Positions 1-64,000 of a stretch of 64,000 nt of DNA are shown here, piece by piece. The notes below the pieces were generated by a model. That model did no database searches, had not been told where the DNA came from, and saw only the letters and a list, made by a program, of their open reading frames with translations. The DNA lies in the NCBI GenBank assembly GCA_019456225.1, contig VRUI01000008.1, positions 31,254 through 95,253 on the forward strand, given 5' to 3'. The translations under genes were made by a program, and so were the position numbers. Position 1 is the first letter of the stretch. The number at the start of each line of letters is the position of its first letter. The stretch comes from Planctomycetota bacterium. GTDB taxonomy: Bacteria > Planctomycetota > Phycisphaerae > Sedimentisphaerales > Anaerohalosphaeraceae.

Positions 1-963
1 GAATCGCTGAATGTGCTCGTCCCGCAGTTAACCAACGCGGACTTTAAGAACGCAATAACTGATATCCGCGACCGGGTTATAACCGGCGAATCTTTTGCAG
101 ATACGCTCAGCGAGTACGACAATTACTTCGACACGATCTATATCAGCATGGTACGCGTCGGTGAGGTTACCGGCACTCTCGAAAAAAGCCTTACCAGTAT
201 CGCAGATTTCATGGACAAGCGCCACAAACTCGAATCAAAGATGAAATCGGCAATGATATATCCGGTTATTTTGTTTACGGCGTCTACTATCGCGGTACTT
301 TTCCTTACTGTATTTATAATTCCTGTTGTCGCCGAACAGATCGAAAAAGCCGGCCAGGAGCTTCCATGGGTAACCAAGGCGATTCTCTGGATAAGCGCCA
401 CTCTCAGAAGCTGGTGGGGACTCGTCGTCGCGATTACTATCTTTGCTTTTGTATGGGCGACAAAACGCTTTGTCGCAACGCCGCGAGGAGCGCATGTCAA
501 GGACAAATTCCTGCTCGCCCTGCCGGTATTCGGCGCCCTCGTCAAGCAGCGCATCGTCGCAAGGTTTGCCTCGACGCTTTCAACTTTACTGGAATCCGGA
601 CTTTCAATGGCAGATTCGCTCAAGATCGTCGCGGAGGTCACAGGCAACAGCGTAATGAATAAAGCCGTTAAAAAAGCACGCGAACGGATACTCTCAGGCT
701 CAGACATAGCAACCCCCCTGCGTGACAGCGGAGTTATCGACCCGACGCTTGCCCACATGGTGACCGTCGGCGAAAAGAGCGGCGAACTGGAAAAAATGCT
801 AAAAGACATAAGCGACAACCTGGAATCGTCGTCAGACCTGGTGATCGAAAGGATAAGCGCAGCGATAGAACCGCTGATTATCCTTTTCATGTCGATAGTG
901 ATCGGTATAATAGCGTATGCGATGCTTGTTCCGATTATCAGATTTTCGGCTGGCTCCATTTAG
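1..963 (+). CDS. gspF: T2SS inner-membrane platform protein GspF, 5' truncated by window edge
   Basis: The frame is open from base 1, so the true start lies upstream and about 80 residues of a roughly 400-residue family are missing. GspF is the polytopic inner-membrane platform that links the GspE ATPase to pseudopilus assembly. The visible part has the second half of the first T2SSF domain, a membrane segment around VILFTASTIAVLFLTVFIIPVV, then a complete second T2SSF domain (VARFASTLSTLLESGLSMADSL and MVTVGEKSGELEKML) and a C-terminal membrane helix. It heads a plus-strand run of pseudopilin genes. A second GspF is encoded at 19547-20755. Confidence 0.93.
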   Translation, partial: ESLNVLVPQLTNADFKNAITDIRDRVITGESFADTLSEYDNYFDTIYISMVRVGEVTGTLEKSLTSIADFMDKRHKLESKMKSAMIYPVILFTASTIAVLFLTVFIIPVVAEQIEKAGQELPWVTKAILWISATLRSWWGLVVAITIFAFVWATKRFVATPRGAHVKDKFLLALPVFGALVKQRIVARFASTLSTLLESGLSMADSLKIVAEVTGNSVMNKAVKKARERILSGSDIATPLRDSGVIDPTLAHMVTVGEKSGELEKMLKDISDNLESSSDLVIERISAAIEPLIILFMSIVIGIIAYAMLVPIIRFSAGSI

Positions 964-1084
964 TAAAGACAGTTATAATAGCAAAGAACAACAAAAACCC
1001 GAAGCGCAATCGCAGGGATAGAAACAAAGCCGGAAATGTCGGCGATACAGTTTTGAGCAACAAACTCAATAGAAAGGAAAAAGA

Positions 1085-1525
1085 ATGCAAAAACGAAATC
1101 ATAACAACAGAAAAGCTTTCACTATGATCGAAATTATCGCCGTTCTCGTCATCGTCGGTCTCCTGGCCGGTGTCGCGACTACGAGCTTTATGAGCAGGAT
1201 AGAAAAAGCTAAAGTCATCACCACCAAGACCAGCCTGGGCCAACTCAGCACCGCAGTCGGTCAGTTCTATCTGGATGTAGGAAGACATCCGGACGAGGAC
1301 GAAGGGCTTGAGGCGATCGTCATGGAACCGGCAGATGCTGAAGGATGGGCACCTGGTGGATATCTTGAATCCGATGAAGTACCGACGGATGGCTGGGGAA
1401 ACGATTTCGTGTATCTGAGCCCGGCGGAAAACGATAGACCTTTCGTGATCATAAGCTATGGCGCTGACGGCGAAGAAGGAGGCGAAGGTAATGATACCGA
1501 CCTCAAGAGTACAGATGCCAACTAA
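1085..1525 (+). CDS. gspG: Major pseudopilin GspG (first T2SS set)
   Basis: This 146-residue protein is the major subunit of the periplasmic pseudopilus. A short basic leader ends in RKA before FTMIEIIAVLVIVGLLAG, so the residue before the cleavage site is Ala rather than the usual Gly, while Glu5 of the mature protein is kept. The C-terminal part has the GspG pattern DGWGNDFVYLSP and an acidic loop (GADGEEGGEGNDTD) like the calcium site of other GspG proteins. A purine-rich AAAGGA lies just before the ATG. The 3' end overlaps gspH by 35 nt. Confidence 0.95.
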   Translation: MQKRNHNNRKAFTMIEIIAVLVIVGLLAGVATTSFMSRIEKAKVITTKTSLGQLSTAVGQFYLDVGRHPDEDEGLEAIVMEPADAEGWAPGGYLESDEVPTDGWGNDFVYLSPAENDRPFVIISYGADGEEGGEGNDTDLKSTDAN

Positions 1526-2144
1526 CTCGACCGCTTACCTGACGCCGGCGCTGTCGAAGCGACGATCTGCAAGCGACTGTAAAGACGGCTTTTCACTACT
1601 GGAGATGATCATCGTCCTTGGAATTCTATCGCTGCTAACGGGTGTGGCAATGGTGAATTTCACCGGCAGAGCCGGGAAAAGCTCTTTCAAAAGAGAAGCG
1701 ATGGAAATTGTAAACGTGTTGAAAACGGCCCAGAACGCCGCTGCGCAAAGCAGCCGACGATACGCCGTGATGTTCGACTTTATCGAGCAGACTTACACCA
1801 TGAAGGAAATACGCACCATTGAAGAACTTGTCTACATTAAAGAGCCGGACGAAGGGGTAACACTTACGGCAACACAACTTTCCAAACGCTGTATGATAGA
1901 GTTCATAACTTTTGACGACTCGACAGACACACGCGATATAGGTGATATCGAAGACCAGGAGGAATTGAAGTCGTATTTCGTCGCCGGACGAACCGGCTGG
2001 CAAAACGGCGGAAAGATCGGACTTACTGACACCAACGGCAATGAGTATTCGATAATTATAAATCGCATTAGCAAAAGCATAATACTCGCAGAAGGCGATA
2101 TCGACACTTATTTTTTGGAGCCTAAAGAAAATCTGCCATTCTGA
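1491..2144 (+). CDS. gspH: Minor pseudopilin, GspH-like (first T2SS set)
   Basis: The gene encodes about 217 residues with a long 33-residue leader ending KDG before FSLLEMIIVLGILSLLTG, a class III prepilin signal. I chose the ATG at 1491 because AGGAGG at 1477-1482 sits 8 nt upstream; an in-frame ATG at 1458 lies deeper inside gspG and lacks this. The ribosome site is therefore embedded in the codons of the gspG acidic loop, which suggests translational coupling. The mature part is consistent with a GspH tip subunit, but the assignment among minor pseudopilins rests mainly on gene order. Confidence 0.85.
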   Translation: MIPTSRVQMPTNSTAYLTPALSKRRSASDCKDGFSLLEMIIVLGILSLLTGVAMVNFTGRAGKSSFKREAMEIVNVLKTAQNAAAQSSRRYAVMFDFIEQTYTMKEIRTIEELVYIKEPDEGVTLTATQLSKRCMIEFITFDDSTDTRDIGDIEDQEELKSYFVAGRTGWQNGGKIGLTDTNGNEYSIIINRISKSIILAEGDIDTYFLEPKENLPF

Positions 2145-3291
2145 CAATGACATCTTAAAACAGGCAAAACACCGCAAAGGATTTACGCTGCTCGAGGTAA
2201 TGGCCGCTACGGCGATCCTTGTCATTATCACCGCTTCGGTCATGACGATCACAAATCGCTGCATCGAGACCACGATCGATAGCGAGTTGAAGCTCAAAGC
2301 CTTCAAAATCGCACGCGACAACATGGAAACTCTGCTCGGAGAAACCTCCATCAGCGAAATGGTCGAGTTCGGATCGCTTGAAGATAATCCGGACATCGAG
2401 TGGGAACTGGCCGTCGAGACGTTCAGCGAACCGATAAGCAGTGAAATGTGGATGCGGGCCGTAAGCACCGCAAGCTATACCGCAGCCAACGGCGAAAGAG
2501 AATACATCGAGCTTACGCACTGGCTTACAGACCTTACAGACGCGCAGGTCAAACAGATCGAGAACCAGCGACAACGCGAACTGGAATTCCTCGACGAAGA
2601 ATTGATAAACCCATACGGAGACGACGCCGAAGGACTGATGATGTTCCAGGAAAGCCTCGCATCCGACGGAAAATTCCCCCAGGCGGCAAAGATAGCTCTC
2701 GACCTGATTGAAAAATACCCGGACACCGAAGAAGCCGCCGAAGCTGCCGGTGACGCAAGGATGTACGCCAGAAAATCCGCAAGTTTCGGCGATCACGGCA
2801 GTGCCGCAGACGTCGTTATAAAGATCGCCACCCTGCTTGACGACCCGGCCATCACAAAACAATGCGTCGACGACGCATTCAGATACGCAAGAGACGCGGC
2901 AAAAACAGGAGACTACCGCCAGGCTGCCGAAATCACTAACAAGATCGCCAAGGAACTGCCTGAAAACAAAAAAGCCAAGACCGCTGTCAATCATGCTTTT
3001 GCTTTTGCTAAAATGGCAGCAGCTACGGGAGACTACAGGGCCGCGACGGGAATCATCGATGACATGCAGATGGAACACCCCGAAATAAAACCCCCAAAAG
3101 AAATTGTCACCGCTCGCGAGGAAGGCGGATGGGACGAAAAAGCCATTGACCAACCGCCAGATGAATCAACTGCCAGCAATGATAATAATAATCAGGACAA
3201 TAAACCACAATGGATGATAGACCTTGATGCAGGTAGAATATCTGTTGGCGAAGCAATAGCAATTGCATTAAGAGAAAGAGACAGCAAATAA
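2131..3291 (+). CDS. GspI-like pseudopilin with long repeat-bearing C-terminal extension; start codon unclear
   Basis: The first ATG in frame (2200) falls inside the prepilin signal: codons 2176-2199 read KGFTLLEV and the hydrophobic helix follows. Between the in-frame stop at 2080 and 2200 there is no ATG, GTG or TTG, only ATA, ATT and ATC codons. I list ATC at 2131, which has GGAG 10 nt upstream, but a one-base assembly error after the ATG at 2147 would also give a good leader. At about 385 residues the protein is roughly three times the usual GspI length. After residue ~150 it shows helical repeats (DGKFPQAAKIALDLIEKYP, TGDYRQAAEITNKIAKELP, TGDYRAATGIIDDMQ) like TPR units, then an acidic Asn-rich tail. 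Confidence 0.78.
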   Translation: MCHSDNDILKQAKHRKGFTLLEVMAATAILVIITASVMTITNRCIETTIDSELKLKAFKIARDNMETLLGETSISEMVEFGSLEDNPDIEWELAVETFSEPISSEMWMRAVSTASYTAANGEREYIELTHWLTDLTDAQVKQIENQRQRELEFLDEELINPYGDDAEGLMMFQESLASDGKFPQAAKIALDLIEKYPDTEEAAEAAGDARMYARKSASFGDHGSAADVVIKIATLLDDPAITKQCVDDAFRYARDAAKTGDYRQAAEITNKIAKELPENKKAKTAVNHAFAFAKMAAATGDYRAATGIIDDMQMEHPEIKPPKEIVTAREEGGWDEKAIDQPPDESTASNDNNNQDNKPQWMIDLDAGRISVGEAIAIALRERDSK

Positions 3292-3301
3292 GCGATGTCT
3301 T

Positions 3302-4198
3302 ATGATCAAATGTGACGATAAAAATTTGAATATTACAGCAAAGCAGAAAAGCCGCAGAGCCTTTTCGCTTGTCGAGATCATTACCGTGACGCTAATTTCT
3401 TCGATGGTAATGATCAGTACGCTTGCGATCTTTAACCAGGTCAGGAAGGCTACGGCTTCTATAAATGCCAGGCTCGACAAGGAAGACATTGTCGATGAGA
3501 TCCTCCAACGTATCGCAGAGGACCTCGACCGTCTTGCCGCTCCCGGCTTTGACACGAAGCTTACTATAAAAAACAAGGTGTCTAACGGGCACAACAAGAG
3601 CCAGTTGATAATCGAAAACAAAATTTATGACAAGAGCAACAAACCCCGGACATTCGAAAAGATAGTCTGGCAGTCAGAATACGATATCGTGGATAAAAGG
3701 TTGATATTGTACCGTCACCACAGCGGTCTTTCCCTCGAAGACAAGATACTCGACGGCGAACTGGAAGAAATACAATCCGGCAGAACGGAGCTTTTTATCC
3801 CGATTAGCGATGAGATGACTGTCTTCGAGATCCTTGTGCCGAGGAAAAATGCCAATCCGCTTACTCAGTGGACCAGCACAAGTTTACCTCTGTCAGTTGT
3901 GGTGAAGATATCGTCTGCGGCGCCCGTGGAAAATATAGACGGCACCTTTGAAGTCCTTGAAGAAGACTGGGTAATCAGGAACATAGCGATTGACAGAACC
4001 CGAAAACAGAAGTTCGTATTCCAGAAAAAGGATTTCTCAAGGCCCGAGCCGGATGAAGACGCCGATCCTAACGATATCGACAGCGAAACCGTAACCGATG
4101 ACAAAAAAGACTCGATAAACAAATTAGATAAAAAAAGCGATGACAAAAAAATAAGAGAAAAAGCTCTCGACAAAGCAAACTCTATAAAACCTAAATGA
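3302..4198 (+). CDS. gspJ: Minor pseudopilin, GspJ-like (first T2SS set)
   Basis: The 298-residue product has a 20-residue leader ending RRA before FSLVEIITVTLISSMVMIST, again with Ala before the cleavage site. The length and position between I and K fit GspJ, a tip subunit of the pseudopilus. The last ~50 residues are highly charged (DEDADPNDIDSETVTDDKKD and a Lys-rich end), longer than typical GspJ. The stop overlaps the next start as ATGA, indicating coupling to gspK. Confidence 0.85.
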   Translation: MIKCDDKNLNITAKQKSRRAFSLVEIITVTLISSMVMISTLAIFNQVRKATASINARLDKEDIVDEILQRIAEDLDRLAAPGFDTKLTIKNKVSNGHNKSQLIIENKIYDKSNKPRTFEKIVWQSEYDIVDKRLILYRHHSGLSLEDKILDGELEEIQSGRTELFIPISDEMTVFEILVPRKNANPLTQWTSTSLPLSVVVKISSAAPVENIDGTFEVLEEDWVIRNIAIDRTRKQKFVFQKKDFSRPEPDEDADPNDIDSETVTDDKKDSINKLDKKSDDKKIREKALDKANSIKPK

Positions 4199-5586
4199 AA
4201 AAACTAACCAATAAAATCCCAGTCAAAAGATCGCCCGCCCCTTCCATAAGGCATAAGGGGGCAGCACTTCTTATGACCCTTGCCGTCCTGGTCATACTGA
4301 CGACTATCGTATTTTCGATGGTGTCACGGCTCAAGGTCAAAAAACGGCGTCAGCAGTATATGATAAGCTACCAGGCCGCAAGATATGCCTGCGATTCGGC
4401 TATGAAATATGCTCTGACAAAGGCCAAGGACATAAAGCCCGAGCTAACCACACGCGCCGATTCACCGGATTTTTCCGACCTGTTCTACCTGACCCATCAG
4501 CAGCAGCAAGAGATGCTCGAAGAATGGGCAGAAATCAAAACCGAAGAACTTCTTGAAGAGCAGCTCAACGAAGAAGACGATGACGAAGAAAACCCGCTCG
4601 CCGGATTAATGGAATCTTTGTCTGGTATGGAAGGCGGCGGCGGATTTGGCGACCCCAACAGCGGCGACCTTTTCAACTTCAATAGTACCCCGGGACTAAG
4701 AGAAGACGGGACGATCGACCCTAATTCGCTTACCATTCCAGGCCCTTACGGTGTCGATTGGCCATATATCTCAGAGCCGATGGAGTTTAAGGTCGGCGAT
4801 GCGAAAGTTACGATTAAGATCCGTGACGAAAACGCAAAGATGCCGCTTACATGGGGAATAATGAAAGACGAAAAAGAACTACGCGCCGCAAACGACGCCC
4901 TTCTGATATTCTGCCAATGGATGCAGATGGAGGATGAACATATCGAAACACTCATGATGCAGCTCGAAGAGGTAAAAAAACTTAAGCCGTACAGTAAGAA
5001 CCTCAAACCTATAGTTACCCTCGAAAAAACAACGCCGTCAAGAACATCGAGAACGTCGAGAACGCCAAGAACGTCGAGAAGATTAAGCCGCCCAAGAACG
5101 TCAACAAGGACTGTGACAACAAAGAAAACCCGCCCGGCAACCGGCCACACCAGCGATTTCGCAAGACTGCTCCACAGTTCGCTAATCGACACAACCATCC
5201 TTTCAATACCACTGCCCGATACCGGCGAAAGACACGAATCGGCGCTGAAATACCTCGCACTCTGGGGTTCGCAAAAAGTCAATATCAATAGCGCACCCAG
5301 GCAAGTCCTCGAAGCGGTCTTCACTTTCGGAGGCGACCAGGAAGATATCGCAGATGCGATCATACAGCAAAGGCAGATAAAGCCCTACAAGGACATCAAG
5401 GACTTCAAAGAGCAAAACTACGGCTTTTCAGATTCAATCCGAAAAGCAGAGCCATATATAGTAACCGAAAGCAGCTTTTTCGCGATCGAAGTTACCGCCG
5501 TTTGCGGCAATGCAATAGTTTCGTCGGTAGCGACAGTAAAATTCGAAAAAGGAAAACCTGAAACAATAGCAATAATATCAAACTGA
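4195..5586 (+). CDS. gspK: Minor pseudopilin, GspK-like (first T2SS set)
   Basis: The 463-residue product starts with a basic leader ending HKG before AALLMTLAVLVILTTIVFSM. Position 5 of the mature form is not Glu, as is normal for GspK. GspK is the largest minor pseudopilin and caps the pseudopilus tip. The C-terminal half has the helix-hairpin-helix-like text VNINSAPRQVLEAVFTFGGD and a second copy at the end, as in other GspK proteins. An acidic stretch (residues ~115-150) and an Arg/Ser/Thr-rich repeat (residues ~280-312) are insertions. The start overlaps gspJ by 4 nt. Confidence 0.87.
   Translation: MKKLTNKIPVKRSPAPSIRHKGAALLMTLAVLVILTTIVFSMVSRLKVKKRRQQYMISYQAARYACDSAMKYALTKAKDIKPELTTRADSPDFSDLFYLTHQQQQEMLEEWAEIKTEELLEEQLNEEDDDEENPLAGLMESLSGMEGGGGFGDPNSGDLFNFNSTPGLREDGTIDPNSLTIPGPYGVDWPYISEPMEFKVGDAKVTIKIRDENAKMPLTWGIMKDEKELRAANDALLIFCQWMQMEDEHIETLMMQLEEVKKLKPYSKNLKPIVTLEKTTPSRTSRTSRTPRTSRRLSRPRTSTRTVTTKKTRPATGHTSDFARLLHSSLIDTTILSIPLPDTGERHESALKYLALWGSQKVNINSAPRQVLEAVFTFGGDQEDIADAIIQQRQIKPYKDIKDFKEQNYGFSDSIRKAEPYIVTESSFFAIEVTAVCGNAIVSSVATVKFEKGKPETIAIISN
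5038..5082 (+). repeat. 9-nt tandem repeat inside gspK
   Basis: Five 9-nt units close to TCGAGAACG encode the RTS/RTP tripeptide run (RTSRTSRTPRTSR). The repeat is in frame and adds a strongly basic, probably disordered loop. It looks like slippage-driven expansion. Confidence 0.8.
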
Positions 5587-5625
5587 ATACATAAGTATAA
5601 ATTATAATGTTTGGAGCATAACCAA

Positions 5626-7071
5626 GTGGAACAACAAAAGTGCTTAGGAATATATCTTTCGGCTGATAAGGCCGTCGGCATCGTGCTGGCCGGGCATACC
5701 GGCCACTACAAGGTCCTCGGATGCTGCAGCGCGCAAAGGGATCCCCAGCAGGACGACACCTCTCTGTCAGCCGTGATCGCCGAAAAGATATCCGCAAAAA
5801 AATTAAAGTACGACGAAGTCTCAGTAGCGATAGACTGCAGCCTGTACACTCAACATGACCTGCATTCGGAGTTTGGGGATCATAAGCAGATCGCAAACAC
5901 CATCCGCTTCGATGCCGAAGAAGCAGTCGCCACAGACGCGACGGAACTGGCCATCGCATTCGACATAACAAACACTGACGACTCCGGTTCGGACGTAACC
6001 GTCTATACCGCAAAACGCGACATGATGACGGATATGCTAAACTCAATGCTGCAAAAGGGCCTCGACCCTACGGCTATTGAGCCGGACATCGTTTGCCTGG
6101 GCAGGTTTATCGAAAAAAACAACACACCACTTACCGACCGCAACAAACTTGCTGTCATTATCTCCGGTAGTGCCTGCTACCTGATAATGCCCTCCGATTC
6201 GCACCATGCGCCTTGCGTAAGAAGTTTCCTGATGAGCCCCTCCCAGGACATCACAAGCGTCCTGGCAAGAGAGGTCCCCATCACTATCGCATCGATGCCA
6301 ACGGCAGAACCTGTAACATCGATCTCGGTAAGCGGCCGTATCGAAAACATCAACAGCGAAGAATTCTCACTGAAGACAGGCCTGGACGTAACAACGATAG
6401 ACCTCGCCGAAAAAGCCGGCGCCGACGCCTCTCAATGCCCCGAAGACATAACACCATCGGACTTCGCCGCCGCCTACGGAGCCGCACTAGCCGAACTTTC
6501 CAGGACCAAAAAGACCGACTTCCGCAAAGACTTCATGCCGTACGAGGGAAGATTACGAACAATACAAACTGCTTTGCGAATTTTCAGCATTGCCGCAACT
6601 TTGATGATCATTGCCGTAGGCGCTAATTTCCAGAAGTCCGTTTACGACGCCTCCAGACAGACCAAAGAACTTAAAAAGAGCCTCTACGAAGACCAGGCGA
6701 TGATCATATTCCGAGAACCGTACATAGAAAAAGAAGAAAAGAGGAAATTCTCCTCAAAGCTCGCAAGGGAACTCAATAAAGTTAAGAGCGGTAGATCAGG
6801 CCCCTCATTCGGAGATGACTCTTCAGTAACGGCAAGACTGACTTTCATCCTCGAAGCGATCAACAACACAAAAAAAGGTAACAAGATCAAGATAGATAAT
6901 ATTTCCATCAGGTCTAAAACTATGTCTGTTAAAGGATCTACCGCTAACGGGATTTACAGGGATAACTTTTTCAAGGAAATTGACAAACATAAAAAATTGA
7001 AAAAAGGTTCATTCACAAGGCCCCGCACTGTCGGCGATTCTGGATTCACTGTAAGTATTGAACTTAAATAA
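5626..7071 (+). CDS. gspL: T2SS assembly protein, GspL/PilM-PilN-like (first T2SS set)
   Basis: This ~481-residue protein has an N-terminal actin-like cytoplasmic domain (CLGIYLSADKAVGIVLAG at the start), one membrane helix near residue 330 (IFSIAATLMIIAVGANF) and a periplasmic C-terminal domain. That layout matches GspL, which recruits GspE to the membrane. I prefer GTG at 5626 because GGAG at 5612-5615 lies 10 nt upstream; the in-frame TTG at 5611 has no such site. It lies between gspK and a gspM-like gene. Confidence 0.8.
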   Translation: MEQQKCLGIYLSADKAVGIVLAGHTGHYKVLGCCSAQRDPQQDDTSLSAVIAEKISAKKLKYDEVSVAIDCSLYTQHDLHSEFGDHKQIANTIRFDAEEAVATDATELAIAFDITNTDDSGSDVTVYTAKRDMMTDMLNSMLQKGLDPTAIEPDIVCLGRFIEKNNTPLTDRNKLAVIISGSACYLIMPSDSHHAPCVRSFLMSPSQDITSVLAREVPITIASMPTAEPVTSISVSGRIENINSEEFSLKTGLDVTTIDLAEKAGADASQCPEDITPSDFAAAYGAALAELSRTKKTDFRKDFMPYEGRLRTIQTALRIFSIAATLMIIAVGANFQKSVYDASRQTKELKKSLYEDQAMIIFREPYIEKEEKRKFSSKLARELNKVKSGRSGPSFGDDSSVTARLTFILEAINNTKKGNKIKIDNISIRSKTMSVKGSTANGIYRDNFFKEIDKHKKLKKGSFTRPRTVGDSGFTVSIELK

Positions 7072-7090
7072 GATCAAGTGAGGTATAAAA

Positions 7091-7603
7091 ATGATGGATT
7101 TTTATAAGAAAGCAAATTTTTATTTTATCGTTATCCCCTTAGCCGCCGCCATCTGGGCAGTGCTTGCATCGACGGTATTCTTAAACGCTGCCAATGACAA
7201 GTGGGGCAAAATGCAGAAAGAATCTGAAAAGTCTGATCCGATCATAGCTAAAATATTGCTGCACGACCCGGACCGCATAAAACTGCACAAGGAAATGGAA
7301 GAAATGGGCAAGTTCGATTACAACACTGTAATTGGCAGTTTTGCAAGTCGCCACGGAATAGCCGATTCAGTATACGGCTTAAAAGGGACCGGAAGTAAAA
7401 GGGACCGGAAAAAAGGAATAATTACAGAAGGTGCAAGAATGATAATAGATAACATTGATGTAGTAAAATTCACGAAGTTTCTGTCGGATATGCTCAACCT
7501 CTGGCCAAACCTCCAGTGTGAAAAACTTACTCTGAAAAAACAAAACACAGGACCGGACGCATGGGAAGCAACGATGGATTTCAAATACACATTCAAAAAG
7601 TAA
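7091..7603 (+). CDS. Putative GspM-like T2SS protein (first T2SS set)
   Basis: The 170-residue product has a short cytoplasmic N terminus, one membrane helix at residues ~10-32 (FYFIVIPLAAAIWAVLAST) and a periplasmic domain with a ferredoxin-like beta pattern at the end (QCEKLTLKKQ, EATMDFKYTFKK). Size, topology and position after gspL fit GspM/PilO-type proteins that pair with GspL, but sequence conservation in this family is low, so the call leans on context. It is the last gene of the plus-strand T2SS run. Confidence 0.68.
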   Translation: MMDFYKKANFYFIVIPLAAAIWAVLASTVFLNAANDKWGKMQKESEKSDPIIAKILLHDPDRIKLHKEMEEMGKFDYNTVIGSFASRHGIADSVYGLKGTGSKRDRKKGIITEGARMIIDNIDVVKFTKFLSDMLNLWPNLQCEKLTLKKQNTGPDAWEATMDFKYTFKK

Positions 7604-7823
7604 ATCTTTCAGAGTATATTAACCATTTAACCCTGTTTAATATAGCTGGCTTCGGCTGAGATGCCCGGAGAAACAAAAAACACGCTTATTATTAGACTTA
7701 CTGCAAAAAAGGCTTATTATATTCACTGACATCTAACCATTTTGATTTGACTTCTGACTGGATATTGACGATATATTTAATTATCGTTCGTAACAGCCAC
7801 TATAATTATAGAGGAAATATGAA

Positions 7824-9692
7824 ATGTGCGGCATAGTTGCTTATCTTGGAAATAAAACAGCTCGACCGATACTCATCGAAGGCCTCAAACGCCTTGAGTA
7901 CCGCGGATACGACTCGGCGGGAATCGCCCTGCTGGAAAACAATGACATTACAGTCACAAAATCGGCCGGCAGAATATCGAACCTTGAAGACTGCCTCACC
8001 CGGGATGCATCGAATGCGTCACTGGGAATCGGCCACACCCGCTGGGCAACCCACGGAAAACCCAACACAATAAACGCACACCCGCACCAGGACTACACCG
8101 GCAAGATCGTCGTCGTCCACAACGGCATAATCGAAAACTATGCGACTCTGAAAAAGTGGCTCAAAACAAAGGATGTTCCGTTCGTCAGCGAGACAGACTC
8201 GGAAGTAATCGCAAACCTCATCGGATACTTCTACGCCGAAGGCAACGACAAACAGGGCCGCAAAGCCTCCGGCTCTACCAGCAAATTCGAATGGGCCGTA
8301 CAGGAAGCACTCAGCGAACTGGTCGGAACATACGGACTTGCGATCATCTGCAAAGACTACCCAGACACTCTGATAGGCGCAAAAAAGGGAAGCCCGCTGA
8401 TCCTCGGAGTAGGCGAAAAAGAATTCATCATCGCCTCGGACGCGTCAGCTATCGTAGAACACACGACACAGGCGATATATCTGTCCGACAATGAAATGGC
8501 AATCGCCACAAGCGAAGGCTTTAGAACGAAAACAATTGACAACGTCGAAGTGACAAAGAGCCTCAAGGAAATCGAATTTTCTCTCGAAGAAATTGAACTC
8601 GCCGATTTCGACCATTACATGCTCAAAGAAATTTACGAACAGCCGACATCGATCGCAAGATGCCTCGGCGGAAGGATAGACCTGAAGAGCTCAAGAGTCG
8701 TACTCGGCGGTTTGCAGGACATACTAAGAGATCTGACCAAGACGAAACGAATCATACTGACGGCTTGCGGAACGGCATGGCACGCAGCACTGGTCGGCGA
8801 ATTCCTCTTCGAGCAGCTCGCCAGGATCCCGGCAGAAGTCGAATACGCAAGCGAATTCAGATACCGCAACCCGATCATCGAGGAAGGAACCATAGTAATT
8901 GCCATCAGCCAGTCCGGCGAAACAGCCGACACACTAGCTGCCATCGAGCAAGCCAAAGAAAGAGGAGCGACAGTCCTGGGAGTAGTAAACGTAGTAGGAT
9001 CGACGATCGCGCGCACAACCGACGCAGGCGTCTACCTGAGAGTAGGCCCGGAGATCGGCGTTGCAAGCACAAAAGCCTTTACCGCCCAGGTCGCAGTACT
9101 GACAATGCTCGCAATTGAGCTTGGCCGAAGACGCCATCTAAGCAACGAATACGCATACACCCTGCTAAAAGAGCTGGCAACTATTCACGAAAAGATCCCA
9201 CCGATCCTCGCCCAGACAGACCACATAAAAGAGATAGCCAAAGCAAACATCGACAAAGAAAACTGGCTCTTCCTCGGCCGCGGACTGAACTACCCGGTCG
9301 CACTGGAAGGCGCACTCAAGCTCAAAGAGATCAGCTACATACACGCAGAGGGTTTGCCCGCTGCCGAAATGAAGCACGGACCCATCGCGCTGATCACAGA
9401 CGACATGCCGGCGGTATTTATCGCGACAAAATGCTCGCAATACGATAAGATCATCGGAAACATTGAGGAGGTACGCGCAAGAGGCGGCAAGACGATAGTG
9501 GTAGCAACCGAAGGCGACGAAAACATCAAACAATACGCCGACCACCTTATCACAGTACCAGACACAAACGAATACCTCCAACCGATGATCAATGCCATTC
9601 CCCTCCAGCTGCTGGCCTACCATGCGGCAGTACTAAGAGGACACGACGTAGACAAACCAAGGAATCTGGCAAAAAGTGTAACTGTAGAATAG
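7824..9692 (+). CDS. glmS: Glutamine--fructose-6-phosphate aminotransferase (isomerizing)
   Basis: GlmS makes glucosamine-6-phosphate from fructose-6-phosphate and glutamine, the first step toward UDP-GlcNAc for peptidoglycan and LPS. The 622-residue protein starts MCGIVAYLG with the catalytic Cys2 of the class II glutaminase domain and has RGYDSAG and GHTRWATHG. Two SIS isomerase domains follow (TACGTAWHA, ISQSGETADT, LGRGLNYPVALEGALKLKE). The end KPRNLAKSVTVE is the family C terminus. The 220-nt upstream region shows no recognisable glmS ribozyme. Bases from 9607 on recur near 23.6 kb. Confidence 0.98.
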   Translation: MCGIVAYLGNKTARPILIEGLKRLEYRGYDSAGIALLENNDITVTKSAGRISNLEDCLTRDASNASLGIGHTRWATHGKPNTINAHPHQDYTGKIVVVHNGIIENYATLKKWLKTKDVPFVSETDSEVIANLIGYFYAEGNDKQGRKASGSTSKFEWAVQEALSELVGTYGLAIICKDYPDTLIGAKKGSPLILGVGEKEFIIASDASAIVEHTTQAIYLSDNEMAIATSEGFRTKTIDNVEVTKSLKEIEFSLEEIELADFDHYMLKEIYEQPTSIARCLGGRIDLKSSRVVLGGLQDILRDLTKTKRIILTACGTAWHAALVGEFLFEQLARIPAEVEYASEFRYRNPIIEEGTIVIAISQSGETADTLAAIEQAKERGATVLGVVNVVGSTIARTTDAGVYLRVGPEIGVASTKAFTAQVAVLTMLAIELGRRRHLSNEYAYTLLKELATIHEKIPPILAQTDHIKEIAKANIDKENWLFLGRGLNYPVALEGALKLKEISYIHAEGLPAAEMKHGPIALITDDMPAVFIATKCSQYDKIIGNIEEVRARGGKTIVVATEGDENIKQYADHLITVPDTNEYLQPMINAIPLQLLAYHAAVLRGHDVDKPRNLAKSVTVE

Positions 9693-9719
9693 AAAAACCC
9701 AAGCAAATTCCGTAAATTT
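9607..9719 (+). repeat. Direct repeat, copy 1: 3' end of glmS plus 27 nt
   Basis: These 113 bases recur at 23631-23743 with nine differences and no gaps. Here they encode the last 28 residues of functional GlmS and its stop. The two copies bracket the second T2SS operon. Confidence 0.88.
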
Positions 9720-9940
9720 CACATGGGCAACCCCCTCGAAAAAGTGGTACAAAAGTGGGACGTTTCTGGTACGCTTTTCATTTGCGGAACTTTCAATATC
9801 CACTATATCCGCTGGGTATTTCATTTGGGAGTGATTATAGCACTTTCTGTGCCTTATGCTACATATCTGGTACAATGTACCTATTTCACCCGTTTCCCCA
9901 AGGAAAAGCCTAATCCCAAGCCTCAAAAAAAGGCTCTCTT
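9693..9940. other. Non-coding stretch after glmS
   Basis: I see no gene here. The first 27 bases belong to the glmS-tail repeat. An open frame across 9723-9944 has no family resemblance and no ribosome site. A T-poor end near 9925 (AAAAAAAGGCT) has no convincing stem, so no terminator is called. Confidence 0.5.
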
Positions 9941-10228
9941 TTGAATGCTCATCACCAACCGTTTTACAGCGACCAGGTCGGTGACGTCCCGGTAAACTTC
10001 CTCTCCGATGTTGACACAACCGGAGGCAACTCAGGCTCGGCAACACTCAATCGAAAAGGCGAACTTGTCGGACTACTCTTCGATGGCAACTCCGAATCAC
10101 TTGCAAGCGACATGATATTCATGCCCAAAATCACAAGATCAATACACGCAGATATCCGATACATACTCTGGTTCATGAAAAACGTCGACCACGCAGAAAA
10201 CCTGCTTAAAGAAATGAACGTAAATTAA
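9941..10228 (+). pseudogene. C-terminal remnant of an S46-family dipeptidyl-peptidase
   Basis: The frame encodes DVPVNFLSDVDTTGGNSGSA, KGELVGLLFDGN and a following ADIRYILWFMKN, which is the C-terminal catalytic end of S46 (DPP7/DPP11-type) peptidases, including the GGNSGS nucleophile motif. Intact members are about 700 residues; here only ~90 remain, with no signal peptide and none of the N-terminal catalytic domain. The resemblance begins abruptly near 9960. I infer a deletion or rearrangement scar next to the glmS tail repeat. Confidence 0.82.
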
Positions 10229-10406
10229 TTGAACAGCGAGGCTGTGCATCCTGCCGGACACAACCCTGGCAAAGTCGAATTTAGCATTTCGCGGGCTCTC
10301 TGCTAGCCAGTCACGAGCGTTCAAGACTCGACAGGTCAGCGGGCTGGTTCATTCTTGCATGTTATGTATGGATAACCATACACGGAGCCTTCTGCCCTAT
10401 ATGATT

Positions 10407-10958
10407 TTACAGCACCTTAGTGCCTTTATAGCACCAATGCCAGGGTTCATAAATAATGCCATATCTGTTATCCCTGGGATAACTGAGATAAAAACCAAAC
10501 CTGTTGCCATTTTTGATGAGCCATTTGAAAGCCTCAGAATGTTCGAATTCTTCTTCCAGTGCCAAAAAGCCAGGTGTAGTCAGGTCGATAGCTTTTCCTG
10601 TGTGATGTTCACTGTATCCCGGCCGAGCACTTACTTTAAAGATCTCTTCATCAGAAAGACCTCGCATTCTTTTCTTTTCTACGATTTCTGACTGCCGCTC
10701 AATACTTCTAAAAGCCGAGACAAGGTGCAGCAGGACTTCTTGATCCCCGGCAGCATCACGCATTCTTTCCCATGCAATCAAAACGTCAGGGTGCAAATGA
10801 AAAAACCGACCATTATCTTCAAATTCAACTAATTCATGTTGCTGTGGATATTGAGGCATAGGCAATTTCTTTGAGTAATCTTGTTTTTTGTCGCAGCCGG
10901 AATAAAGGTTTACCATCACAATTATAGCAACTAACATCATCCAGGGTTTGGTATTCAT
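10407..10958 (-). CDS. M15-family D-Ala-D-Ala carboxypeptidase-like lipoprotein
   Basis: The ~183-residue protein begins MNTKPWMMLVAIIVMVNLYSGC, a signal peptide with a lipobox-like end, so a periplasmic lipoprotein is likely. It carries the M15/VanY zinc motifs SEHHTGKAID (His and Asp ligands) and EPWHW (His ligand), with SAFRS upstream. Such enzymes trim peptidoglycan stem peptides. I start at 10958 rather than the longer frame at 10988 because the signal peptide begins there. It lies downstream of gspD on the same strand; a link with secretion is not shown. Confidence 0.87.
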   Translation of the reverse strand: MNTKPWMMLVAIIVMVNLYSGCDKKQDYSKKLPMPQYPQQHELVEFEDNGRFFHLHPDVLIAWERMRDAAGDQEVLLHLVSAFRSIERQSEIVEKKRMRGLSDEEIFKVSARPGYSEHHTGKAIDLTTPGFLALEEEFEHSEAFKWLIKNGNRFGFYLSYPRDNRYGIIYEPWHWCYKGTKVL

Positions 10959-11193
10959 TGGTCTATTGCCCTTTTCAAAATAAAACATTAAGTTTGGGCA
11001 TTATAACAGGGAAAACCTGAAAGGTCGATTGAAATCTACATGACATTTGAACGCCCACTCCTATTTTGGCGTACCAGATTTGTTAGATTGTGTGGGGTAA
11101 AAGATCAACGACGGCAAGCTATCGTCTTATCTCGCTTTTGGGAAGGCAGAACTCGCCCGGTCCATTACCGTTAAGCGGGCACAATACCTCCGG

Positions 11194-13491
11194 CTACGGT
11201 TGGGACTTCATCATATTGACAATCTTCAATAGTTGCTTTTCTATTGCACTCATATCTACAGGCTCAGCACTTTTTTTGGACTCATTAACCTTTTTAGGCT
11301 CATAAACTTTTTTGGGCTTATTAACTTTTTTAGGCTTATAAACTTTTTTAGGTTCATAAACTTTTTTGGGCTCATTAATCGGTTCTTTTTGGGATGGAGT
11401 CATAGTTTTTACGTAAGTTCGAGCCGGTTTATCGACATGTTTTTTTACGGACTGCAGGACTGATTCAAGATTTTCAATGTGCAATCTTAGATTTTTATTC
11501 TGGTCGAGATTTTGCAGAATATTACTTTTTTTCCGCTCATTTTCAGAAATTTCCAGCAACTCGGCTTCATTGCTGGCGACTATGGGAGTAAGGAATATAA
11601 GAAGTTCTGTTTTCTGCTGAGACCTGACTGTCTTTCTGAACAATCCTCCCAGAATGGGTAGATCACCCAGGAAAGGCACCTTTTCGACAGATTCCGTTTC
11701 CTGATCCTGCATCAGCCCGCCAATAACTATTGTCTGACCATTTTTGACCGCGACCCTGCTCTCGGAAGAACGCTTGGCGAATACAGCTGCATTAACAGTT
11801 TCTGAGATGGGGACAGTTTTGGCGGTTGTCGTCGAAATTTCCGGGATTATGTCCATGATCACGAGTCCCTGCGGATTGATATACGGCGTAACTTCGAGAA
11901 TAATTCCAATATCTTCGTATTCAATCGTGTTGATCGTCTGGCCGGTTTCGGTTGTACGAGTATCTCTAATAAAGGGAACCTCTTCGCCAACGGTAATCCT
12001 GGCCGTCTGGTTATTACTCGTTAAGATGTACGGCCTTGACAGCACGTTGAGCTTGCCGACAGTCTCAAGAGCATGGAGAGTGACGCTCAGATCGCCTTCG
12101 AGTATTTTCGTCACGAAACCGGTGCCTGTGGCATCTGGCACAAACTCAGTTCCGATTAGCGTTTCGCCTCCGCTGTCACGCATGTTCAAAACGGAAAACT
12201 CCATTCCAAGGTCGAGACCGCTGTTTAGAGTAACTTCGGCAAGAAGCACCTTGATCAGCACCTGCGGAACAGGTTTATCAAGTTCGTCTATGATCGCCTT
12301 AATCTTTTTATAGTTTTTCGAGGAGGTCATAATAAGTAAGGCATTGGTATCCTCATCGGATTCGAAATAGACTTCGTCAGAGAGATCGCCTGAACTGGAT
12401 GAATTGCTGCTTGACCGTCTGCCCTGCGAAGAGCCCCCGCCTCTCGATGAGCCGGCATTATTTTGATTGATCTGTTCCATCTCCTGGAAAAGATTATTGA
12501 GCACCTCTTTAAGGTTATCGGATCTCGCGTTTTTGAGGAAATATATAAATATCGTTCTTTCCTCGTCCGGGTTCGAGTCCAACTCGATAATGACCTTTTC
12601 AACAACATCAAGTATGTCGCTTGGGCCGCTTACAACAACAGTACTCGTTCGTTCATCGGCTGCTGCGACAACACTGATATCCGGACCGACACCGCTTTGA
12701 CTGTCCCGTCCGCGGTCTCCGCCGCGATCTGAGCCCCTACCGCCTCTCCCCATGAAACTTGCCATCCGGGAAAAAGGGTTTCGCGATTCATTACCACCTG
12801 ATGTCTGCCGCCTGTTGGTGTCGAATACTTCATTGATAAGATCAGCGGTGTTTTCCGCATCGGCATAGACCAGTCGAAATACCCTGACTTCCGAAATAGC
12901 GGACATCTGAGTATCAAGTGCATTAATAATCTCCAGCAGACGTTTGATGTTTGCGGTCGTATCGGTAATGATCAGGCTGTTACTGCCCTGGTTGGTTGAC
13001 AATTCGGCGTATTCGGGGACAAGCGGAAGCAGGCCCTCCCGCAGCTTTACCACATCGATATAACGTACAGGCACAATATGAGTAACCAGGTCGTCGCCCG
13101 GAATAATCTTGCTGGGATCACTGCCGGTTTGTACGGGTATGCTCATCTGTTTTGCCGCCTCCAATTCAACAACTTTCAATGTCTGCCCCATGCGAATAGC
13201 TGCCAATCCCTTCACCTTAATGATCGAATTGATCAGCGAGATTGCACGGTCGACACCGATCGGCTGCTGGCTGATGACGGTTATGCGTCCTTCGATAGAG
13301 ATATCCGAGATGATAACCATACCTACAACCTTGGAAAGATATTCAAGCACATCCATTATCGGCGCATCTTTGAAATTCATCAAAATCTGCTGATCTTTTT
13401 TACGTCCAGGATCTTCGGCAAAAGCCGGCACAAATCCTGACAAGAAGAACATTACCGTAATTATTACGATTACAAAACGTTTCATTTCCAT
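11194..13491 (-). CDS. gspD: T2SS outer-membrane secretin GspD (second T2SS set)
   Basis: GspD forms the outer-membrane channel. The 765-residue product has a signal peptide (FVIVIITVMFFLSGFVPAFA), an N0 domain (FKDAPIMDVLEYLSKVVGM), N1-N3 domains (residues ~115-400, for example VPVRYIDVVKLREGLLPLVP and VFRLVYADAENTADLINEVF), Gly/Arg-rich and Ser/Gly-rich linkers, and the secretin core ending PFLGDLPILGGLFRKT and LLIFLTPIV. After residue ~635 it has a coiled segment and a basic Pro/Lys repeat tail instead of the usual S-domain. An AGGA site precedes the ATG. It is the last gene of the minus-strand T2SS operon. Confidence 0.95.
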   Translation of the reverse strand: MEMKRFVIVIITVMFFLSGFVPAFAEDPGRKKDQQILMNFKDAPIMDVLEYLSKVVGMVIISDISIEGRITVISQQPIGVDRAISLINSIIKVKGLAAIRMGQTLKVVELEAAKQMSIPVQTGSDPSKIIPGDDLVTHIVPVRYIDVVKLREGLLPLVPEYAELSTNQGSNSLIITDTTANIKRLLEIINALDTQMSAISEVRVFRLVYADAENTADLINEVFDTNRRQTSGGNESRNPFSRMASFMGRGGRGSDRGGDRGRDSQSGVGPDISVVAAADERTSTVVVSGPSDILDVVEKVIIELDSNPDEERTIFIYFLKNARSDNLKEVLNNLFQEMEQINQNNAGSSRGGGSSQGRRSSSNSSSSGDLSDEVYFESDEDTNALLIMTSSKNYKKIKAIIDELDKPVPQVLIKVLLAEVTLNSGLDLGMEFSVLNMRDSGGETLIGTEFVPDATGTGFVTKILEGDLSVTLHALETVGKLNVLSRPYILTSNNQTARITVGEEVPFIRDTRTTETGQTINTIEYEDIGIILEVTPYINPQGLVIMDIIPEISTTTAKTVPISETVNAAVFAKRSSESRVAVKNGQTIVIGGLMQDQETESVEKVPFLGDLPILGGLFRKTVRSQQKTELLIFLTPIVASNEAELLEISENERKKSNILQNLDQNKNLRLHIENLESVLQSVKKHVDKPARTYVKTMTPSQKEPINEPKKVYEPKKVYKPKKVNKPKKVYEPKKVNESKKSAEPVDMSAIEKQLLKIVNMMKSQP
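11279..11386 (-). repeat. 18-nt tandem repeat encoding (E/K)PKKV(Y/N) in GspD tail
   Basis: Six 18-nt units, in frame, encode a PKKVYE-like hexapeptide near the GspD C terminus. The tail is basic and proline-rich and would probably extend from the secretin barrel. Unit-to-unit differences are mostly single bases. Confidence 0.88.
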
Positions 13492-13564
13492 GAGTTTTTT
13501 CCTTTTTCGATCAAAAGTTTTGGCCTGATATAATCAAAAGGCCAATTCCTTATTGTTTACTTTA

Positions 13565-14125
13565 TTAGTCAAGCTCTTTTTTTCTTCTTTCCAGCATTTT
13601 CCTGAGTATTTCGCTTTCGTCGGTGCCTTGAATTGCCGGTGAGTTTGGGTCGGAAGAACCGAGCGATCTGGATGTCGTGGTATAAGCCGCGGCACCGGGC
13701 ACGACACCTGACATATCCATCCCAACCATTATTTCAACTTTGGTCTGGTTCTTATCGAATACTACCCGGTCGGCTTTTATTTCTTTGATTACCATTCCGT
13801 CAACCTGCTCTCCAATGGATGCCAGGAATAATTCCCCACTGGACTGGTTTTCAATAAAGGCAAGCTTCTTGTTACTGTCGATCGCCACCCCCCTGAGGAT
13901 AAAAACAAATGCTATATCAGGGGCGGCAACGGTATTAGGTTCTGCAGGACGAACGTCAACACGCACAGGCCTGCGGGGCGATCTATCCTTTGAAAAGATA
14001 TTTCGCTGAATAATAACGCCATAGCTTTCCTTTGACTTCTCGTCTTGTCCAGTTTGCTCGCCATGACCGGCAAGAGCCATCAGCAGCATCAAAACAACAA
14101 TCACATATTTACCCGGTTTATTCAT
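13565..14125 (-). CDS. GspC-like T2SS periplasmic/inner-membrane protein
   Basis: The 186-residue protein starts with a membrane helix or signal (YVIVVLMLLMALAGHG) and then has the GspC homology-region pattern: RNIFSKDR, FVFILRGVAIDSNKKLAFIE, SIGEQVDGMVIKEIKADRVVF. In known systems this region contacts the N0 domain of GspD. There is no C-terminal PDZ domain; instead there is a Ser/Pro-rich linker and a charged helix (EILRKMLERRKKELD). It overlaps the upstream gspM by 8 nt and precedes gspD, which supports the role. Confidence 0.78.
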   Translation of the reverse strand: MNKPGKYVIVVLMLLMALAGHGEQTGQDEKSKESYGVIIQRNIFSKDRSPRRPVRVDVRPAEPNTVAAPDIAFVFILRGVAIDSNKKLAFIENQSSGELFLASIGEQVDGMVIKEIKADRVVFDKNQTKVEIMVGMDMSGVVPGAAAYTTTSRSLGSSDPNSPAIQGTDESEILRKMLERRKKELD

Positions 14126-14678
14126 TATTCACCATCTCATTCTTCTGGTCATAAACGTATATCGATGAAACTCTCATCTGAATCGTCATCTGCGAGCCGC
14201 TCTCGTCGGAGGCGCCCATCTGCATAGTCTTGATCTTCAGCGGTATTGGAGCATTTTCAATATCCCACAGAAACATTGTCACAGATTTCATATTACCTTT
14301 ACCCGAGACAAGAAACTCAATTTCTCTAACGCTGCCGTCAGTATCGCGTTCAATACGCTCAGGCTGCATCGAAGCGAGAGTAAGGTAATTCTTATAAGAA
14401 ACATCTTCAAGGTACCGCAGCACAATACCTTCGGTAACGGCCGGATCGTTCGACAAACCGGAATCTGTCATCTTCCGCCACCTTTCAGAAAGCAGTTTTC
14501 GCCGCTTCATAACTGACAATCCTTTTTCGACGTCAGCGGCAAGCTTGTCTTTGTGATCCTTTACCTCGCTGCGTTTTGCCATCAATGGAGATAGTATGTA
14601 CTTGTCCGAGATCAGCAACGCTATAGCAAAGGCTGCAAGGATAAGTATGATCTTTTCTCTACGGCTTAAACCTGTCAT
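14118..14678 (-). CDS. gspM: GspM/PilO-like T2SS protein (second T2SS set)
   Basis: The 186-residue protein has one N-terminal helix (IILILAAFAIALLISDKYIL), a coiled segment and a periplasmic ferredoxin-like domain (SVREIEFLVSGKGNMKSVTMFLWDIE in two parts), as in GspM and PilO. It overlaps gspL by 4 nt and the GspC-like gene by 8 nt, so the three are probably translated together. Confidence 0.8.
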   Translation of the reverse strand: MTGLSRREKIILILAAFAIALLISDKYILSPLMAKRSEVKDHKDKLAADVEKGLSVMKRRKLLSERWRKMTDSGLSNDPAVTEGIVLRYLEDVSYKNYLTLASMQPERIERDTDGSVREIEFLVSGKGNMKSVTMFLWDIENAPIPLKIKTMQMGASDESGSQMTIQMRVSSIYVYDQKNEMVNNE

Positions 14679-16057
14679 CGCTGCGGCCCTCCATACTGGT
14701 AATTTATCGCGAACGATATTGTCTTGGTGTTTTTCGCGGTCTGCCGGATATACAGCAACTTGACATTAGTGAAAGACTTGCTTTTTTCAAGCTTATCGAG
14801 CACGTCCAGGGCAGCGGTTTCTTCAACTGCTTTTCCTGTAATAACCTGGTTTAGAGACTCATCGACAGCGAGGCTGCTTATCCAAACATCACCCTTTTCA
14901 GGAAACAGCAGGGTCAGTTCACGAAGTGAGTCAATGTATTTAGTCTTACCGTCAAACCATCGCCTGGCGAAAGTAACGCGTTCTAGTACCTCCTCTGACG
15001 ATGCAACATTTTCACTCATTTCCTCGAGCCGGGCGGTAAGCTGCTTAACGTCCCTGGCGTCCATATACCACTCAAAGCCCAGGTATCCGATTATCGCGAT
15101 AACAAGAACGCAAGCTGCCGCAACTCGTGGAATTATCCTTTTAAGATTGCTTTCCTTTTTGCCGTTGAGATGACTGCCAAGAAAATCTATCGGGCATTTG
15201 GCTCCTGACATCCTCTGCCACGCAAGGCGGCCTGCCAGGCTGCAGTAATCACCGGTTTCGGCAATGTCGCCGGGCTGGGAGCAATCGACAATTTCAATAT
15301 TTTCATGCTGTCCGACAGCTTTGGCTACCCTGCCGTCATTATCGTCACCGACAACAAACGCCCTCAATCTGCCCTCACCGCTAATCTGTGACGAACCAAT
15401 TCTTTGCATTTCAACAGCGAGCCTGGCGGATATGTCTTTTTGCCCGCCCGCTGTAGACCGAAGCGGCAAATACTGAATCGACTTGATCTGACCGTCGCCA
15501 TACACAATGATCTCTGCCGAATTTCCCCAGAGATACACACCGCAGTAAATACCGGCCGTATCATCCGGCAGGCACACAAGCGAACGCAAAGTCATCGACA
15601 ATGGCGTAATATTGACCGCCTCCAGAAACGATCTCACGGAATTTACATATTCTTTTAAAACAGAAACGACAAAAATCTTATTTGCATCGCCGTTAAGCGT
15701 ACCGGAATAATCTATAAGTACGTCATCGGGCGAAAGCATCGATTTCTTTTCAAGACCAAGTTTGAGGATTCCCGGCAAAACAGATTTATCCTTCAAGGGC
15801 GGAATATCCATTTCGCAGCCGAGTACGTGCTTTGCCGAGATGCCCACTACAGCTTTTGCGCTCTTAAAACCGTTTGCCTTAAGGAACTGCCTGAAGGCTT
15901 CGATCTGGCCCGGGAGTTGTTTCGGACCGGCTCCATCCGGCATATCGAAATGGCAGGATTTGACGCTTCGAAAACCTTTTCCTGCCCGTTCAACCTGAGA
16001 TACGGCAATGCCGGTATCGGTAAACAAAACACCAGGAATATTTTTCCTTTTACCCAT
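14675..16057 (-). CDS. gspL: GspL/PilM-PilN-like T2SS assembly protein (second T2SS set)
   Basis: The 460-residue protein has an actin-like N-terminal domain (PGVLFTDTGIAVSQVERAGKG, residues ~1-300), a membrane helix near residue 315 (AAACVLVIAIIGYLGFEW) and a PilN-like periplasmic domain (WISSLAVDESLNQVITGKA). It should anchor the GspE ATPase to the membrane. Its first base is shared with the gspK stop in a TAATG junction. Confidence 0.82.
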   Translation of the reverse strand: MGKRKNIPGVLFTDTGIAVSQVERAGKGFRSVKSCHFDMPDGAGPKQLPGQIEAFRQFLKANGFKSAKAVVGISAKHVLGCEMDIPPLKDKSVLPGILKLGLEKKSMLSPDDVLIDYSGTLNGDANKIFVVSVLKEYVNSVRSFLEAVNITPLSMTLRSLVCLPDDTAGIYCGVYLWGNSAEIIVYGDGQIKSIQYLPLRSTAGGQKDISARLAVEMQRIGSSQISGEGRLRAFVVGDDNDGRVAKAVGQHENIEIVDCSQPGDIAETGDYCSLAGRLAWQRMSGAKCPIDFLGSHLNGKKESNLKRIIPRVAAACVLVIAIIGYLGFEWYMDARDVKQLTARLEEMSENVASSEEVLERVTFARRWFDGKTKYIDSLRELTLLFPEKGDVWISSLAVDESLNQVITGKAVEETAALDVLDKLEKSKSFTNVKLLYIRQTAKNTKTISFAINYQYGGPQR

Positions 16058-17403
16058 TATAATCTTTCTTTACTGTTTTCAAGTATTTTATCATCAAGCG
16101 GCCAGCCCAGGTGCGTAAGCGATTTTCTGTATATGACCTTTGCATTGCCCTCGGCGTTGTCGATAACCACATAATACCTGCGGTAACTCCGGCCGTCTTT
16201 ACTAAGAGCGACAATGTCAGCCGAATACTGATATGACGTCACCGTGATATACCGCCCGATCGCCATCGCCTTTTCATCATCCAGAGCTTCCTTCAACCAG
16301 GCGATACTGCTGTTATCCTGATCTGTGCGTTTAGAGACAATCGAATCTACATCGCTTTGCTCCAGCCCCGGCAGACAAAGCAAAACCTCTTTCGGCGCCG
16401 TATTTATATTCACAAGACCCGTAACTTCATCATCGTCACCTACAGCAAGCCTGGGTTCCATCTTCTTGAAATCTTCTTCCTTAAGGTCGCTGCGGATATA
16501 AAACTCTATCACACTTTGAAATCTATACGGGCCGCTGGCTATTATATTCTCATTAATTATAAAGTAATCCTCTTCTCCGACAGTCTCCCTGATCAAATTA
16601 CGAAGCTGACCGCCGCTTCGTCTGGAAGTTATATCTATCTTTTGTTCTCCGCCGCCGCCATTGGGCTGATAGCTGTATACTGTCACATAATTAAGAAATC
16701 CCGGCTCAAGTTTTCCGTTGCTGTTATCGGCAGGTAGAGTCTGCTGAGCATCGTTTTCATTGTCGTCCAGCACGCCGTTTCTGTTGAGGTCCTCACCATA
16801 AAGATAATCATGATCGCCTCCCTTAATCAGCAAAACCTCTTCCACTGTTTCAAGCGGTGCATTCTTGCAATTGTACGATTCGCCAAGCAGCAGGTAGTAT
16901 TCGCTTTCTGCTCCGCCTGCGGTAATCTCACTATCCGAATCACGCCAGTCGATTATCGCGTTTGCAAGCTCTGAAGTCATCGAAGGCAGCTTTAGAAGCA
17001 TCTCCAGCGAAGCGGAATTTAGATTGATCTTGCCGCCTTCGTCGGTAAGCCCGAAATCGTGATTCTTGTCGTCAGATAGATTTGGACGAAGCACCCAGAA
17101 ACGCCCGCTGCCCGAATCCATATCTTCAAAAGGCTTTTCACCGTAATCAACGGAAGATTCTGCGGAATTGGAAACCCTTGCACGCACGTAAGCGATAGCC
17201 GCATTCGCCGTCGCCTCGGCCTGAACCGACGACAAGCTATTGACAGAAGCCAACACATCAACGCGAAGAGTACGCGACATCACTATCACCATGCTTGCAA
17301 GCACCAGCGTTATCCATATCGTAACGATCAGCACCGTCCCGGGAGATTGCCTGGAGTCCCGGTCTGCCATCGTCAATATTCTATTGTTCAGTTCGCGTTT
17401 CAT
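16057..17403 (-). CDS. gspK: Minor pseudopilin GspK (second T2SS set)
   Basis: The 448-residue protein has a leader ending SPG before TVLIVTIWITLVLASMVIVM, lacking Glu5 as usual for GspK. It contains two helix-hairpin-helix-like stretches, INLNSASLEMLLKLPSMTSE and VNINTAPKEVLLCLPGLEQS. An acidic insertion DLNRNGVLDDNENDAQ resembles a calcium-binding loop, and GspK is known to bind calcium. It lies 13 nt after gspJ. Confidence 0.9.
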   Translation of the reverse strand: MKRELNNRILTMADRDSRQSPGTVLIVTIWITLVLASMVIVMSRTLRVDVLASVNSLSSVQAEATANAAIAYVRARVSNSAESSVDYGEKPFEDMDSGSGRFWVLRPNLSDDKNHDFGLTDEGGKINLNSASLEMLLKLPSMTSELANAIIDWRDSDSEITAGGAESEYYLLLGESYNCKNAPLETVEEVLLIKGGDHDYLYGEDLNRNGVLDDNENDAQQTLPADNSNGKLEPGFLNYVTVYSYQPNGGGGEQKIDITSRRSGGQLRNLIRETVGEEDYFIINENIIASGPYRFQSVIEFYIRSDLKEEDFKKMEPRLAVGDDDEVTGLVNINTAPKEVLLCLPGLEQSDVDSIVSKRTDQDNSSIAWLKEALDDEKAMAIGRYITVTSYQYSADIVALSKDGRSYRRYYVVIDNAEGNAKVIYRKSLTHLGWPLDDKILENSKERL

Positions 17404-17416
17404 TGACTTGGGTAAT

Positions 17417-18145
17417 CTATTCCCCTCTTAATCCGACCATATCGGCACACGACAGCAGTATTATTCTCTCCATGGATCTTTGGCTGCTGCCGGTGTATTT
17501 ACTGTTATTTAATTGACTGCCCTGCTCGTATTTTTGAGTCTGAAAGTCAGTTTCCTGTTCGGGCTTTTTCAGGGTCAGGCTTATCGCCACCGCCGCGGGC
17601 AGCATATTATCCTGCGTCGTCGAGTCCCATGTATCAAGCCATTCGTAACCGTCGTAATACTGAAGATTGAACGACCTTACACCTCTGCATATAACTTCGC
17701 TTTTGCCCTCGATAGTCTTTGGCGAAAGCAGGTTCGTCGTCTGTCGCCGCACAAGTACCAGATCTTTCCAGCCGTCCCTGTTTTCAACAAAATACTCGGT
17801 CTGTGCAATATCGCAGGCGATCTCACCTTCGTCCGGGACATAGTTACTCGTAAAAAACAGCAGCATGTCTGCCCCATCGACACCGGCGGCCGAGCCGTCA
17901 ACTCCCTGAAACTGACCTGCCAGCACATCGCCCGGCGCCAGGGCACAGGCAAGATCCTTCTGCAAAAAATCAAACGTCGAATTTGAATACCTGTAAGGCC
18001 CTACGGCCGCTTCTATGCTCCTTTTAGACTTCATAGCAACATACATGCTCGAATACAGTGCCATCGCGATGACCGCCATAAGAGTCATAGCTATCAATAC
18101 TTCCAGAAGCGTAAAACCTAAATGTAATTTATTCCGTCTTTTCAT
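17417..18145 (-). CDS. gspJ: Minor pseudopilin GspJ (second T2SS set)
   Basis: The 242-residue protein carries a canonical prepilin signal, HLG before FTLLEVLIAMTLMAVIAMAL with Glu5. Length and the IEAAVGPYRYSN/FDFLQKDLACAL region fit GspJ. The start overlaps the gspI end by 17 nt. Confidence 0.9.
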   Translation of the reverse strand: MKRRNKLHLGFTLLEVLIAMTLMAVIAMALYSSMYVAMKSKRSIEAAVGPYRYSNSTFDFLQKDLACALAPGDVLAGQFQGVDGSAAGVDGADMLLFFTSNYVPDEGEIACDIAQTEYFVENRDGWKDLVLVRRQTTNLLSPKTIEGKSEVICRGVRSFNLQYYDGYEWLDTWDSTTQDNMLPAAVAISLTLKKPEQETDFQTQKYEQGSQLNNSKYTGSSQRSMERIILLSCADMVGLRGE

Positions 18146-18524
18146 TTTCTACATAAACCAGTGTGGAAAGCTCGACGTCTTTTTCGCGTCCTCGCCAGTC
18201 CCACGATACCTTAACCGTTACCTGTTTAAGAGACGGCTCTGTCCAATCGGCAGAGGTCATCTTCCATTTATAATCCGCATACATCTCGCCAAAATCGCCC
18301 GATTGGCTGCTGCTTTGCCATTCTTCTTCGAGCAGTATTTCCGAAAGCCTGTTCTCGGCAAGCGATATCGCGTCCGATTTACAGACACTGTCGGAACTTA
18401 CCATAGTCGCAATCGAAAGCCCTTTCATAACCGCCGGGATTATCGTGATAATCAGCACAAAAGTCGCGAGCACCTCGATAAGAGTAAATCCACAAGCATG
18501 TTTTTTTTCAGTCATCTCAATCAT
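18129..18524 (-). CDS. gspI: Minor pseudopilin GspI (second T2SS set)
   Basis: The 131-residue protein has the signal ACG before FTLIEVLATFVLIITIIPAV and the GspI-type continuation AISLAENRLSEILLEEE. It is of normal GspI length, in contrast to the extended homolog at 2131-3291. A 7-nt repeat array separates it from gspH. Confidence 0.92.
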   Translation of the reverse strand: MIEMTEKKHACGFTLIEVLATFVLIITIIPAVMKGLSIATMVSSDSVCKSDAISLAENRLSEILLEEEWQSSSQSGDFGEMYADYKWKMTSADWTEPSLKQVTVKVSWDWRGREKDVELSTLVYVENEKTE

Positions 18525-18526
18525 AA

Positions 18527-18582
18527 CACTAATCGCCTAATGCTTATCGCTTATTGCTAATTGCTAATTGCTAATTACTAAT
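18527..18582 (-). repeat. Heptanucleotide array between gspH and gspI
   Basis: Eight consecutive 7-nt units on the plus strand read CACTAAT, CGCCTAA, TGCTTAT, CGCTTAT, TGCTAAT three times, and TACTAAT. The gspH stop (18571-18573) and its last residues lie inside the array. No GC-rich hairpin adjoins this copy. Confidence 0.85.
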
Positions 18583-19122
18583 CGCTCTCTTGCCGTCTTT
18601 CAGTTCAACCATTTCAAAATTCTCGGCGGGACCGTAACAAACTACGTCTACATAATTATCCGCTTCATCCTGCAATTCTATCCTGCACTGCCTGGAGTAC
18701 CCTTGGGGGCTGAAATCTATATACCATATTCCACCATCATTGGAAAAATTATCAAAATCTACTTCAATTTCCTTAGCAAGCTTGAACCTGCTTCCAAAAT
18801 CATTTTCAAGCCGCTTATATTCGCTCTTGTCAATCGACGAAAGCCAATATTCATAAGCACCATCTTCCAGCCGAAAATTCAGACGGTAAGGCCTGCTCTG
18901 ATACACAGACTGAACTTTCGCGTATCGCGCGACAGCAACGAGATGTTCCGCGGCATCTCTTATCTGCCTCGACGAGAAAAACCCGCGAAGCGAAGGCGCC
19001 GCCATCGCCAGCATGGTACACAGAATTATCATTACAAGTATCAGCTCCAGCAGCGTAAAACCGCCGGCCGGCACTGTGCGATAACTGCTAGTACCTGTCT
19101 TCTGTCCAGTTCTTGATATCAT
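18571..19122 (-). CDS. gspH: Minor pseudopilin GspH (second T2SS set)
   Basis: The ~183-residue protein has a leader ending PAGG before FTLLELILVMIILCTMLAMA and the GspH pattern SLRGFFSSRQIRDAAEHLVAVARYAKVQS. I start at the ATG at 19122, which overlaps the gspG end by 35 nt; the longer frame upstream is only the gspG shadow. The first gspG-gspH pair in the window has the same 35-nt overlap. The last residues (AISN) are encoded by a 7-nt repeat. Confidence 0.9.
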   Translation of the reverse strand: MISRTGQKTGTSSYRTVPAGGFTLLELILVMIILCTMLAMAAPSLRGFFSSRQIRDAAEHLVAVARYAKVQSVYQSRPYRLNFRLEDGAYEYWLSSIDKSEYKRLENDFGSRFKLAKEIEVDFDNFSNDGGIWYIDFSPQGYSRQCRIELQDEADNYVDVVCYGPAENFEMVELKDGKRAISN

Positions 19123-19519
19123 CGTCACCGCCACGCTGGCCGTCAGGGCCGGCAGAAAAAAGATCGTAACCATACTTGTTATACTGGCCCGGACGCTTAT
19201 ACACATAATCGTTGCCCCACGGATCTTTCGGGACGCCACGCTTGATATAAGGCTCTTTCCAGCCGTCCGCATTGGACGGTTTGATCACCAGTGCCCTGAG
19301 TCCTTCGCTGTTTGTCGGAAACCTGCCGCTATCGATCTCGAAGGTATCCAGTGCAAGCTCAAGATTGGCAATGTCCGTCTTTGCCGCCGTAACCTTTGCC
19401 TGTTCGCTTCGCCTCGTAAATTTGGGAACAATCACCGTAGCAAGTGTCGCCAGTATCACAAGAACAAGCAAAAGCTCGATAAGTGTAAATCCGTTACAAT
19501 TCCTTTTAATCCTTAGCAT
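19088..19519 (-). CDS. gspG: Major pseudopilin GspG (second T2SS set)
   Basis: The 143-residue protein is a textbook GspG: CNG before FTLIELLLVLVILATLATVIVP, then DSGRFPTNSEGLRAL, PKDPWGNDYVY and the acidic C-terminal loop AGPDGQRGGDDD expected to bind calcium. It is the main pseudopilus subunit of the second system. Confidence 0.97.
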   Translation of the reverse strand: MLRIKRNCNGFTLIELLLVLVILATLATVIVPKFTRRSEQAKVTAAKTDIANLELALDTFEIDSGRFPTNSEGLRALVIKPSNADGWKEPYIKRGVPKDPWGNDYVYKRPGQYNKYGYDLFSAGPDGQRGGDDDIKNWTEDRY

Positions 19520-19546
19520 AATTCGCCTCTCTGTCGTATATTAAAA

Positions 19547-20755
19547 TTACTGAATTAATTCCTGAAGATTGAAAATCGGCAAAAGCATACCGATCACAAC
19601 AGTTCCTACAAGCGCCGCCATAACAAAAAGCATAAGCGGTTCAGCAAGTGAAACTGCCATCTTGAGATTTCTGTCAAGTTCCTTTTCACCGGTCGTCGCC
19701 AGCCGCACCAACTCACCGTCAAGCCTGCCGCTCTCTTCTGCGACAGAGATCATTTCAATTGTAGACCCGCTGAAAAGGTCAGGGCAATCCCGAAGACTTT
19801 GCGCAAGAGATATACCCCTGCGAACCTTGCCAATCGCTTCGGTCAAAGTTTCGGCAAGCGTTTCATTTCCTATCGCCTCACGTGCCACCTTGAGCGCCGA
19901 AAGCAGCGGAACACCGGCATGGACAAGAGTACCAAGCATCCTGGCAAATCGAACAAAGGCAAACTTTGCCGTAAGCGCACCAAATACCGGCACCTTGAGA
20001 AGCAACCGCTCAAATGCCATCCGACCCTGGCGTCTTGAAAGATAGTTCTTAACAGACAACACAATAAATAATATCACACCAACCAGCAAAAGCCAATACT
20101 TCATAACCATCTCGCTGACAGATACGATACCCAGGGTAAGAGGCGGCAGCGTACCGCCGAACTCGGCGAAGATCGAAGAAAAACGCGGTATGAAATATAT
20201 AAGCAAAAACAAAAGTATTAGCCCGCCAAGAACCGCAAGTACGACCGGGTAAACCAGCGCCGCGACAACCTTGCTCTTTAAGTCCTGTTCTCTCGATCTG
20301 AAATCGGCGATCTGTTCGAGCACAAGCTCGATAAACCCGCCTGTTTCACCGGCACGTATCATCGCGACATACACCGGTGGAAATAACTTTGGCCAGTTAG
20401 CCAGCGAATCGGCAAGACTCATTCCGCCGACAACCTGGTCATGTATCGCCGTCCACTGCCTGCGAGCAGCCGGTTTGGTTGCCTCCCTGCTGATAATACT
20501 GAGCGCCTTACTCAATGACACCCCAGCCGAAAGAAGGCTCGAAAGCTCACGCGTAAACGCTTCGACCTCGCCCTTTGAAACACGTCCTTTAATCGCCTGA
20601 GCCTTTTTGCCTGACTGGACCGCTGCAACGATCTCCGACGGGAAAAGTCCCTTTGCCGAGATGATATCTACCACAGCACCGCGACTGGCGGCGCCGACAG
20701 TATCTTCGACAATATTGCCCAGGCTGTCAACTGCTTTGTATCGAAAATCAGGCAC
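19547..20755 (-). CDS. gspF: T2SS inner-membrane platform protein GspF (second T2SS set)
   Basis: The ~402-residue protein begins with the usual PDFRYKAVDSLGN and has two T2SSF domains (FTRELSSLLSAGVSLSKAL and FARMLGTLVHAGVPLLSAL), each followed by membrane helices, ending TVVIGMLLPIFNL. I chose GTG at 20755, which follows the gspE stop by 4 nt; an ATG at 20797 would add 14 unrelated residues inside gspE. Confidence 0.94.
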   Translation of the reverse strand: MPDFRYKAVDSLGNIVEDTVGAASRGAVVDIISAKGLFPSEIVAAVQSGKKAQAIKGRVSKGEVEAFTRELSSLLSAGVSLSKALSIISREATKPAARRQWTAIHDQVVGGMSLADSLANWPKLFPPVYVAMIRAGETGGFIELVLEQIADFRSREQDLKSKVVAALVYPVVLAVLGGLILLFLLIYFIPRFSSIFAEFGGTLPPLTLGIVSVSEMVMKYWLLLVGVILFIVLSVKNYLSRRQGRMAFERLLLKVPVFGALTAKFAFVRFARMLGTLVHAGVPLLSALKVAREAIGNETLAETLTEAIGKVRRGISLAQSLRDCPDLFSGSTIEMISVAEESGRLDGELVRLATTGEKELDRNLKMAVSLAEPLMLFVMAALVGTVVIGMLLPIFNLQELIQ

Positions 20756-20759
20756 CCGT

Positions 20760-22469
20760 TTATTCCTGTCCTTCCACAGCGGCGTTTCTAAAAACAAACT
20801 CGTCCTTCGTCACACGAAGTATCTCTTTAAGAGTCGTCTGTCCGCTATCTAAATATCGCCAAGCATCCTGCCGTAAACTTTTCATTCCATGTTTCATCGC
20901 CTCCTGACGTATGTCACGAGGAGTCGCATTTTTCAAAAGTAATGTCCGAATATCTTCCGTCACAACCATCAGCTCGAATATCCCCGCCCTGCCGTGATAA
21001 CCGGTCCCCTGGCACTTCTTACAACCGGTCGCAACATAAAGTTTTTCCGAAAGTTGATCGCCATAGCGATTCCTCAATGAATCAACTTCATTTTGCGGCA
21101 TCTGTTTCTTACAATGTTCACACAGCATCCGAATAAGCCGCTGAGCTATTACCGCCTCAAGCGACGATGCCACAAGATAAGGCTCTACGCCCATATCCAC
21201 CAACCGCGTAAGCGCCCCCGGAGCATCGTTTGTATGAAGTGTCGAAAATACCAGGTGACCCGTAAGCGATGCCTGCACCGCGATCTCTGCAGTCTCACGG
21301 TCGCGTATCTCACCGACCAGCACAACATCCGGATCATGCCTCAAAATCGACCGCAAACCCATCGCAAAAGTCAAACCCGTTTTGGTCGATACCTGTATCT
21401 GATTGATCCCGTACAACTGATACTCGATAGGATCTTCGATCGTAATAATTTTTCTTCCGATATCGTTAATATGCGAAAGGCCCGCATACAGCGTCGTAGT
21501 TTTACCGCTTCCGGTAGGCCCGGTTACAAGAATAATACCGTGAGGCCGCTTTACAACTTCACTGAAAACATAAAGATCGTCCTTAGACATGCCGACCTTT
21601 TCCGGGCCAAGCAGCACCGAAGATCTGTCCAGAAGCCTCATAACAACCGCCTCACCGTAGAGCATCGGAATAATAGATACACGAATATCTATCTCCCTGC
21701 CCGAAAGCATTATCTTGATCCTGCCGTCCTGCGGAACCCGCTTTTCGGCGATATCAAGATGACTGAGAATTTTTATACGCGAAACAATTGCCGGTTGAAA
21801 CTGCTTAACTTCAGCAGGAATCGTAGCGGCCTGCATAACACCGTCTACCCTGTACCGCACCCTCAGTTCATTCTCAAAAGGCTCAATGTGAACATCTGTC
21901 GCCCGCATCTCGACGGCTTCTGCCAATATCTGGTTAACAAAACGGATAATCGATGCGCCCTCGGCCGCTTCTGCAAGGTCGACATCTTCCTCCTGGTCCC
22001 TTATGAACTGTATACCGCTTTCCAGGGCCTCGTCATACATCGACTGGATAGTATCGGCACCAAGCCCGAGTGACCGCCGAATAAACGAAGCAATCTCTGC
22101 CCTTGGAGCGACTCCAACCTCAATATCCAGACCGGTCATAACCCGAAGCTCATCTATACCGGCTTGCTGGAATGGATTGCTTACTACCGCCAGCACACTG
22201 CCGTCTTCACGACGGACTGGAACGATCTGCCTTTTGAGCAGTATCTTCGCGGGCAGAGTCGAAATAAAGTCCGTCTCCAGCGAAACACTCTCGAAATTCA
22301 CATACGGATACTCGTATTCCGTGCTGACAAAATCAAGAAGAGCTTCTTCTGAGAGACCGCCGTCGGAAAAGGTATAGGCAGACTTGCCACCCTCAGAGCT
22401 GGCTTGGCGTAGCCATTGGACTCCTTTTTGACATAACGCAATATCAGTTGTATTGTTACTGTCTTGCAT
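20760..22469 (-). CDS. gspE: T2SS traffic ATPase GspE (second T2SS set)
   Basis: GspE is the cytoplasmic hexameric ATPase that powers pseudopilus assembly. The 569-residue protein has an N-terminal T2SSE_N domain (residues ~1-160), Walker A GPTGSGKTT at 317-325, Asp box EDPIEYQ, Walker B DPDVVLVGEIRD, the His box STLHTND, and a C-terminal zinc-type pair CEHC ... CKKC. It is first in the minus-strand operon E-F-G-H-I-J-K-L-M-C-D. No clear Shine-Dalgarno site precedes the ATG. Confidence 0.97.
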   Translation of the reverse strand: MQDSNNTTDIALCQKGVQWLRQASSEGGKSAYTFSDGGLSEEALLDFVSTEYEYPYVNFESVSLETDFISTLPAKILLKRQIVPVRREDGSVLAVVSNPFQQAGIDELRVMTGLDIEVGVAPRAEIASFIRRSLGLGADTIQSMYDEALESGIQFIRDQEEDVDLAEAAEGASIIRFVNQILAEAVEMRATDVHIEPFENELRVRYRVDGVMQAATIPAEVKQFQPAIVSRIKILSHLDIAEKRVPQDGRIKIMLSGREIDIRVSIIPMLYGEAVVMRLLDRSSVLLGPEKVGMSKDDLYVFSEVVKRPHGIILVTGPTGSGKTTTLYAGLSHINDIGRKIITIEDPIEYQLYGINQIQVSTKTGLTFAMGLRSILRHDPDVVLVGEIRDRETAEIAVQASLTGHLVFSTLHTNDAPGALTRLVDMGVEPYLVASSLEAVIAQRLIRMLCEHCKKQMPQNEVDSLRNRYGDQLSEKLYVATGCKKCQGTGYHGRAGIFELMVVTEDIRTLLLKNATPRDIRQEAMKHGMKSLRQDAWRYLDSGQTTLKEILRVTKDEFVFRNAAVEGQE

Positions 22470-22517
22470 AGATCAAACTAAAAAGGACTATTAAAGACTC
22501 TAAATCCCATGTAGTTA

Positions 22518-22550
22518 GGGACATGAAATGAAATTATCGGAACATGTCCC
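22518..22550. promoter_or_regulatory. Inverted repeat upstream of gspE
   Basis: GGGACATG at 22518-22525 and CATGTCCC at 22543-22550 form 8-bp arms around a 17-nt spacer, 49 bp upstream of gspE. It could be an operator or an RNA hairpin. No promoter boxes are clear. Confidence 0.4.
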
Positions 22551-22654
22551 GCATACAATTAAATCAGGTTGGGCTGCCACGGCTATATCGACGATTTAAT
22601 GTTACCATTTCACATCAATATAACCAAATAACAGGTCTTTTATTGGGAAACAGA

Positions 22655-22690
22655 CAAATAAAGCGGAATCCGAATTATACCGGATTCCGC
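22655..22690 (-). terminator. Rho-independent terminator of the 22731-23378 gene
   Basis: On the minus strand a 10-bp perfect stem (GCGGAATCCG / CGGATTCCGC, 8-nt loop) is followed by TTTATTTG. It lies 40 nt past the stop of the exported-protein gene and so separates it from the T2SS operon. Confidence 0.8.
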
Positions 22691-22730
22691 ATAAAACCTG
22701 ATAATTAACCAAATTTTCTTACACAATCAT

Positions 22731-23378
22731 CTAATTCAGGATACCCGAGGCAACCAGCGTTGCTTCCTGGCGAACTGTCAAAACAGACTTAAGGTCTTTT
22801 TGAGCAGCAGCGACTTTCTGCTGAGCTTTTTCTTTGGCTTTTCTCAGAGCAAGAAGCTTGGCCTTGATTTGCTTGGTACTCGAGCTTTTGTTTTCCAAAA
22901 CAGTACTTAATGCAGTTGATGCCTTCTGGATCGCGCTTACGGGACGATCGCTCTCTCTTCCGGTTCTGCTGCTGCCGCCTCTGCTGCTTCCGCCTCTGGT
23001 ACTGCCGCCTCTGCTGCTGCCGCCTCTGCCTCTGCCGAACATACCCATTATGCCCCTCATGCCGCTAAAGCGGGATTCACGAGAAAGTTCCATGACCTTA
23101 GTCAGTTTAGGCTCGATGACCTTCCACTCAGCATCGGAGGCACCAAGGTTTTCTTTGTACCTGTCCATCATACGCTTTTGGAAATCTGCCATACCTCGCA
23201 TCATTCCATCTCTTCCAGAGCCTCTTTCAGGACGCCCGGAACCTCTTTCAGTACGCCCAGGACCTCTTTCCCTTCGAGGAGGATCAGGCTTTTTCTCTTC
23301 AGCAGCCATAACTACCGACACAACAAGAGTAAGCACCATCAGCACTACCAGCGACGCAACTACAGTTTTTCTTGACAT
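22731..23378 (-). CDS. Exported Arg/Gly-rich protein of unknown function
   Basis: The 215-residue protein has a signal peptide (VASLVVLMVLTLVVSVVMAAEE). It continues with 7-residue repeats (ERGSGRP type), a helical segment (WKVIEPKLTKVMELSRESRF), four RGGSS-like repeats, and a long Lys-rich helix containing QQKVAAAQKDLKSVLTVRQEATLV. The final part recalls CpxP/Spy-like periplasmic helical proteins, but I do not recognise a family with confidence. It has its own terminator and is upstream of, and on the same strand as, the T2SS operon. Confidence 0.8.
   Translation of the reverse strand: MSRKTVVASLVVLMVLTLVVSVVMAAEEKKPDPPRRERGPGRTERGSGRPERGSGRDGMMRGMADFQKRMMDRYKENLGASDAEWKVIEPKLTKVMELSRESRFSGMRGIMGMFGRGRGGSSRGGSTRGGSSRGGSSRTGRESDRPVSAIQKASTALSTVLENKSSSTKQIKAKLLALRKAKEKAQQKVAAAQKDLKSVLTVRQEATLVASGILN
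22968..23027 (-). repeat. 15-nt tandem repeat encoding RGGSS
   Basis: Four in-frame 15-nt units encode RGGSS/RGGST. The repeat forms a flexible basic linker between the two helical parts of the exported protein. Confidence 0.85.
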
Positions 23379-23556
23379 TTCTTTCTCCTTAATAAAAAAA
23401 TTAACCTTAACTGACCCTTATTTTTGGGTCCCATATAGCTTATATTGAGTTAGGATACACTTCCTGAATTATTAGTACAGCAAAACCATAAAAAGTTACA
23501 CATATTTTTTAAAAATAAGTAATTCTGGCCAAGTGTAAATTATTGTGTAAACGGAC

Positions 23557-23584
23557 GATGTCCCAACCGTAGTTGGAGGTTTTG
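23557..23584 (+). repeat. Short copy of the gspD 3' end, opposite strand
   Basis: The plus strand reads GATG, then TCCCAACCGTAG, two differing bases, GGAGGT and TTTG. The minus strand at 11182-11212 reads the same apart from three extra bases (AAG) and a few substitutions; there it is the last codons of gspD (MMKSQP-stop). No longer gspD similarity is visible upstream. Confidence 0.55.
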
Positions 23585-23630
23585 CTGGCTGCTCCGTTTT
23601 TGGCAGTCTTTGGAATTAGATACTCCCTAT

Positions 23631-23743
23631 AGCTGCCCGCCTACCACGCGGCGGTTCTAAGAGGCCACGACGTAGACAAACCAAGGAATCTGGCAAAAAG
23701 TGTAACTGTTGAATAGAAAAACCCGAGCAAATTCCGCAAATTT
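23631..23743 (+). pseudogene. Second copy of the glmS 3' end (remnant)
   Basis: These 113 bases match 9607-9719 with nine differences. Read in frame they give LPAYHAAVLRGHDVDKPRNL and AKSVTVE-stop. Of seven differences in the coding part, five are synonymous third positions and two fall in one codon, so the copy was probably part of a working glmS before it was separated. There is no upstream glmS body. Confidence 0.85.
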
Positions 23744-24094
23744 TCTATAGCGTACTCTTCGAAAAATTTCACTTTTGTTTCACTATTTTTTCACCTGTTT
23801 TCGTTTTGCGAAATTTTCATTGTCTGTAATAGCCTCTTATTTCGGCGTTTTGAGCCTTTAAAGAAGGTTTTTTTGCCTCACCTTAGACAGTTGATATAGT
23901 GGGCCTATTTCACTATACAATCTTGAAATTTCGTAAGGAAAAACCTTGTCTGTAGTCTTCGAGAAGGTGCTTGATACATCGATCTGTTTTCTAACCCACC
24001 GACAGGTCGGCGGGCTAATTGGTGGTAATTGACGGCGGTTCTATTTTACCTATACCCCCAGAAACGACCCCGCGGATCGTATCGTTGCCCTATG

Positions 24095-25321
24095 TTATTG
24101 TTTCACGTTCCTGAAATACTCATTTAGTATCTCACTGGATACCGGCGGGCATCCGGGAACGAATGGCCTGTTTTTTCTGTGTTTGGCTGTGCAGTTGCCT
24201 ACGCATAAGGTACCTTCCGGCAGCTCGGCATGGCCTTTGCCGATGGCGATGACTATGTCTTTATCGTCTGTCCGCTCGTCAAGCAGCTGCTCTCCATGCT
24301 GCTTTAGGAACATCAGCAATGTCGACTGGCACGCGCTGCATGATTGCTTATCCAGAATAGTAAAGCCTGGAAATTCGAGCGATAGTGCCGTCGGCGAAAG
24401 CTCAAAGGGGCTTCGTACATCTTGCCAGTTTGCCGGAGATACATTTATCTTGTCAAGATCGATCACCCCATATCCTCTATCGGCTGCCATCTTCAAATGC
24501 GGAATGTCACCGGCGGATATTCCCATTATTTCACATGCGATCGAATCGGCGGCAAAAGCATCGACGCCGACAACGACCACGCCCAGGGGTTTAGGTGTGC
24601 CGGCACCGGGGCCAAGCCCTTCCATCCCGATAGTACCGTCGATAATTGACAGATGAGGGCGCAGGACCGAGGTCATATCGGCAATGGCAATGTCCAGAGG
24701 TTTTTCGTCGATACCGTCAATTTGCGGCAGCATATGAAGATCGACTTTCGAACGGCGCCACAAGCAGCCCTTCATATTCTTGACCGACAGTGTCACCCCG
24801 GTGTGCATGTGCGTCTTCATAACCGGAATCGAAACGACAATATCGTACTCGGTGACCTCTCTGCATAGCTTAAGCGATTTTATGGCAACGCCTTCAGGAA
24901 CCTCAACGGGCACAAACGGCCGTACATCCATATCGATCAAGAGGCAATTACGCTGTCTTGCGACATCTGCGATCCCAGTGCTTTCAAACGCCTCCAACGC
25001 CTTAACGCCGGTAATCGGGCTTTCGCCAATGGCAACGTCGGCGCCGGCTTCTCTGAAGGCGTCGATCGCGGCGGCTACGACATGCGGATGCGTAGTCGCA
25101 CCCGTTTCGGCCGCGGCGTCTCGCCCGGCATTGGGCTTTAGCAGAACACGCTTACCTTTTGCCGGTGACAGGTCGATATTTGACAGGGCCTTACGCGTAT
25201 TATCATAGCCCACCATCGCACCACCGGCCGATGCCCAGAAAACCGACGGGTTAGCTGCATTAAGCGCAAAAGGTGATGAACAAATCGCATTTTCTGTGTT
25301 AATATTTGCATCATTTTTCAT
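24095..25321 (-). CDS. DUF362-domain protein
   Basis: The 408-residue protein has DUF362 features: VLLKPNAGRD near residue 60, DVAIGESP, DIVVSIPVMKTHMHTGVTLSVKNMKGC and LSIIDGTIGMEGLGPGAG. The family is widespread and sometimes fused to iron-sulfur domains; its biochemical role is not settled. Here the C terminus has CSACQ, CVGNC and PGCPP, enough cysteines for a metal or Fe-S site. There is no signal peptide. It is followed by a 304-nt gap and is not clearly in an operon. Confidence 0.85.
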   Translation of the reverse strand: MKNDANINTENAICSSPFALNAANPSVFWASAGGAMVGYDNTRKALSNIDLSPAKGKRVLLKPNAGRDAAAETGATTHPHVVAAAIDAFREAGADVAIGESPITGVKALEAFESTGIADVARQRNCLLIDMDVRPFVPVEVPEGVAIKSLKLCREVTEYDIVVSIPVMKTHMHTGVTLSVKNMKGCLWRRSKVDLHMLPQIDGIDEKPLDIAIADMTSVLRPHLSIIDGTIGMEGLGPGAGTPKPLGVVVVGVDAFAADSIACEIMGISAGDIPHLKMAADRGYGVIDLDKINVSPANWQDVRSPFELSPTALSLEFPGFTILDKQSCSACQSTLLMFLKQHGEQLLDERTDDKDIVIAIGKGHAELPEGTLCVGNCTAKHRKNRPFVPGCPPVSSEILNEYFRNVKQ

Positions 25322-25509
25322 ATATACTTCTATCCTGGATTTGCCGTATAACGTTTACAAAATATAATTCAGTCCTTTCGATGCTAATATTTTACCAAAT
25401 TAATCCTGAACTATCAAGGCTTCTCTTTTAATGGGGAAATCCGGGTTTAATTATGTTTTTTTTCGCAGATTGTCCTTAGGTTATTTCTCAGGCCAACTAA
25501 AATACCCCT

Positions 25510-25560
25510 GGGGTCTTTGTTTTCATGGGGTCTTTGTTTTCATGGGGTCTTTGTTTTCAT
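25510..25560. repeat. Three exact copies of a 17-bp tandem repeat
   Basis: The unit GGGGTCTTTGTTTTCAT is repeated three times without change, in the otherwise featureless 25322-25625 gap between the ACT gene and the DUF362 gene. Identity of the copies points to recent expansion. Confidence 0.95.
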
Positions 25561-25625
25561 TGATGTATGCTGGAAGCCTACACTACAAAGATGGGCAAGA
25601 TACCGGCGGTACGAGGTGATGGGGT

Positions 25626-26081
25626 TTATTTTTTTCTGGCGGCTGATCGCTTTACTATTTTCTTTGCTGACTTATTTGTTGTCTTGGTGTTTCCCTTTAG
25701 TATCTTGATGGCTTTTTTTACATCGGCTACTTTCAGGATTCCTGTGGTTCTTCCGCCCCTTGCCCCTGCTGTGCAGTATGCATACGAAACATTAATATGG
25801 GCGTCTGCGAGTTTGCGGGCTACGTCGGCGAAGGCACCGACCTTGTTGGGCAGATTAACGCAGAGAACTTCTGTCTCATTGAACGTAACATTCTCGGCAG
25901 CAAGCAACTTTCGTACCTTTTCTCGGGATCCGCAAACAATACGCAAAACCCCATGTTCAACCGAATCCATCACCGTAAGAGCAATAATATTGAGTTTTGC
26001 CCGTCCAAACTCATCAAGCAAATTGCCAAGCACTCCGGGTTTATTAATCATAAAAATCGAAAATTGTGTCTCAATATGCAT
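25626..26081 (-). CDS. Tandem ACT-domain protein
   Basis: The ~151-residue protein has two ACT domains: FSIFMINKPGVLGNLLDEFGRAKLNIIAL and LCVNLPNKVGAFADVARKLADAHINVSYAY (each quoted in part). ACT domains bind amino acids and regulate enzymes or transport; a stand-alone pair is probably a sensor. A Lys/Arg-rich tail (KSAKKIVKRSAARKK) follows and is unusual. I start at ATG 26081, with AAAGG 9 nt upstream, instead of the in-frame TTG at 26087. It follows the STAS gene by 30 nt. Confidence 0.85.
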   Translation of the reverse strand: MHIETQFSIFMINKPGVLGNLLDEFGRAKLNIIALTVMDSVEHGVLRIVCGSREKVRKLLAAENVTFNETEVLCVNLPNKVGAFADVARKLADAHINVSYAYCTAGARGGRTTGILKVADVKKAIKILKGNTKTTNKSAKKIVKRSAARKK

Positions 26082-26111
26082 CTGCAAATACCTTTCAATA
26101 AAAAAACTCTT

Positions 26112-26477
26112 TTACGCTTTACGCCCCAAAGCCTCAACTGCCGACTTATTATCAGGATAAAAATCAAACAAGCTGTCAAGATTTGTGATCTTAAAAACCC
26201 TTCCAAGCTCCGGGTTGATACCGGATATAACCACACACCCGCCATATTCCTTAAGCTTCTTCCACATCTCTACGAGTAAACCAAGGACCTGCGAAGAAAA
26301 AAACTTCAGCCCTGAAAAATCAACTACAACCTTCTCAGGGCGATTATCGGCAACATACCCCCTCAAAGCCTTAGCCATCGCCTCAACATCGCCAACAGCA
26401 GACAACGAAGGGATAAGAAAAGAAACAAAAGAAATATCTCCTTCAACAGTAATATCAATAATTTTCAAATTTTCCAT
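26112..26477 (-). CDS. STAS-domain protein (anti-sigma-factor antagonist type)
   Basis: The 121-residue protein is a single STAS domain: DISFVSFLIPSLSAVGDVEAM, VVVDFSGLKFFSSQVLGLLVEM and GCVVISGINPELGRVFKITN (in parts). The Ser pair in FFSSQ is at the usual phosphorylation site of SpoIIAA/RsbV-type antagonists, which release sigma factors by partner switching. No partner kinase or phosphatase is in the window. Confidence 0.88.
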   Translation of the reverse strand: MENLKIIDITVEGDISFVSFLIPSLSAVGDVEAMAKALRGYVADNRPEKVVVDFSGLKFFSSQVLGLLVEMWKKLKEYGGCVVISGINPELGRVFKITNLDSLFDFYPDNKSAVEALGRKA

Positions 26478-26514
26478 AAATTATATAGCCTCTGCAAAAC
26501 AGTGTGCCCGCGGC

Positions 26515-26560
26515 CCACCCTATGGTTTTGGGTACCCACAAGGGGTGCCCCTACGGTTTT
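26515..26560. repeat. Intercistronic inverted repeats between oppF-like and STAS genes
   Basis: The stretch contains GGGTACCC and GGGGTGCCCC, with CCTATGGTTTT and CCTACGGTTTT as an imperfect direct repeat on either side. It probably forms a short hairpin in the transcript. Function unknown. Confidence 0.45.
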
Positions 26561-26561
26561 A

Positions 26562-27569
26562 TCACGTATTCCATTCCTTGCATTTCCAGCATGCGACAAT
26601 ATGTTCTACTCCATCGCCCTGCTGCTTTAGTTCCTGCATTTCCACACTGCACCGCTGCTCGGCCATCGGGCATCTCGGATGGAACGGACAGCCGCTCGGC
26701 GGATTAGACGGGCTAGGCACCTCACCGCCAAGAACGATCCGCTGCTGTCTGCGATGCGGGTCGGGCATAGGGATAGCGCTCATCAGGGCCCGAGTATACG
26801 GGTGCAGCGGATTTTTGTAAAGCTCCCTGCTGGAGGTATACTCTACGATCTTGCCGAGATACATCACGGCCACATAATCGCTGATATGCTCGACGACAGC
26901 GAGGTCATGAGCGATAAACAAATACGTCAGAGACATCTCGTCCTGCAAATCCTGCAGCAGGTTTATGATCTGCGACTGAATAGAGACATCCAGCGCACTG
27001 ACCGCTTCATCGCAGACAATAAACTTCGGATCCAAAGCAAGCGCCCTTGCGATACCGATCCGCTGCCGCTGGCCGCCGGAAAATTCATGCGGATACCTGC
27101 TCGAATGGTGCGGCGAAAGCCCGACACGTTCAAGCAGTTCGGCAACCTTTTTTCGCCTCTGACGCCCCGTCGCCATCTTATGGGCAGTAAGCGACTCGCC
27201 GACAATATTGGCTACGGTCATCCGCGGGTTCAGCGAGCTGTAAGGGTCCTGAAATATCAACTGCATATCGCAACGCAGTTTTCGCATTTCCTTAGACGGC
27301 AAACCAAAAACGTCAGAGCCATCGAAAGTAACCTTGCCATCTGTAGCATTGATCAGTCGCAGGATCGTCCGCCCGACCGTAGTCTTACCGCATCCGCTCT
27401 CACCGACAAGCCCAAGCGTCTTACCCGCCTGGATCTTAAAACTGACTCCGTCAACGGCCTTGACATGGCCGACAACCCGGCTAAACAAACCACGTTTGAT
27501 CGGAAAGTACGTCTTAAGCCCTTTGACGTCAACCAGATATTTCTTTGTGCTTTCCATATTTCGTTTCAT
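26562..27569 (-). CDS. Oligopeptide/dipeptide ABC transporter ATPase, OppF/DppF-like
   Basis: The ~335-residue ATPase has Walker [12 protein letters not shown], the Q-loop [13 protein letters not shown], signature [15 protein letters not shown], Walker [14 protein letters not shown] and the C-terminal oligopeptide-type zinc-like motif CPFHPRCP. It would pair with the OppD-like ATPase just upstream. The frame runs back into oppD; I take ATG 27569 (ATG 27557 is an alternative), giving a 41-nt overlap with oppD. Confidence 0.93.
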
Positions 27570-28578
27570 ATAACTCAAATTCTTCTTTTGTCTCGTAACC
27601 GGGGGTATACCAGCATGCCGAACAACGACCGGGCTTAACCTCCCTAAGCTCAGGTTCAACGGTCATACACCGCGGTTCATCACTGCCAATAGGACACCTC
27701 GGATGAAACTTGCACCCGTCAGGAAACGCCAGCGGGTCCGGCACAGTGCCGCCGATCACCTCAAGTCGCTCCTGAACAGAACCAACCCTAGGCAGCGACC
27801 GCAAAAGCCCCTGCGTATAAGGATGCAGCGGGTCATCGAATATACCGGCAACATCGCCGGTCTCAACGATCCGCGACGCGTACATCACGACGACATCGTC
27901 TGCGTTTTCGGCAACGACGCCAAGGTCGTGCGTAATAAGCACAACGCTCATGTTATTTTTCTTTTGAAGGTCGCGGAGAAGCTCGAGTATCTGTGCCTGG
28001 ATCGTAACGTCAAGAGCCGTCGTCGGCTCATCGGCGATTATCAGCGAAGGATCGCAGCTTAGCGACATAGCGATAATAACCCGCTGCCGCATCCCGCCGC
28101 TCATCTGATGGGGATACTCCATCACACGCTGTTCGGGGTCGGCGATACCCACCTGCTTTAGCATCTCGACAGCATGACTCCACGCAGCAGGCCCCTTCTT
28201 ATCCTGATGCTGCTCGATAGCCTCGACGATCTGATCGCCGACCGTATAAACCGGGTTAAGGCTCGTCATAGGTTCCTGAAAGATCATCGCGATCTCATTG
28301 CCGCGGATCGACTGCATATATTTCTCGTCAGCGGTTACGAGATCGGTTCCGCGAAACAATATCTCACCGCCGGCGATCTTGCCGGGCGGATCGGGTATCA
28401 AACGCAGCACAGAGAGCGCGGTAACACTCTTGCCGCAGCCGCTCTCACCGACAACGGCCAGCGTCTTGCCGGCGCAAACGTCATAGCTAACGCCGTTAAC
28501 GGCCCGCACAAGCCCTTCATCAGTATGAAAAGTAACCGACAAATCTCTTATGCTAAGTAGTACGTCATTATCATTCAT
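27529..28578 (-). CDS. Oligopeptide/dipeptide ABC transporter ATPase, OppD/DppD-like
   Basis: The ~349-residue ATPase has [39 protein letters not shown] signature ([11 protein letters not shown]), [12 protein letters not shown] and the C-terminal CKFHPRCP motif typical of peptide importers. I start at ATG 28578; GGAG lies 9 nt upstream, and this site is part of a CCGCC/GGCGG hairpin, so access to the ribosome site may depend on folding. Confidence 0.93.
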
Positions 28579-28589
28579 TAAAATAGTCT

Positions 28590-28662
28590 CCGCCAAAGGC
28601 GGTTTCCTTCATTAGACATTATACAATAATCATTATACATTCCAGGCTGACCAACAGGTCAG
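28590..28662 (-). repeat. Heptad-hairpin module between oppC and oppD genes
   Basis: Read with transcription: hairpin CTGACC-N4-GGTCAG, five 7-nt units (plus-strand CATTAGA, CATTATA, CAATAAT, CATTATA, CATTCCA), then AAGGAAA and hairpin CCGCC-TTT-GGCGG, which runs into the oppD ribosome site. The same AAGGAAA plus hairpin recurs near 53.1 kb. Confidence 0.8.
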
Positions 28663-28668
28663 TCTGGG

Positions 28669-29871
28669 TCATGCCGCTTTCCTTAGTCTTGGATCGATCG
28701 CGTCTCGAAGGCCTTCGCCTACAAGATTGTAGGCGGTAACAGTTAAAAATATCGCAAGGCCGGGAAACAGAGAAAGCCACCACAAAAAACGCCCTGTCGT
28801 GCCGACACCGAGGCTAAGCATCTGGCCCCAGCTCGGCGTAGGCGGCGCAACTCCGAACCCCAAAAAGCTCAAAGCAGCCTCAATAAAGATAGCACCGGCA
28901 ATTCCAAACGTCGCGTTAACCAGAACCGGGGCGATACCGTTGGGAAGCATGTGCCTGAAAAGCAAACTGCGAAGCGGCAGACCCAATGCCCTTGCCGCCT
29001 GAACAAAATCCTGACCGCGAAGCCTGAAAAACTCGGCACGAATAAACCTCGCGTCGCCTGTCCACTTGGTAACGCCGATAATTATCATAATATTCAGCAG
29101 GCTCCTCGGGAAAAACGCGACAATCGTGATGATCAGGAAAAAAGTCGGTATCGCCATCATGATCTCGACAAAACGCATTCCAATAAAATCGACCTTGCCT
29201 CCGAAATACCCCAGGATGGCCCCGATAAATACGCCGATCACACTTGATATCCCCACAGCGACAAACCCGACCGAAAGCGATATCCTGCTGCCGTGAATGA
29301 GTCTGCAAAGAACATCGGCCCCGACATCATCGGTCCCAAGCCAGTGCTCGGCGCTGGGCCCCTGCTCACGAACGGCAAGATCGGTACGCTCAAACCCGAA
29401 CGGCACCAACGGGAAAACAGCACCGGTCGCCTTTTTCGATTCAACCATTCGCTTATAATTGGTCGCGTCAAGCCGCTTATCCAAAGACACAAAGATGAAA
29501 ACTATCCCGGCGACAAGTACAAACGCATTGATCATGATCTGCCTGCTGAGCACCTCACCACGCCGCGTGGGGTTGACCCGTTTTTTGTTTCGCCGTATAA
29601 GCCAAATCTGAAATAATCCAACGATCGCTGCCAGAAAAACACTGTAATCGACAGCGTTAAGATTACGAAGTAGTGGAAACGTAAGCTCACCGTCAATACG
29701 AATCACCAGGGGTTTGTCGTTAGCGATAAAAGGAGCGAACACGGCAATGGCAAAAAGAAAGATAATAAAAACAAGACTAACAACATTAAGCCGGTTCTTA
29801 AAAAACTCACGAGAGACCATCTCCCCATAAGAAACGCCCCAGTCTGTATGTTGTTTAATAGTTTTACTCAT
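28669..29871 (-). CDS. Peptide ABC transporter permease, OppC/DppC-like, with insertion
   Basis: The 400-residue permease has an N-terminal helix (VVSLVFIIFLFAIAVFAPFIA), the family mark GTDDVGADVLCRLIHGSRISLSVGF and the cytoplasmic EAA loop (FIRAEFFRLRGQDFVQAARALGLP in part), ending in DAIDPRLRK. Between the first helix and GTDD it carries about 100 extra residues with two more hydrophobic segments (VFLAAIVGLFQIWLI and INAFVLVAGIVFIFVSL), so it is longer than the usual ~300 residues. Confidence 0.93.
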   Translation of the reverse strand: MSKTIKQHTDWGVSYGEMVSREFFKNRLNVVSLVFIIFLFAIAVFAPFIANDKPLVIRIDGELTFPLLRNLNAVDYSVFLAAIVGLFQIWLIRRNKKRVNPTRRGEVLSRQIMINAFVLVAGIVFIFVSLDKRLDATNYKRMVESKKATGAVFPLVPFGFERTDLAVREQGPSAEHWLGTDDVGADVLCRLIHGSRISLSVGFVAVGISSVIGVFIGAILGYFGGKVDFIGMRFVEIMMAIPTFFLIITIVAFFPRSLLNIMIIIGVTKWTGDARFIRAEFFRLRGQDFVQAARALGLPLRSLLFRHMLPNGIAPVLVNATFGIAGAIFIEAALSFLGFGVAPPTPSWGQMLSLGVGTTGRFLWWLSLFPGLAIFLTVTAYNLVGEGLRDAIDPRLRKAA

Positions 29872-29903
29872 TATATTTTTTTAATCCGTGTAATCCGCGG
29901 ATA

Positions 29904-30902
29904 TTAATTCTTACTCTCAAAGCTGATCCGCGGGTCTGCGAACGCATACGCAATATCGCCAAAAAGCAAACCGACAAGATTAAGCGCACCGGCGATAGTG
30001 GCGACAGCCATTACAATATCATAATCCCGTGTTGTTATCGCTTCAAAGGCAAGCCTGCCCATACCCGGAATACTAAAAATGCTTTCGATAATAACAGAAC
30101 CGCCGAACATCGCAGGCAATATCGTTGCCATTATAGTTATCACCGGAATCACACTATTCCTAAACGCGTGTCGCAGGACTACCACTCTGTTTGGCAGCCC
30201 CTTCGCCCTTGCCGTCCGAACATAATCCATCCGAAGATTATCAAGCATACCAGCACGTACCTGCTTGCTGAGATACGCGAACCCGGCATACGAAAGGCAT
30301 ATCACCGGCAAAACAAGATGCCAGGCGCGGTCTGCGAGCCACGGGAAAAAGGGCATCGCTGCGGCGTTATTACTGCTAAGCCCGGCAGGCGGAAACCAGT
30401 TTAAAAAAGTAGGCCCGCAAAGATAACCGATCATCATCTGCCCCACCCACATACTCGGAAGCGCCCAAAGCATAAACAAAACGACTGACGAAGCCCGGTC
30501 GAAAAACCGCTTATGATTAACCGCCGAAAGAACCCCAAGCGGCAAAGAAACCGCATAGATAATTACAAACGCAAGCAGATTTAACACGATCGTGATCGGC
30601 AGCTTCTCGGCGATCAGCTCAGAGACAGGCCGATGATGCTTGATAGAATACCCAAAATCAAGTCTGGCGACATTACCAAGCCAGATGCAGTACTGAACCG
30701 GAATCGGTTTATCAAAACCATGCAGTTTCATCCGCTGCTCACGGACGTCAGCGGCCCGCTCTGCGTCCATCTGACCGCCCGGCCCTGCCATCTGGGCAAA
30801 CGGATCACCAGGCGCAGCTCGGCTGATGGCAAAAACCATAATAGTGATCCCAAGCAATGTAGGAATAATCAATAACAATCGCCGGATAATGTATGTAGTC
30901 AT
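29904..30902 (-). CDS. Peptide ABC transporter permease, OppB/DppB-like
   Basis: The 332-residue permease begins MTTYIIRRLLLIIPTLLGIT, contains LDFGYSIKHHRPVSELI, the EAA loop DYVRTARAKGLPNRVVVLRHAF and a C-terminal FGDIAYAFADPRI typical of OppB. It would form the channel with the OppC-like protein. It starts 16 nt after the binding-protein stop. Confidence 0.94.
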   Translation of the reverse strand: MTTYIIRRLLLIIPTLLGITIMVFAISRAAPGDPFAQMAGPGGQMDAERAADVREQRMKLHGFDKPIPVQYCIWLGNVARLDFGYSIKHHRPVSELIAEKLPITIVLNLLAFVIIYAVSLPLGVLSAVNHKRFFDRASSVVLFMLWALPSMWVGQMMIGYLCGPTFLNWFPPAGLSSNNAAAMPFFPWLADRAWHLVLPVICLSYAGFAYLSKQVRAGMLDNLRMDYVRTARAKGLPNRVVVLRHAFRNSVIPVITIMATILPAMFGGSVIIESIFSIPGMGRLAFEAITTRDYDIVMAVATIAGALNLVGLLFGDIAYAFADPRISFESKN

Positions 30903-30918
30903 TTAATCAAAAGTGCCT

Positions 30919-32649
30919 TTAATTGTACTTCTGTAATTGTCTGGGCACATACCACTCAAGCTGGTCGAGTCCCAGTGTATGAATTTTAACATTCTCAAAA
31001 CGCTTATCCAGAAATCGCTGCTGCGGCTTTGAGTAAATAAATGTATAAGGCTGCTGCTCGTGGACTATCCTGTGGAACTTTTTATACATCGCGTTCCGCT
31101 TATCGGCATCGAATTCTTTCCGGGCATCCTCGATCAACTTGTCTGCTTCGGGGATATTGAAACCGACATAATTACTTCCGCGCTTTCCGATCTGAGAGGA
31201 ATGCCACACCTGGTACGGATCGGCGGCAAGCCCCCCGCCCCACGCCATATTAACCGCATCAAACTGCCGGTCTTTAACCCGGTTAAAAAAAATCGAGCCC
31301 TCGTACGGGTCAGGAGTTACATCTATCCCAACCGAGGCAAGAGAATCTTTTACCAGCTTAGCCATTTGCGTATGCGGCTTAAAACCGGCGACAATGGTAT
31401 ACTTGAACCTGAATGGAACACCGTCTTTATCACGAACCCCGTCGCCGTCAGTATCTATCCAGCCGGCTTCATCGAGCAGCTTCTTTGCTTTTTCAGGATC
31501 ATACGGCCAGGGCTTTATACTGGCGTCATTTTGAGGACCGAAAATATAGAACGGCCCGGTAGGCATTACCGCTTCGGGAATTTTCAGTAGTTTATCAAGT
31601 ATCAACTGCCGGTCGATCAAATGTGTAAGCGCAAGCCGAACGCGTTTATCCTTAAAGAACACCCGGTCCTGATTCCAGCCGATCCAGAAGTAACCAACGC
31701 CCGGATCCCAGTAAGACAGGCATTGAAAATCTTTTTTAAACTCCTCGTCCTGAGACAGTTCATGATACTGCTCGGGCAAAGGCCGCATGAAATCAACCTT
31801 ATGAGCTCTTAACGCCTGCACAGCCGCCGTATTATTATTGATAAATTTGTAGATTATCTTTACAATATTCGGCTTTTTACCCCAGTAATTTTCATTACGT
31901 TTAAGCACAACATCACTGCCGACATTCCACTTTTCAAAAACATAGGGCCCGCTTCCGACCGGATCGGAAATACGGTCGTTAAAATCTTTCGGGTCATCGT
32001 ATTTATAAATATGCTCAGGATAAATCTCCATCATCCCGGAATAGTCAACAGCCTTGAATTGAACCTCATCGAATAAAAACTTAACAGTCTTGTCGTCAAC
32101 TTTGACAACATCTTTAATGATACTAAAATATGAAGCATGAGACGCAGTATCCGTCAGCGGATCCATAACCATATCATAGCTGAAAACCACATCATCTGCC
32201 GTAACAGGATGCCCGTCAGAGAAACAAGCCTCCTCTTTGATCTTATAAGTCACAGTAAGTTTATCTTCCGAAACCTCATAGCTTTCCGCCAATTGCGGAA
32301 CGTTAATATACTTGTCAATATCATACTTCAATAAACTCTCAAAAATAGTCCCGCTTACTATGTAGCTGGTATAGGCATCGGAACCGGTGTGAACATAAGT
32401 AAGCGTAGATGGTTCGCCCTCCAACCGCCATATAAGCCAGTCCCCCACGTCACCGGGATATTTGTCGCCGGATGTCTTTGCGGTTTGTGACCCGGAACCG
32501 CTAAAGCCGGTATTCTCGACAACCCTGATAACGTCGTTTAGCCGCTCGTAAAGGCGGTCCGACTGGATCATCGACAAAAACTGCAGCCCGATAAGAACCG
32601 CGATAAAAACAAAGAGAAAAAACGTCACGAGAGGAGAACGCCCATTCAT
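30919..32649 (-). CDS. Peptide-binding protein (SBP family 5), membrane-anchored, copy 2
   Basis: The 576-residue protein has the SBP_bac_5 pattern: WRLEGEPSTLTYVH, FESLLKYD, LAESYEVSEDKLTVTYKI, FSDGHPVTADDVVFSYD, GSGPYVFEKW, and DKRVRLALTHLIDR. Instead of a cleavable signal it starts with an uncleaved-looking helix (FFLFVFIAVLIGLQFLSMI) and a charged linker, so it is probably anchored in the membrane. It is a close paralog of the next gene (same length). Confidence 0.92.
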   Translation of the reverse strand: MNGRSPLVTFFLFVFIAVLIGLQFLSMIQSDRLYERLNDVIRVVENTGFSGSGSQTAKTSGDKYPGDVGDWLIWRLEGEPSTLTYVHTGSDAYTSYIVSGTIFESLLKYDIDKYINVPQLAESYEVSEDKLTVTYKIKEEACFSDGHPVTADDVVFSYDMVMDPLTDTASHASYFSIIKDVVKVDDKTVKFLFDEVQFKAVDYSGMMEIYPEHIYKYDDPKDFNDRISDPVGSGPYVFEKWNVGSDVVLKRNENYWGKKPNIVKIIYKFINNNTAAVQALRAHKVDFMRPLPEQYHELSQDEEFKKDFQCLSYWDPGVGYFWIGWNQDRVFFKDKRVRLALTHLIDRQLILDKLLKIPEAVMPTGPFYIFGPQNDASIKPWPYDPEKAKKLLDEAGWIDTDGDGVRDKDGVPFRFKYTIVAGFKPHTQMAKLVKDSLASVGIDVTPDPYEGSIFFNRVKDRQFDAVNMAWGGGLAADPYQVWHSSQIGKRGSNYVGFNIPEADKLIEDARKEFDADKRNAMYKKFHRIVHEQQPYTFIYSKPQQRFLDKRFENVKIHTLGLDQLEWYVPRQLQKYN

Positions 32650-32679
32650 ATCAGCACCGTTTCGATTTATAATTTATAA

Positions 32680-34410
32680 TTATTTATATTTCTGCTTGTT
32701 TATCGGCACATACCACTGGAAATAATTAAGGCCAAGCGGATAAATTTTTACATTTTTGAAACGTTTATCAACAATACGGAATGTTGGTCTTGTATAGAGA
32801 AATGTATATGGCTGCTCGGCATGCAAAATCCGGTGCAGCCGCCTGTAAAGTTCATTTCGCTTATCCTCATCAAGCGTCCGCCTGCCCTCTTCGATAATAG
32901 CATCTGCCTCGGGATTGTTAAAACCGCAATAATTCAACCCTCGATTGCCGGCCTGCGACGAATGCCACAGATGATAAGGGTCCTGCAAAATATCACCGCT
33001 GCGCCCCATAGCCATCGCCTCAAACTTCCTGTCATTGACCATAGTCATCAACACCGACCACTCCACAGGATCGATGATCACCTCGATCCCGACTTTCGCC
33101 GCAGAATCCTTCAGCAGCCTGGCCATCCGATCATAAAAAGTGTTCGAGACCGGGATAGTAAACTTAAACGAAAACTCGCGCCCCTCCTTATCTCTTATCC
33201 CGTCACCGTCACTGTCAACCCATCCGGCCTCATCAAGCAGTTCCTTCGCTCTTTCGGGGTCATACGGCCACGGCTCAATGCTCTGGTCATACGCATTGCT
33301 CTTATGATAAAACGGACCCGTCACAACCTTGCCGTTACCCTTCAGCAGCGACGAAACGATTTTATCATGATCGACAATATGCGTCATCGCAAGCCGCACC
33401 CGCTTATCGGCGAAGAAAGGCGTCTTCCGGTTCCACCCCATATAATAATAAGGCGCAGCCGGATTCCAGTATGCCATGCAGTTAAACTTCTCAGCAAAAC
33501 CTTCCTCTTGGATAAGGTCGGCATACTGCTGGGGCGAAGGAAGAAGCATATCGATCTGACCGGCACGCAAAGCCTGAACACGCGCGGTATCGTTAGATAT
33601 AAACCGGTAGACGATCTTCTCTAGTTTCGGCTTTGCCCCCCAGTAATTTTCATTCCTGCGAAGCGATATTTCCCTGCCGACATCCCATTTATCAAAGAGA
33701 TAAGGCCCGCTGCCGACAGGATTCGAAACACGGTCGTTAAGCTCCTTTGCGTTTTCATACTGATAGATATGCCTGGGAAACACCCCTGTTTTCCAGAAAC
33801 AAACGGCCTCAACCGACTTGAAATAAACCTGCTTCATAACGAACTTAACAACCCTGTCGCTAATCTTGACAACTTCTTTCACATCGATAAACGTATTAGC
33901 AAGATCGGACGCGTCAATTTTCGGGTCGGTTACAGCTTCATAGGTAAAAATAACATCATCTGTCGTAATGGGCGCACCATCCGAGAAATAAATATCATCG
34001 CGAAGTGTAAAAGTGATCTCAAGGGCATCGTCGGAGACCTCATAGCTTTCTGCAAGGTGCGGCCTGAGCTTGAGCGTCTCAAGATCATAGACAAGCAAAG
34101 ACTCGAAAATCGCCCGCTGTGTTATCCATAACGTATAAATATCCCGTTCTGCCGATAGCGGATTAAGTGTTCTCGGTTCTGCACTAAATCCCCATATCCT
34201 CCAGTCACCTTTATCGCCCGGATAAACGCTGTCAACTTTAACGGGCGCTTCATCGCCAGGGGCCGCTGCTGCATCCTCCAGTTTGTCAACGAGCACCCCA
34301 AGGCGCCGGTCAAACTTCTTCGAACGCCCGATAGAGACATACTGAAACGCTGCGATAATAAAAAGAAATGCGAAAAGAAAAAACGCGCATGCGAAGTTAT
34401 GTCTGTTCAC
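32680..34410 (-). CDS. Peptide-binding protein (SBP family 5), membrane-anchored, copy 1
   Basis: The 576-residue protein parallels its neighbour: N-terminal helix (FFLFAFLFIIAAFQYVSI), a linker with Ala/Pro, then FSAEPRTLNPLSAERDIYT, FESLLVYDLETLKLRPHLAE, FSDGAPITTDDVIFTYE and DKRVRLAMTHIVDH. The two copies feed one permease pair, which suggests different ligand ranges. It is the first gene of the transporter run, following a heptad-hairpin module. Confidence 0.92.
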   Translation of the reverse strand: MNRHNFACAFFLFAFLFIIAAFQYVSIGRSKKFDRRLGVLVDKLEDAAAAPGDEAPVKVDSVYPGDKGDWRIWGFSAEPRTLNPLSAERDIYTLWITQRAIFESLLVYDLETLKLRPHLAESYEVSDDALEITFTLRDDIYFSDGAPITTDDVIFTYEAVTDPKIDASDLANTFIDVKEVVKISDRVVKFVMKQVYFKSVEAVCFWKTGVFPRHIYQYENAKELNDRVSNPVGSGPYLFDKWDVGREISLRRNENYWGAKPKLEKIVYRFISNDTARVQALRAGQIDMLLPSPQQYADLIQEEGFAEKFNCMAYWNPAAPYYYMGWNRKTPFFADKRVRLAMTHIVDHDKIVSSLLKGNGKVVTGPFYHKSNAYDQSIEPWPYDPERAKELLDEAGWVDSDGDGIRDKEGREFSFKFTIPVSNTFYDRMARLLKDSAAKVGIEVIIDPVEWSVLMTMVNDRKFEAMAMGRSGDILQDPYHLWHSSQAGNRGLNYCGFNNPEADAIIEEGRRTLDEDKRNELYRRLHRILHAEQPYTFLYTRPTFRIVDKRFKNVKIYPLGLNYFQWYVPINKQKYK

Positions 34411-34470
34411 CTTATCAAACCTTCCGTTGTCTGATTAAAAGTAAGGAGCAACATCAAAAGCAAAGCATTA

Positions 34471-34539
34471 AGCTAATCGCTGTTGAGCGAAGCGAAATCC
34501 GCCATAGGCGGACTAATTGCTAATTACTTATCGCTAATA
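34471..34539 (-). repeat. Heptad-hairpin module after the HEAT-like gene
   Basis: On the plus strand four units ACTAATT, GCTAATT, ACTTATC, GCTAATA (34512-34539) are preceded by hairpin TCCGCC-ATA-GGCGGA (34498-34512) and an outlying AGCTAATCGCT. The stop of the upstream gene (34524-34526) lies inside the array. Confidence 0.82.
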
Positions 34540-35675
34540 ACCGGCGCCGAAAGCCGCTTAGGAGCAATTATTTGCTTACTTCCCGGCTTTCCATAATGAT
34601 AATTCAACTCAGAGCCCAACCTTCCTGCCCTTGAAGCGTTTCCAAGCAGCGAGTCATGCTCATTGCCAAGCGACACGAGAGAACGCGGGTTGGAATTACT
34701 TACTAATCGCTTGATTTGGTTTTGATTTTGCCCAAGCAATTTAGAAATCGAGGTTTGTTCGACATCGGCAAGTACAAAGGCAAGCTGAGCCTTCTGAGAA
34801 GCATCCAGCGTCTGAATGCCAAGAATATAACGCTGCATCACATAAGAATACAACTGTCCAAAACGCCTGGCAATTTCAGCGATTTCTTTTTTGCTGCCGG
34901 TTTTGCCGGATTTAATACTTCGAGCAAGAGAGTTAAGCAATCCCGCGTCCATAAGCTCAAACTTCACCTTCCACGCGGCATACAATTCAATACGCACATC
35001 GGCAATACGAACAAGCAAAGCATCGGCCTGGGGGGTATCAAGTGCATCGGCAAAACCAACAATAAGGTTAAGGATCTCAGGGAGTGTCTTGTCATTGATC
35101 ATCTTTTCAAATTTCGATAAGATCTGCTTAACCAGTTTGGGATCGCCTATCACTTTTGATTTCAGTTGAGATGATATCGCACTGTTAGCGACAGAACTGA
35201 CCGCCCAATACCTCACCGCCGCGTTTTCATCGTCAACCATAGACATGCCGACAGGAGCAAGCTCCATACTTTCAACCTGTGTAAGAAGGATAAGCAGATT
35301 AAGTTTCAACTGGATCTTACGCGATTGATCACTTACCCCGGCAACATTTGCCAGTGCCGGTTGAAGGCCTTTCTTTAGCGCCGACGAAAAAGCCAGAGAA
35401 TACTGGGTGGGCTTTTTCTTGATGGACCGCGAAACTATCTCGCCCCGGATTTCAGCCATTTCCTTAAAATCCACAGCATTGACCAGTTCGTTCAGGGATA
35501 TGGAGATAAACTTGTCGATAACTTTCTTATCGCTGGCAATAATTTTACCGCCTGCAGACTTGGCTTTTCGAAAAACCACATCGATCTCACGCGAGTCAGC
35601 CGCCAAAACCACCGAATTTGTGCAAAAAACAACCGCCAGAACAATAAAAACAAAATAAAATCGCTTTTTAGCCAT
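34524..35675 (-). CDS. Exported helical-repeat protein of unknown function
   Basis: From ATG 35675 the ~383-residue protein has a signal peptide (FYFVFIVLAVVFCTNSVVLA) and an almost all-helical body. The stretch NAAVRYWAVSSVANSAI is HEAT-like. The C-terminal ~60 residues are low in hydrophobics. An earlier in-frame ATG at 35744 would place the signal internally. I do not recognise a functional family. The last residues fall in a 7-nt repeat. Confidence 0.78.
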   Translation of the reverse strand: MAKKRFYFVFIVLAVVFCTNSVVLAADSREIDVVFRKAKSAGGKIIASDKKVIDKFISISLNELVNAVDFKEMAEIRGEIVSRSIKKKPTQYSLAFSSALKKGLQPALANVAGVSDQSRKIQLKLNLLILLTQVESMELAPVGMSMVDDENAAVRYWAVSSVANSAISSQLKSKVIGDPKLVKQILSKFEKMINDKTLPEILNLIVGFADALDTPQADALLVRIADVRIELYAAWKVKFELMDAGLLNSLARSIKSGKTGSKKEIAEIARRFGQLYSYVMQRYILGIQTLDASQKAQLAFVLADVEQTSISKLLGQNQNQIKRLVSNSNPRSLVSLGNEHDSLLGNASRAGRLGSELNYHYGKPGSKQIIAPKRLSAPVISDK

Positions 35676-35893
35676 CTGTAGTAAATCCCAAAAAAAAACG
35701 TTCATATACGAATAAACACGATTATATAATACCCAAATACACATAAAATGTCAAGGAATTAAAAAAACAGCGAAGCCGCCAAACGCCCTCACCGACAAGT
35801 CAACATTCCTAACCCACAAAACTTTTCCACCAGATAAGCGCGCTATGTCCCAGAGTGATATTTTGGGTCAACATATACTATTGGCCCCATAAG

Positions 35894-37144
35894 TCACTTT
35901 GTCTTATTCTTTTTGCTGTTCTTATTCTTATTCTTTTTCCTGTTTTTGATCCCTTCAAGAGTTGCCTGGGCCTTTTCCATCGTAATTGCCGTTGCAATGT
36001 AGTCACTGTTTAGACTGCCTTTGGTTTTACTGATTTCAAGGCGATCTATTACCACTCCCTTGTCATCTATTACCTTCAGCGTCAGCTTGTTACCATCGAT
36101 CTCGAAAAGACAAAAATGAAGACAGTCCGCCATTTTTGCCAGTATATCACTTTCTGCCAACTTGTAATTCGGTGCCCCGCCGCCGCCTGATGTTATATGC
36201 GTAACATAGGACCCCGCCGAACCCTTCTGCGGTGCGACCGGGAAAAAACGCTCATATATATGCGAATGACCGGTGATAACAAAATCGACCCCGGCCCTGG
36301 AAACAGCCGGCAGTGCTTTCGGGTATCCCCACGCAGAAGAATGCCCGCCGACATTGAGGCTTGGTATATGATAGGTCACAAATTTCCATACACTTTCACT
36401 TGCCTTAATGTTTTTCGCAAGAACATCAAGCCCTTTGTCCGTATTTGTAGTAAGATTGTCCAGGCAGTAGTAATACAGCGAACCTACTTGAAAACCATAG
36501 TTATTGCTTTCGCCTTTGGGAACAAAAAGACGCTTGAAGTATTTCTGCTTACTTAGATCATGGTTGCCCTGAGTGGCATAGATAGGCGTCGACTCGCCAA
36601 GCCCTTTGATCGGACCGAAGAACTGGCTGTCCCATTGTTCGTATTTGCTGCCACTGCTGACAAGGTCACCGGATACAACGACAAAGAGAGGTTTGGTCTT
36701 AATAATCTGCTCGACAACCCTGCGATGCCTGTCGGGTTTGGTGCGAGTATCGCCATAAACAACAAAATGAAATTTATTCAATTTCGTCGGGATGGTTTTC
36801 AATTTATGTTCTTTTGCCGCCACCTCAGGAGCCGTAATTCGATACGTATAAGACCTGCCTGCCTGCAATCCTGTAAGGATCGCCTGGTGTATATAGACAT
36901 CTTTGCCTTTGATGTCATCGACAACGTCAACGCTCGTAGAAAACTTGCCAACCAAAGCGACAGTACCCTTAACAGCAATACTACCGGCGCCTTTGCTATC
37001 GGTCTCGAACATCACAACCGCCTTGTTCTGGCCGACCCGAAGAAGCACCGGCCCCTTGGTTATCGCCGCAGTAGATACCGCGGTAACAAACAAAAATAAA
37101 ACTACCAAACTCTGACATTTCAAATTCAAACGTTTACAAAACAT
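35894..37144 (-). CDS. Exported metallophosphoesterase, purple-acid-phosphatase-like
   Basis: The ~416-residue protein has a signal peptide (SLVVLFLFVTAVSTA), an N-terminal beta domain (KGPVLLRVGQNKAVVMFETD) as in purple acid phosphatases, and calcineurin-type metal motifs: GDTR, VVSGDLV, TQGNHD, TYHIPS and TGHSHIYER. It should hydrolyse phosphate esters outside the cytoplasm. A Lys/Asn-rich tail ends the protein. I start at ATG 37144 (AAAGG 10 nt upstream), not the in-frame TTG 37162. It follows the sulfatase by 26 nt. Confidence 0.9.
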   Translation of the reverse strand: MFCKRLNLKCQSLVVLFLFVTAVSTAAITKGPVLLRVGQNKAVVMFETDSKGAGSIAVKGTVALVGKFSTSVDVVDDIKGKDVYIHQAILTGLQAGRSYTYRITAPEVAAKEHKLKTIPTKLNKFHFVVYGDTRTKPDRHRRVVEQIIKTKPLFVVVSGDLVSSGSKYEQWDSQFFGPIKGLGESTPIYATQGNHDLSKQKYFKRLFVPKGESNNYGFQVGSLYYYCLDNLTTNTDKGLDVLAKNIKASESVWKFVTYHIPSLNVGGHSSAWGYPKALPAVSRAGVDFVITGHSHIYERFFPVAPQKGSAGSYVTHITSGGGGAPNYKLAESDILAKMADCLHFCLFEIDGNKLTLKVIDDKGVVIDRLEISKTKGSLNSDYIATAITMEKAQATLEGIKNRKKNKNKNSKKNKTK

Positions 37145-37170
37145 AATCCCATAACCTTTCAAAAAATTTA

Positions 37171-38574
37171 TTAACGCGGCATTGACTTATGCCAATTAGT
37201 AACCTGACTTATCAGTTTTTTAACGATATCATGCTCTTGACCTGCCAGGTCGTTGGATTCACCGGCATCGACGATAACGTCATAAAGCTGCGGTCTACCG
37301 CCGTCAAAGTCACAAAGCAGCTTCCATTTACCGCTCCGTACCGCCAGGTCCGGCAGTTGCTTATACCCATAGAAATTTTTGCGGTCAGGCGGACGGCCAA
37401 AAAATATCGGTTTTTCCCGCCCGGCCCTGGACCTACCTAAAATAGTATCAAGAACATCCTCGCCGTCATACTCAGCGGCGGCAGGTTTTTGAGCACCAGC
37501 CAATTTCACTAAAGAAGGAACCAGGTCGATCGCCGAGAAAACCGAAGTTTTATTCCGGGTACCGGCGGCATCGGCGGCCAGCATCGACGGCGCCCATACA
37601 ATTAGCGATGAACGCACACCGCCTTCATAAAGATTCGTCTTGCACCCTTTCAAAGGCCCTGCCTGTCCCGCTCCGGGTTCGTGCCCGTTATCCGAACAAA
37701 GCATGATAAGGGTATTATCCTTAAGCTTCTTATCATTGCGAATATAATCGAACAGAGACTTGAGTTGCTTATCCATCTCCTCCAGTACAGACAGATAAAG
37801 TCGGCGTTTACTTCCGTCACCCCATTTGCTTACCGGCGGAAAATACGGACTGTGCACATCATCAGGCCATACATTGACATAGAAAGGCTTCTTCGCGATC
37901 TTCGCCCTTGAGATAAATGCCTTCGCCGAATTAACAAAACCGCCCGTGATCTCAGACCGCTGCATCCACACAACCGGACCGCCAAGATGTTCGGCATCGC
38001 CCCATATACGACCGGCCTTATCCATCCCCGGCTTCATAATAAGCGGCAAAAGCTTGGGGCCCATACCTTCAAAATTCGTAAGCGACTCGTCAAAACCGTA
38101 TTCAGAAATCTCCGGCGCTTCTGCAACATCACGCTGTCCGCCCATATGCCACTTACCAAAATGACCGGTCATATAACCGGCCTGCTTAAGACTCCGCGCA
38201 AGCATCGGCGCCTTAGGATCAAGCCAATTATTGAGGCCTCGTTTCTTGTTTTGACTGCGGTGGGCCAGGTAAGACGTGATCTTCCAACGCTGCGGATACT
38301 GCCCCGTCGATATCGCCACACGCGAAGGAGAACAGATCGGCGAGTTGACATAGAACTGTTCAAAGGCAATTCCCTCAGCGGCTAAACGATCAATAGCAGG
38401 CGTCTTTGCATCAACATTACCAAAACACGAAAGGTCCGCCCAGCCCATATCGTCGATAAATACCATAATGATATTCGGCTTTTGTTTAGCCTGCCGCGAA
38501 TAAGCAAACTGCGAAAACATCGCAACCGCCAGCAATGCGATTACTAATATATGAAAAAAACGCTTACCCGTCAT
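37171..38574 (-). CDS. Exported sulfatase (FGly type), 467 aa
   Basis: The protein has a signal peptide (FFHILVIALLAVAMFSQFAYS), the metal-binding start PNIIMVFIDDMGWADL, and the maturation motif CSPSR with Cys81 expected to be converted to formylglycine. GHFGKWHMGG, LCSDNGHEPG and GKWKLL follow the S1 sulfatase plan. The substrate cannot be read from sequence; secreted sulfatases of this type usually act on sulfated polysaccharides. It is 18 nt from a second sulfatase gene. Confidence 0.95.
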   Translation of the reverse strand: MTGKRFFHILVIALLAVAMFSQFAYSRQAKQKPNIIMVFIDDMGWADLSCFGNVDAKTPAIDRLAAEGIAFEQFYVNSPICSPSRVAISTGQYPQRWKITSYLAHRSQNKKRGLNNWLDPKAPMLARSLKQAGYMTGHFGKWHMGGQRDVAEAPEISEYGFDESLTNFEGMGPKLLPLIMKPGMDKAGRIWGDAEHLGGPVVWMQRSEITGGFVNSAKAFISRAKIAKKPFYVNVWPDDVHSPYFPPVSKWGDGSKRRLYLSVLEEMDKQLKSLFDYIRNDKKLKDNTLIMLCSDNGHEPGAGQAGPLKGCKTNLYEGGVRSSLIVWAPSMLAADAAGTRNKTSVFSAIDLVPSLVKLAGAQKPAAAEYDGEDVLDTILGRSRAGREKPIFFGRPPDRKNFYGYKQLPDLAVRSGKWKLLCDFDGGRPQLYDVIVDAGESNDLAGQEHDIVKKLISQVTNWHKSMPR

Positions 38575-38592
38575 AGCTATCTCGCTTAAGAA

Positions 38593-40338
38593 TTATTTTT
38601 TATTCCTTGTTTTTTTGCCTGTTGCTCTCTTGTTCTTCTTTTTTGCATTCGGCCAGGGGATTACATTTGCCCTCTTGGCATAGACATTCCACATTTCGGC
38701 CATTTCACCGGTTCGCTTTGGATCTTTCCCTGAAAGATCATGCAATTCACTGCGGTCGGCGTCGATGTCGTAAAGTTCCCATTTGCCTTTTTTGCCTTTT
38801 GCGACGAGCTTCCACTTGCCGGCACGAACTGCACGATTACCCTCATGCTCCCAGTAAATCGCCTCGCGTTCGATCCGTTTACCGGCAAAGACCGGCAAAA
38901 GACTCTTACCCTCCATCGGCTTAATCTTTTTCCCTTTATACTTTTTCGGATACTTCGCCGCAGCTACGTCAACACACGTCGCCATAATATCGATCAGGTG
39001 CCCCGGCTGATGGCGAAGCTCGTTCTTTGCCTTAATCCCCTTTGGCCATGAAACCACCAGCGGCGTAGATATCCCGCCTTCATGCACCCAATGCTTATAC
39101 AGACGGAACGGAACATTGGAAACATTCGCCCAGTTCCTGCCGTAAGCGATATACGTATCTGCAGGGCCGGGCATTACACGGCCTGTGCGAACCGGCCAGC
39201 CGTCACGAGTCTGCTTTGGACGTGAACCAGAGTAAAACTGCTCGCCAGCCGGGACCGGGTCAAACGATGGTTTATCCTTACGAGGATTGGGCTTATCTCC
39301 CCTGCCGATGCCTTCTGCGCACCCGCCGTTATCCTGCATGAAAAGAATAAGCGTATTATCAAACTCACCCTTTTCCTTGAGGCTCTTAACGATTCTGCCA
39401 ATCCCCTGGTCCATATTATCAACCATCGCCGCATAAACTTCCATGCAAGCCGACTCCCACTTCTTATCCTTAACCTTCGACCAGTCACCGGCACGCGGGC
39501 TAATCTCGGCATCGGGTTTGATCACGCCAATGTCTTTCATCTTCTTGAACCTGTCCTTATAAACCGGATCGTACCCGCCATCATACTTACCCTTATACTT
39601 AGCAATATCACGCTCTCTCGCATGCATCGGCCAGTGAGCGGCGGTATAAGCGACATACATAAAGAACGGCTGATCGCTCTTGTGCTCTTTGATATACTTG
39701 CAGGCGTTATCGCTGATAGCATCGGTGTAATAGTAAGTCTCTTTGGGCTGGTATTGCTTATCGGTTGGCACGGTGATCATCGTATTGTCACGGACAAGCG
39801 TAGAAGGGTCCCAGAAACTCCCGGATCCGCAAATTGTTCCATAGAACCTGTCAAAACCTCGCTGCATCGGCCAGTTAAACTTCGGACCGTCAACCTTGAT
39901 CCCGCCGGTAACATGCCACTTACCGGTCATATACGTAGAGTACCCCGACCCCTTAAGAGCCTCGGCAATAGTAACGCATTGCTTGTTAAGTTCGCCCCGA
40001 TACCCGTCAACACCCCTGTCATTGATCATGTGACCGACCCCGGCTTGGTGCGGATAAAGACCGCTAAGCAGACTGGCCCGAGTAGGACAGCAGCGGCCGG
40101 TATTATAGAATTGAGTAAACCGAAGCCCCCCGGCGGCAAGGCTGTCAAGGTTAGGCGTCTCGATCTCACTGCCGTAACAGCCGATATCCGAATACCCCAT
40201 ATCGTCGGACAAAATAACGATTATGTTGGGACGTTTAGTGCCGTTTTGTTCAGCACTAAAAGAAACACCCGCCAAAACCAAAAACAATATTAAACCAAAA
40301 AACAAAATTGAATTACGTCTAATCATCCCGGTCTCCAT
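38593..40338 (-). CDS. Exported arylsulfatase-like sulfatase, 581 aa
   Basis: After a signal peptide (SILFFGLILFLVLAGVSFSA) it reads PNIIVILSDDMGYSDIGCYG, then the FGly motif within RCCPTRAS (Cys83-x-Pro-x-Arg), SGLYPHQAGVGHM and MTGKWHVTG. The long form with DNGGCAEG and PLVVSWPKGI matches arylsulfatase A-type planctomycete enzymes. It ends in a Lys/Arg-rich tail. A 258-nt gap with a hairpin separates it from the upstream gene. Confidence 0.95.
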   Translation of the reverse strand: METGMIRRNSILFFGLILFLVLAGVSFSAEQNGTKRPNIIVILSDDMGYSDIGCYGSEIETPNLDSLAAGGLRFTQFYNTGRCCPTRASLLSGLYPHQAGVGHMINDRGVDGYRGELNKQCVTIAEALKGSGYSTYMTGKWHVTGGIKVDGPKFNWPMQRGFDRFYGTICGSGSFWDPSTLVRDNTMITVPTDKQYQPKETYYYTDAISDNACKYIKEHKSDQPFFMYVAYTAAHWPMHARERDIAKYKGKYDGGYDPVYKDRFKKMKDIGVIKPDAEISPRAGDWSKVKDKKWESACMEVYAAMVDNMDQGIGRIVKSLKEKGEFDNTLILFMQDNGGCAEGIGRGDKPNPRKDKPSFDPVPAGEQFYSGSRPKQTRDGWPVRTGRVMPGPADTYIAYGRNWANVSNVPFRLYKHWVHEGGISTPLVVSWPKGIKAKNELRHQPGHLIDIMATCVDVAAAKYPKKYKGKKIKPMEGKSLLPVFAGKRIEREAIYWEHEGNRAVRAGKWKLVAKGKKGKWELYDIDADRSELHDLSGKDPKRTGEMAEMWNVYAKRANVIPWPNAKKKNKRATGKKTRNKK

Positions 40339-40468
40339 AAAAAAATGATCATTTAAACAGCAACAAACGAATAAACGCTCATTATAAGGAAAATATTGCA
40401 GAAAATCAATAAATCCATCTGTTTAAACCGGGACAGTGAGCGAGATTATTTCGGAGCAATGTGCTGTT

Positions 40469-40503
40469 GGCATCCTGCCGACAGCTTCTGCGGGCAGGAT
40501 GCC
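40469..40503 (-). repeat. Intercistronic hairpin upstream of sulfatase gene
   Basis: GGCATCCTGCC at 40469-40479 and GGCAGGATGCC at 40493-40503 form a perfect 11-bp stem with a 13-nt loop. No T-run follows in either direction, so a terminator is unlikely. Confidence 0.75.
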
Positions 40504-40596
40504 CGCAGTACGAACACCTGGGATATCGGGAATGACCGATCATTAAGCTGCCTATTGTGCCTAAAATCGCCTTACCACCTTAAGCTCAACCTGAAC

Positions 40597-42693
40597 TTAT
40601 CGCAGCAGCAAGCAGGCAATTTCATTTTCAGACCGAATATAGAGGCGATCACCGATCATCGCCGGCGACGACCATAGTTCCGTCTCGAAGTCGTCTTTAG
40701 ATTTTATTACGGTAAGTGTTTTTAGTTTGTAGCCAGGTTTTGGCCGAGCCGGCGCGATAGCGATTTTGCCATTCTTGATAAGGATCAAAACTACCCCGTC
40801 ACCGGCAATGAAATTCGCATGGTCGCAAAACCCCTCATCATCGTTATGCCAGACCGTCTTGAGATCATTCTTGATATCCAGACAGAACATTCCAGCCGGG
40901 CTGGCAATCCACACTGTTTCTCCGGAAACAACGGGCGAAGCGGTATCAGGTACGGCATCTTCATTGATCGCCGTAATCTTTTTATTGATCGTTCCGTCCG
41001 GATTGAATCTATACAGGCGGGTGCCGTTGTTTTCGGTAGCCGCTAACAATCTCTCGCCGATTTTTACGGGCACCGGCACATTAAAATCGTTGCCCTCTTC
41101 AGGTCGAAGCTCCCACAATCTCTTGCCGGTAGCAATATCCCACCCGCCAAGCGTCTCGCTGTCATAGCCGATGATCTGCCTCTTACCGGAAAAGGTCGCC
41201 GCGATCAAATTGCCGTAACCCTGCAAACGACCCGGAGTTTTCCAGATAACATCACCGCTGTCAACATCCAGAGCCGCCAGAAATGCCGATGGAGAATTCG
41301 GCATTACAATTATTTTGTCGTCAACGATCAACGGCGTCGCGCAATAACCCCAGGTCGGCAGTTCGCCTTTGAACTTTTCCAGAATATTGCACTTCCATAC
41401 AGGTGTTCCATCGGTGAGGTTAACACAATTAAGATGACCCAATGCACCGAGCAAATAAACCTTATCGTCATAAATAACCGCCGTCGCCCGCGGAGCACTG
41501 GTATAGTCCATCTCCGCCTGGGCCGGGTAACTGACATCCCAGACCTTATGTCCGTCTTTAGCGTCGAAACAAAACCACGTATCGACTTTACCACCATCGG
41601 TCTTATCCGAGACGATAACATACTTTTCAGTCGCCGAGACACCGCCAAGGCTTTGCCCCTGGAGTTTCTTCTTCCAAAGAAACTTAACAGAGCCCGGCAA
41701 TTTTTTCGGAACAGATTTACTATAAAAGTTGCGAGCCGTACCACCGCCGAAATCAACCCAGCCGGTATTGGTTACTCTTTTGCCTTTTGGCTTTTTTGTA
41801 GTCGAAGCGGTTTCAATACCAAGCGGAGTCTTAACTAACGCTTTGGTCGGTTCAACAAATCCCTTTTTACTCTCAAGTACCTTGAGCATTTTCTTTTCTT
41901 CGACCATATCGAAAAGAGCTTCCTGCACGGTGGTTAAAGCGGGAAAATCAATGTGTTCCGCTGCATAAACCCCAACAAAAGGCACCGGTTTAGTCTCGGC
42001 AATAATTCGCAGGGCCCCCTTTTCAAGAGTCTGACACCCATACATCAGGGGGAGGGCATAGTTCGAGATCACCGCGGCGTCCGCCTTGCCGCTGGCCACT
42101 TCTTTTGCAGCGGCAAAACAGTCCGGACTGATCTGCGGTTTTTTAATTTTAACACCTGCCTTTTGAACGAGTTTGATCGCGGCATAATATTTCTCGTCAC
42201 AATCGGCAGGCCCAAACAGGATCTTTTTCCCCTTAAGGTCTGAAACTTTTTTAGCCGGATCGTCTTTTCGAACAACGACAAGCCCGGTCAAAGTGGTGAG
42301 CCCCTCTTTACCGGTGAGCATCGCAATATTGGTCAGATTGTAATCATTTTTACTGTCGTCAAATTCGATCACGCTTCTTTTACCGATAATGAAATCCGGC
42401 ATACGATCGATCTTGATTTTGGCGTCGGCGATATCGTTGCAGAAAACCACTTTCACCGAGCATGAAATGCGGAACGCCAGGTAGGAAGATAACTCTTTGT
42501 AATCACGCTGAGCAAAACCGTTAATGCACTTGCAGGCATTCTCCTCGGCTAGCGGATCCATAACCGCGACATAAACCATGCCGTCCGGAGTGGAAAATTC
42601 ACCCGGCATTGAGTCGCCTTCTGACTCGCTATAACACGGTGCACTCAGGGACAAAAGAAACAAAATAATGAGTAAAAAAACTCTCATACGCAT
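40597..42693 (-). CDS. Fusion of PhnD-like binding domain and PQQ-like beta-propeller
   Basis: The 698-residue exported protein has a signal peptide (FLLIILFLLSLSAPCYS). Residues ~35-300 resemble PhnD/periplasmic binding proteins (FRISCSVKVVF, LTGLVVVRKDDPAKKVSDLKGKKILFG, AAAKEVASGKADAAVISNYA). Residues ~320-698 are a PQQ-enzyme-like propeller (WFCFDAKDGHKVWDVSYPAQ, DVDSGDVIWKTPGRL, DIATGKRLWELRPEEG). The propeller Trp repeats are structural; no quinone ligands are evident. A function is not known; the joined domains suggest ligand sensing on the cell surface. Confidence 0.83.
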   Translation of the reverse strand: MRMRVFLLIILFLLSLSAPCYSESEGDSMPGEFSTPDGMVYVAVMDPLAEENACKCINGFAQRDYKELSSYLAFRISCSVKVVFCNDIADAKIKIDRMPDFIIGKRSVIEFDDSKNDYNLTNIAMLTGKEGLTTLTGLVVVRKDDPAKKVSDLKGKKILFGPADCDEKYYAAIKLVQKAGVKIKKPQISPDCFAAAKEVASGKADAAVISNYALPLMYGCQTLEKGALRIIAETKPVPFVGVYAAEHIDFPALTTVQEALFDMVEEKKMLKVLESKKGFVEPTKALVKTPLGIETASTTKKPKGKRVTNTGWVDFGGGTARNFYSKSVPKKLPGSVKFLWKKKLQGQSLGGVSATEKYVIVSDKTDGGKVDTWFCFDAKDGHKVWDVSYPAQAEMDYTSAPRATAVIYDDKVYLLGALGHLNCVNLTDGTPVWKCNILEKFKGELPTWGYCATPLIVDDKIIVMPNSPSAFLAALDVDSGDVIWKTPGRLQGYGNLIAATFSGKRQIIGYDSETLGGWDIATGKRLWELRPEEGNDFNVPVPVKIGERLLAATENNGTRLYRFNPDGTINKKITAINEDAVPDTASPVVSGETVWIASPAGMFCLDIKNDLKTVWHNDDEGFCDHANFIAGDGVVLILIKNGKIAIAPARPKPGYKLKTLTVIKSKDDFETELWSSPAMIGDRLYIRSENEIACLLLR

Positions 42694-42726
42694 GGTCTAT
42701 TTTCTCGGCTGGCCGTTGTTTGATTA

Positions 42727-44478
42727 TTATTTTTTGGTAGTTTTGGGAGTTATCGGCATACAGCGAATGATACTGCGTTTGGTATCAAGCATGTATGCCT
42801 TGTCGCCTTTGGAGTTGATCGCTATCGAAACACGAACGCAGCCGCGAATGCCGCTGACCTTGCCTAATAACTCAAAACTCTTGCCGTCAGCCGAAAATCT
42901 CTTTACACAGCAATTGCCGGACTCGGAAGCATAGAGGTCACCTTTCTTATCGAAGCAAACATTTTTCGGCTCGCAGCACCCGTTAAAGCCCTTTTCAACC
43001 GATTTGCCTTTTTCGCCCATTTCCAAAACCAGTTTTCCCTGGCGGTCGTATTTATTGATCCTGAACTTGGTATTGGCAGCAGCATAAATATAATCGCCCC
43101 TGGCAGTAATGTCAAACTGGCCGCAGCATCCGCTAAGTTTTGTGACAATAACCTTCTGCTGCTGGAGTTTGTCGGTCATCCGTAAAATAGCAAAACCGGT
43201 ACGTTCTCTGATCGCGGCAAATATCTCATTTTTCGTAAATCCAATTCCGCTTGCGGCAGACCCGGCCATATCACTCTGGCAGGTCACCTTGCCGCTCTTA
43301 TCAAGTATCGCGATTTTCCCGGGCCCTGCCACGATCACGGTTCCATCGGCCTTACAGTCAATCGCCTGTGGTGCGAACTCAAGATTCCATGTATCCAGCA
43401 GCTTATCTTCAGGACTAATCTTGCGGATCACCTTATCATGCTCATCGCATGCGAGGATATTATCCTGCGGGTCCAGACAGTAGTTTGACAATTTTTTGCA
43501 TTTCGTCTCGGCGTTCTTGGCAATATTGTCGGGCGCATCCCAGTCATCAATAAAACGCTTTACCTTGAGAATTGCAGGTTTACCCTGCTTCAGTGAGAGA
43601 GCCTGGTTGCCGCTCCAAAAGTTAACGTTTGTCCCGGACGACGAATACCACGATGCGGTCAAAGTTGTTCCCTGGCAGGCATTTTTAATTTCAAAAACAC
43701 CATTCTCATCGGAAGTATAATTACCGCCCATTTTGTAAATGCTCGTATTATTAATTAAAAAGTTTGCCCTGAATCGTAACTTTGCAGCCGGTTTACCGTC
43801 GCCGGCAACAATTTTACCTTTGACATTAAAAGTTGGGACCAGTTTAACATTAAGACTGGCTGTCCCTTTTGTCACTTTAACAATTTTAGCTTCGGATTTA
43901 TCGGTGGAAACAACAAGAAGATCAAAATCACGATCTGCCGGGGCAGTATTGAAATCAAATACCCCATCATTGTTAGTGGTAATTGCTGCCATATTCTGAT
44001 CATAATATATTTTGGCACCTCCAGAAGGTTTACCCTGCCCGTCCAGAACGGTACCCGTCAGTTTATAGCTCGGGATTAGTTTTACTTTAAATTCAATGTC
44101 GTCCATACCCGGACCAACCTTAGTAAGATTGACATATCTGGCACGGTTTTTATCCATCCAGTAATAGTCGAAAATGACATCTATTGGAGTTTTTAAAGAC
44201 AGATACAGTCTCAATTTGGGCTTGTTCGGGATAGTCAGTTTGATGAGACCATCGTCATCGGTAACGACTACTTTTCTGGCAAGGCTTTTTCTATCTTGAT
44301 AGAGATTGAAATTATAAGGTATACCGGCGATCGGTTTGCCGGTATCGACATTGATTACTTTTGCGGTTACTTGAAATTCCTTAACTTCTTCCCCAAGGGC
44401 CTCTTTTTGAGTGAAACCTGCAAATACAAACAGGGCAATAACAATAGGTAACGCTCTCTTTAGTAAACTCGTGGCCAT
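42727..44478 (-). CDS. Exported protein with carboxypeptidase-regulatory-like domains and C-terminal propeller
   Basis: From ATG 44478 (AAGGAG upstream) the ~583-residue protein has a signal peptide (ALPIVIALFVFAGFTQKEAL). Three beta-sandwich repeats follow (TGKPIAGIPYNF, GQGKPSGGAKIYYDQN, GDGKPAAKLRFRANF), like carboxypeptidase-regulatory domains. The C-terminal half is an NHL-like propeller with repeated Cys pairs (SGCCGQFDI, NGCCEPKNVCFD, SGNCCVKRF). The cysteine pattern could bind metal or form disulfides. It is the first gene of the minus-strand run that contains the sulfatases. Confidence 0.8.
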   Translation of the reverse strand: MATSLLKRALPIVIALFVFAGFTQKEALGEEVKEFQVTAKVINVDTGKPIAGIPYNFNLYQDRKSLARKVVVTDDDGLIKLTIPNKPKLRLYLSLKTPIDVIFDYYWMDKNRARYVNLTKVGPGMDDIEFKVKLIPSYKLTGTVLDGQGKPSGGAKIYYDQNMAAITTNNDGVFDFNTAPADRDFDLLVVSTDKSEAKIVKVTKGTASLNVKLVPTFNVKGKIVAGDGKPAAKLRFRANFLINNTSIYKMGGNYTSDENGVFEIKNACQGTTLTASWYSSSGTNVNFWSGNQALSLKQGKPAILKVKRFIDDWDAPDNIAKNAETKCKKLSNYCLDPQDNILACDEHDKVIRKISPEDKLLDTWNLEFAPQAIDCKADGTVIVAGPGKIAILDKSGKVTCQSDMAGSAASGIGFTKNEIFAAIRERTGFAILRMTDKLQQQKVIVTKLSGCCGQFDITARGDYIYAAANTKFRINKYDRQGKLVLEMGEKGKSVEKGFNGCCEPKNVCFDKKGDLYASESGNCCVKRFSADGKSFELLGKVSGIRGCVRVSIAINSKGDKAYMLDTKRSIIRCMPITPKTTKK

Positions 44479-44520
44479 TGTGCATCTCCTTATACTTAAG
44501 TTAATAAATAATAACACCTG

Positions 44521-44544
44521 AGTCTGTATATAGACTGAATTATA
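44521..44544 (-). promoter_or_regulatory. Candidate promoter -10 and overlapping palindrome
   Basis: The minus strand has an exact TATAAT (44539-44544); the palindrome-like AGTCT-N6-AGACT (44521-44536) lies at about the start of transcription. The -35 region is poor. The gene begins 43 nt downstream, so the palindrome could be an operator. Confidence 0.4.
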
Positions 44545-44688
44545 GTACAATTTATAGACGCAAAAAGCAAAGTTTCATTTCAATAATTCTGTAAAAAAGG
44601 AGAAAAAGGGGGGAACAGGCAATTTTTTTGGCAAAATAATCACTTTAGCCTCCTCCGCTAAAACCAACCGGGCTAAATACATGGGATA

Positions 44689-44716
44689 TTGAAAATCAGT
44701 TCTGATGTGGTACAAT
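44689..44716 (+). promoter_or_regulatory. Sigma-70-like promoter of the oxidoreductase gene
   Basis: TTGAAA at 44689-44694 and TACAAT at 44711-44716 are separated by 16 nt. The predicted transcript starts near 44723, about 30 nt before the ATG at 44755. Confidence 0.6.
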
Positions 44717-44754
44717 GTGTCAAAATATTGTTAATTTTTATATTAAAGGCTAAA

Positions 44755-45726
44755 ATGGACGACATTCGATGGGGAATAATTGGCTGTGGTGATGTGACAG
44801 AAATTAAAAGCGGACCTGCATTGCAAAAGGCCGAAGGCTCATGTCTTGCTGCTGTAATGCGAAGAAATGGAAAGCTTGCCGCCGATTATGCCCGGCGTCA
44901 TAATGTAGAAAAATGGTATGATGATGCCGACAAGCTGATCGCCGACCCTGATGTCGATGCGATTTACGTTGCTACCCCCCCTTCTTCGCACAAGGAATAT
45001 ACTATCGCCGCTGCAAAGGCGGGCAAGCCGGTCTATGTTGAAAAGCCAATGGCTCTTAACTATGACGAATGTAAAGAAATGATCCTGGCATGTGAAACTT
45101 ACAATACTCCTTTGTTTGTTGCGTATTACAGGAGGGCTTTGCCTCGATTCGTTAAGATAAAATCTCTGCTTGATGAGGGAGCGATCGGAAAAGTAAGATT
45201 TGCCAATGTAATATACTATCAAAAACCGTCTCAAGGAGATTTAGAGAGAGCCGAAAACTGGCGTGTGGATCCAAAGGTTGCAGGCGGTGGATATTTCCAT
45301 GACCTTGCCCCTCATTCAATTAATATCCTGCAATTCTTTTTAAGTGAGCCGCGATCAGCAAAAGGATACAGTTCAAATCAAAATAGACTATACGAAGCAG
45401 ACGATATCGTCAGTGGAATATTCATCACCGAAGATGACATTCATGTTTCATGCACCTGGAACTTTAATGCTTATGAAAACTTTGACAATACAGAAATAGT
45501 CGGAGATAGCGGTAAAATAACTTTTTCAACGTTTGCCGATAATCCGATCGTATTGGAAAACGACCACGGCAGGCACCAGTTCCATATCGAGCACCCTCAA
45601 CACATCCAGCAGCCGCTAATCCAAACAATAGTAGACCAACTCCACGGCATCGGCCAATGCCCAAGCAAGGGCCCATCAGCAGCAAAAACAAGCTGGATAA
45701 TGGAGAATATCTGCACAAATATTTGA
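44755..45726 (+). CDS. Gfo/Idh/MocA-family oxidoreductase
   Basis: The ~323-residue protein has an N-terminal Rossmann fold (IRWGIIGCGDVTEIKSGPAL), YVATPPSSHKEYTIAAAKAGKPVYVEKPMALN with the EKP motif, and the C-terminal beta-sheet domain (GGGYFHDLAPHSINILQFF). Such enzymes use NAD(P) to oxidise or reduce sugars and related compounds; the substrate is not evident. I start at ATG 44755 with AAAGG upstream, not the in-frame TTG 44689, which lies in the promoter. It is the only plus-strand gene between 10.3 and 62.7 kb. Confidence 0.93.
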   Translation: MDDIRWGIIGCGDVTEIKSGPALQKAEGSCLAAVMRRNGKLAADYARRHNVEKWYDDADKLIADPDVDAIYVATPPSSHKEYTIAAAKAGKPVYVEKPMALNYDECKEMILACETYNTPLFVAYYRRALPRFVKIKSLLDEGAIGKVRFANVIYYQKPSQGDLERAENWRVDPKVAGGGYFHDLAPHSINILQFFLSEPRSAKGYSSNQNRLYEADDIVSGIFITEDDIHVSCTWNFNAYENFDNTEIVGDSGKITFSTFADNPIVLENDHGRHQFHIEHPQHIQQPLIQTIVDQLHGIGQCPSKGPSAAKTSWIMENICTNI

Positions 45727-45747
45727 CACTCCGGTCCCTGTTTTTAC

Positions 45748-45789
45748 TTGGTTATTCGATATTCCTTGTTCGTTATTGGATATTCGCTT
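45748..45789. repeat. Heptanucleotide array between convergent genes
   Basis: Six 7-nt units on the plus strand: TTGGTTA, TTCGATA, TTCCTTG, TTCGTTA, TTGGATA, TTCGCTT. They lie 13 nt before the stop of the minus-strand cotransporter gene. No GC-rich hairpin is attached. Confidence 0.75.
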
Positions 45790-45801
45790 TTTCTTTAAGA
45801 A

Positions 45802-47475
45802 CTACTTCTCACCGGCCAAAACCTCGGCAACATTGAGCGCATGGTCCTTTATCCTTCTGTAGGCGTTGAGCATATCGGTATAGATCAGGCTCTTTAGCGG
45901 AGTCGTAGTCGTCGTCCCAACTCGTTCAAGGTGCCTCGTCCGGCATTCTTTCATCATGTGCGTGATCTCCTGTCCCCTGCTGCGTGCCTTCAGCAGAATC
46001 CCCCCGTCATCGTTAACCACCGCCTTATTGACCATATCAATATAATTGGCCACGCTGTCATGCAGGGCGATAATATCAGCAAGCCCCTCAGCCGACATCT
46101 TCTGACCGGTATCATGGATCTTAAGGTTCAGTTTCAGGATAACAGTAATATAATCGCTGATCGACTCAAACTCATCGGCAACACGAAGCTGATGCCTGCC
46201 GACATCCATAACATAATGCGAAATATTACCGCTCATCATATTACTGAGAAACTCAACGATCTCCTTCTGAACAAGGTCAAGCCGTCGTTCGCTCTCGAAC
46301 AAAGCCTCTTCAATTTTGGGATTACGCTTCTGCCTCTCAAGAACTTCCCTAAGCCCCGGAAGCATCTCACCGACAGACTCACCCATTTTAATGATTTCCT
46401 TTTGTGACTGCTGGATCCCCAAAGCCGGAGTATCCAGCATACGAACATCCAAAAACGAAAGATGCGAAATTTCAGTCTCTGAAACTTCAGGAACGATCAT
46501 ATAAAGCAGTTTAGCAAGAAGACCGATCAGAGGAAGGAAGGCAAATGCATTTACCACATTAAACACCGTATGCGTCAAAGCAATACCCTGCATTGATTTA
46601 GCAAAAACCACCTTCCCACCTTCCTCGACACTGGACACCATCATACCACCGCCTAATAACTTCTCAATAAGCGCCATATACGGGAAAAAGAACAGTGTAA
46701 TAACAAATACTCCGATCAAATTAACAAGCATATGAGCATAAGCGGCACGTTTTGCATTGTGATTGGTACCAAGCGATGCCAGGTATGCCGTTATTGTAGT
46801 ACCGATATTTTCGCCAAGGACAAGAGCTGCCCCGGTTTGAAAATCAATAAGCCCGGACGCTGCCAGACCAAGAGTAATACCGAGAGTTGCAGATGACGAT
46901 TGAACGATCGCGGTAAGAAGAGCACCGACAAGGCAGCATTTGATAACGCCGAAATAGTTTTCAGGCTCAAACTTGGCGAACCAAGCTTGAAACTCAGGCA
47001 TATCCCCCAGCGGTTCAAAACCCAGCTTCATCAGTTGCAAACCATAAAACACCATCCCAAGGCCCAGAAAAACGGACGCGGTAAAACGAAGACGATCTCG
47101 CTTAGCGAAAAGATAGAAAAATGCCGACACACCGATCAGAGGAAGACCGAATTTACCAACCTTAAGAACAAGTATCCAACCGGTGATCGTCGTTCCAATA
47201 TTGGCACCAAGAATTACACCAATGGCCTGCGTCAGAGTCATAAGGCTGGCATTGACCATACCAACAACCATCACAGTAGTAATCGAACTGGATTGAATAA
47301 GACATGTCACACCGGCACCGACTCCACAAGCCAACAAACGATTATTGGTGATCGCATTGATCATGCGGCGAAGTTTGTCGCCGGCAACGGCCTGCATGCC
47401 CTCCGACATGTTTTTCATACCAAGAAGAAATATACCAAGCCCGCCAACAATCATAAAAATCATATCTAACGTCAT
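45802..47475 (-). CDS. Na/Pi cotransporter family protein with PhoU-like C terminus
   Basis: The 557-residue protein has two inverted NptA repeats with the QSSS motif: TCLIQSSSITTVMVVGMVN/GANIGTTITGW and TAIVQSSSATLGITLGLAA/GENIGTTITAY, within about eight membrane segments. A cytoplasmic PhoU-like helical domain (residues ~370-557) follows. It probably imports phosphate with sodium or serves phosphate sensing. Confidence 0.94.
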   Translation of the reverse strand: MTLDMIFMIVGGLGIFLLGMKNMSEGMQAVAGDKLRRMINAITNNRLLACGVGAGVTCLIQSSSITTVMVVGMVNASLMTLTQAIGVILGANIGTTITGWILVLKVGKFGLPLIGVSAFFYLFAKRDRLRFTASVFLGLGMVFYGLQLMKLGFEPLGDMPEFQAWFAKFEPENYFGVIKCCLVGALLTAIVQSSSATLGITLGLAASGLIDFQTGAALVLGENIGTTITAYLASLGTNHNAKRAAYAHMLVNLIGVFVITLFFFPYMALIEKLLGGGMMVSSVEEGGKVVFAKSMQGIALTHTVFNVVNAFAFLPLIGLLAKLLYMIVPEVSETEISHLSFLDVRMLDTPALGIQQSQKEIIKMGESVGEMLPGLREVLERQKRNPKIEEALFESERRLDLVQKEIVEFLSNMMSGNISHYVMDVGRHQLRVADEFESISDYITVILKLNLKIHDTGQKMSAEGLADIIALHDSVANYIDMVNKAVVNDDGGILLKARSRGQEITHMMKECRTRHLERVGTTTTTPLKSLIYTDMLNAYRRIKDHALNVAEVLAGEK

Positions 47476-47676
47476 ACAAAAAATCCTTTCCTATCCATTC
47501 TTATTTCTTAGCCCCGATGGCTATTTGCGCGTGCATTATAACGACAAAGTTCAGGATTGCTTTAGGAAAATGAGAAAAATAAAAAAATCATCGCGATTTA
47601 CATCAGCCTCCAAACCCCATAAAACACTCGAAAACTCCCCCCATAACTAATTACCAAGCAATCAGTTACAACAACT

Positions 47677-47721
47677 GCCTCCACCGAATGCGGTTTCACA
47701 AGCTAATCGCTAACCTAATAT
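47677..47721 (-). repeat. Degenerate heptad-hairpin module after the 47715-48065 gene
   Basis: AGCTAAT, CGCTAAC, CTAATAT (47701-47721) contain the stop of the upstream gene. Next in the transcript comes GTGAAACCGCATTCGGTGG, a decayed version of the CCGCC-TTT-GGCGG hairpin seen elsewhere. Confidence 0.6.
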
Positions 47722-48065
47722 CTCTCGCCAAGCGAAGAAGATATCACACAAACGAGTTTCCCGCAGCAAAGAGTCGCCGCCCCGCTGCTGTCAACCATCA
47801 GTTTTGCCTGCTCAACATCAAAATCAGCGGCAAGTTCGTTAATAACCTCAATACGGCTCCACGGAATAATACGCAATTCATAAGTCCCTTCGCGAACATC
47901 CTTCAAGGCATTGACCCGCCTGCCGTAATGAAAAGTCTTGCATTTAATCCGAACATAATTATCGGTTATCCCCATAACCAAACCGACAAAGATATGGTTA
48001 TGCGCATCAGGATAATCCTTAACCGTCCGGATCTTCCACACTAAAGTCTTTTTCTTTTCGTCCAT
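47715..48065 (-). CDS. Small conserved-looking protein of unknown function
   Basis: The 116-residue product has no signal or membrane segment. It is rich in beta pattern (HNHIFVGLVMGITDNYVRIKCKTFHYGR in part; YELRIIPWSRIEVINELAAD). The layout of strands recalls a small SH3/Sm-like barrel, but I do not recognise a family. It follows the inositol-phosphatase-like gene by 23 nt on the same strand. Confidence 0.65.
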   Translation of the reverse strand: MDEKKKTLVWKIRTVKDYPDAHNHIFVGLVMGITDNYVRIKCKTFHYGRRVNALKDVREGTYELRIIPWSRIEVINELAADFDVEQAKLMVDSSGAATLCCGKLVCVISSSLGERY

Positions 48066-48088
48066 AACATTTTTCCAAAATTCACAAT

Positions 48089-48859
48089 TTACATTTTTTC
48101 TGACAATATCTCGACAAGCCCGTCATGCACAAGCCCGTTGGTACAAACGATCTCCTTATAATCGCTGACAGCCGCCCCGGAAAAATCGCTTATTTTCGCC
48201 CCGGCCTCTTCAGCGATCAACACCCCGGCGGCAAGGTCATAAATATTCAGTTCCAGCTCCCAGAACCCGTCAACCCGTCCGCACGCGACATAGCACATAT
48301 CCATCGCCGCAGAACCGCACCGCCGAATATCAGCGATCCGAGGCATCACTTTATTGAAATAAGCGATATTATTGCGCTCATTATCGTATCGCATGCACGC
48401 AAACCCCGTCGCCATAAGGCAAAGGCTAAGATCATCTTCCCGCGACAAACTTATCGGCTCACCGTTCAAAAACGCCCCGCCCCCCTTCTCGGCGGTAAAA
48501 AGCTCATCCAGCACAGGCGCATAAACCGCACCAAGCACAAACTCCCCGTCTTTTTCAACACACACCGAGATCGAATAAAAAGCCTGCCCGCGCACAAAAG
48601 AGACCGTCCCGTCGATAGGATCGATGATCCACCGCCAGCCGCTGCTGCCTTCATGGCTGCCGCTTTCCTCGCCGAGTATGGCATGATCCGGGTACCGCTC
48701 ATTGATCTTGCCGATAAGATAATCCTCCACCGCGACATCAGCCTCGGTAACAATATCCTTACGAGACTTATGGGTCACCTCAATACTCCCAAGCCGTCCG
48801 CGGTATTCAAGGCTAACAGCCCCAGCCGCCAAAACAATCTCACGCAAAAAATCCTTCAA
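48089..48859 (-). CDS. Inositol monophosphatase family protein
   Basis: The 256-residue protein has the metal-binding motifs of the family: VTEADVAVEDYL, GEESGS, WIIDPIDGTVSFVRG and, near the end, WELELNIYDLAAGVLIAEEAGA. These bind two or three Mg ions for hydrolysis of inositol-1-phosphate or related sugar phosphates. SuhB, CysQ-like or histidinol-phosphatase activity cannot be told apart here. It follows pcrA on the same strand across a long hairpin. Confidence 0.93.
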   Translation of the reverse strand: MKDFLREIVLAAGAVSLEYRGRLGSIEVTHKSRKDIVTEADVAVEDYLIGKINERYPDHAILGEESGSHEGSSGWRWIIDPIDGTVSFVRGQAFYSISVCVEKDGEFVLGAVYAPVLDELFTAEKGGGAFLNGEPISLSREDDLSLCLMATGFACMRYDNERNNIAYFNKVMPRIADIRRCGSAAMDMCYVACGRVDGFWELELNIYDLAAGVLIAEEAGAKISDFSGAAVSDYKEIVCTNGLVHDGLVEILSEKM

Positions 48860-48893
48860 AACACTAAACTCCCAAATTAAAACACATCCAGGG

Positions 48894-48963
48894 TGGCACC
48901 TTCAAGCCGCAGGCTTGTGGGTGCTTGGTCCCGTACACCCACAAGCTTCGCTTGAAGGTGCCA
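48894..48963 (-). repeat. Long double-stem hairpin between helicase and phosphatase genes
   Basis: A 14-bp outer stem (48894-48907 with 48950-48963) encloses an 11-bp stem (GCTTGTGGGTG 48913-48923 with CACCCACAAGC 48936-48946). Both stems are perfect. No T-run follows, so it is more likely an intercistronic RNA structure or a repeat-family member than a terminator. Confidence 0.8.
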
Positions 48964-48995
48964 ACCAAATATTTCATTTATCTGCACTGATTCTA

Positions 48996-51152
48996 TCAAC
49001 CTATTCTTTCAAGCTTGGCATAAGCCGTCATCAGGCGCTTTGTCACGCCAGAAGTAAAGCTCACCACAACAATACTGTTCGCTCCAAGATCGTGAAATTC
49101 CTTAACCTTTCCCATCCCGAACTTCTTATGCACAACAGCCTCATTGACAACATACCAGTCCTTACTGCCCCTATCTTGTGACCCGCCAAAGAAATCGTCA
49201 AAGCTAACAGTATCGACCCCAAAGCCTGCCGTCGGGTCTTCCTCTGCAAAACTTATCTCCGTCTCATACAAAAACTGCGACGGCGTTTTCCGCTGCGACT
49301 GCCCGAATGTCGTCCGGTGCCTGGCAAAAGTCACCACCAAATTCTGTCTCGCACGAGTGATCCCCACAAAGAAAAGCCGTCTTTCCTCTTCAAGCTCCTC
49401 ATCACCGCCATACAAACTCCGCTCATGCGGCAGCAGCCCTTCTTCGGCGCCGATAATAAAGACATTATCAAACTCCAGCCCCTTCGCCGCATGCAGCGTC
49501 ATAAGCGACACCCTGCCGGACTCTGCCTCATAAGCATCCGTATCGCTGTAAAGAGCGATCGACTGCAAATAGTCCGTAAGCGACGGTTCCTCGGCCTCGG
49601 AGTCATACCTCGCCGCCGAGTTGATCAGCTCGTTAATATTTTCAATCGCCGTGATCTGTTTCTCGCCCGCACCTTTCATAACGTCCCGCAAACCCGTCTC
49701 CTCGAATACCATCTGCATAAGCGGTGCAACCGCCCCGGTCGCTTCCTTGGCAAATTTGCCGATCATAAACGCAAACGCCTGCATCTTGCCGCGAGCCGCC
49801 GCACCGACAGTTTCGATCCGACTGGCCCTCTGCAGCGCACCAAATAAACTCAGCGAATTTTCCGACGCGAATATACCCGCCCGTTCAAGCGTCATCTTGC
49901 CGATCCCCCTCGAATGCGTACCCACCGCACGAAGCAGTGAAATATCGTCATCGGGGTTTGCGATAATTTTAAGATAGCTCAGGATATTACGAATCTCCGC
50001 ACGCGCATAGAACTCGACACCGCGAACGACCTGGTAAGGTATTTGCTCCTGAACAAAAGCCTCCTCTATCGCCCGGCTCATCGAATTAACGCGATAGAAC
50101 ACCGCGATCTCATTCGGGTCGCAACCGTCATCGAGCAGTTGCCTTGTTCTTTCGGCAACTACAGCAGCTTCATCCCTTTCATCGCCGGTCGGCTTGATCT
50201 CGATATCGGAACCAGCCGGCAAAGTCGCTATAAGACGCTTTTCCTTCCGCTGGCTGTTATGGGCGATCACCTTGTCGGCAACATCCAGAATATTCGGCGT
50301 ACTGCGGAAATTCTCTTCGAGCTTTACGACAACCGCGTTTGGCCAATCCTTTTCAAAGTCGAGAATATTGGCAATATCAGCCCCTCTCCAACGGTAGATA
50401 GACTGGTCCGGATCGCCCGTAACAAAAATATTGCCGTGAGCAAGTGCAAGCCCCTTTGCGATCTGGTACTGGGCGTGGTTGGTATCCTGGTACTCATCGA
50501 CAAGCAGATATTTGAATCTGTTACTAAGCTCCATACGCACATCCGGATGGTCCCTCAGCAAAAAAGCCGTCTTAACGAGCAGGTCGTCAAAATCCATCGC
50601 CTGGTTCTTTGCCAGCAGCTTCTGATACTGCGTATAAACCTTCGCCGCTGCCGTTTCATAAAAGCTGCCTGCGTTTTCTGTCGCCGTCTTCGGGTCCTCA
50701 AGATCATTCTTATATCGCCCGATCGCGCCAAGCATCTTAGCCGGGGTGAAATTACTCACATCGACCTGGGCCTTTTTTATCGCATCCTTGACGCACCGCT
50801 TCTGGTCGGCAGTATCATAGATAGTGAAATTCCTGCTGATACCGGCTTGTTCGGCATAGACGCGAAGTATCCAGACGCAAAGAGAATGAAAAGTACTTGC
50901 CCGAACCCCGCTCTGGACATTGCTGGTGATCAGCCTTTCACGCATTTCCTCAGCCGCTTTATTAGTAAACGTAATCGCGCAGATATTCCACGGCCTGACC
51001 CCGGACTTGATCAGTTCGCCGATACGGCAGGTAATAACGCGGGTCTTACCACTGCCGGGCCCGGCGATAACCAGCATAGGCCCGTCAACATGCGAAACTG
51101 CCGTCCGTTGCGATTCGGTCAGCTGATCCAATGAAAATGTATTAGTAGTCAT
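48996..51152 (-). CDS. pcrA: ATP-dependent DNA helicase, UvrD/PcrA family
   Basis: The 718-residue SF1 helicase unwinds DNA 3'-5' in repair and replication restart. It has the Q motif LTESQRTAVSHVDGPMLVIA, Walker A GPGSGKTRV, motif II VDEYQDTN, motif III TGDPDQSIYRWRGA, motif V MTLHAAKGLEFDNVFIIGAE and motif VI VGITRARQNL. The C-terminal Tudor-like region (VVHKKFGMGKVKEFHDLG) is as in PcrA. Whether PcrA or UvrD is the better name is uncertain. Confidence 0.95.
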   Translation of the reverse strand: MTTNTFSLDQLTESQRTAVSHVDGPMLVIAGPGSGKTRVITCRIGELIKSGVRPWNICAITFTNKAAEEMRERLITSNVQSGVRASTFHSLCVWILRVYAEQAGISRNFTIYDTADQKRCVKDAIKKAQVDVSNFTPAKMLGAIGRYKNDLEDPKTATENAGSFYETAAAKVYTQYQKLLAKNQAMDFDDLLVKTAFLLRDHPDVRMELSNRFKYLLVDEYQDTNHAQYQIAKGLALAHGNIFVTGDPDQSIYRWRGADIANILDFEKDWPNAVVVKLEENFRSTPNILDVADKVIAHNSQRKEKRLIATLPAGSDIEIKPTGDERDEAAVVAERTRQLLDDGCDPNEIAVFYRVNSMSRAIEEAFVQEQIPYQVVRGVEFYARAEIRNILSYLKIIANPDDDISLLRAVGTHSRGIGKMTLERAGIFASENSLSLFGALQRASRIETVGAAARGKMQAFAFMIGKFAKEATGAVAPLMQMVFEETGLRDVMKGAGEKQITAIENINELINSAARYDSEAEEPSLTDYLQSIALYSDTDAYEAESGRVSLMTLHAAKGLEFDNVFIIGAEEGLLPHERSLYGGDEELEEERRLFFVGITRARQNLVVTFARHRTTFGQSQRKTPSQFLYETEISFAEEDPTAGFGVDTVSFDDFFGGSQDRGSKDWYVVNEAVVHKKFGMGKVKEFHDLGANSIVVVSFTSGVTKRLMTAYAKLERIG

Positions 51153-51263
51153 ATAATGTATCCGTACAAATAGACCGGTGAGTATAAAATTAAATAAGAG
51201 AGTGCATTAGACGAAAGTTCGGTGCTTTTGTCAATGATGAGGTTGAGAAATGACTGTTTTTTT

Positions 51264-51291
51264 TGCTAATCGCTAATTGCTAATTGCTATT
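51264..51291 (-). repeat. Heptanucleotide array at the stop of the 51280 gene
   Basis: Plus-strand units TGCTAAT, CGCTAAT, TGCTAAT, TGCTATT. The gene's stop codon (51280-51282) and its last residues (NSN) lie inside. The units are nearly the same as in the array at 18.5 kb. Confidence 0.82.
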
Positions 51292-53034
51292 TTTCTTCTT
51301 CTCCATCTCAATTAACTTATTTTCCGTGTTTTTTAGCTTCTCGAAAAGATCAGGCCGTTCCACCTCTAACCTGTTCTTCAAGCCCTGCTTCATAATCGCG
51401 GGATAGTAAGGATCCTTCAAGAAATCCTGCAGAGCCATATAGCTCAGCATGTTAAAGCTGGGAAGATCAACGCGCTTGACTTCTTCATCGCCATAGAGGG
51501 CGACATAGTGCTTATAAAGTTCCTTCGCAAAATTCTCTCTGCCGAACGCTTCATTGTCCTGATTGTTGGCATAAAGAAAATACGACTCCCGCAGCGACAT
51601 CATCAACTGTTCGGTCGCGTCATGTATCTCAAGGTCCCTGATCTCTTCTTTCATCCGATTCCGAACGAAGGCAAGAAGGCTAATCTTATAATCATCCCTC
51701 AAATAAAGATCACGCAATTTTAAGTATAATTTCCCGGCCTTAGCCTTGTGCCCGGCCTGATAAAAAGAATACACACCGTTTTCCAGCATATTTTTATGAC
51801 CGCCCATAACCGCTTTAGGATTCGACCCTTCCATGAGAAGGTACTTGCTGATCTTTTCCTGCCAGACGCGGTCACAAACATCAAACATCCGCATATCCGG
51901 ACGCAGATAAACACTGGGCAGTTCTCCCGGTATCGGGTAAACGAGAATCCTTCCCATCCTGTAGAGCTTTTGCAAGCTGTGAAAAACAATTCTGTCCGTA
52001 TTTTTCTCGTCAACGGAATACTCGCCCGGCTTACCGGCACGAACGAGACCAAGCTCTGCCCAGTAGATCGCGTGAACGTCCGGGTGCTCCCAGTTAAGCG
52101 GAGCAATGTCCTCCGGGTTCGTCAACGAGACAGGCCCGTATTTCTCGTTAAGCTTATACATAAATTCGATATCTAACTTCCACTCATTACGCAGCAAATA
52201 CGCCCTTGCAAAAACGTCCAGCTTTTCGAGTGTTTCCGTACCACGCCAAAGGTCGACAACGTCAAAAACCTTTGGATCAAATTGCTCCGGACTTAGATTC
52301 AGATAGCTCACCGCAAGGTCTTTATCCTTTTCAAACTGCCCGTCGACTTCTCTAAGTGCGGCAACAAGTTTGGCAACTTCGACGTCCTTCAAAAGCTCCT
52401 TAACTTCCCTGGGCGCACTCATAAGTTTCTTAAAGTCACCCTGCGTTACTTCTTCATAATATCCGGAAGGATTAATAAGCTTTCTCATTGCCAGGGCAAG
52501 TTCCCGCTTGTAATGCTTATGACAATCGTCGGTCACCCCGCCGATCTTATGCTGGAATATCCACGAAAGAGACCTGTAAAGAAGGATCGAATTAGGATTT
52601 TCCTTTATCCCTTTGTCACGCAAAAGCTCATACCCGTTGCGAACCCACATCCAGCGTTCCTCCCACTGATCCCTTGGGACCGACACCGAAATATTATACG
52701 CCATGTTCCAGGCCTGAAAATCCCACACCGGCGCAAAGTTCGACTGTAGTGTAGTGATCCATTCGGCGATCAGCAGTGCATCGAAGAATTGTCCCTCTTC
52801 CTTAAGCTTTTCCGCACGCATCCACAGAATATCAACCGCCACACCCCGAAACGGACCCATCGCAACCGATGCAAAAACCTTCCCGGCCGGAACTTTCTCA
52901 ATATCCAGAACACTGACAAGTTTCAGATCAACCTGGGCCTTATGAAGACTGTCAAGCCGACTCGATGCCCCAACAAGCAGCACAACCGCCAGTAAAACAC
53001 AAACAAAACGAACTATAGTATCATGCAAACGCAT
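51280..53034 (-). CDS. Membrane-anchored protein of unknown function, 584 aa
   Basis: One N-terminal helix (FVCVLLAVVLLVGASS) is followed by a largely helical periplasmic-type body with Trp/Tyr-rich helices (LWMRAEKLKEEGQFFDALLIAEWITTLQ in part) that read like TPR units. I do not recognise a family. It directly follows the ABC-2 exporter genes on the same strand, so it may belong to that export system. Confidence 0.78.
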   Translation of the reverse strand: MRLHDTIVRFVCVLLAVVLLVGASSRLDSLHKAQVDLKLVSVLDIEKVPAGKVFASVAMGPFRGVAVDILWMRAEKLKEEGQFFDALLIAEWITTLQSNFAPVWDFQAWNMAYNISVSVPRDQWEERWMWVRNGYELLRDKGIKENPNSILLYRSLSWIFQHKIGGVTDDCHKHYKRELALAMRKLINPSGYYEEVTQGDFKKLMSAPREVKELLKDVEVAKLVAALREVDGQFEKDKDLAVSYLNLSPEQFDPKVFDVVDLWRGTETLEKLDVFARAYLLRNEWKLDIEFMYKLNEKYGPVSLTNPEDIAPLNWEHPDVHAIYWAELGLVRAGKPGEYSVDEKNTDRIVFHSLQKLYRMGRILVYPIPGELPSVYLRPDMRMFDVCDRVWQEKISKYLLMEGSNPKAVMGGHKNMLENGVYSFYQAGHKAKAGKLYLKLRDLYLRDDYKISLLAFVRNRMKEEIRDLEIHDATEQLMMSLRESYFLYANNQDNEAFGRENFAKELYKHYVALYGDEEVKRVDLPSFNMLSYMALQDFLKDPYYPAIMKQGLKNRLEVERPDLFEKLKNTENKLIEMEKKKNSN

Positions 53035-53081
53035 ATAATTTCTCGTAACTTACCTACTATTGTTTCAGCTACACTTTTGTC

Positions 53082-53211
53082 ATCCCGGGCTCGACCCGGG
53101 ATCCAGAATAAAAAAAGCCTCCGCCAAAGGCGGTTTCCTTCTTATCTTTTAAATCTTTTCTCTTTATCTTTTCTTCATGCCCTTCATGCTGCTTCTTCAT
53201 GGCCTTCATGG
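53082..53211 (-). repeat. Composite intercistronic repeat upstream of the 51280-53034 gene
   Basis: In transcript order: four CATGAAG boxes, A/G-rich heptads, AAGGAAA with hairpin CCGCC-TTT-GGCGG (53121-53133), then a perfect palindrome ATCCCGGG-N5-CCCGGGAT (53082-53102). The hairpin and its flank match the module at 28.6 kb almost exactly. Confidence 0.78.
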
Positions 53212-53241
53212 TAAATAACAACCCCAAAAAATCCCACAAAC

Positions 53242-54612
53242 CTATACCGTAATCTTCGCAATTTCACGTTTATGGAAAATAAACATACCGCCAAGTAGCA
53301 GCAGCGATGACTTAATAAAAGCGGTAACCAGGAAAATCTTTCCGAGCGTGCTCCATTTCAAAAACTCGCCGCTCACCATATACGGCGTAGGATTAAACTC
53401 ACCGTCAAACACCGGTAAAAGCCAAAGCAGCGGCCGGATCGTAAAGACATACACCACTGCCAGTTCCTTACTCAGCCCGCCGATCGCCTCGACAATAAAA
53501 CCGTTCACCGTTCCGGCAAAGAAAACAACAACACACATAAGTATCGCCACCGGGAAAGAAAGCCACGTAGAGACAGAAACACCAAGCGCCGCAAGGAATA
53601 TCAGCCTCGTCAGGATAACGCCCATCGCACGAGTATAGTTACCCGCAAAAGAACCGGCCCGATAAAGCAGCTTAAGTTCTTTAGCAACGATAGTCGTACG
53701 GTTCTCATAAGGATTATGCAATACTATCTCAACATAACCGTCACCGTCGGTTGAGATAAGTTCACTTGGAAATTTAAACTCCTGAACCGTCCGCACAGCA
53801 TCGGAACTTTGATAAGTACCGACCCTCGTCTTCGAGTCACGCGCTGCCTGGCGGTTATCGCCAATTGCCCATTGGCTGTAAAGCTTATCAACTCCGGGCG
53901 AAACAGCCTCAAGCTTATACTGAACAAAAAGAATATCGTCCGGATTTGCAGGACGAACATTTTCAAATCGCCAAACTCTCGTTCCTCCAGGCGGAATATT
54001 AGTAACCTTGCCGATCTCCTCAGCCATAATAGACTGCTTAACACGCTTCATCCTCGCGATCGTCATATCACTGGCAATCTCGTGTTCTTTTATTCGCCTG
54101 GCAAATTCCTTATTGACCTCCTTCATTATCTCTTTCTTATCGACAGGATCCGTAAGAACTGCCCGCGACGTAAAGAAAGCGTCGTTCGCCTTGGCAACCT
54201 CCTTCTCGTCGGCATCGATCATTCTCGGCATGAAATATGTAATCCCGAAAATAACCCCGCCAAAAAGTGCTAGCAGAAAAACGTCAAGAATAACAACGCC
54301 AAGAAACTTTCCGAGTATAAGCTCATAACGGCGAAGCGGTTTCGTCAACACCAGGAATATCTGCTTACGCTTGATCTCCTCTGTCAGGGTATGCGTCGAA
54401 ACCGCGATCGTCATAACACACAAAAGCAGACTAGTCAGCGAAAGACCATAGCTCACAAACGTCTGAAGCTTACCCTTAAGCGTACTGTCACCGCCCATGA
54501 CAATCCCCATCAGCGGAAGAAGTATCGCAAGCATCATAATAACAATGACCGCGATCTTCATACGAAGCGCCTGAGAAATTGTGTTCCTGGCAACAGCCCA
54601 GATACTACCCAT
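53242..54612 (-). CDS. ABC-2 type transporter permease
   Basis: The ~456-residue protein has about six membrane segments split by a large soluble insert (residues ~140-290). The N-terminal third has TEEIKRKQIFLVLTKPLRRYELILGKFLGV, the usual ABC-2 export signature region (quoted in part). It starts at ATG 54612, overlapping the ATPase gene by 8 nt, so the two form an exporter. The plus-strand permease at 62715 shares the same TEEI/KP/GKFLGV pattern. Confidence 0.9.
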   Translation of the reverse strand: MGSIWAVARNTISQALRMKIAVIVIMMLAILLPLMGIVMGGDSTLKGKLQTFVSYGLSLTSLLLCVMTIAVSTHTLTEEIKRKQIFLVLTKPLRRYELILGKFLGVVILDVFLLALFGGVIFGITYFMPRMIDADEKEVAKANDAFFTSRAVLTDPVDKKEIMKEVNKEFARRIKEHEIASDMTIARMKRVKQSIMAEEIGKVTNIPPGGTRVWRFENVRPANPDDILFVQYKLEAVSPGVDKLYSQWAIGDNRQAARDSKTRVGTYQSSDAVRTVQEFKFPSELISTDGDGYVEIVLHNPYENRTTIVAKELKLLYRAGSFAGNYTRAMGVILTRLIFLAALGVSVSTWLSFPVAILMCVVVFFAGTVNGFIVEAIGGLSKELAVVYVFTIRPLLWLLPVFDGEFNPTPYMVSGEFLKWSTLGKIFLVTAFIKSSLLLLGGMFIFHKREIAKITV

Positions 54613-55858
54613 TTTCGGACCCCTCAACACTATCGGTAGAACCGTCGCCCTTGTTGATCAGTTTATTAAGCAGATCGCTGTTAACATCCGAACCGCCGAT
54701 CTCTTCGACGGCGGCAGTTTCAGCTGCATCTGTCGTCTCTTCGACGCCGACGACATCGCCGGGCTCTTCCACAACAGCGGTCTTAGTCAATTTATCAAGC
54801 AGGTCAGACTTTGGCCCCTGCTCGCCCACTTCGACAACTGCAGGCTTAGAAACGGCAACAGGCTCGACAGCCTCGCTTTCCACTGTCGCCGAAACAAGTT
54901 CATCAAGAACACCCTTTTCAGGCTCTTTCGGCGGCTTCTGTTCTGTAAGAAATCCGCTGATCTGCCCGGTATTAACGGCACCGCTGGTAGGCTGATTGGC
55001 CTGCTGGGCACTTGCCACCGTACGAATAAAGAATTCCTCAAGCCTGTCCATCGGAGAGCTGATATCGCAGTCGGCATTTTCCTTTTTGATTATCTCTCGA
55101 ATCTGCCCAAGCGCCTTATCGCTAATAGCACTGGTAACGATCTGCTTCTGGTCGGTCTTTTGCAAAAGCGAATCGACCGTACCTTCGGTCTGCATCCTGC
55201 CCCCATAAAGAATCCCGATCCGGTCGCAAACATCTTCAACATCGGCAAGCAGATGGCTGCAAAGCATAACCGTCTTACCGCGCCTGGCAAACTGAATGAT
55301 CATATCCTTCATCTGCCGTGTCCCGATAGGGTCCATACCGCTGGTAGGCTCGTCAAGAATCAGAACATCAGGATCATTAATAAGAGCCTGGGCAAGCCCA
55401 ATACGCCGGGCCATACCCTTAGAGTACGTCCCAACCTGCCGATTCGCCATAGGAGTCAGCCCGACCATTTCAAGCAGATCGTCGATCCGGGCTTTACGAA
55501 CTTTTCGGGAAAGACCGAATATACGCCCATAAAAATCCAGAGTCTCACGAGCGGTCAGATATTTATAAAGATACGATTCTTCCGGAAGATAACCAACCCG
55601 GTCGCTGATCTTAGGATCCCTGCTCGAACCGCCAAGTATCTGAGCGGCCCCCTTACTGGGATGCAGCAAAGAAAGCAGTATCTTCATAGTAGTAGTCTTA
55701 CCCGAACCGTTAGGCCCAAGCAGACCGTAAACCTCGTTATGCTTGATCTGAAGATCAAGATTATCAACAGCGACAACTTTAGCTCTCCCCCACCAATCAG
55801 GGAAGATCTTAGTCAAAGCAAACGTCTCAATAGCATATTTAGATTTTTCTTTTGCCAT
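54605..55858 (-). CDS. ABC-2 transporter ATPase with acidic C-terminal extension
   Basis: The 417-residue protein has Walker A GPNGSGKTTTMK, signature TYSKGMARRIGLAQAL, Walker B DVLILDEPTSGMD and switch His CSHLL. After residue ~290 it has a ~120-residue Glu/Val-rich tail with spaced short helices (VLDELVSAT, DLLDKLTKT, DLLNKLINK). Typical partners are ~300 residues. The tail is probably a docking region. Confidence 0.92.
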   Translation of the reverse strand: MAKEKSKYAIETFALTKIFPDWWGRAKVVAVDNLDLQIKHNEVYGLLGPNGSGKTTTMKILLSLLHPSKGAAQILGGSSRDPKISDRVGYLPEESYLYKYLTARETLDFYGRIFGLSRKVRKARIDDLLEMVGLTPMANRQVGTYSKGMARRIGLAQALINDPDVLILDEPTSGMDPIGTRQMKDMIIQFARRGKTVMLCSHLLADVEDVCDRIGILYGGRMQTEGTVDSLLQKTDQKQIVTSAISDKALGQIREIIKKENADCDISSPMDRLEEFFIRTVASAQQANQPTSGAVNTGQISGFLTEQKPPKEPEKGVLDELVSATVESEAVEPVAVSKPAVVEVGEQGPKSDLLDKLTKTAVVEEPGDVVGVEETTDAAETAAVEEIGGSDVNSDLLNKLINKGDGSTDSVEGSENG

Positions 55859-55867
55859 AGAACTGCC

Positions 55868-55925
55868 TCGGCCGCAAGGCCGAATCCAAAATTCGTAATT
55901 AGTAATTCGTAATTAGTAATTGTTT
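55868..55925 (-). repeat. Heptad-hairpin module between P-type ATPase and ABC ATPase
   Basis: Plus-strand heptads ATTCGTA, ATTAGTA, ATTCGTA, ATTAGTA start 1 nt past the P-type ATPase stop side; the hairpin TCGGCC-N4-GGCCGA (55868-55883) lies 10 nt before the ABC ATPase start. In the transcript the hairpin reads GGATTCGGCC-N4-GGCCGAGGC without the N4 being conserved. Confidence 0.85.
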
Positions 55926-57857
55926 TTATTCGTGCGGATCGAGGTGCTCACCATACCGAACCAGTCTCGCACTGTTAAAGATAACAATAACCGACCCTAA
56001 AAAGTGCAGTATCGCCGCCAGAACAATCGGTATCTTACCGGCAGCAGCTGCAGACATTCCGACAACTATGAATAATACTCCAAAGAAAAGGTTCTGCAAA
56101 ATCACCTGCCGGGTCTTGCGTGAAAGCTTGATCAGGAAAGGCAGCCTGCGAAGGTCATCGCTCATCAGCGCGATAGAAGCCGTATTGATCGCGACATCGC
56201 TTCCCGCAGCACCCATAGCGATACCAAGGTCACCCGCCGCAAGAGCCGGCGCATCATTGATACCGTCACCGACAACCGCCACAATATGCCCGTCTTCGCG
56301 AATCTGCTCAACGACGGCAAGTTTATCCTGCGGCAGACATTTCGCCTTATAATCCGTACACCCAAGCTCTGCCGAGATCTTATTGGCCACTTCCGCCCGG
56401 TCACCGGTAAGCATCGTAATCCTGCGAATCCCAATCTTAAACAACTCAGAAACAGCCGCCTTGGCCTCGGGCCTGGACTTATCCTGCAGCCCGACCCAGC
56501 CGATGCACTCATTGCCCCTGGCAACATACAACGTGCTGAATCCCTGCTCTTCGTGCATTGCCGGATCGCTGACATTGCTGATATCGATCCCGTTTTCCTG
56601 TAGGAATGTATCGCGACCCACAAGCACTTTCGTATCCCCAACAGTCGCCGTAACACCCTTACCCGGAGTCTCATGGAAATTAACCGGCGCCGGCAAAGTC
56701 ACATTTGCCTCTTTCGCCAGCATATTCAAAGCCCTCGCCGCCGGATGCTTACTCATCTGTTCGGCGCTAGCGGCAAGTGACAGCATATCGGCCGGATCAA
56801 CACCTTCGGCAGGCTCAATTTTCGTAACATACAACTGCCCCGTCGTAAGCGTACCCGTCTTATCGAAAACAACGCTCGTTATCTTTCCGGCGATCTCCAG
56901 CAGAGAGACATTCTTGATCAAAATACCAAGCCTCGCAGCCGCCGAAAGCGCCGCCACCATAGCAGTAGGAGTCGCAAGGATCAAAGCACACGGACAGGAA
57001 ATAACCAACGCCGAAATAACCCTGCTCATATCGTGAGTAAAGAACCAGATGATTCCGGCGACCATAAGGATCGTCGGGATATACCAGCGGACATTCTTAT
57101 CGATAATACGCATGATCGGGATCTGCGTCTTTTCTGCGGCCATGATCAGCGACTGCACCTTGCCAAGCGTAGTATCCTTACCCGCTTTGGTAACCGTAAT
57201 ATCCAGAACACCCGTAAGATTCGTAGTACCGGCAAAAACCTGCATACCGACAACCTTATCGGCCGGCAAAGACTCACCGGTGATCGTAGCCTCGTTCACC
57301 GAGCTTAAACCGTCTTTGATCTCACCGTCAGCCGGAATATTATCACCCGGCCGAACCCTGACAACATCACCGGGCGAAAGCTTGCTGACTTTTATCTCGG
57401 TTTCGTTTCCTTTAGCGTCAAGTCGGCTTGCCACCGTAGGCGTAAGTTTGATAAGAGACTCGATAGACGCCCTCGCACCAAGTGCCGTACGAGTTTCCAT
57501 CAACTCGCCGATCAGCATAATAAACGCGACCATCCCGGCCTCGACATATTGAGCCATAGCAAACGCCGCGACGATAGCAAGTGCGACAAGCTCGTCCATA
57601 TGCATATGTCCGGCGATCATACACTTAAAAGCGTGCCATATCACCGGAATCGCAAGCAGAAACGCGCCGATCATTGCCACAAGCTTAACAACTTCAGGCT
57701 GCTCTTTATAAAAGAGTGGAGCAATAATGCTGACTATAAGCAAAACACCACCGGCAAAAGTCGCTATAAGAGCGGCGCTGACACGGAACTGCTTACCTTC
57801 CGTGCTTTCGTGATGAGTTAGTTCTTGTTCTTTAATATGTAAATGTTTATGGGCCAT
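55926..57857 (-). CDS. P1B-type heavy-metal-translocating ATPase
   Basis: The 643-residue pump has the CPC metal motif (SCPCALILATP) near residue 300, the phosphorylation site DKTGTLTTG, TGES, the HP motif SKHPAARAL and GDGINDAPALA. It lacks a ferredoxin-like HMA domain; the N terminus is His-rich instead (MAHKHLHIKEQELTHHES). Metal specificity (Cu, Zn, Cd) is not certain. It lies between SPFH and ABC genes on the same strand, an odd setting for a metal pump. Confidence 0.94.
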   Translation of the reverse strand: MAHKHLHIKEQELTHHESTEGKQFRVSAALIATFAGGVLLIVSIIAPLFYKEQPEVVKLVAMIGAFLLAIPVIWHAFKCMIAGHMHMDELVALAIVAAFAMAQYVEAGMVAFIMLIGELMETRTALGARASIESLIKLTPTVASRLDAKGNETEIKVSKLSPGDVVRVRPGDNIPADGEIKDGLSSVNEATITGESLPADKVVGMQVFAGTTNLTGVLDITVTKAGKDTTLGKVQSLIMAAEKTQIPIMRIIDKNVRWYIPTILMVAGIIWFFTHDMSRVISALVISCPCALILATPTAMVAALSAAARLGILIKNVSLLEIAGKITSVVFDKTGTLTTGQLYVTKIEPAEGVDPADMLSLAASAEQMSKHPAARALNMLAKEANVTLPAPVNFHETPGKGVTATVGDTKVLVGRDTFLQENGIDISNVSDPAMHEEQGFSTLYVARGNECIGWVGLQDKSRPEAKAAVSELFKIGIRRITMLTGDRAEVANKISAELGCTDYKAKCLPQDKLAVVEQIREDGHIVAVVGDGINDAPALAAGDLGIAMGAAGSDVAINTASIALMSDDLRRLPFLIKLSRKTRQVILQNLFFGVLFIVVGMSAAAAGKIPIVLAAILHFLGSVIVIFNSARLVRYGEHLDPHE

Positions 57858-57922
57858 AGTTCCTTATCTCTAAAACAATCTATCAGGATAAACTTAAATA
57901 CTAGTCCTTCACTCAATAGTCT

Positions 57923-57985
57923 CCGCCGAAGGCGGTTCCATATTTTTCTTTTCTCTTTTAACTCTTTTCTCTCATTTTCCTCTGT
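57923..57985 (-). repeat. Heptad-hairpin module between SPFH and P-type ATPase genes
   Basis: Hairpin CCGCC-GAA-GGCGG (57923-57935) next to a T/C-rich run with 7-nt period (TTTTTCT, TTTCTCT, TTTAACT, CTTTTCT). The transcript flank GGCGGAGACTATT is the same as at 28.6 kb. Confidence 0.7.
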
Positions 57986-58044
57986 GGCAAAATAACCGCC
58001 AAAAGAACAAAACAACATGACAAAAGTAGTAAGCAAACCACTTA

Positions 58045-59310
58045 CTACTTACTAGCATCTTCTTTCTTCTTCCTTGGCTTTTTGATAGTAGGATCGCGAT
58101 TGATCAGTATACGCAGTTCTTCGCCTTGTTCGGCAAACATCTTTTCACTCGCATTTCCCATCACTTCCCTGATCATCTGCAGGTAAATATCCCGCAAAAC
58201 AAACTCGGGTCTCTTGCGGAATTCCTCGACAATGTGTCCAAGATATTCGGCATTTGCCTTTGCAGACTCAACAACCTCGGTCCTGTAAGCTCTTGCCTCT
58301 GCGATCCTGCTTTGGGCATCGCCGGCCAGAAGCGAATAAAGCCTTTCCTTCTCTTGATCGGTCACCGATTCCTTTGTAAGCCCCCTTAAAACATCTTCAG
58401 CATCTACTCCGCCGGTCTTATTCATCTTCTGTTCGGCGTAGGCCTTTGCCGCATTGACAATCGTACGGCTCTCCTGGCGGACCTGATTGGAAGCATCGAA
58501 CACATCGTTAACCTGCCTTGGCCACGTGATACGCTGCGGCTGAACAGATTCGACGATTATCCCGCTTGATATAGCATCGAGTTTTGCCTGCAGTTTTTTC
58601 TCCACGTCGACAGATATCATTGAGCTGTGTTCGATTGCCTCGTCGATTGAATAATTTACAAGGGTCGAAACAACCGCGTCGTCTGTAAGTGTCGTAAGAA
58701 GCGGGTTAACATCCTCGCCGATAACATCGAGAATTCTCTCGCCCGGTTTTTTAGCTCGGTAATAAATGTTGCGGAAAAACAGCTCAACGTCAGCTATGGT
58801 ATAAGTCAGCTTCCACTTGGAATGGACAATACTGTAGTCACTGCCCCCGCCCTGCGCACTGTCGCTTCGTGTCAGGCAATACCCGTCCTGAGGACTTAGG
58901 TCAGCCGATGGTGGATTTTCATTACCCGAATCCTTTTCTCTCTGCGAAAGAAAGTACCAGAACGAATCGACTTCCAGAACCTGCTGCTGAGTAACCGGGA
59001 TCGTTATGATCTCGTCGATAGGCGAAGGCCACGCCCAGTGAAGTCCGCTGTCAAGCACACGCGCCCCTGACGCGTCACCGCGGATCTGGCCAAAGTGAAG
59101 CACGATTGCCTGTTCGCCTGCCTTAACCGTAAATACGCCCGATGCGATAAAGAAAACTACCAAAACAGCCATAATGATCTTGAGGACCATAAAACTGACC
59201 TGCAAAGCGTCCGAAAGAGATTTCGTCGCCACATCCGTTGCGATCTTCTCGTCGATACCTTCATCGTCGTGTGAATGACCGCAACCGCATCCTTTTTCAT
59301 GTTCTGCCAT
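58045..59310 (-). CDS. SPFH/Band 7 protein, HflK-like, with Cys/His-rich N terminus
   Basis: The 421-residue protein has one membrane helix at ~45-65 (IIMAVLVVFFIASGVFTV) followed by an SPFH domain (GEQAIVLHFGQIRG; SGLHWAWPSPIDEIITIPV) and a long coiled region (AKAYAEQKMNKTG, IAEARAYRTEVVESAKANAE). HflK proteins form membrane assemblies around FtsH. The cytoplasmic start MAEHEKGCGCGHSHDDEG could bind metal, and the next gene is a metal pump. Confidence 0.88.
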   Translation of the reverse strand: MAEHEKGCGCGHSHDDEGIDEKIATDVATKSLSDALQVSFMVLKIIMAVLVVFFIASGVFTVKAGEQAIVLHFGQIRGDASGARVLDSGLHWAWPSPIDEIITIPVTQQQVLEVDSFWYFLSQREKDSGNENPPSADLSPQDGYCLTRSDSAQGGGSDYSIVHSKWKLTYTIADVELFFRNIYYRAKKPGERILDVIGEDVNPLLTTLTDDAVVSTLVNYSIDEAIEHSSMISVDVEKKLQAKLDAISSGIIVESVQPQRITWPRQVNDVFDASNQVRQESRTIVNAAKAYAEQKMNKTGGVDAEDVLRGLTKESVTDQEKERLYSLLAGDAQSRIAEARAYRTEVVESAKANAEYLGHIVEEFRKRPEFVLRDIYLQMIREVMGNASEKMFAEQGEELRILINRDPTIKKPRKKKEDASK

Positions 59311-59331
59311 AATATATCTCGTAAAAATGCC

Positions 59332-59387
59332 TCGGCCGACAGGCCGAATCCTTAATTAGTAATTCGTAATTAGTAATTAGTAATTGC
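59332..59387 (-). repeat. Heptad-hairpin module between hflC and the HflK-like gene
   Basis: Plus-strand heptads TAATTAG, TAATTCG, TAATTAG, TAATTAG, TAATTGC (59353-59387) include the hflC stop (59377-59379) and its last residues. Hairpin TCGGCC-N4-GGCCGA lies at 59332-59347, 22 nt before the next start. Confidence 0.87.
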
Positions 59388-60285
59388 TTTTCTTCTTCGG
59401 CTTGATATCAGGGATCCCTTTGAGCAGATTGATAATATCTATATCACTGCCGAGGATAATTGTGGTTTTCCCGTCGATTATATCCTTCAGGGTCTCGATA
59501 TTCTGGAGGTACATGGCAAACTCCGGTTCCTCGTCGAGCATCTTATAATACTTAGCAGCCTCTGCGTCACCTTCACCGCGGATCGACTTGGCATAACCTT
59601 CGACAACTGCCAGAAGTTGCGCAGACTTTGAGTCTGCTTCGGCCTTGATCTTTTCCGCAACCGAACCGCCCTCCCCGATAATACTTTCGGTCTTACGCGT
59701 ACGTTCGGATTTCATCCGGTCAAAAACTTTTGCCGTAACATTTTTGCTTATCCCGATCCGGCTGATTCCAACGACCTCAATATCGATACCGAAATTCTCA
59801 AGAGCCTGTTCTCGGATGTTCTTATGCATATTTTCTTCGATCGCGGCAAGCTGGATCTTATCTTTATCAGAGTTAACAAACTCGCTGAAATAATGCTGAC
59901 CGATCTCAACATTCTGAACGTTCAGCAAACGGTCCCTCAAAAGCCTTATAGCATCTTCGTCATTCTTAACCGACTCGAGATACTTCTGGGGTTCTGCGAT
60001 CTTCCAGACAAGGTAACTGGTCACGCGAATATTGTCGGCGCCGCGAGTGGTGGTCTCGGTTTCCCGGCCTTTAAGCAGCTTACTGCGAGAATCGAACTTA
60101 ATAACGCTTTCGATAGGCGCAGGCCACTTCCAGTAAAAACCCGGTTTCCCAACCTTTTCCCGGGAAACTTCACCAAACCTGGTAACAAGAGCACTCTCTG
60201 TCTCTCTGACCTGGTAAGAAACCGAGCAAAGAATCAGAACCAAAACGATCAAAACCAAAAAAACCAAAATCGAAACATTCTTCAT
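59377..60285 (-). CDS. hflC: SPFH/Band 7 protein, HflC-like
   Basis: The 302-residue protein starts with a membrane helix (ILVFLVLIVLVLILCSVSY), then ETESALVTRFGEVSREKVGKPGFYWKWPAPIESV, RDRLLNVQNVEIGQHYFSEF and ERTRKTESIIGEGGSVAEKIKAEAD (in parts), the order found in HflC. It probably forms a complex with the SPFH proteins before and after it. The final residues SNY are encoded by a heptad array. Confidence 0.9.
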   Translation of the reverse strand: MKNVSILVFLVLIVLVLILCSVSYQVRETESALVTRFGEVSREKVGKPGFYWKWPAPIESVIKFDSRSKLLKGRETETTTRGADNIRVTSYLVWKIAEPQKYLESVKNDEDAIRLLRDRLLNVQNVEIGQHYFSEFVNSDKDKIQLAAIEENMHKNIREQALENFGIDIEVVGISRIGISKNVTAKVFDRMKSERTRKTESIIGEGGSVAEKIKAEADSKSAQLLAVVEGYAKSIRGEGDAEAAKYYKMLDEEPEFAMYLQNIETLKDIIDGKTTIILGSDIDIINLLKGIPDIKPKKKSNY

Positions 60286-60357
60286 ATCAAAGCATCCTAA
60301 ATACGTATAAAATTAATTTTCCGTAGTGTAGGCTTCTAGCCCACATATTAAATAGCC

Positions 60358-60415
60358 TCGGCCGAAAGGCCGAATCCTAAATTCGTAATTTGTAATTCGT
60401 AATTCGTAATTAAAT
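60358..60415 (-). repeat. Heptad-hairpin module between the large SPFH gene and hflC
   Basis: Plus-strand heptads ATTCGTA, ATTTGTA, ATTCGTA, ATTCGTA, ATTAAAT end 2 nt from the upstream gene's stop. Hairpin TCGGCC-GAAA-GGCCGA is at 60358-60373, in the same orientation as in the two neighbouring modules. Confidence 0.86.
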
Positions 60416-60417
60416 CT

Positions 60418-62490
60418 CTATTCGAGTTCTTCGAGATCAAGATCATACATACTGGGAGCAAGCGTCTCTTCCAGATCGATAATAAACACCTGCTTCTTCT
60501 CGTCATCGCTAATGATAACATACTTACGCGTTTCACTAAGCGACTCTTTAAGCATCTTAAGCCGCAGGATCTTTTTGTATATCGCCGGAGACGCCCTGTA
60601 AGCCTTAACCTGTCCGGCAAAACGTTTTCCCGTAGCCTCGGCGAGTGCAACCTTTTCAAAAGCGTATGCCTTAGCCTCCGAGATAATCCTGTAAATCTTG
60701 CCGCTGGAGCTTTCCAGTGCCTTGTCCAGTTCTTCGCCCAGTGCCTTGATAGTTTCCGCGTCACCGGATTCGTTAGCTTTCTGGTACTTCTCGGCGAGCG
60801 AATACAGCACGTCAACCTGGGCCACCGACCCGCCAAGTGCGGTAAGGATTTTATTACGTGCTGCCTGCGCGTCCATTATTAATGCCTGTTTCTGCTGAAT
60901 TGCACCGACAACCTGCTGATATTCTTCAGCAACTTCCGAAGGAGGATGAACACCCTGCAATCCGAGAAATATTATCTCGACTCCAAGATCCGCACTATCG
61001 GCCGCTTTCTGGATACGGCTTTTAAGAATCTCACCGGCTAACTTTCGGCCTGCTCCAAGAAGACTTTCCTTTCCGCTGTCAACCTCATCGGTTTCGATAG
61101 TCGCACTGCTGGCATAGCTCGTAAGCTCACGGTTACAGATTGCCTCAAGCATTCCCCTGGCATCGGCATGATTATACATGAACTTGCGAAGATCGTTGAT
61201 CTTATACTTAACCGGAATAGCTGCCACAACCAGACTGACAGGAACTGTACCGTCCTCGTCACGACCGGAACCGGTATGTCCTTTGGAAGCGACCAGAAGC
61301 GGATATTCTTCACCGTAATGCTTTTCACCCCAAAGCATAGGCTTGAGGATCTCTTTACCGTACTTATCCCTTGCAACTTCCTCGTCATCTTTCTTCTCGA
61401 CAAACCCAATGTTTACCTGCTGGATCTGAGTCGTCGGATAAATATAAGCTTTGTCAAACGGATACGGCAGCTTTAATGTCATACCAGGTTTGGCGATGCG
61501 GTCAAAAGAACCAAGGTGTTCGATAACACCCTCTTCGCCCGGTGATACCACCACTACGCAGCTAAGCAAATACAACACAACAACACCTACCATCACCAGC
61601 GGGATGATCGCCTTGGCAAGAAGCTGATAGAACCACGTCTGCGAAACTTTGAAACCAAACTGGTAATCGACGGAACTGGCGAACGAATGAAGTATCCCGC
61701 CAGGCTCGCTGATCGCGCCAAGCAAACGGCTGTCAAATGCACTGCGCCCATACTGACCCTTGATACGGGGACGGTAAATATCCATAACTGAATTTAACGC
61801 CGTCTCGCCTCCAAGAACAATAAGAGCTATCGGAATAGCCCAACTGACAATCGTCAAGACTCCGCTAAAATTAAATGAAGCAAATGCCAGCGATATCGCA
61901 AGAGCAAAAGCAAGCACCGCCGTCGCCAAAAAACTGCTGCCCCCTGCACGCAAAGGCTTCCACTTTCTTTCGGAACTCATCCCCGTCATGTATCGGGAAA
62001 GCAAAAATGCGACAAACGCGATGATCACAAGAAAAACAGAATGCAAACGAGGCGCCGAAAGATCCCTGAACAACGCACCGGTATCGCTTGACTTGAGCGA
62101 GAAAAACAAAAACAGACCAAGACCGATCTGATAGGCCGCTATTACAACCCCGAAGATCGGAATAAACCACTTCTCAAGAATCGCAAGCTGCTTTTGAGCA
62201 CTCTCAAACATCGCCATACGGTTGGCGTCGGACTGAAATATGGTATTGGAATCCTTAGCCCGCTCAAGCTGACCCTTTTCAAGCTTCTCACGCTCGGCAA
62301 GACTCTGCTGATGCAGTTGAACTGCAAGAACAAAAAAGATCAAAACTCCGGCAAGGATCTGCCAACTCAGCGCAAAGGCTGCAATGGCTCCCGAAAAAAT
62401 ACCGATAAGCATTGTACATACAAAAAAGATTATGCTCAAACCGAGCGACGCCAAGGCAACGTTTTTTGCCCGTTTAGACGATATGTTCAT
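60418..62490 (-). CDS. Large SPFH/Band 7 protein with multi-helix N terminus
   Basis: The 690-residue protein has about seven hydrophobic segments in residues 1-320 (for example LGLSIIFFVCTMLIGIFSGA, IIAFVAFLLSRYM, LLAKAIIPLVMVGVVVLYLL), then an SPFH domain (SPGEEGVIEHLGSFDRI; LKLPYPFDKAYIYPTTQIQ) and a coiled, acidic end (EETLAPSMYDLDLEELE). HflK proteins normally have one helix, so the membrane part is an added domain. It is the first gene of the minus-strand SPFH run. Confidence 0.87.
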   Translation of the reverse strand: MNISSKRAKNVALASLGLSIIFFVCTMLIGIFSGAIAAFALSWQILAGVLIFFVLAVQLHQQSLAEREKLEKGQLERAKDSNTIFQSDANRMAMFESAQKQLAILEKWFIPIFGVVIAAYQIGLGLFLFFSLKSSDTGALFRDLSAPRLHSVFLVIIAFVAFLLSRYMTGMSSERKWKPLRAGGSSFLATAVLAFALAISLAFASFNFSGVLTIVSWAIPIALIVLGGETALNSVMDIYRPRIKGQYGRSAFDSRLLGAISEPGGILHSFASSVDYQFGFKVSQTWFYQLLAKAIIPLVMVGVVVLYLLSCVVVVSPGEEGVIEHLGSFDRIAKPGMTLKLPYPFDKAYIYPTTQIQQVNIGFVEKKDDEEVARDKYGKEILKPMLWGEKHYGEEYPLLVASKGHTGSGRDEDGTVPVSLVVAAIPVKYKINDLRKFMYNHADARGMLEAICNRELTSYASSATIETDEVDSGKESLLGAGRKLAGEILKSRIQKAADSADLGVEIIFLGLQGVHPPSEVAEEYQQVVGAIQQKQALIMDAQAARNKILTALGGSVAQVDVLYSLAEKYQKANESGDAETIKALGEELDKALESSSGKIYRIISEAKAYAFEKVALAEATGKRFAGQVKAYRASPAIYKKILRLKMLKESLSETRKYVIISDDEKKQVFIIDLEETLAPSMYDLDLEELE

Positions 62491-62714
62491 TTAGATTTCC
62501 CTGTTCTTAACTGTCATAATCATTATTAAAGTGCCAAAACGCACCTTTATATAACGAACAAATTCTTGCTTAATTGTGTATCCAGTAATAATTCGCTGGC
62601 AAAATGTGCTTAAAAAAATTCAAAAAAATAAATTTCAGTTGCTTTTATTTTTTATTTTGGCGTAATATACCAGTATAACGCAAGTAAGTGTAGTATTTAA
62701 TTCAGGAAAATACA

Positions 62715-63680
62715 GTGATTAACAAACTTTTTACAGTTGCCAAAAACACCTTCACCGAAACTCTAAGACAACCGGTTTACAGCGTTATACTTGCATTTGC
62801 GCTGTTTTTGTTTATCCTGAGCCCATCAATAACGATGTACTCACTTGACGAAGACATAAAACTTCTTCGTGAGATTGGACTTTCTACGCTTTTTATAACG
62901 GGATTGTTCATTGCTATTTTTTCGGCAGCGTCTGCTGTCACCGAAGAAATTGAATCTAAGACCATTACTACTGTGCTTTCAAAACCTATTGGGCGGCCGA
63001 CTTTTATCTTCGGCAAATTCCTTGGGGTTTCTGCAGCTGTTGCCCTGGCGCACTATATTTGCTCGATAGCGTACCTTATGATAGTACGACACGGGGTACT
63101 GGAGACGGCTAGCGATACCCATGACTGGCCGGTGATAACCGTCGCGGCATTTGCATTATTGCTGGCTTTTCTGCTAACTGCTTTCCTGAACTACTCTTAC
63201 GACTGGAACTTTTTGTCGACAATGGTGAAAGCGGTAGCGATTTTGGGCACGGTCGGGCTGATAATTCTGTCGATTTTCGATAAGGAATGGCACTTCAACC
63301 CTGGGGATAACCATATTGAGATATTCGATATTAACGCTGCGGTGTTGCTTTTGCTAGCCGTGATATTGCTGGTTTCGCTGGCTGTGATGTTCTCAACCCG
63401 CTTTAACGTGGTGTTAACGCTTGTTTTTTGTGTTGGTGCGTTTTTGATGGGGCTTATTAGCGATTTTGTTTTTTCACGTAACGCCGATGAGCATTGGTGG
63501 GCTAAGGTTGGCGAGGTGGTTACGCCTAACCTGCAGGTGTTCTGGATCAGTGATGCAATTTACGAGGGAAGCGATATACCGGCAAGCTATATCATCGATA
63601 GCGGCGTCTATACGGCGTTTTATGCAGGGGCAATACTATTATTGGCAATAGCAATGTTCCAAAAACGGCAAGTTGGATAG
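62715..63680 (+). CDS. ABC-2 type transporter permease (second copy)
   Basis: The 321-residue protein has six membrane segments and the N-terminal signature TEEIESKTITTVLSKPIGRPTFIFGKFLGV (in part), similar to the permease at 53242 but without the large soluble insert. It starts at GTG 62715 with AGGA upstream. The ATPase partner is not adjacent in the window. It is divergent from the SPFH run with a 224-nt spacer. Confidence 0.88.
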   Translation: MINKLFTVAKNTFTETLRQPVYSVILAFALFLFILSPSITMYSLDEDIKLLREIGLSTLFITGLFIAIFSAASAVTEEIESKTITTVLSKPIGRPTFIFGKFLGVSAAVALAHYICSIAYLMIVRHGVLETASDTHDWPVITVAAFALLLAFLLTAFLNYSYDWNFLSTMVKAVAILGTVGLIILSIFDKEWHFNPGDNHIEIFDINAAVLLLLAVILLVSLAVMFSTRFNVVLTLVFCVGAFLMGLISDFVFSRNADEHWWAKVGEVVTPNLQVFWISDAIYEGSDIPASYIIDSGVYTAFYAGAILLLAIAMFQKRQVG

Positions 63681-63734
63681 CTCAAACTGCACAGCAGTTT
63701 GAGGGATTTCAGATTTCGGATTCGGCTTTGCCGA
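63681..63734 (+). repeat. Hairpin-heptad-hairpin module after the plus-strand permease
   Basis: Directly after the stop: perfect stem CTCAAACTGC-ACA-GCAGTTTGAG, heptads GATTTCA, GATTTCG, GATTCGG, then hairpin TCGGC-TTT-GCCGA. The last part reads GGATTCGGC-TTT-GCCGAGGC, as in the minus-strand modules, but here on the plus strand, matching this gene's direction. Confidence 0.8.
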
Positions 63735-63899
63735 GGCTGATTTTCTTTTTTTTGGGGGTATTATGGACATTGTCGATATTTCCCACCTATGGTTTTGGGC
63801 GTTATTTTTTGAAATTAATTGAAATTAATTGAACGAAAACGCGAAAAAACCAGATATTTTGACTTTTTTTGGGTAAAAGTGCGCGCTTTTGAACGTTTT

Positions 63900-63929
63900 T
63901 TGACACCTAATTCAGAGGACAAATAAATT
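63900..63929 (+). promoter_or_regulatory. Sigma-70-like promoter
   Basis: TTGACA at 63900-63905 is followed after 17 nt by ATAAAT (or TAAATT after 18). It lies about 40 nt upstream of the ATG at 63966. Confidence 0.55.
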
Positions 63930-63965
63930 CTTGATACCCGTAGTGTCGCTAAGTAGGGGTTTACC

Positions 63966-64000
63966 ATGGAGAGCATGAAGTTTATTGAAGTACACGAAGA
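63966..64000 (+). CDS. Start of an unidentified gene, cut by window end
   Basis: ATG at 63966 (MESMKFIEVHE) follows AGGGG by 6 nt and a good promoter. An alternative ATG is at 63975. Only 11 codons are visible, so no function can be given. Confidence 0.4.
   Translation, partial: MESMKFIEVHE

Follow-up and report, generated by a model that had tools for sequence, protein, structure and literature searches.

Stop-codon heptad arrays and a probably mobile double-hairpin element in a Planctomycetota genome

The window, a stretch of 64,000 nucleotides from a Planctomycetota bacterium (contig VRUI01000008.1), carries short arrays of 7-nt units at the ends of its genes, several of them adjoining hairpins. 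In the full form defined here, a left hairpin (TCAAACTGACC-nnnn-GGTCAGTTTGA) is followed by 14-42 nt of 7-nt units, a right hairpin (GGATTCGGCC-nnnn-GGCCGAGGC) and a T-rich end, spanning about 60-110 nt. An earlier note on this DNA had listed a dozen sites with a strict 7-nt period; we scored these by the number of bases, out of 21, that are identical to the base 7 positions on, with at least 17/21 taken as a strong array. The sites are the following:

60355..60411, minus strand: element without left hairpin; heptads 60380-60411 (AATTACG/AATTACA), right hairpin 60355-60377 (GGATTCGGCC-TTTC-GGCCGAGGC); period-7 score 19/21
59329..59389, minus strand: element without left hairpin; heptads 59351-59389, right hairpin 59329-59351 with loop TGTC
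55865..55924, minus strand: element without left hairpin; heptads 55887-55924, right hairpin 55865-55887 with loop TTGC
57919..57972, minus strand: AG-rich heptad-like array (57943-57972) and variant right hairpin (57919-57939, GGAACCGCC-TTC-GGCGGAGAC)
53078..53176, minus strand: AG-rich tract (53139-53176) and two hairpins, namely a variant right hairpin (GGAAACCGCC-TTTG-GGCGGAGGC, 53117-53138) and an additional, separate one (TGTCATCCCGGG...CCCGGGATCC, 53078-53106)
28586..28667, minus strand: full element; left hairpin 28642-28667, heptads 28609-28641 (AATGTAT/AATGATT class), right hairpin 28586-28607 with variant stem (GGAAACCGCC-TTTG-GGCGGAGAC); score 14/21
63682..63737, plus strand: full short element; left hairpin 63682-63702 (TCAAACTGC-ACA-GCAGTTTGA), about two heptads, right hairpin 63718-63737 (GGATTCGGC-TTT-GCCGAGGC)
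18538..18587, minus strand: heptad array, no hairpin noted; CGATTAG/CAATTAG/CAATAAG; score 20/21
51260..51294, minus strand: heptad array, no hairpin noted; CAATTAG; score 19/21
34472..34541, minus strand: CTAATTG-type array in two parts (34472-34481 and 34513-34541), interrupted by the hairpin TCCGCC-ATA-GGCGGA (34498-34512) and a shorter hairpin; score 14
45751..45797, no strand assigned: degenerate 7/21-nt array in a convergent gap, no hairpin noted; GTTATTC/GATATTC; score 14/21
47696..47723, no strand assigned: two or three loose CTAATCG-like units at a gene end; score 10/21

The strict period stood at five of the twelve sites (18527, 51264, 55868, 59332 and 60358), where the array is strong. 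The sites at 28590, 34471 and 45748 score 14, a value that random 140-nt pieces of the window reach in 2.6% of cases at period 7 and in 0.3-1.0% at periods 5, 8, 10, 11 and 13, and the site at 57923 is not cleanly periodic, because there the 15 at period 7 is equalled at period 8 and exceeded, with 16, at period 9. At two sites period 7 does no better than other periods: at 53082 its score of 12 is exceeded by periods 9 and 11, and at 47677 its score of 10 is shared by periods 5 and 9 and is not above chance. The plus-strand site at 63681 (13/21) ties with periods 6 and 9, and is therefore recognised by its hairpins and their order only. Seen in context, this site and that at 28590 are both full elements, with a left hairpin, two to four heptads and a right hairpin.

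Several of these features touch the stop codon of the gene upstream. The element 28586..28667 starts 1 nt past the stop of gene 28669-29871, and 63682..63737 starts 1 nt past the TAG (63678-63680) of gene 62715-63680. The stop codons of genes 18571-19074 and 59377-60285 fall within the arrays at 18538..18587 and 59329..59389, and so does that of gene 51280-53034 within 51260..51294, which therefore encodes the last residues of that protein. Comparison with G002, a genome of a different genus, revealed a different ending of the orthologue at the 59329..59389 locus, a gap of 28 nt and no such element at the position orthologous to 55865..55924, and an element with different heptads in the gap orthologous to 53078..53176. 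At a cut-off of 11/14, arrays were found in 5/6 orthologous gaps of the window and in 3/6 of those of G002, two being common, and in the gap g1|g2 a hairpin-heptad element is present in both G000 and G002. No Rfam family matched in the window, which says little on an undescribed element.

We then turned to a sample of the same genome, consisting of the window and 40 other stretches (560,301 bases) that were chosen by contig number, repeats not being a criterion. At 17/21 the sample holds 43 period-7 arrays, all of which are intergenic (more than 40% of the array outside called genes) in DNA that is 83% coding, compared with one array at period 5, four at period 6, five at period 8, one at period 11 and none at period 13; period 9 gave 13 arrays, four of them intergenic, and period 10 gave 11, ten of them intergenic. 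Intergenic DNA shuffled by a first-order Markov model yielded no period-7 array over 20 rounds. Both marks of heptanucleotide tandem repeats, several exact 7-nt tandem units and an intergenic site, are thus present. Among the 33 arrays in codirectional gaps, 16 start no more than 10 nt past the stop (10.0 expected, P 0.008), and for six the distance from the end of the array to the next start is 10 nt or less (9.9 expected, P 0.06). When the cut-off was lowered to 16/21, 60 arrays were recovered, 43 of them codirectional; a strict hairpin lies 3' of 11/43 of the latter and 5' of 3/43, against 4.2% for random intergenic pieces. The earlier note's statement that a hairpin usually follows the heptads consequently describes the window and not the genome at large. 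What had been seen as one phenomenon is two: period-7 arrays at large, and one defined hairpin element.

The right hairpin occurs 65 times in exact form in the genome, the reversed pattern being found 0 and 1 times on the two strands. Left hairpins with up to three mismatches number about 90 against 0 in the control (89 and 91 on the two strands, the motif being a near-palindrome). Up to a distance of 60 nt, heptads (at least 11/14) lie 5' of 51/65 right hairpins and 3' of 1/65, while periods 5, 6 and 8-11 occur 0-1 times per side. A search for any 9-bp left stem had proved non-discriminating (51/65 versus 34/65 shuffled), and a consensus score was used instead, by which a left hairpin accompanies 41/65 right hairpins and 0/65 in the shuffled control. 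The spacer between the hairpins measures 7n or 7n+1 nt in 37/41 cases. Conservation has a sharp onset at (T)CAAACTGACC and peters out some 12 nt past the right hairpin, the tail 3' of which is T-rich (GGCTATTTTAT), a broken U-tract. Set beside MITEs, which are bounded by terminal inverted repeats and a target-site duplication, the standard element has two ends of different sequence, and 6/12 aligned long-tailed elements finish with another copy of the left-hairpin arm. By eye, no target-site duplication was seen in the inspected flanks, the exact 3' end being fuzzy.

The heptads of the 65 elements fall into classes of 30, 19 and 13 that are shared by unrelated loci, with 3/65 unclassed; the unit types are AATTACG, TTATTGA and TAATGTA. 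Subfamilies hence differ in their heptads and share the same hairpins, and the architecture is constant across subfamilies and genomes. Pairing in the left stem is kept in at least 36/41 elements at nine of ten positions and in 24/41 at the tenth, and compensatory changes are present, for example T-A to C-G and C-G to T-A. Right-stem variants, CGGCC/GGCCG and CCGCC/GGCGG, were observed by eye.

Orientation was assessed with genes from a hexamer-scored caller. Indeed, as had been claimed, right-hairpin elements in codirectional gaps follow transcription, 43 with and 6 against (P 6e-8); a longest-ORF caller had given 32 with and 7 against. The 5' edge of 28/30 codirectional full elements falls between -13 and +15 nt of the upstream stop, where a uniform expectation gives 13.4 and 20,000 random placements reached at most 22. 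This placement holds for 11/13 full elements with at least 80 nt free downstream, and five elements with a convergent neighbour have their edge at -14 to +5. In 8/30 the element encloses the called stop, a picture that a truncated gene would equally produce. The placement at or inside the stop codon that the earlier note described is strong for full hairpin elements and moderate for arrays at large. That the heptads generally serve to provide a stop in every frame was rejected, as runs of AATTACG contain no stop in the sense direction.

The two strands of the element are not equivalent. GNNA loops, which are stable, appear on the antisense strand in 44/65 right hairpins and in 15/31 four-base left loops, compared with 0/65 and 0/31 on the sense strand. 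Mispairs of the left stem are wobbles on the antisense strand in 21 cases versus 5, although 15 of the 21 share one stem position and may represent one inherited change. With RNA energies, the antisense form of the left hairpin is predicted to be the more stable (31 versus 6), and whole elements give 25 versus 16 (P 0.12); with DNA energies, whole elements give 33 versus 6, and the strand difference of the right hairpin is not significant (P 0.19). Since the GNNA loops lie on the strand antisense to the mRNA, a mobile single strand is favoured over an mRNA signal.

Outside this genome the element is patchy, being present in 6/397 genomes of the class and in 4/59 relatives, with its own genome counted in both; G002, G024, G038 and G280 are among the carriers. 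In three other genomes 18/18 exact right hairpins have heptads on their 5' side, judged by eye, mostly of other units. A search with the hairpin pattern matched at least 113 stretches, VRUF01000007.1 (Planctomycetota bacterium MohnsGC08_bin174) among them; the other named matches listed stay below 14/21 when the 70 nt on the 5' side of the hairpin are scored for period 7, and are hence taken as chance. In Planctomycetes GWC2_45_44, units resembling heptads do precede the hairpin by eye, though with a period-7 score of only 10.

G024, a relative rich in arrays (20/21 of them intergenic in 160 kb), was compared with G034 and G053, two species of the same genus, over 24 orthologous codirectional gaps. 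Five G024 arrays are below threshold in the relatives in 9/10 comparisons, as insertions would leave them; array-bearing gaps are longer by a median of 92.5 nt, the median for 33 array-free comparisons being 0, and the differences comprise whole stretches of 70-160 nt. As exceptions, one G034 gap retains a short remnant, one G053 gap has a period-8 array and one G053 gap has its array in common with G024. A sixth gap is reversed, with an array in G034 and none above threshold in G024. These arrays are mostly palindromic and do not have the two-hairpin form, and the differences are not polarised by an outgroup, so that loss in the relatives is also allowed.

Aggregated, these findings make it probable that the modules are copies of a short non-coding, likely mobile element, which mostly starts at stop codons, lies along transcription and is predicted to travel as a single strand in folded form, with the structure on the strand antisense to the mRNA. 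Mobility, one of two options raised in the earlier note, is supported by the sharp 5' end, the subfamilies at unrelated loci and the presence and absence in G024. The G024 differences would then be gains, and copies may spread by transposition or by retro-insertion, served by an enzyme that is provided in trans and for which the two hairpins could be the recognition feature. Slippage would lengthen or shorten the linker in whole units, and the stop-codon position may mean either that insertion targets gene ends or that selection spares mainly the insertions made there. A bolder version, that this is stop-codon-aimed mobile DNA whose folded antisense copy is inserted sense-wise, with linker units freely rewritten and the 7-nt step kept, is one we regard as rather unlikely. 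As candidate movers, the Y1 transposase was rejected since its genes occur in 34/40 genomes (own included), array-rich and array-poor alike, and a reverse transcriptase since it occurs in 16/40 genomes (own included) and a search for its domain drew a blank in two carriers, G024 and G038.

The other option, a role in RNA, would make the element a cis-acting host signal in which a hairpin pair after the stop protects, processes or attenuates intercistronic mRNA and selection maintains position and orientation. Such selection could also yield the sense orientation and the stop placement above uniform expectation; furthermore, the T-rich GGCTATTTTAT after the right hairpin is akin to a weak intrinsic terminator, and the element common to both genomes in gap g1|g2 is congruent with maintenance. 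The antisense location of the stable loops, and of most wobble pairs that are tolerated, nevertheless disfavours an RNA role, and the patchy presence stands against it too, as do related arrays that appear or vanish between same-genus species within the same operons; we hold it to be improbable, if worth keeping in sight.

Slippage has also been considered, with the arrays as ordinary simple-sequence repeats formed at a preferred 7-nt replication step, ascribed to Mrazek 2007 in the portions of PMC4679880 and PMC4692102 available to us, and the hairpins as bystanders. According to citations in the same portions, heptads are in many bacteria more common than any other long simple repeats; moreover, most arrays of this genome have no adjoining strict hairpin, and the linker varies in whole units, all congruent with such an origin. 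It leaves unexplained the fixed two-hairpin order around the array, the units common to unrelated loci and the orientation, as well as the whole-stretch differences between species, and for the hairpin elements it is already disfavoured and in our view very unlikely. Remains of REP/REPIN-like sequences moved by a Y1 (RAYT) transposase would likewise be short extragenic palindromes mostly between codirectional genes; the genome has five Y1_Tnp genes, and REPs are known from Planctomycetes, mainly downstream of genes, according to the part of PMC3733652 at hand. Against this, no conserved GTAG or CGTC tag lies 5' of the left or 3' of the right hairpin, the surroundings of the five Y1 genes, up to 1.5 kb, contain neither hairpin (0/5) and just one array (16/21, beside one gene), and Y1 genes and arrays do not evidently correlate among relatives, leaving a REP origin scarcely probable.

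The probable mobile element bears on a wider matter, as unrelated bacteria have for decades been known to carry heptamer repeats whose 7-nt step and place at gene ends are without a settled explanation. Here the heptads are the linker of a defined two-hairpin element with polarity and a preferred seat at the stop codon; where there had been a statistical curiosity, there is now an object whose ends lend themselves to cloning, binding and mobilisation. In genomes of this kind, insertions may rewrite the gaps within operons, the stop codons and the C-termini of proteins. On the bolder version above, and should the heptamers at stop codons in Xanthomonas and Nostoc prove to be of one kind with these, a single unrecognised machinery that copies in steps of 7 nt would span bacterial phyla.

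The link between heptads and gene ends, which the earlier note took to be unreported, is in fact in print: the accessible text of Rehm et al. 2015 (PMC4692102) reports for Xanthomonas and Nostoc that heptamers lie on the sense strand no more than 50 bp from stop codons, and heptads at stop codons are to that extent already known. The GGGNATC/GGGGAYT repeats described there comprise about four units, are intergenic between codirectional ORFs and rare between divergent ones, may overlap stop codons and are generally not with mobile elements. Our arrays share the period, the intergenic position, the codirectional gaps and the site near or over stops; they differ in being AT-rich, the classed units of the 65 elements having no GGG or GGGG, and the Rehm heptamers being G-rich and quadruplex-forming. 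In the TAACTGA direct repeats of Beggiatoaceae, cyanobacteria and Bacteroidetes, as presented in the accessible portion of MacGregor 2015 (PMC4679880), we likewise meet tandem intergenic heptamers that are patchy across phyla and possibly mobile, but with one fixed unit placed mostly just upstream of starts in the main genome studied. Flanking hairpins were not found described for the former, nor a hairpin pair for the latter, in those portions, and heptads tied to two hairpins in fixed order were not found in the published heptamer accounts to the extent these were available.

REP and REPIN sequences, from what the available parts of PMC3116915 and PMC3733652 state, are short extragenic palindromes mainly downstream of genes and are held to be miniature mobile DNA; most REPs bear a GTAG or CGTC tag, and a REPIN consists of two inverted copies of one REP. 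The two hairpins studied here differ from each other and have no conserved tag.

Closer in form, two adjacent hairpins reportedly make up the double-hairpin elements of fungal mitochondria, which Paquin and colleagues are said to have described in 2000 as short, dispersed and mobile by inference; these differ in residing in organelle DNA, in being GC-rich and in that they are not known to have a heptad linker. The best reading, by analogy, is that the present element may be akin to the cyanobacterial SDRs embedded in heptamers. In Nostoc punctiforme and relatives, Elhai and colleagues reportedly found in 2008 that SDRs are hairpins of about 20-27 nt with compensatory stem changes, often within tandem heptamers, and thought to be mobile, probably via RNA intermediates. 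Compared by description, the present element differs from SDRs in its phylum, its two different hairpins in fixed order, its quantised linker, its stop-codon placement and its sense orientation; like them, it has stems that are kept through compensatory change and hairpins that adjoin heptamers, here on one side only.

A pattern search of genome G000, to which the window belongs, returned 65 copies of the exact right hairpin, with the reversed pattern yielding 0 and 1. We inspected the contexts of all 65, and most share one architecture, running from a left hairpin (TCAAACTGACC-nnnn-GGTCAGTTTGA) through heptads to the right hairpin (GGATTCGGCC-nnnn-GGCCGAGGC) and a T-rich end. The heptads lie 5' of the right hairpin in 51/65 and 3' in 1/65, and the left hairpin was found in 41/65, as compared with 0/65 after shuffling. 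For 39 of these 41 the distance between the hairpins is 14-15, 21-23, 28-30, 35-36 or 42 nt, and 37 of the 41 fit 7n or 7n+1. The two linkers of 60-61 nt belong to elements in stretches L069 and L120, both with a nested hairpin in the array; such nested hairpins, about 32 nt long (TTCCCGACGTAAAGCCGGGATGTTCCAT and TTCCGTCAATACTGCCGGATGTACCAT), are found within the heptad arrays of four elements (L069, L094, L112 and L120).

Aligned elements are conserved from the base preceding CAAACTGACC to about 12 nt past the right hairpin, where the similarity fades. A longer form (L063, L088, L096, L099, L104, L106, and L046 from about 392) extends past the right hairpin as a conserved tail, around ATGCAAACTCTTTAATTGTAATGGTTTATGTTGTTTT, terminating in a further GGTCAGTTTGAGT-like arm. 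The heptads of the 65 elements fall into three classes (30, 19 and 13 elements, with 3 others) and the hairpins are common to all of them, as would be expected of subfamilies of a copied element. As G000 has roughly 90 left hairpins, and the window also holds variants with a different right stem, the elements outnumber the 65 counted.

The 7-nt step was assessed in the window and 40 other stretches of the draft genome (4.45 Mb, 152 contigs), chosen by contig number irrespective of repeats and amounting to 560,301 bases. Requiring at least 17/21 bases to match the base 7 further on, we recovered 43 arrays of period 7, all of which lie outside called genes over more than 40% of their length, and 0 in Markov-shuffled intergenic DNA of the same sample. 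At the same threshold, other periods (14 and 21 being multiples of 7) gave 1 array for period 5, 4 for 6, 5 for 8, 13 for 9 (4 intergenic), 11 for 10 (10 intergenic), 1 for 11 and 0 for 13. The step is genuine and prevailing in G000, yet it is not absolute, since the relative G053, of the genus of G024, also carries period-8 arrays as judged by eye. These arrays (TAAAGAAG type, in L291 and L292) have inverted partners and occupy gaps where G024 or G034 carry period-7 arrays, hence the step is not universal.

The earlier note had proposed heptad-hairpin modules at stop codons for 12 window sites. Taken as period-7 arrays, five are strong, one is mixed, three score 14 and one 13, and two (47677 and 53082) are no better than other periods. 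The weak-scoring sites 28590 and 63681 are nevertheless full elements, recognised once the hairpins were known, and an ATTTATA-type array at 32660 (15/21) was absent from that list. At 53078-53106 a hairpin, TGTCATCCCGGG...CCCGGGATCC, adjoins a module; it may represent a further repeat family, as identical words recur after an element in L074. Other features of the window are:

4195-22469, opposite strands: two type II secretion/pilus-type gene sets (T2SSK, sub-threshold T2SSL, secretin, PilN, GspE-like)
11269-11378: imperfect 18/54-nt tandem repeat in the secretin gene, within its 3' portion
25509-25560: a 17-nt unit, TGGGGTCTTTGTTTTCA, repeated perfectly three times in tandem between called genes

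Among the 65 elements, 43 run along transcription and 6 against it in codirectional gaps, the remainder being located in divergent gaps (5), convergent gaps (5), inside a called same-strand gene (3) or at contig ends (3). Of the 30 full elements flanked on both sides by genes of the same direction as themselves, 28 have their 5' edge -13 to +15 nt from the upstream stop, where uniform random placement in the same gaps gave a mean of 13.4 and a maximum of 22 in 20,000 draws; the 3' edge is a median of 60 nt from the next start. The stop ends 0-15 nt ahead of the element in 20/30, falls within it in 8/30 (in 6 of these it is the TGA in the first arm of the element itself) and is distant, at 144 and 674 nt, in 2/30. 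In convergent gaps, each of the 5 full elements is likewise at the stop of the gene it follows; the other 6 comprise 3 against transcription and 2 in divergent gaps, with no sense gene ahead, and 1 without a neighbour in its stretch. The preference of arrays in general is weaker than that of full elements (16/33 at stops vs 10.0 expected, P 0.008), and arrays in compact operons necessarily land next to a stop codon.

The hairpins differ between strands. GNNA loops occur on the antisense strand in 44/65 right hairpins (35 of them GNRA) and in 15/31 four-base left loops, and in none on the sense strand, and mispairs in the left stem are G-T wobbles on the antisense strand 21 times vs 5, with 15 of the 21 at one position. 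By predicted energy the antisense strand is the more stable one for the left hairpin (RNA 31 vs 6, DNA 29 vs 9), for the right hairpin as RNA (44 vs 19) and for whole elements as DNA (33 vs 6); the strand difference was not significant for the right hairpin as DNA (43 vs 22, P 0.19) or whole elements as RNA (25 vs 16, P 0.12). A mobile single strand is our preferred reading, ahead of an mRNA signal, mainly because the favoured, antisense strand is not the one carried by mRNA. Regarding candidate movers, G000 has five Y1 transposase genes, but a search of up to 1.5 kb around them found neither hairpin. Y1 genes and arrays show no evident co-variation among relatives, and no reverse transcriptase domain turned up in the carriers G024 and G038.

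The distribution among relatives is patchy, and the genomes searched include none of the same genus as G000. The exact right hairpin is present in 4/59 genomes (G000 and three relatives), and with at most one mismatch in 6/397 genomes of the class, G000 included, in a draw without G002; five of these six belong to the same order, the exception being one single match with a mismatch. All 18 exact right hairpins of G002, G038 and G024 have 5' heptads, by eye, and 14 have a gene of matching direction on each side. Among their units, GGCATAA, AGTTATG, AAAAATC, AGTCGTT and others were not seen in G000 elements, and AATGTCT is close to one G000 class. G024 holds 21 arrays in 160 kb, 13 of them in the first 40 kb; nine other relatives have 0-2 per 20-60-kb sample, including carriers G002 (1) and G038 (0).

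We then compared gaps between species. The window shares a collinear run of seven genes, at 50-79% protein identity, with G002, which is of the same family and another genus. In this run the window has an element in g4|g5, a gap that in G002 measures 28 nt and lacks one, and g1|g2 has heptads, of differing sequence, and the right hairpin in both, with the left hairpin in G002. At 11/14 matches, arrays occupy 5/6 gaps in the window and 3/6 in G002, two in common. The cleanest comparison set G024 against two species of its genus, G034 and G053, using three of eight 20-kb stretches, chosen for containing arrays, which gave 24 orthologous codirectional gaps and 45 comparisons. Five of the 24 gaps hold arrays in G024, the relative being below threshold in 9/10 comparisons, and these gaps of G024 exceed those of the relatives by a median of 92.5 nt, as compared with 0 for the 33 comparisons lacking arrays (P 2e-4). 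The corresponding gaps of the relatives measure -35 (perhaps a start misplaced by the gene caller), -4, -4, 12, 12, 13, 17, 44, 70 and 154 nt; the 44-nt gap keeps a remnant scoring 13, the 70-nt gap has a period-8 array of other sequence, and the 154-nt gap shares the array of G024 with, by eye, a second array nested in it. One further gap shows the reverse, with an array in G034 and G024 scoring 12. Whole arrays come and go between species of this genus and, in this unpolarised comparison of three species, we infer gain at the G024 sites because the relatives' gaps are tight.

Most G024 arrays are palindromic (heptads, small hairpin, inverted heptads) rather than of two-hairpin form, thus what the evidence supports is that heptad elements of this order move, not that the subfamily of the window does. 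Examples in G024 are:

L257, 2246-2337 and 11148-11241: palindromic heptad elements
L283, 7065-7157 and 10567-10659: palindromic heptad elements

Those of L257 are near additional inverted repeats of GCCACAAAGACAC type, possibly a separate miniature element.

Hairpins embedded in heptamers were reportedly described in Nostoc by Elhai in 2008. Xanthomonas and Nostoc have published repeats of period 7 that lie close to stop codons on the sense strand (PMC4692102), and heptamers near start codons are described in Beggiatoaceae (PMC4679880). A literature search returned no published description of the two-hairpin element, although one may still exist; as far as the literature consulted extends, the two-hairpin frame with its quantised linker, the exact seat at the stop codon and the strand asymmetry are new.
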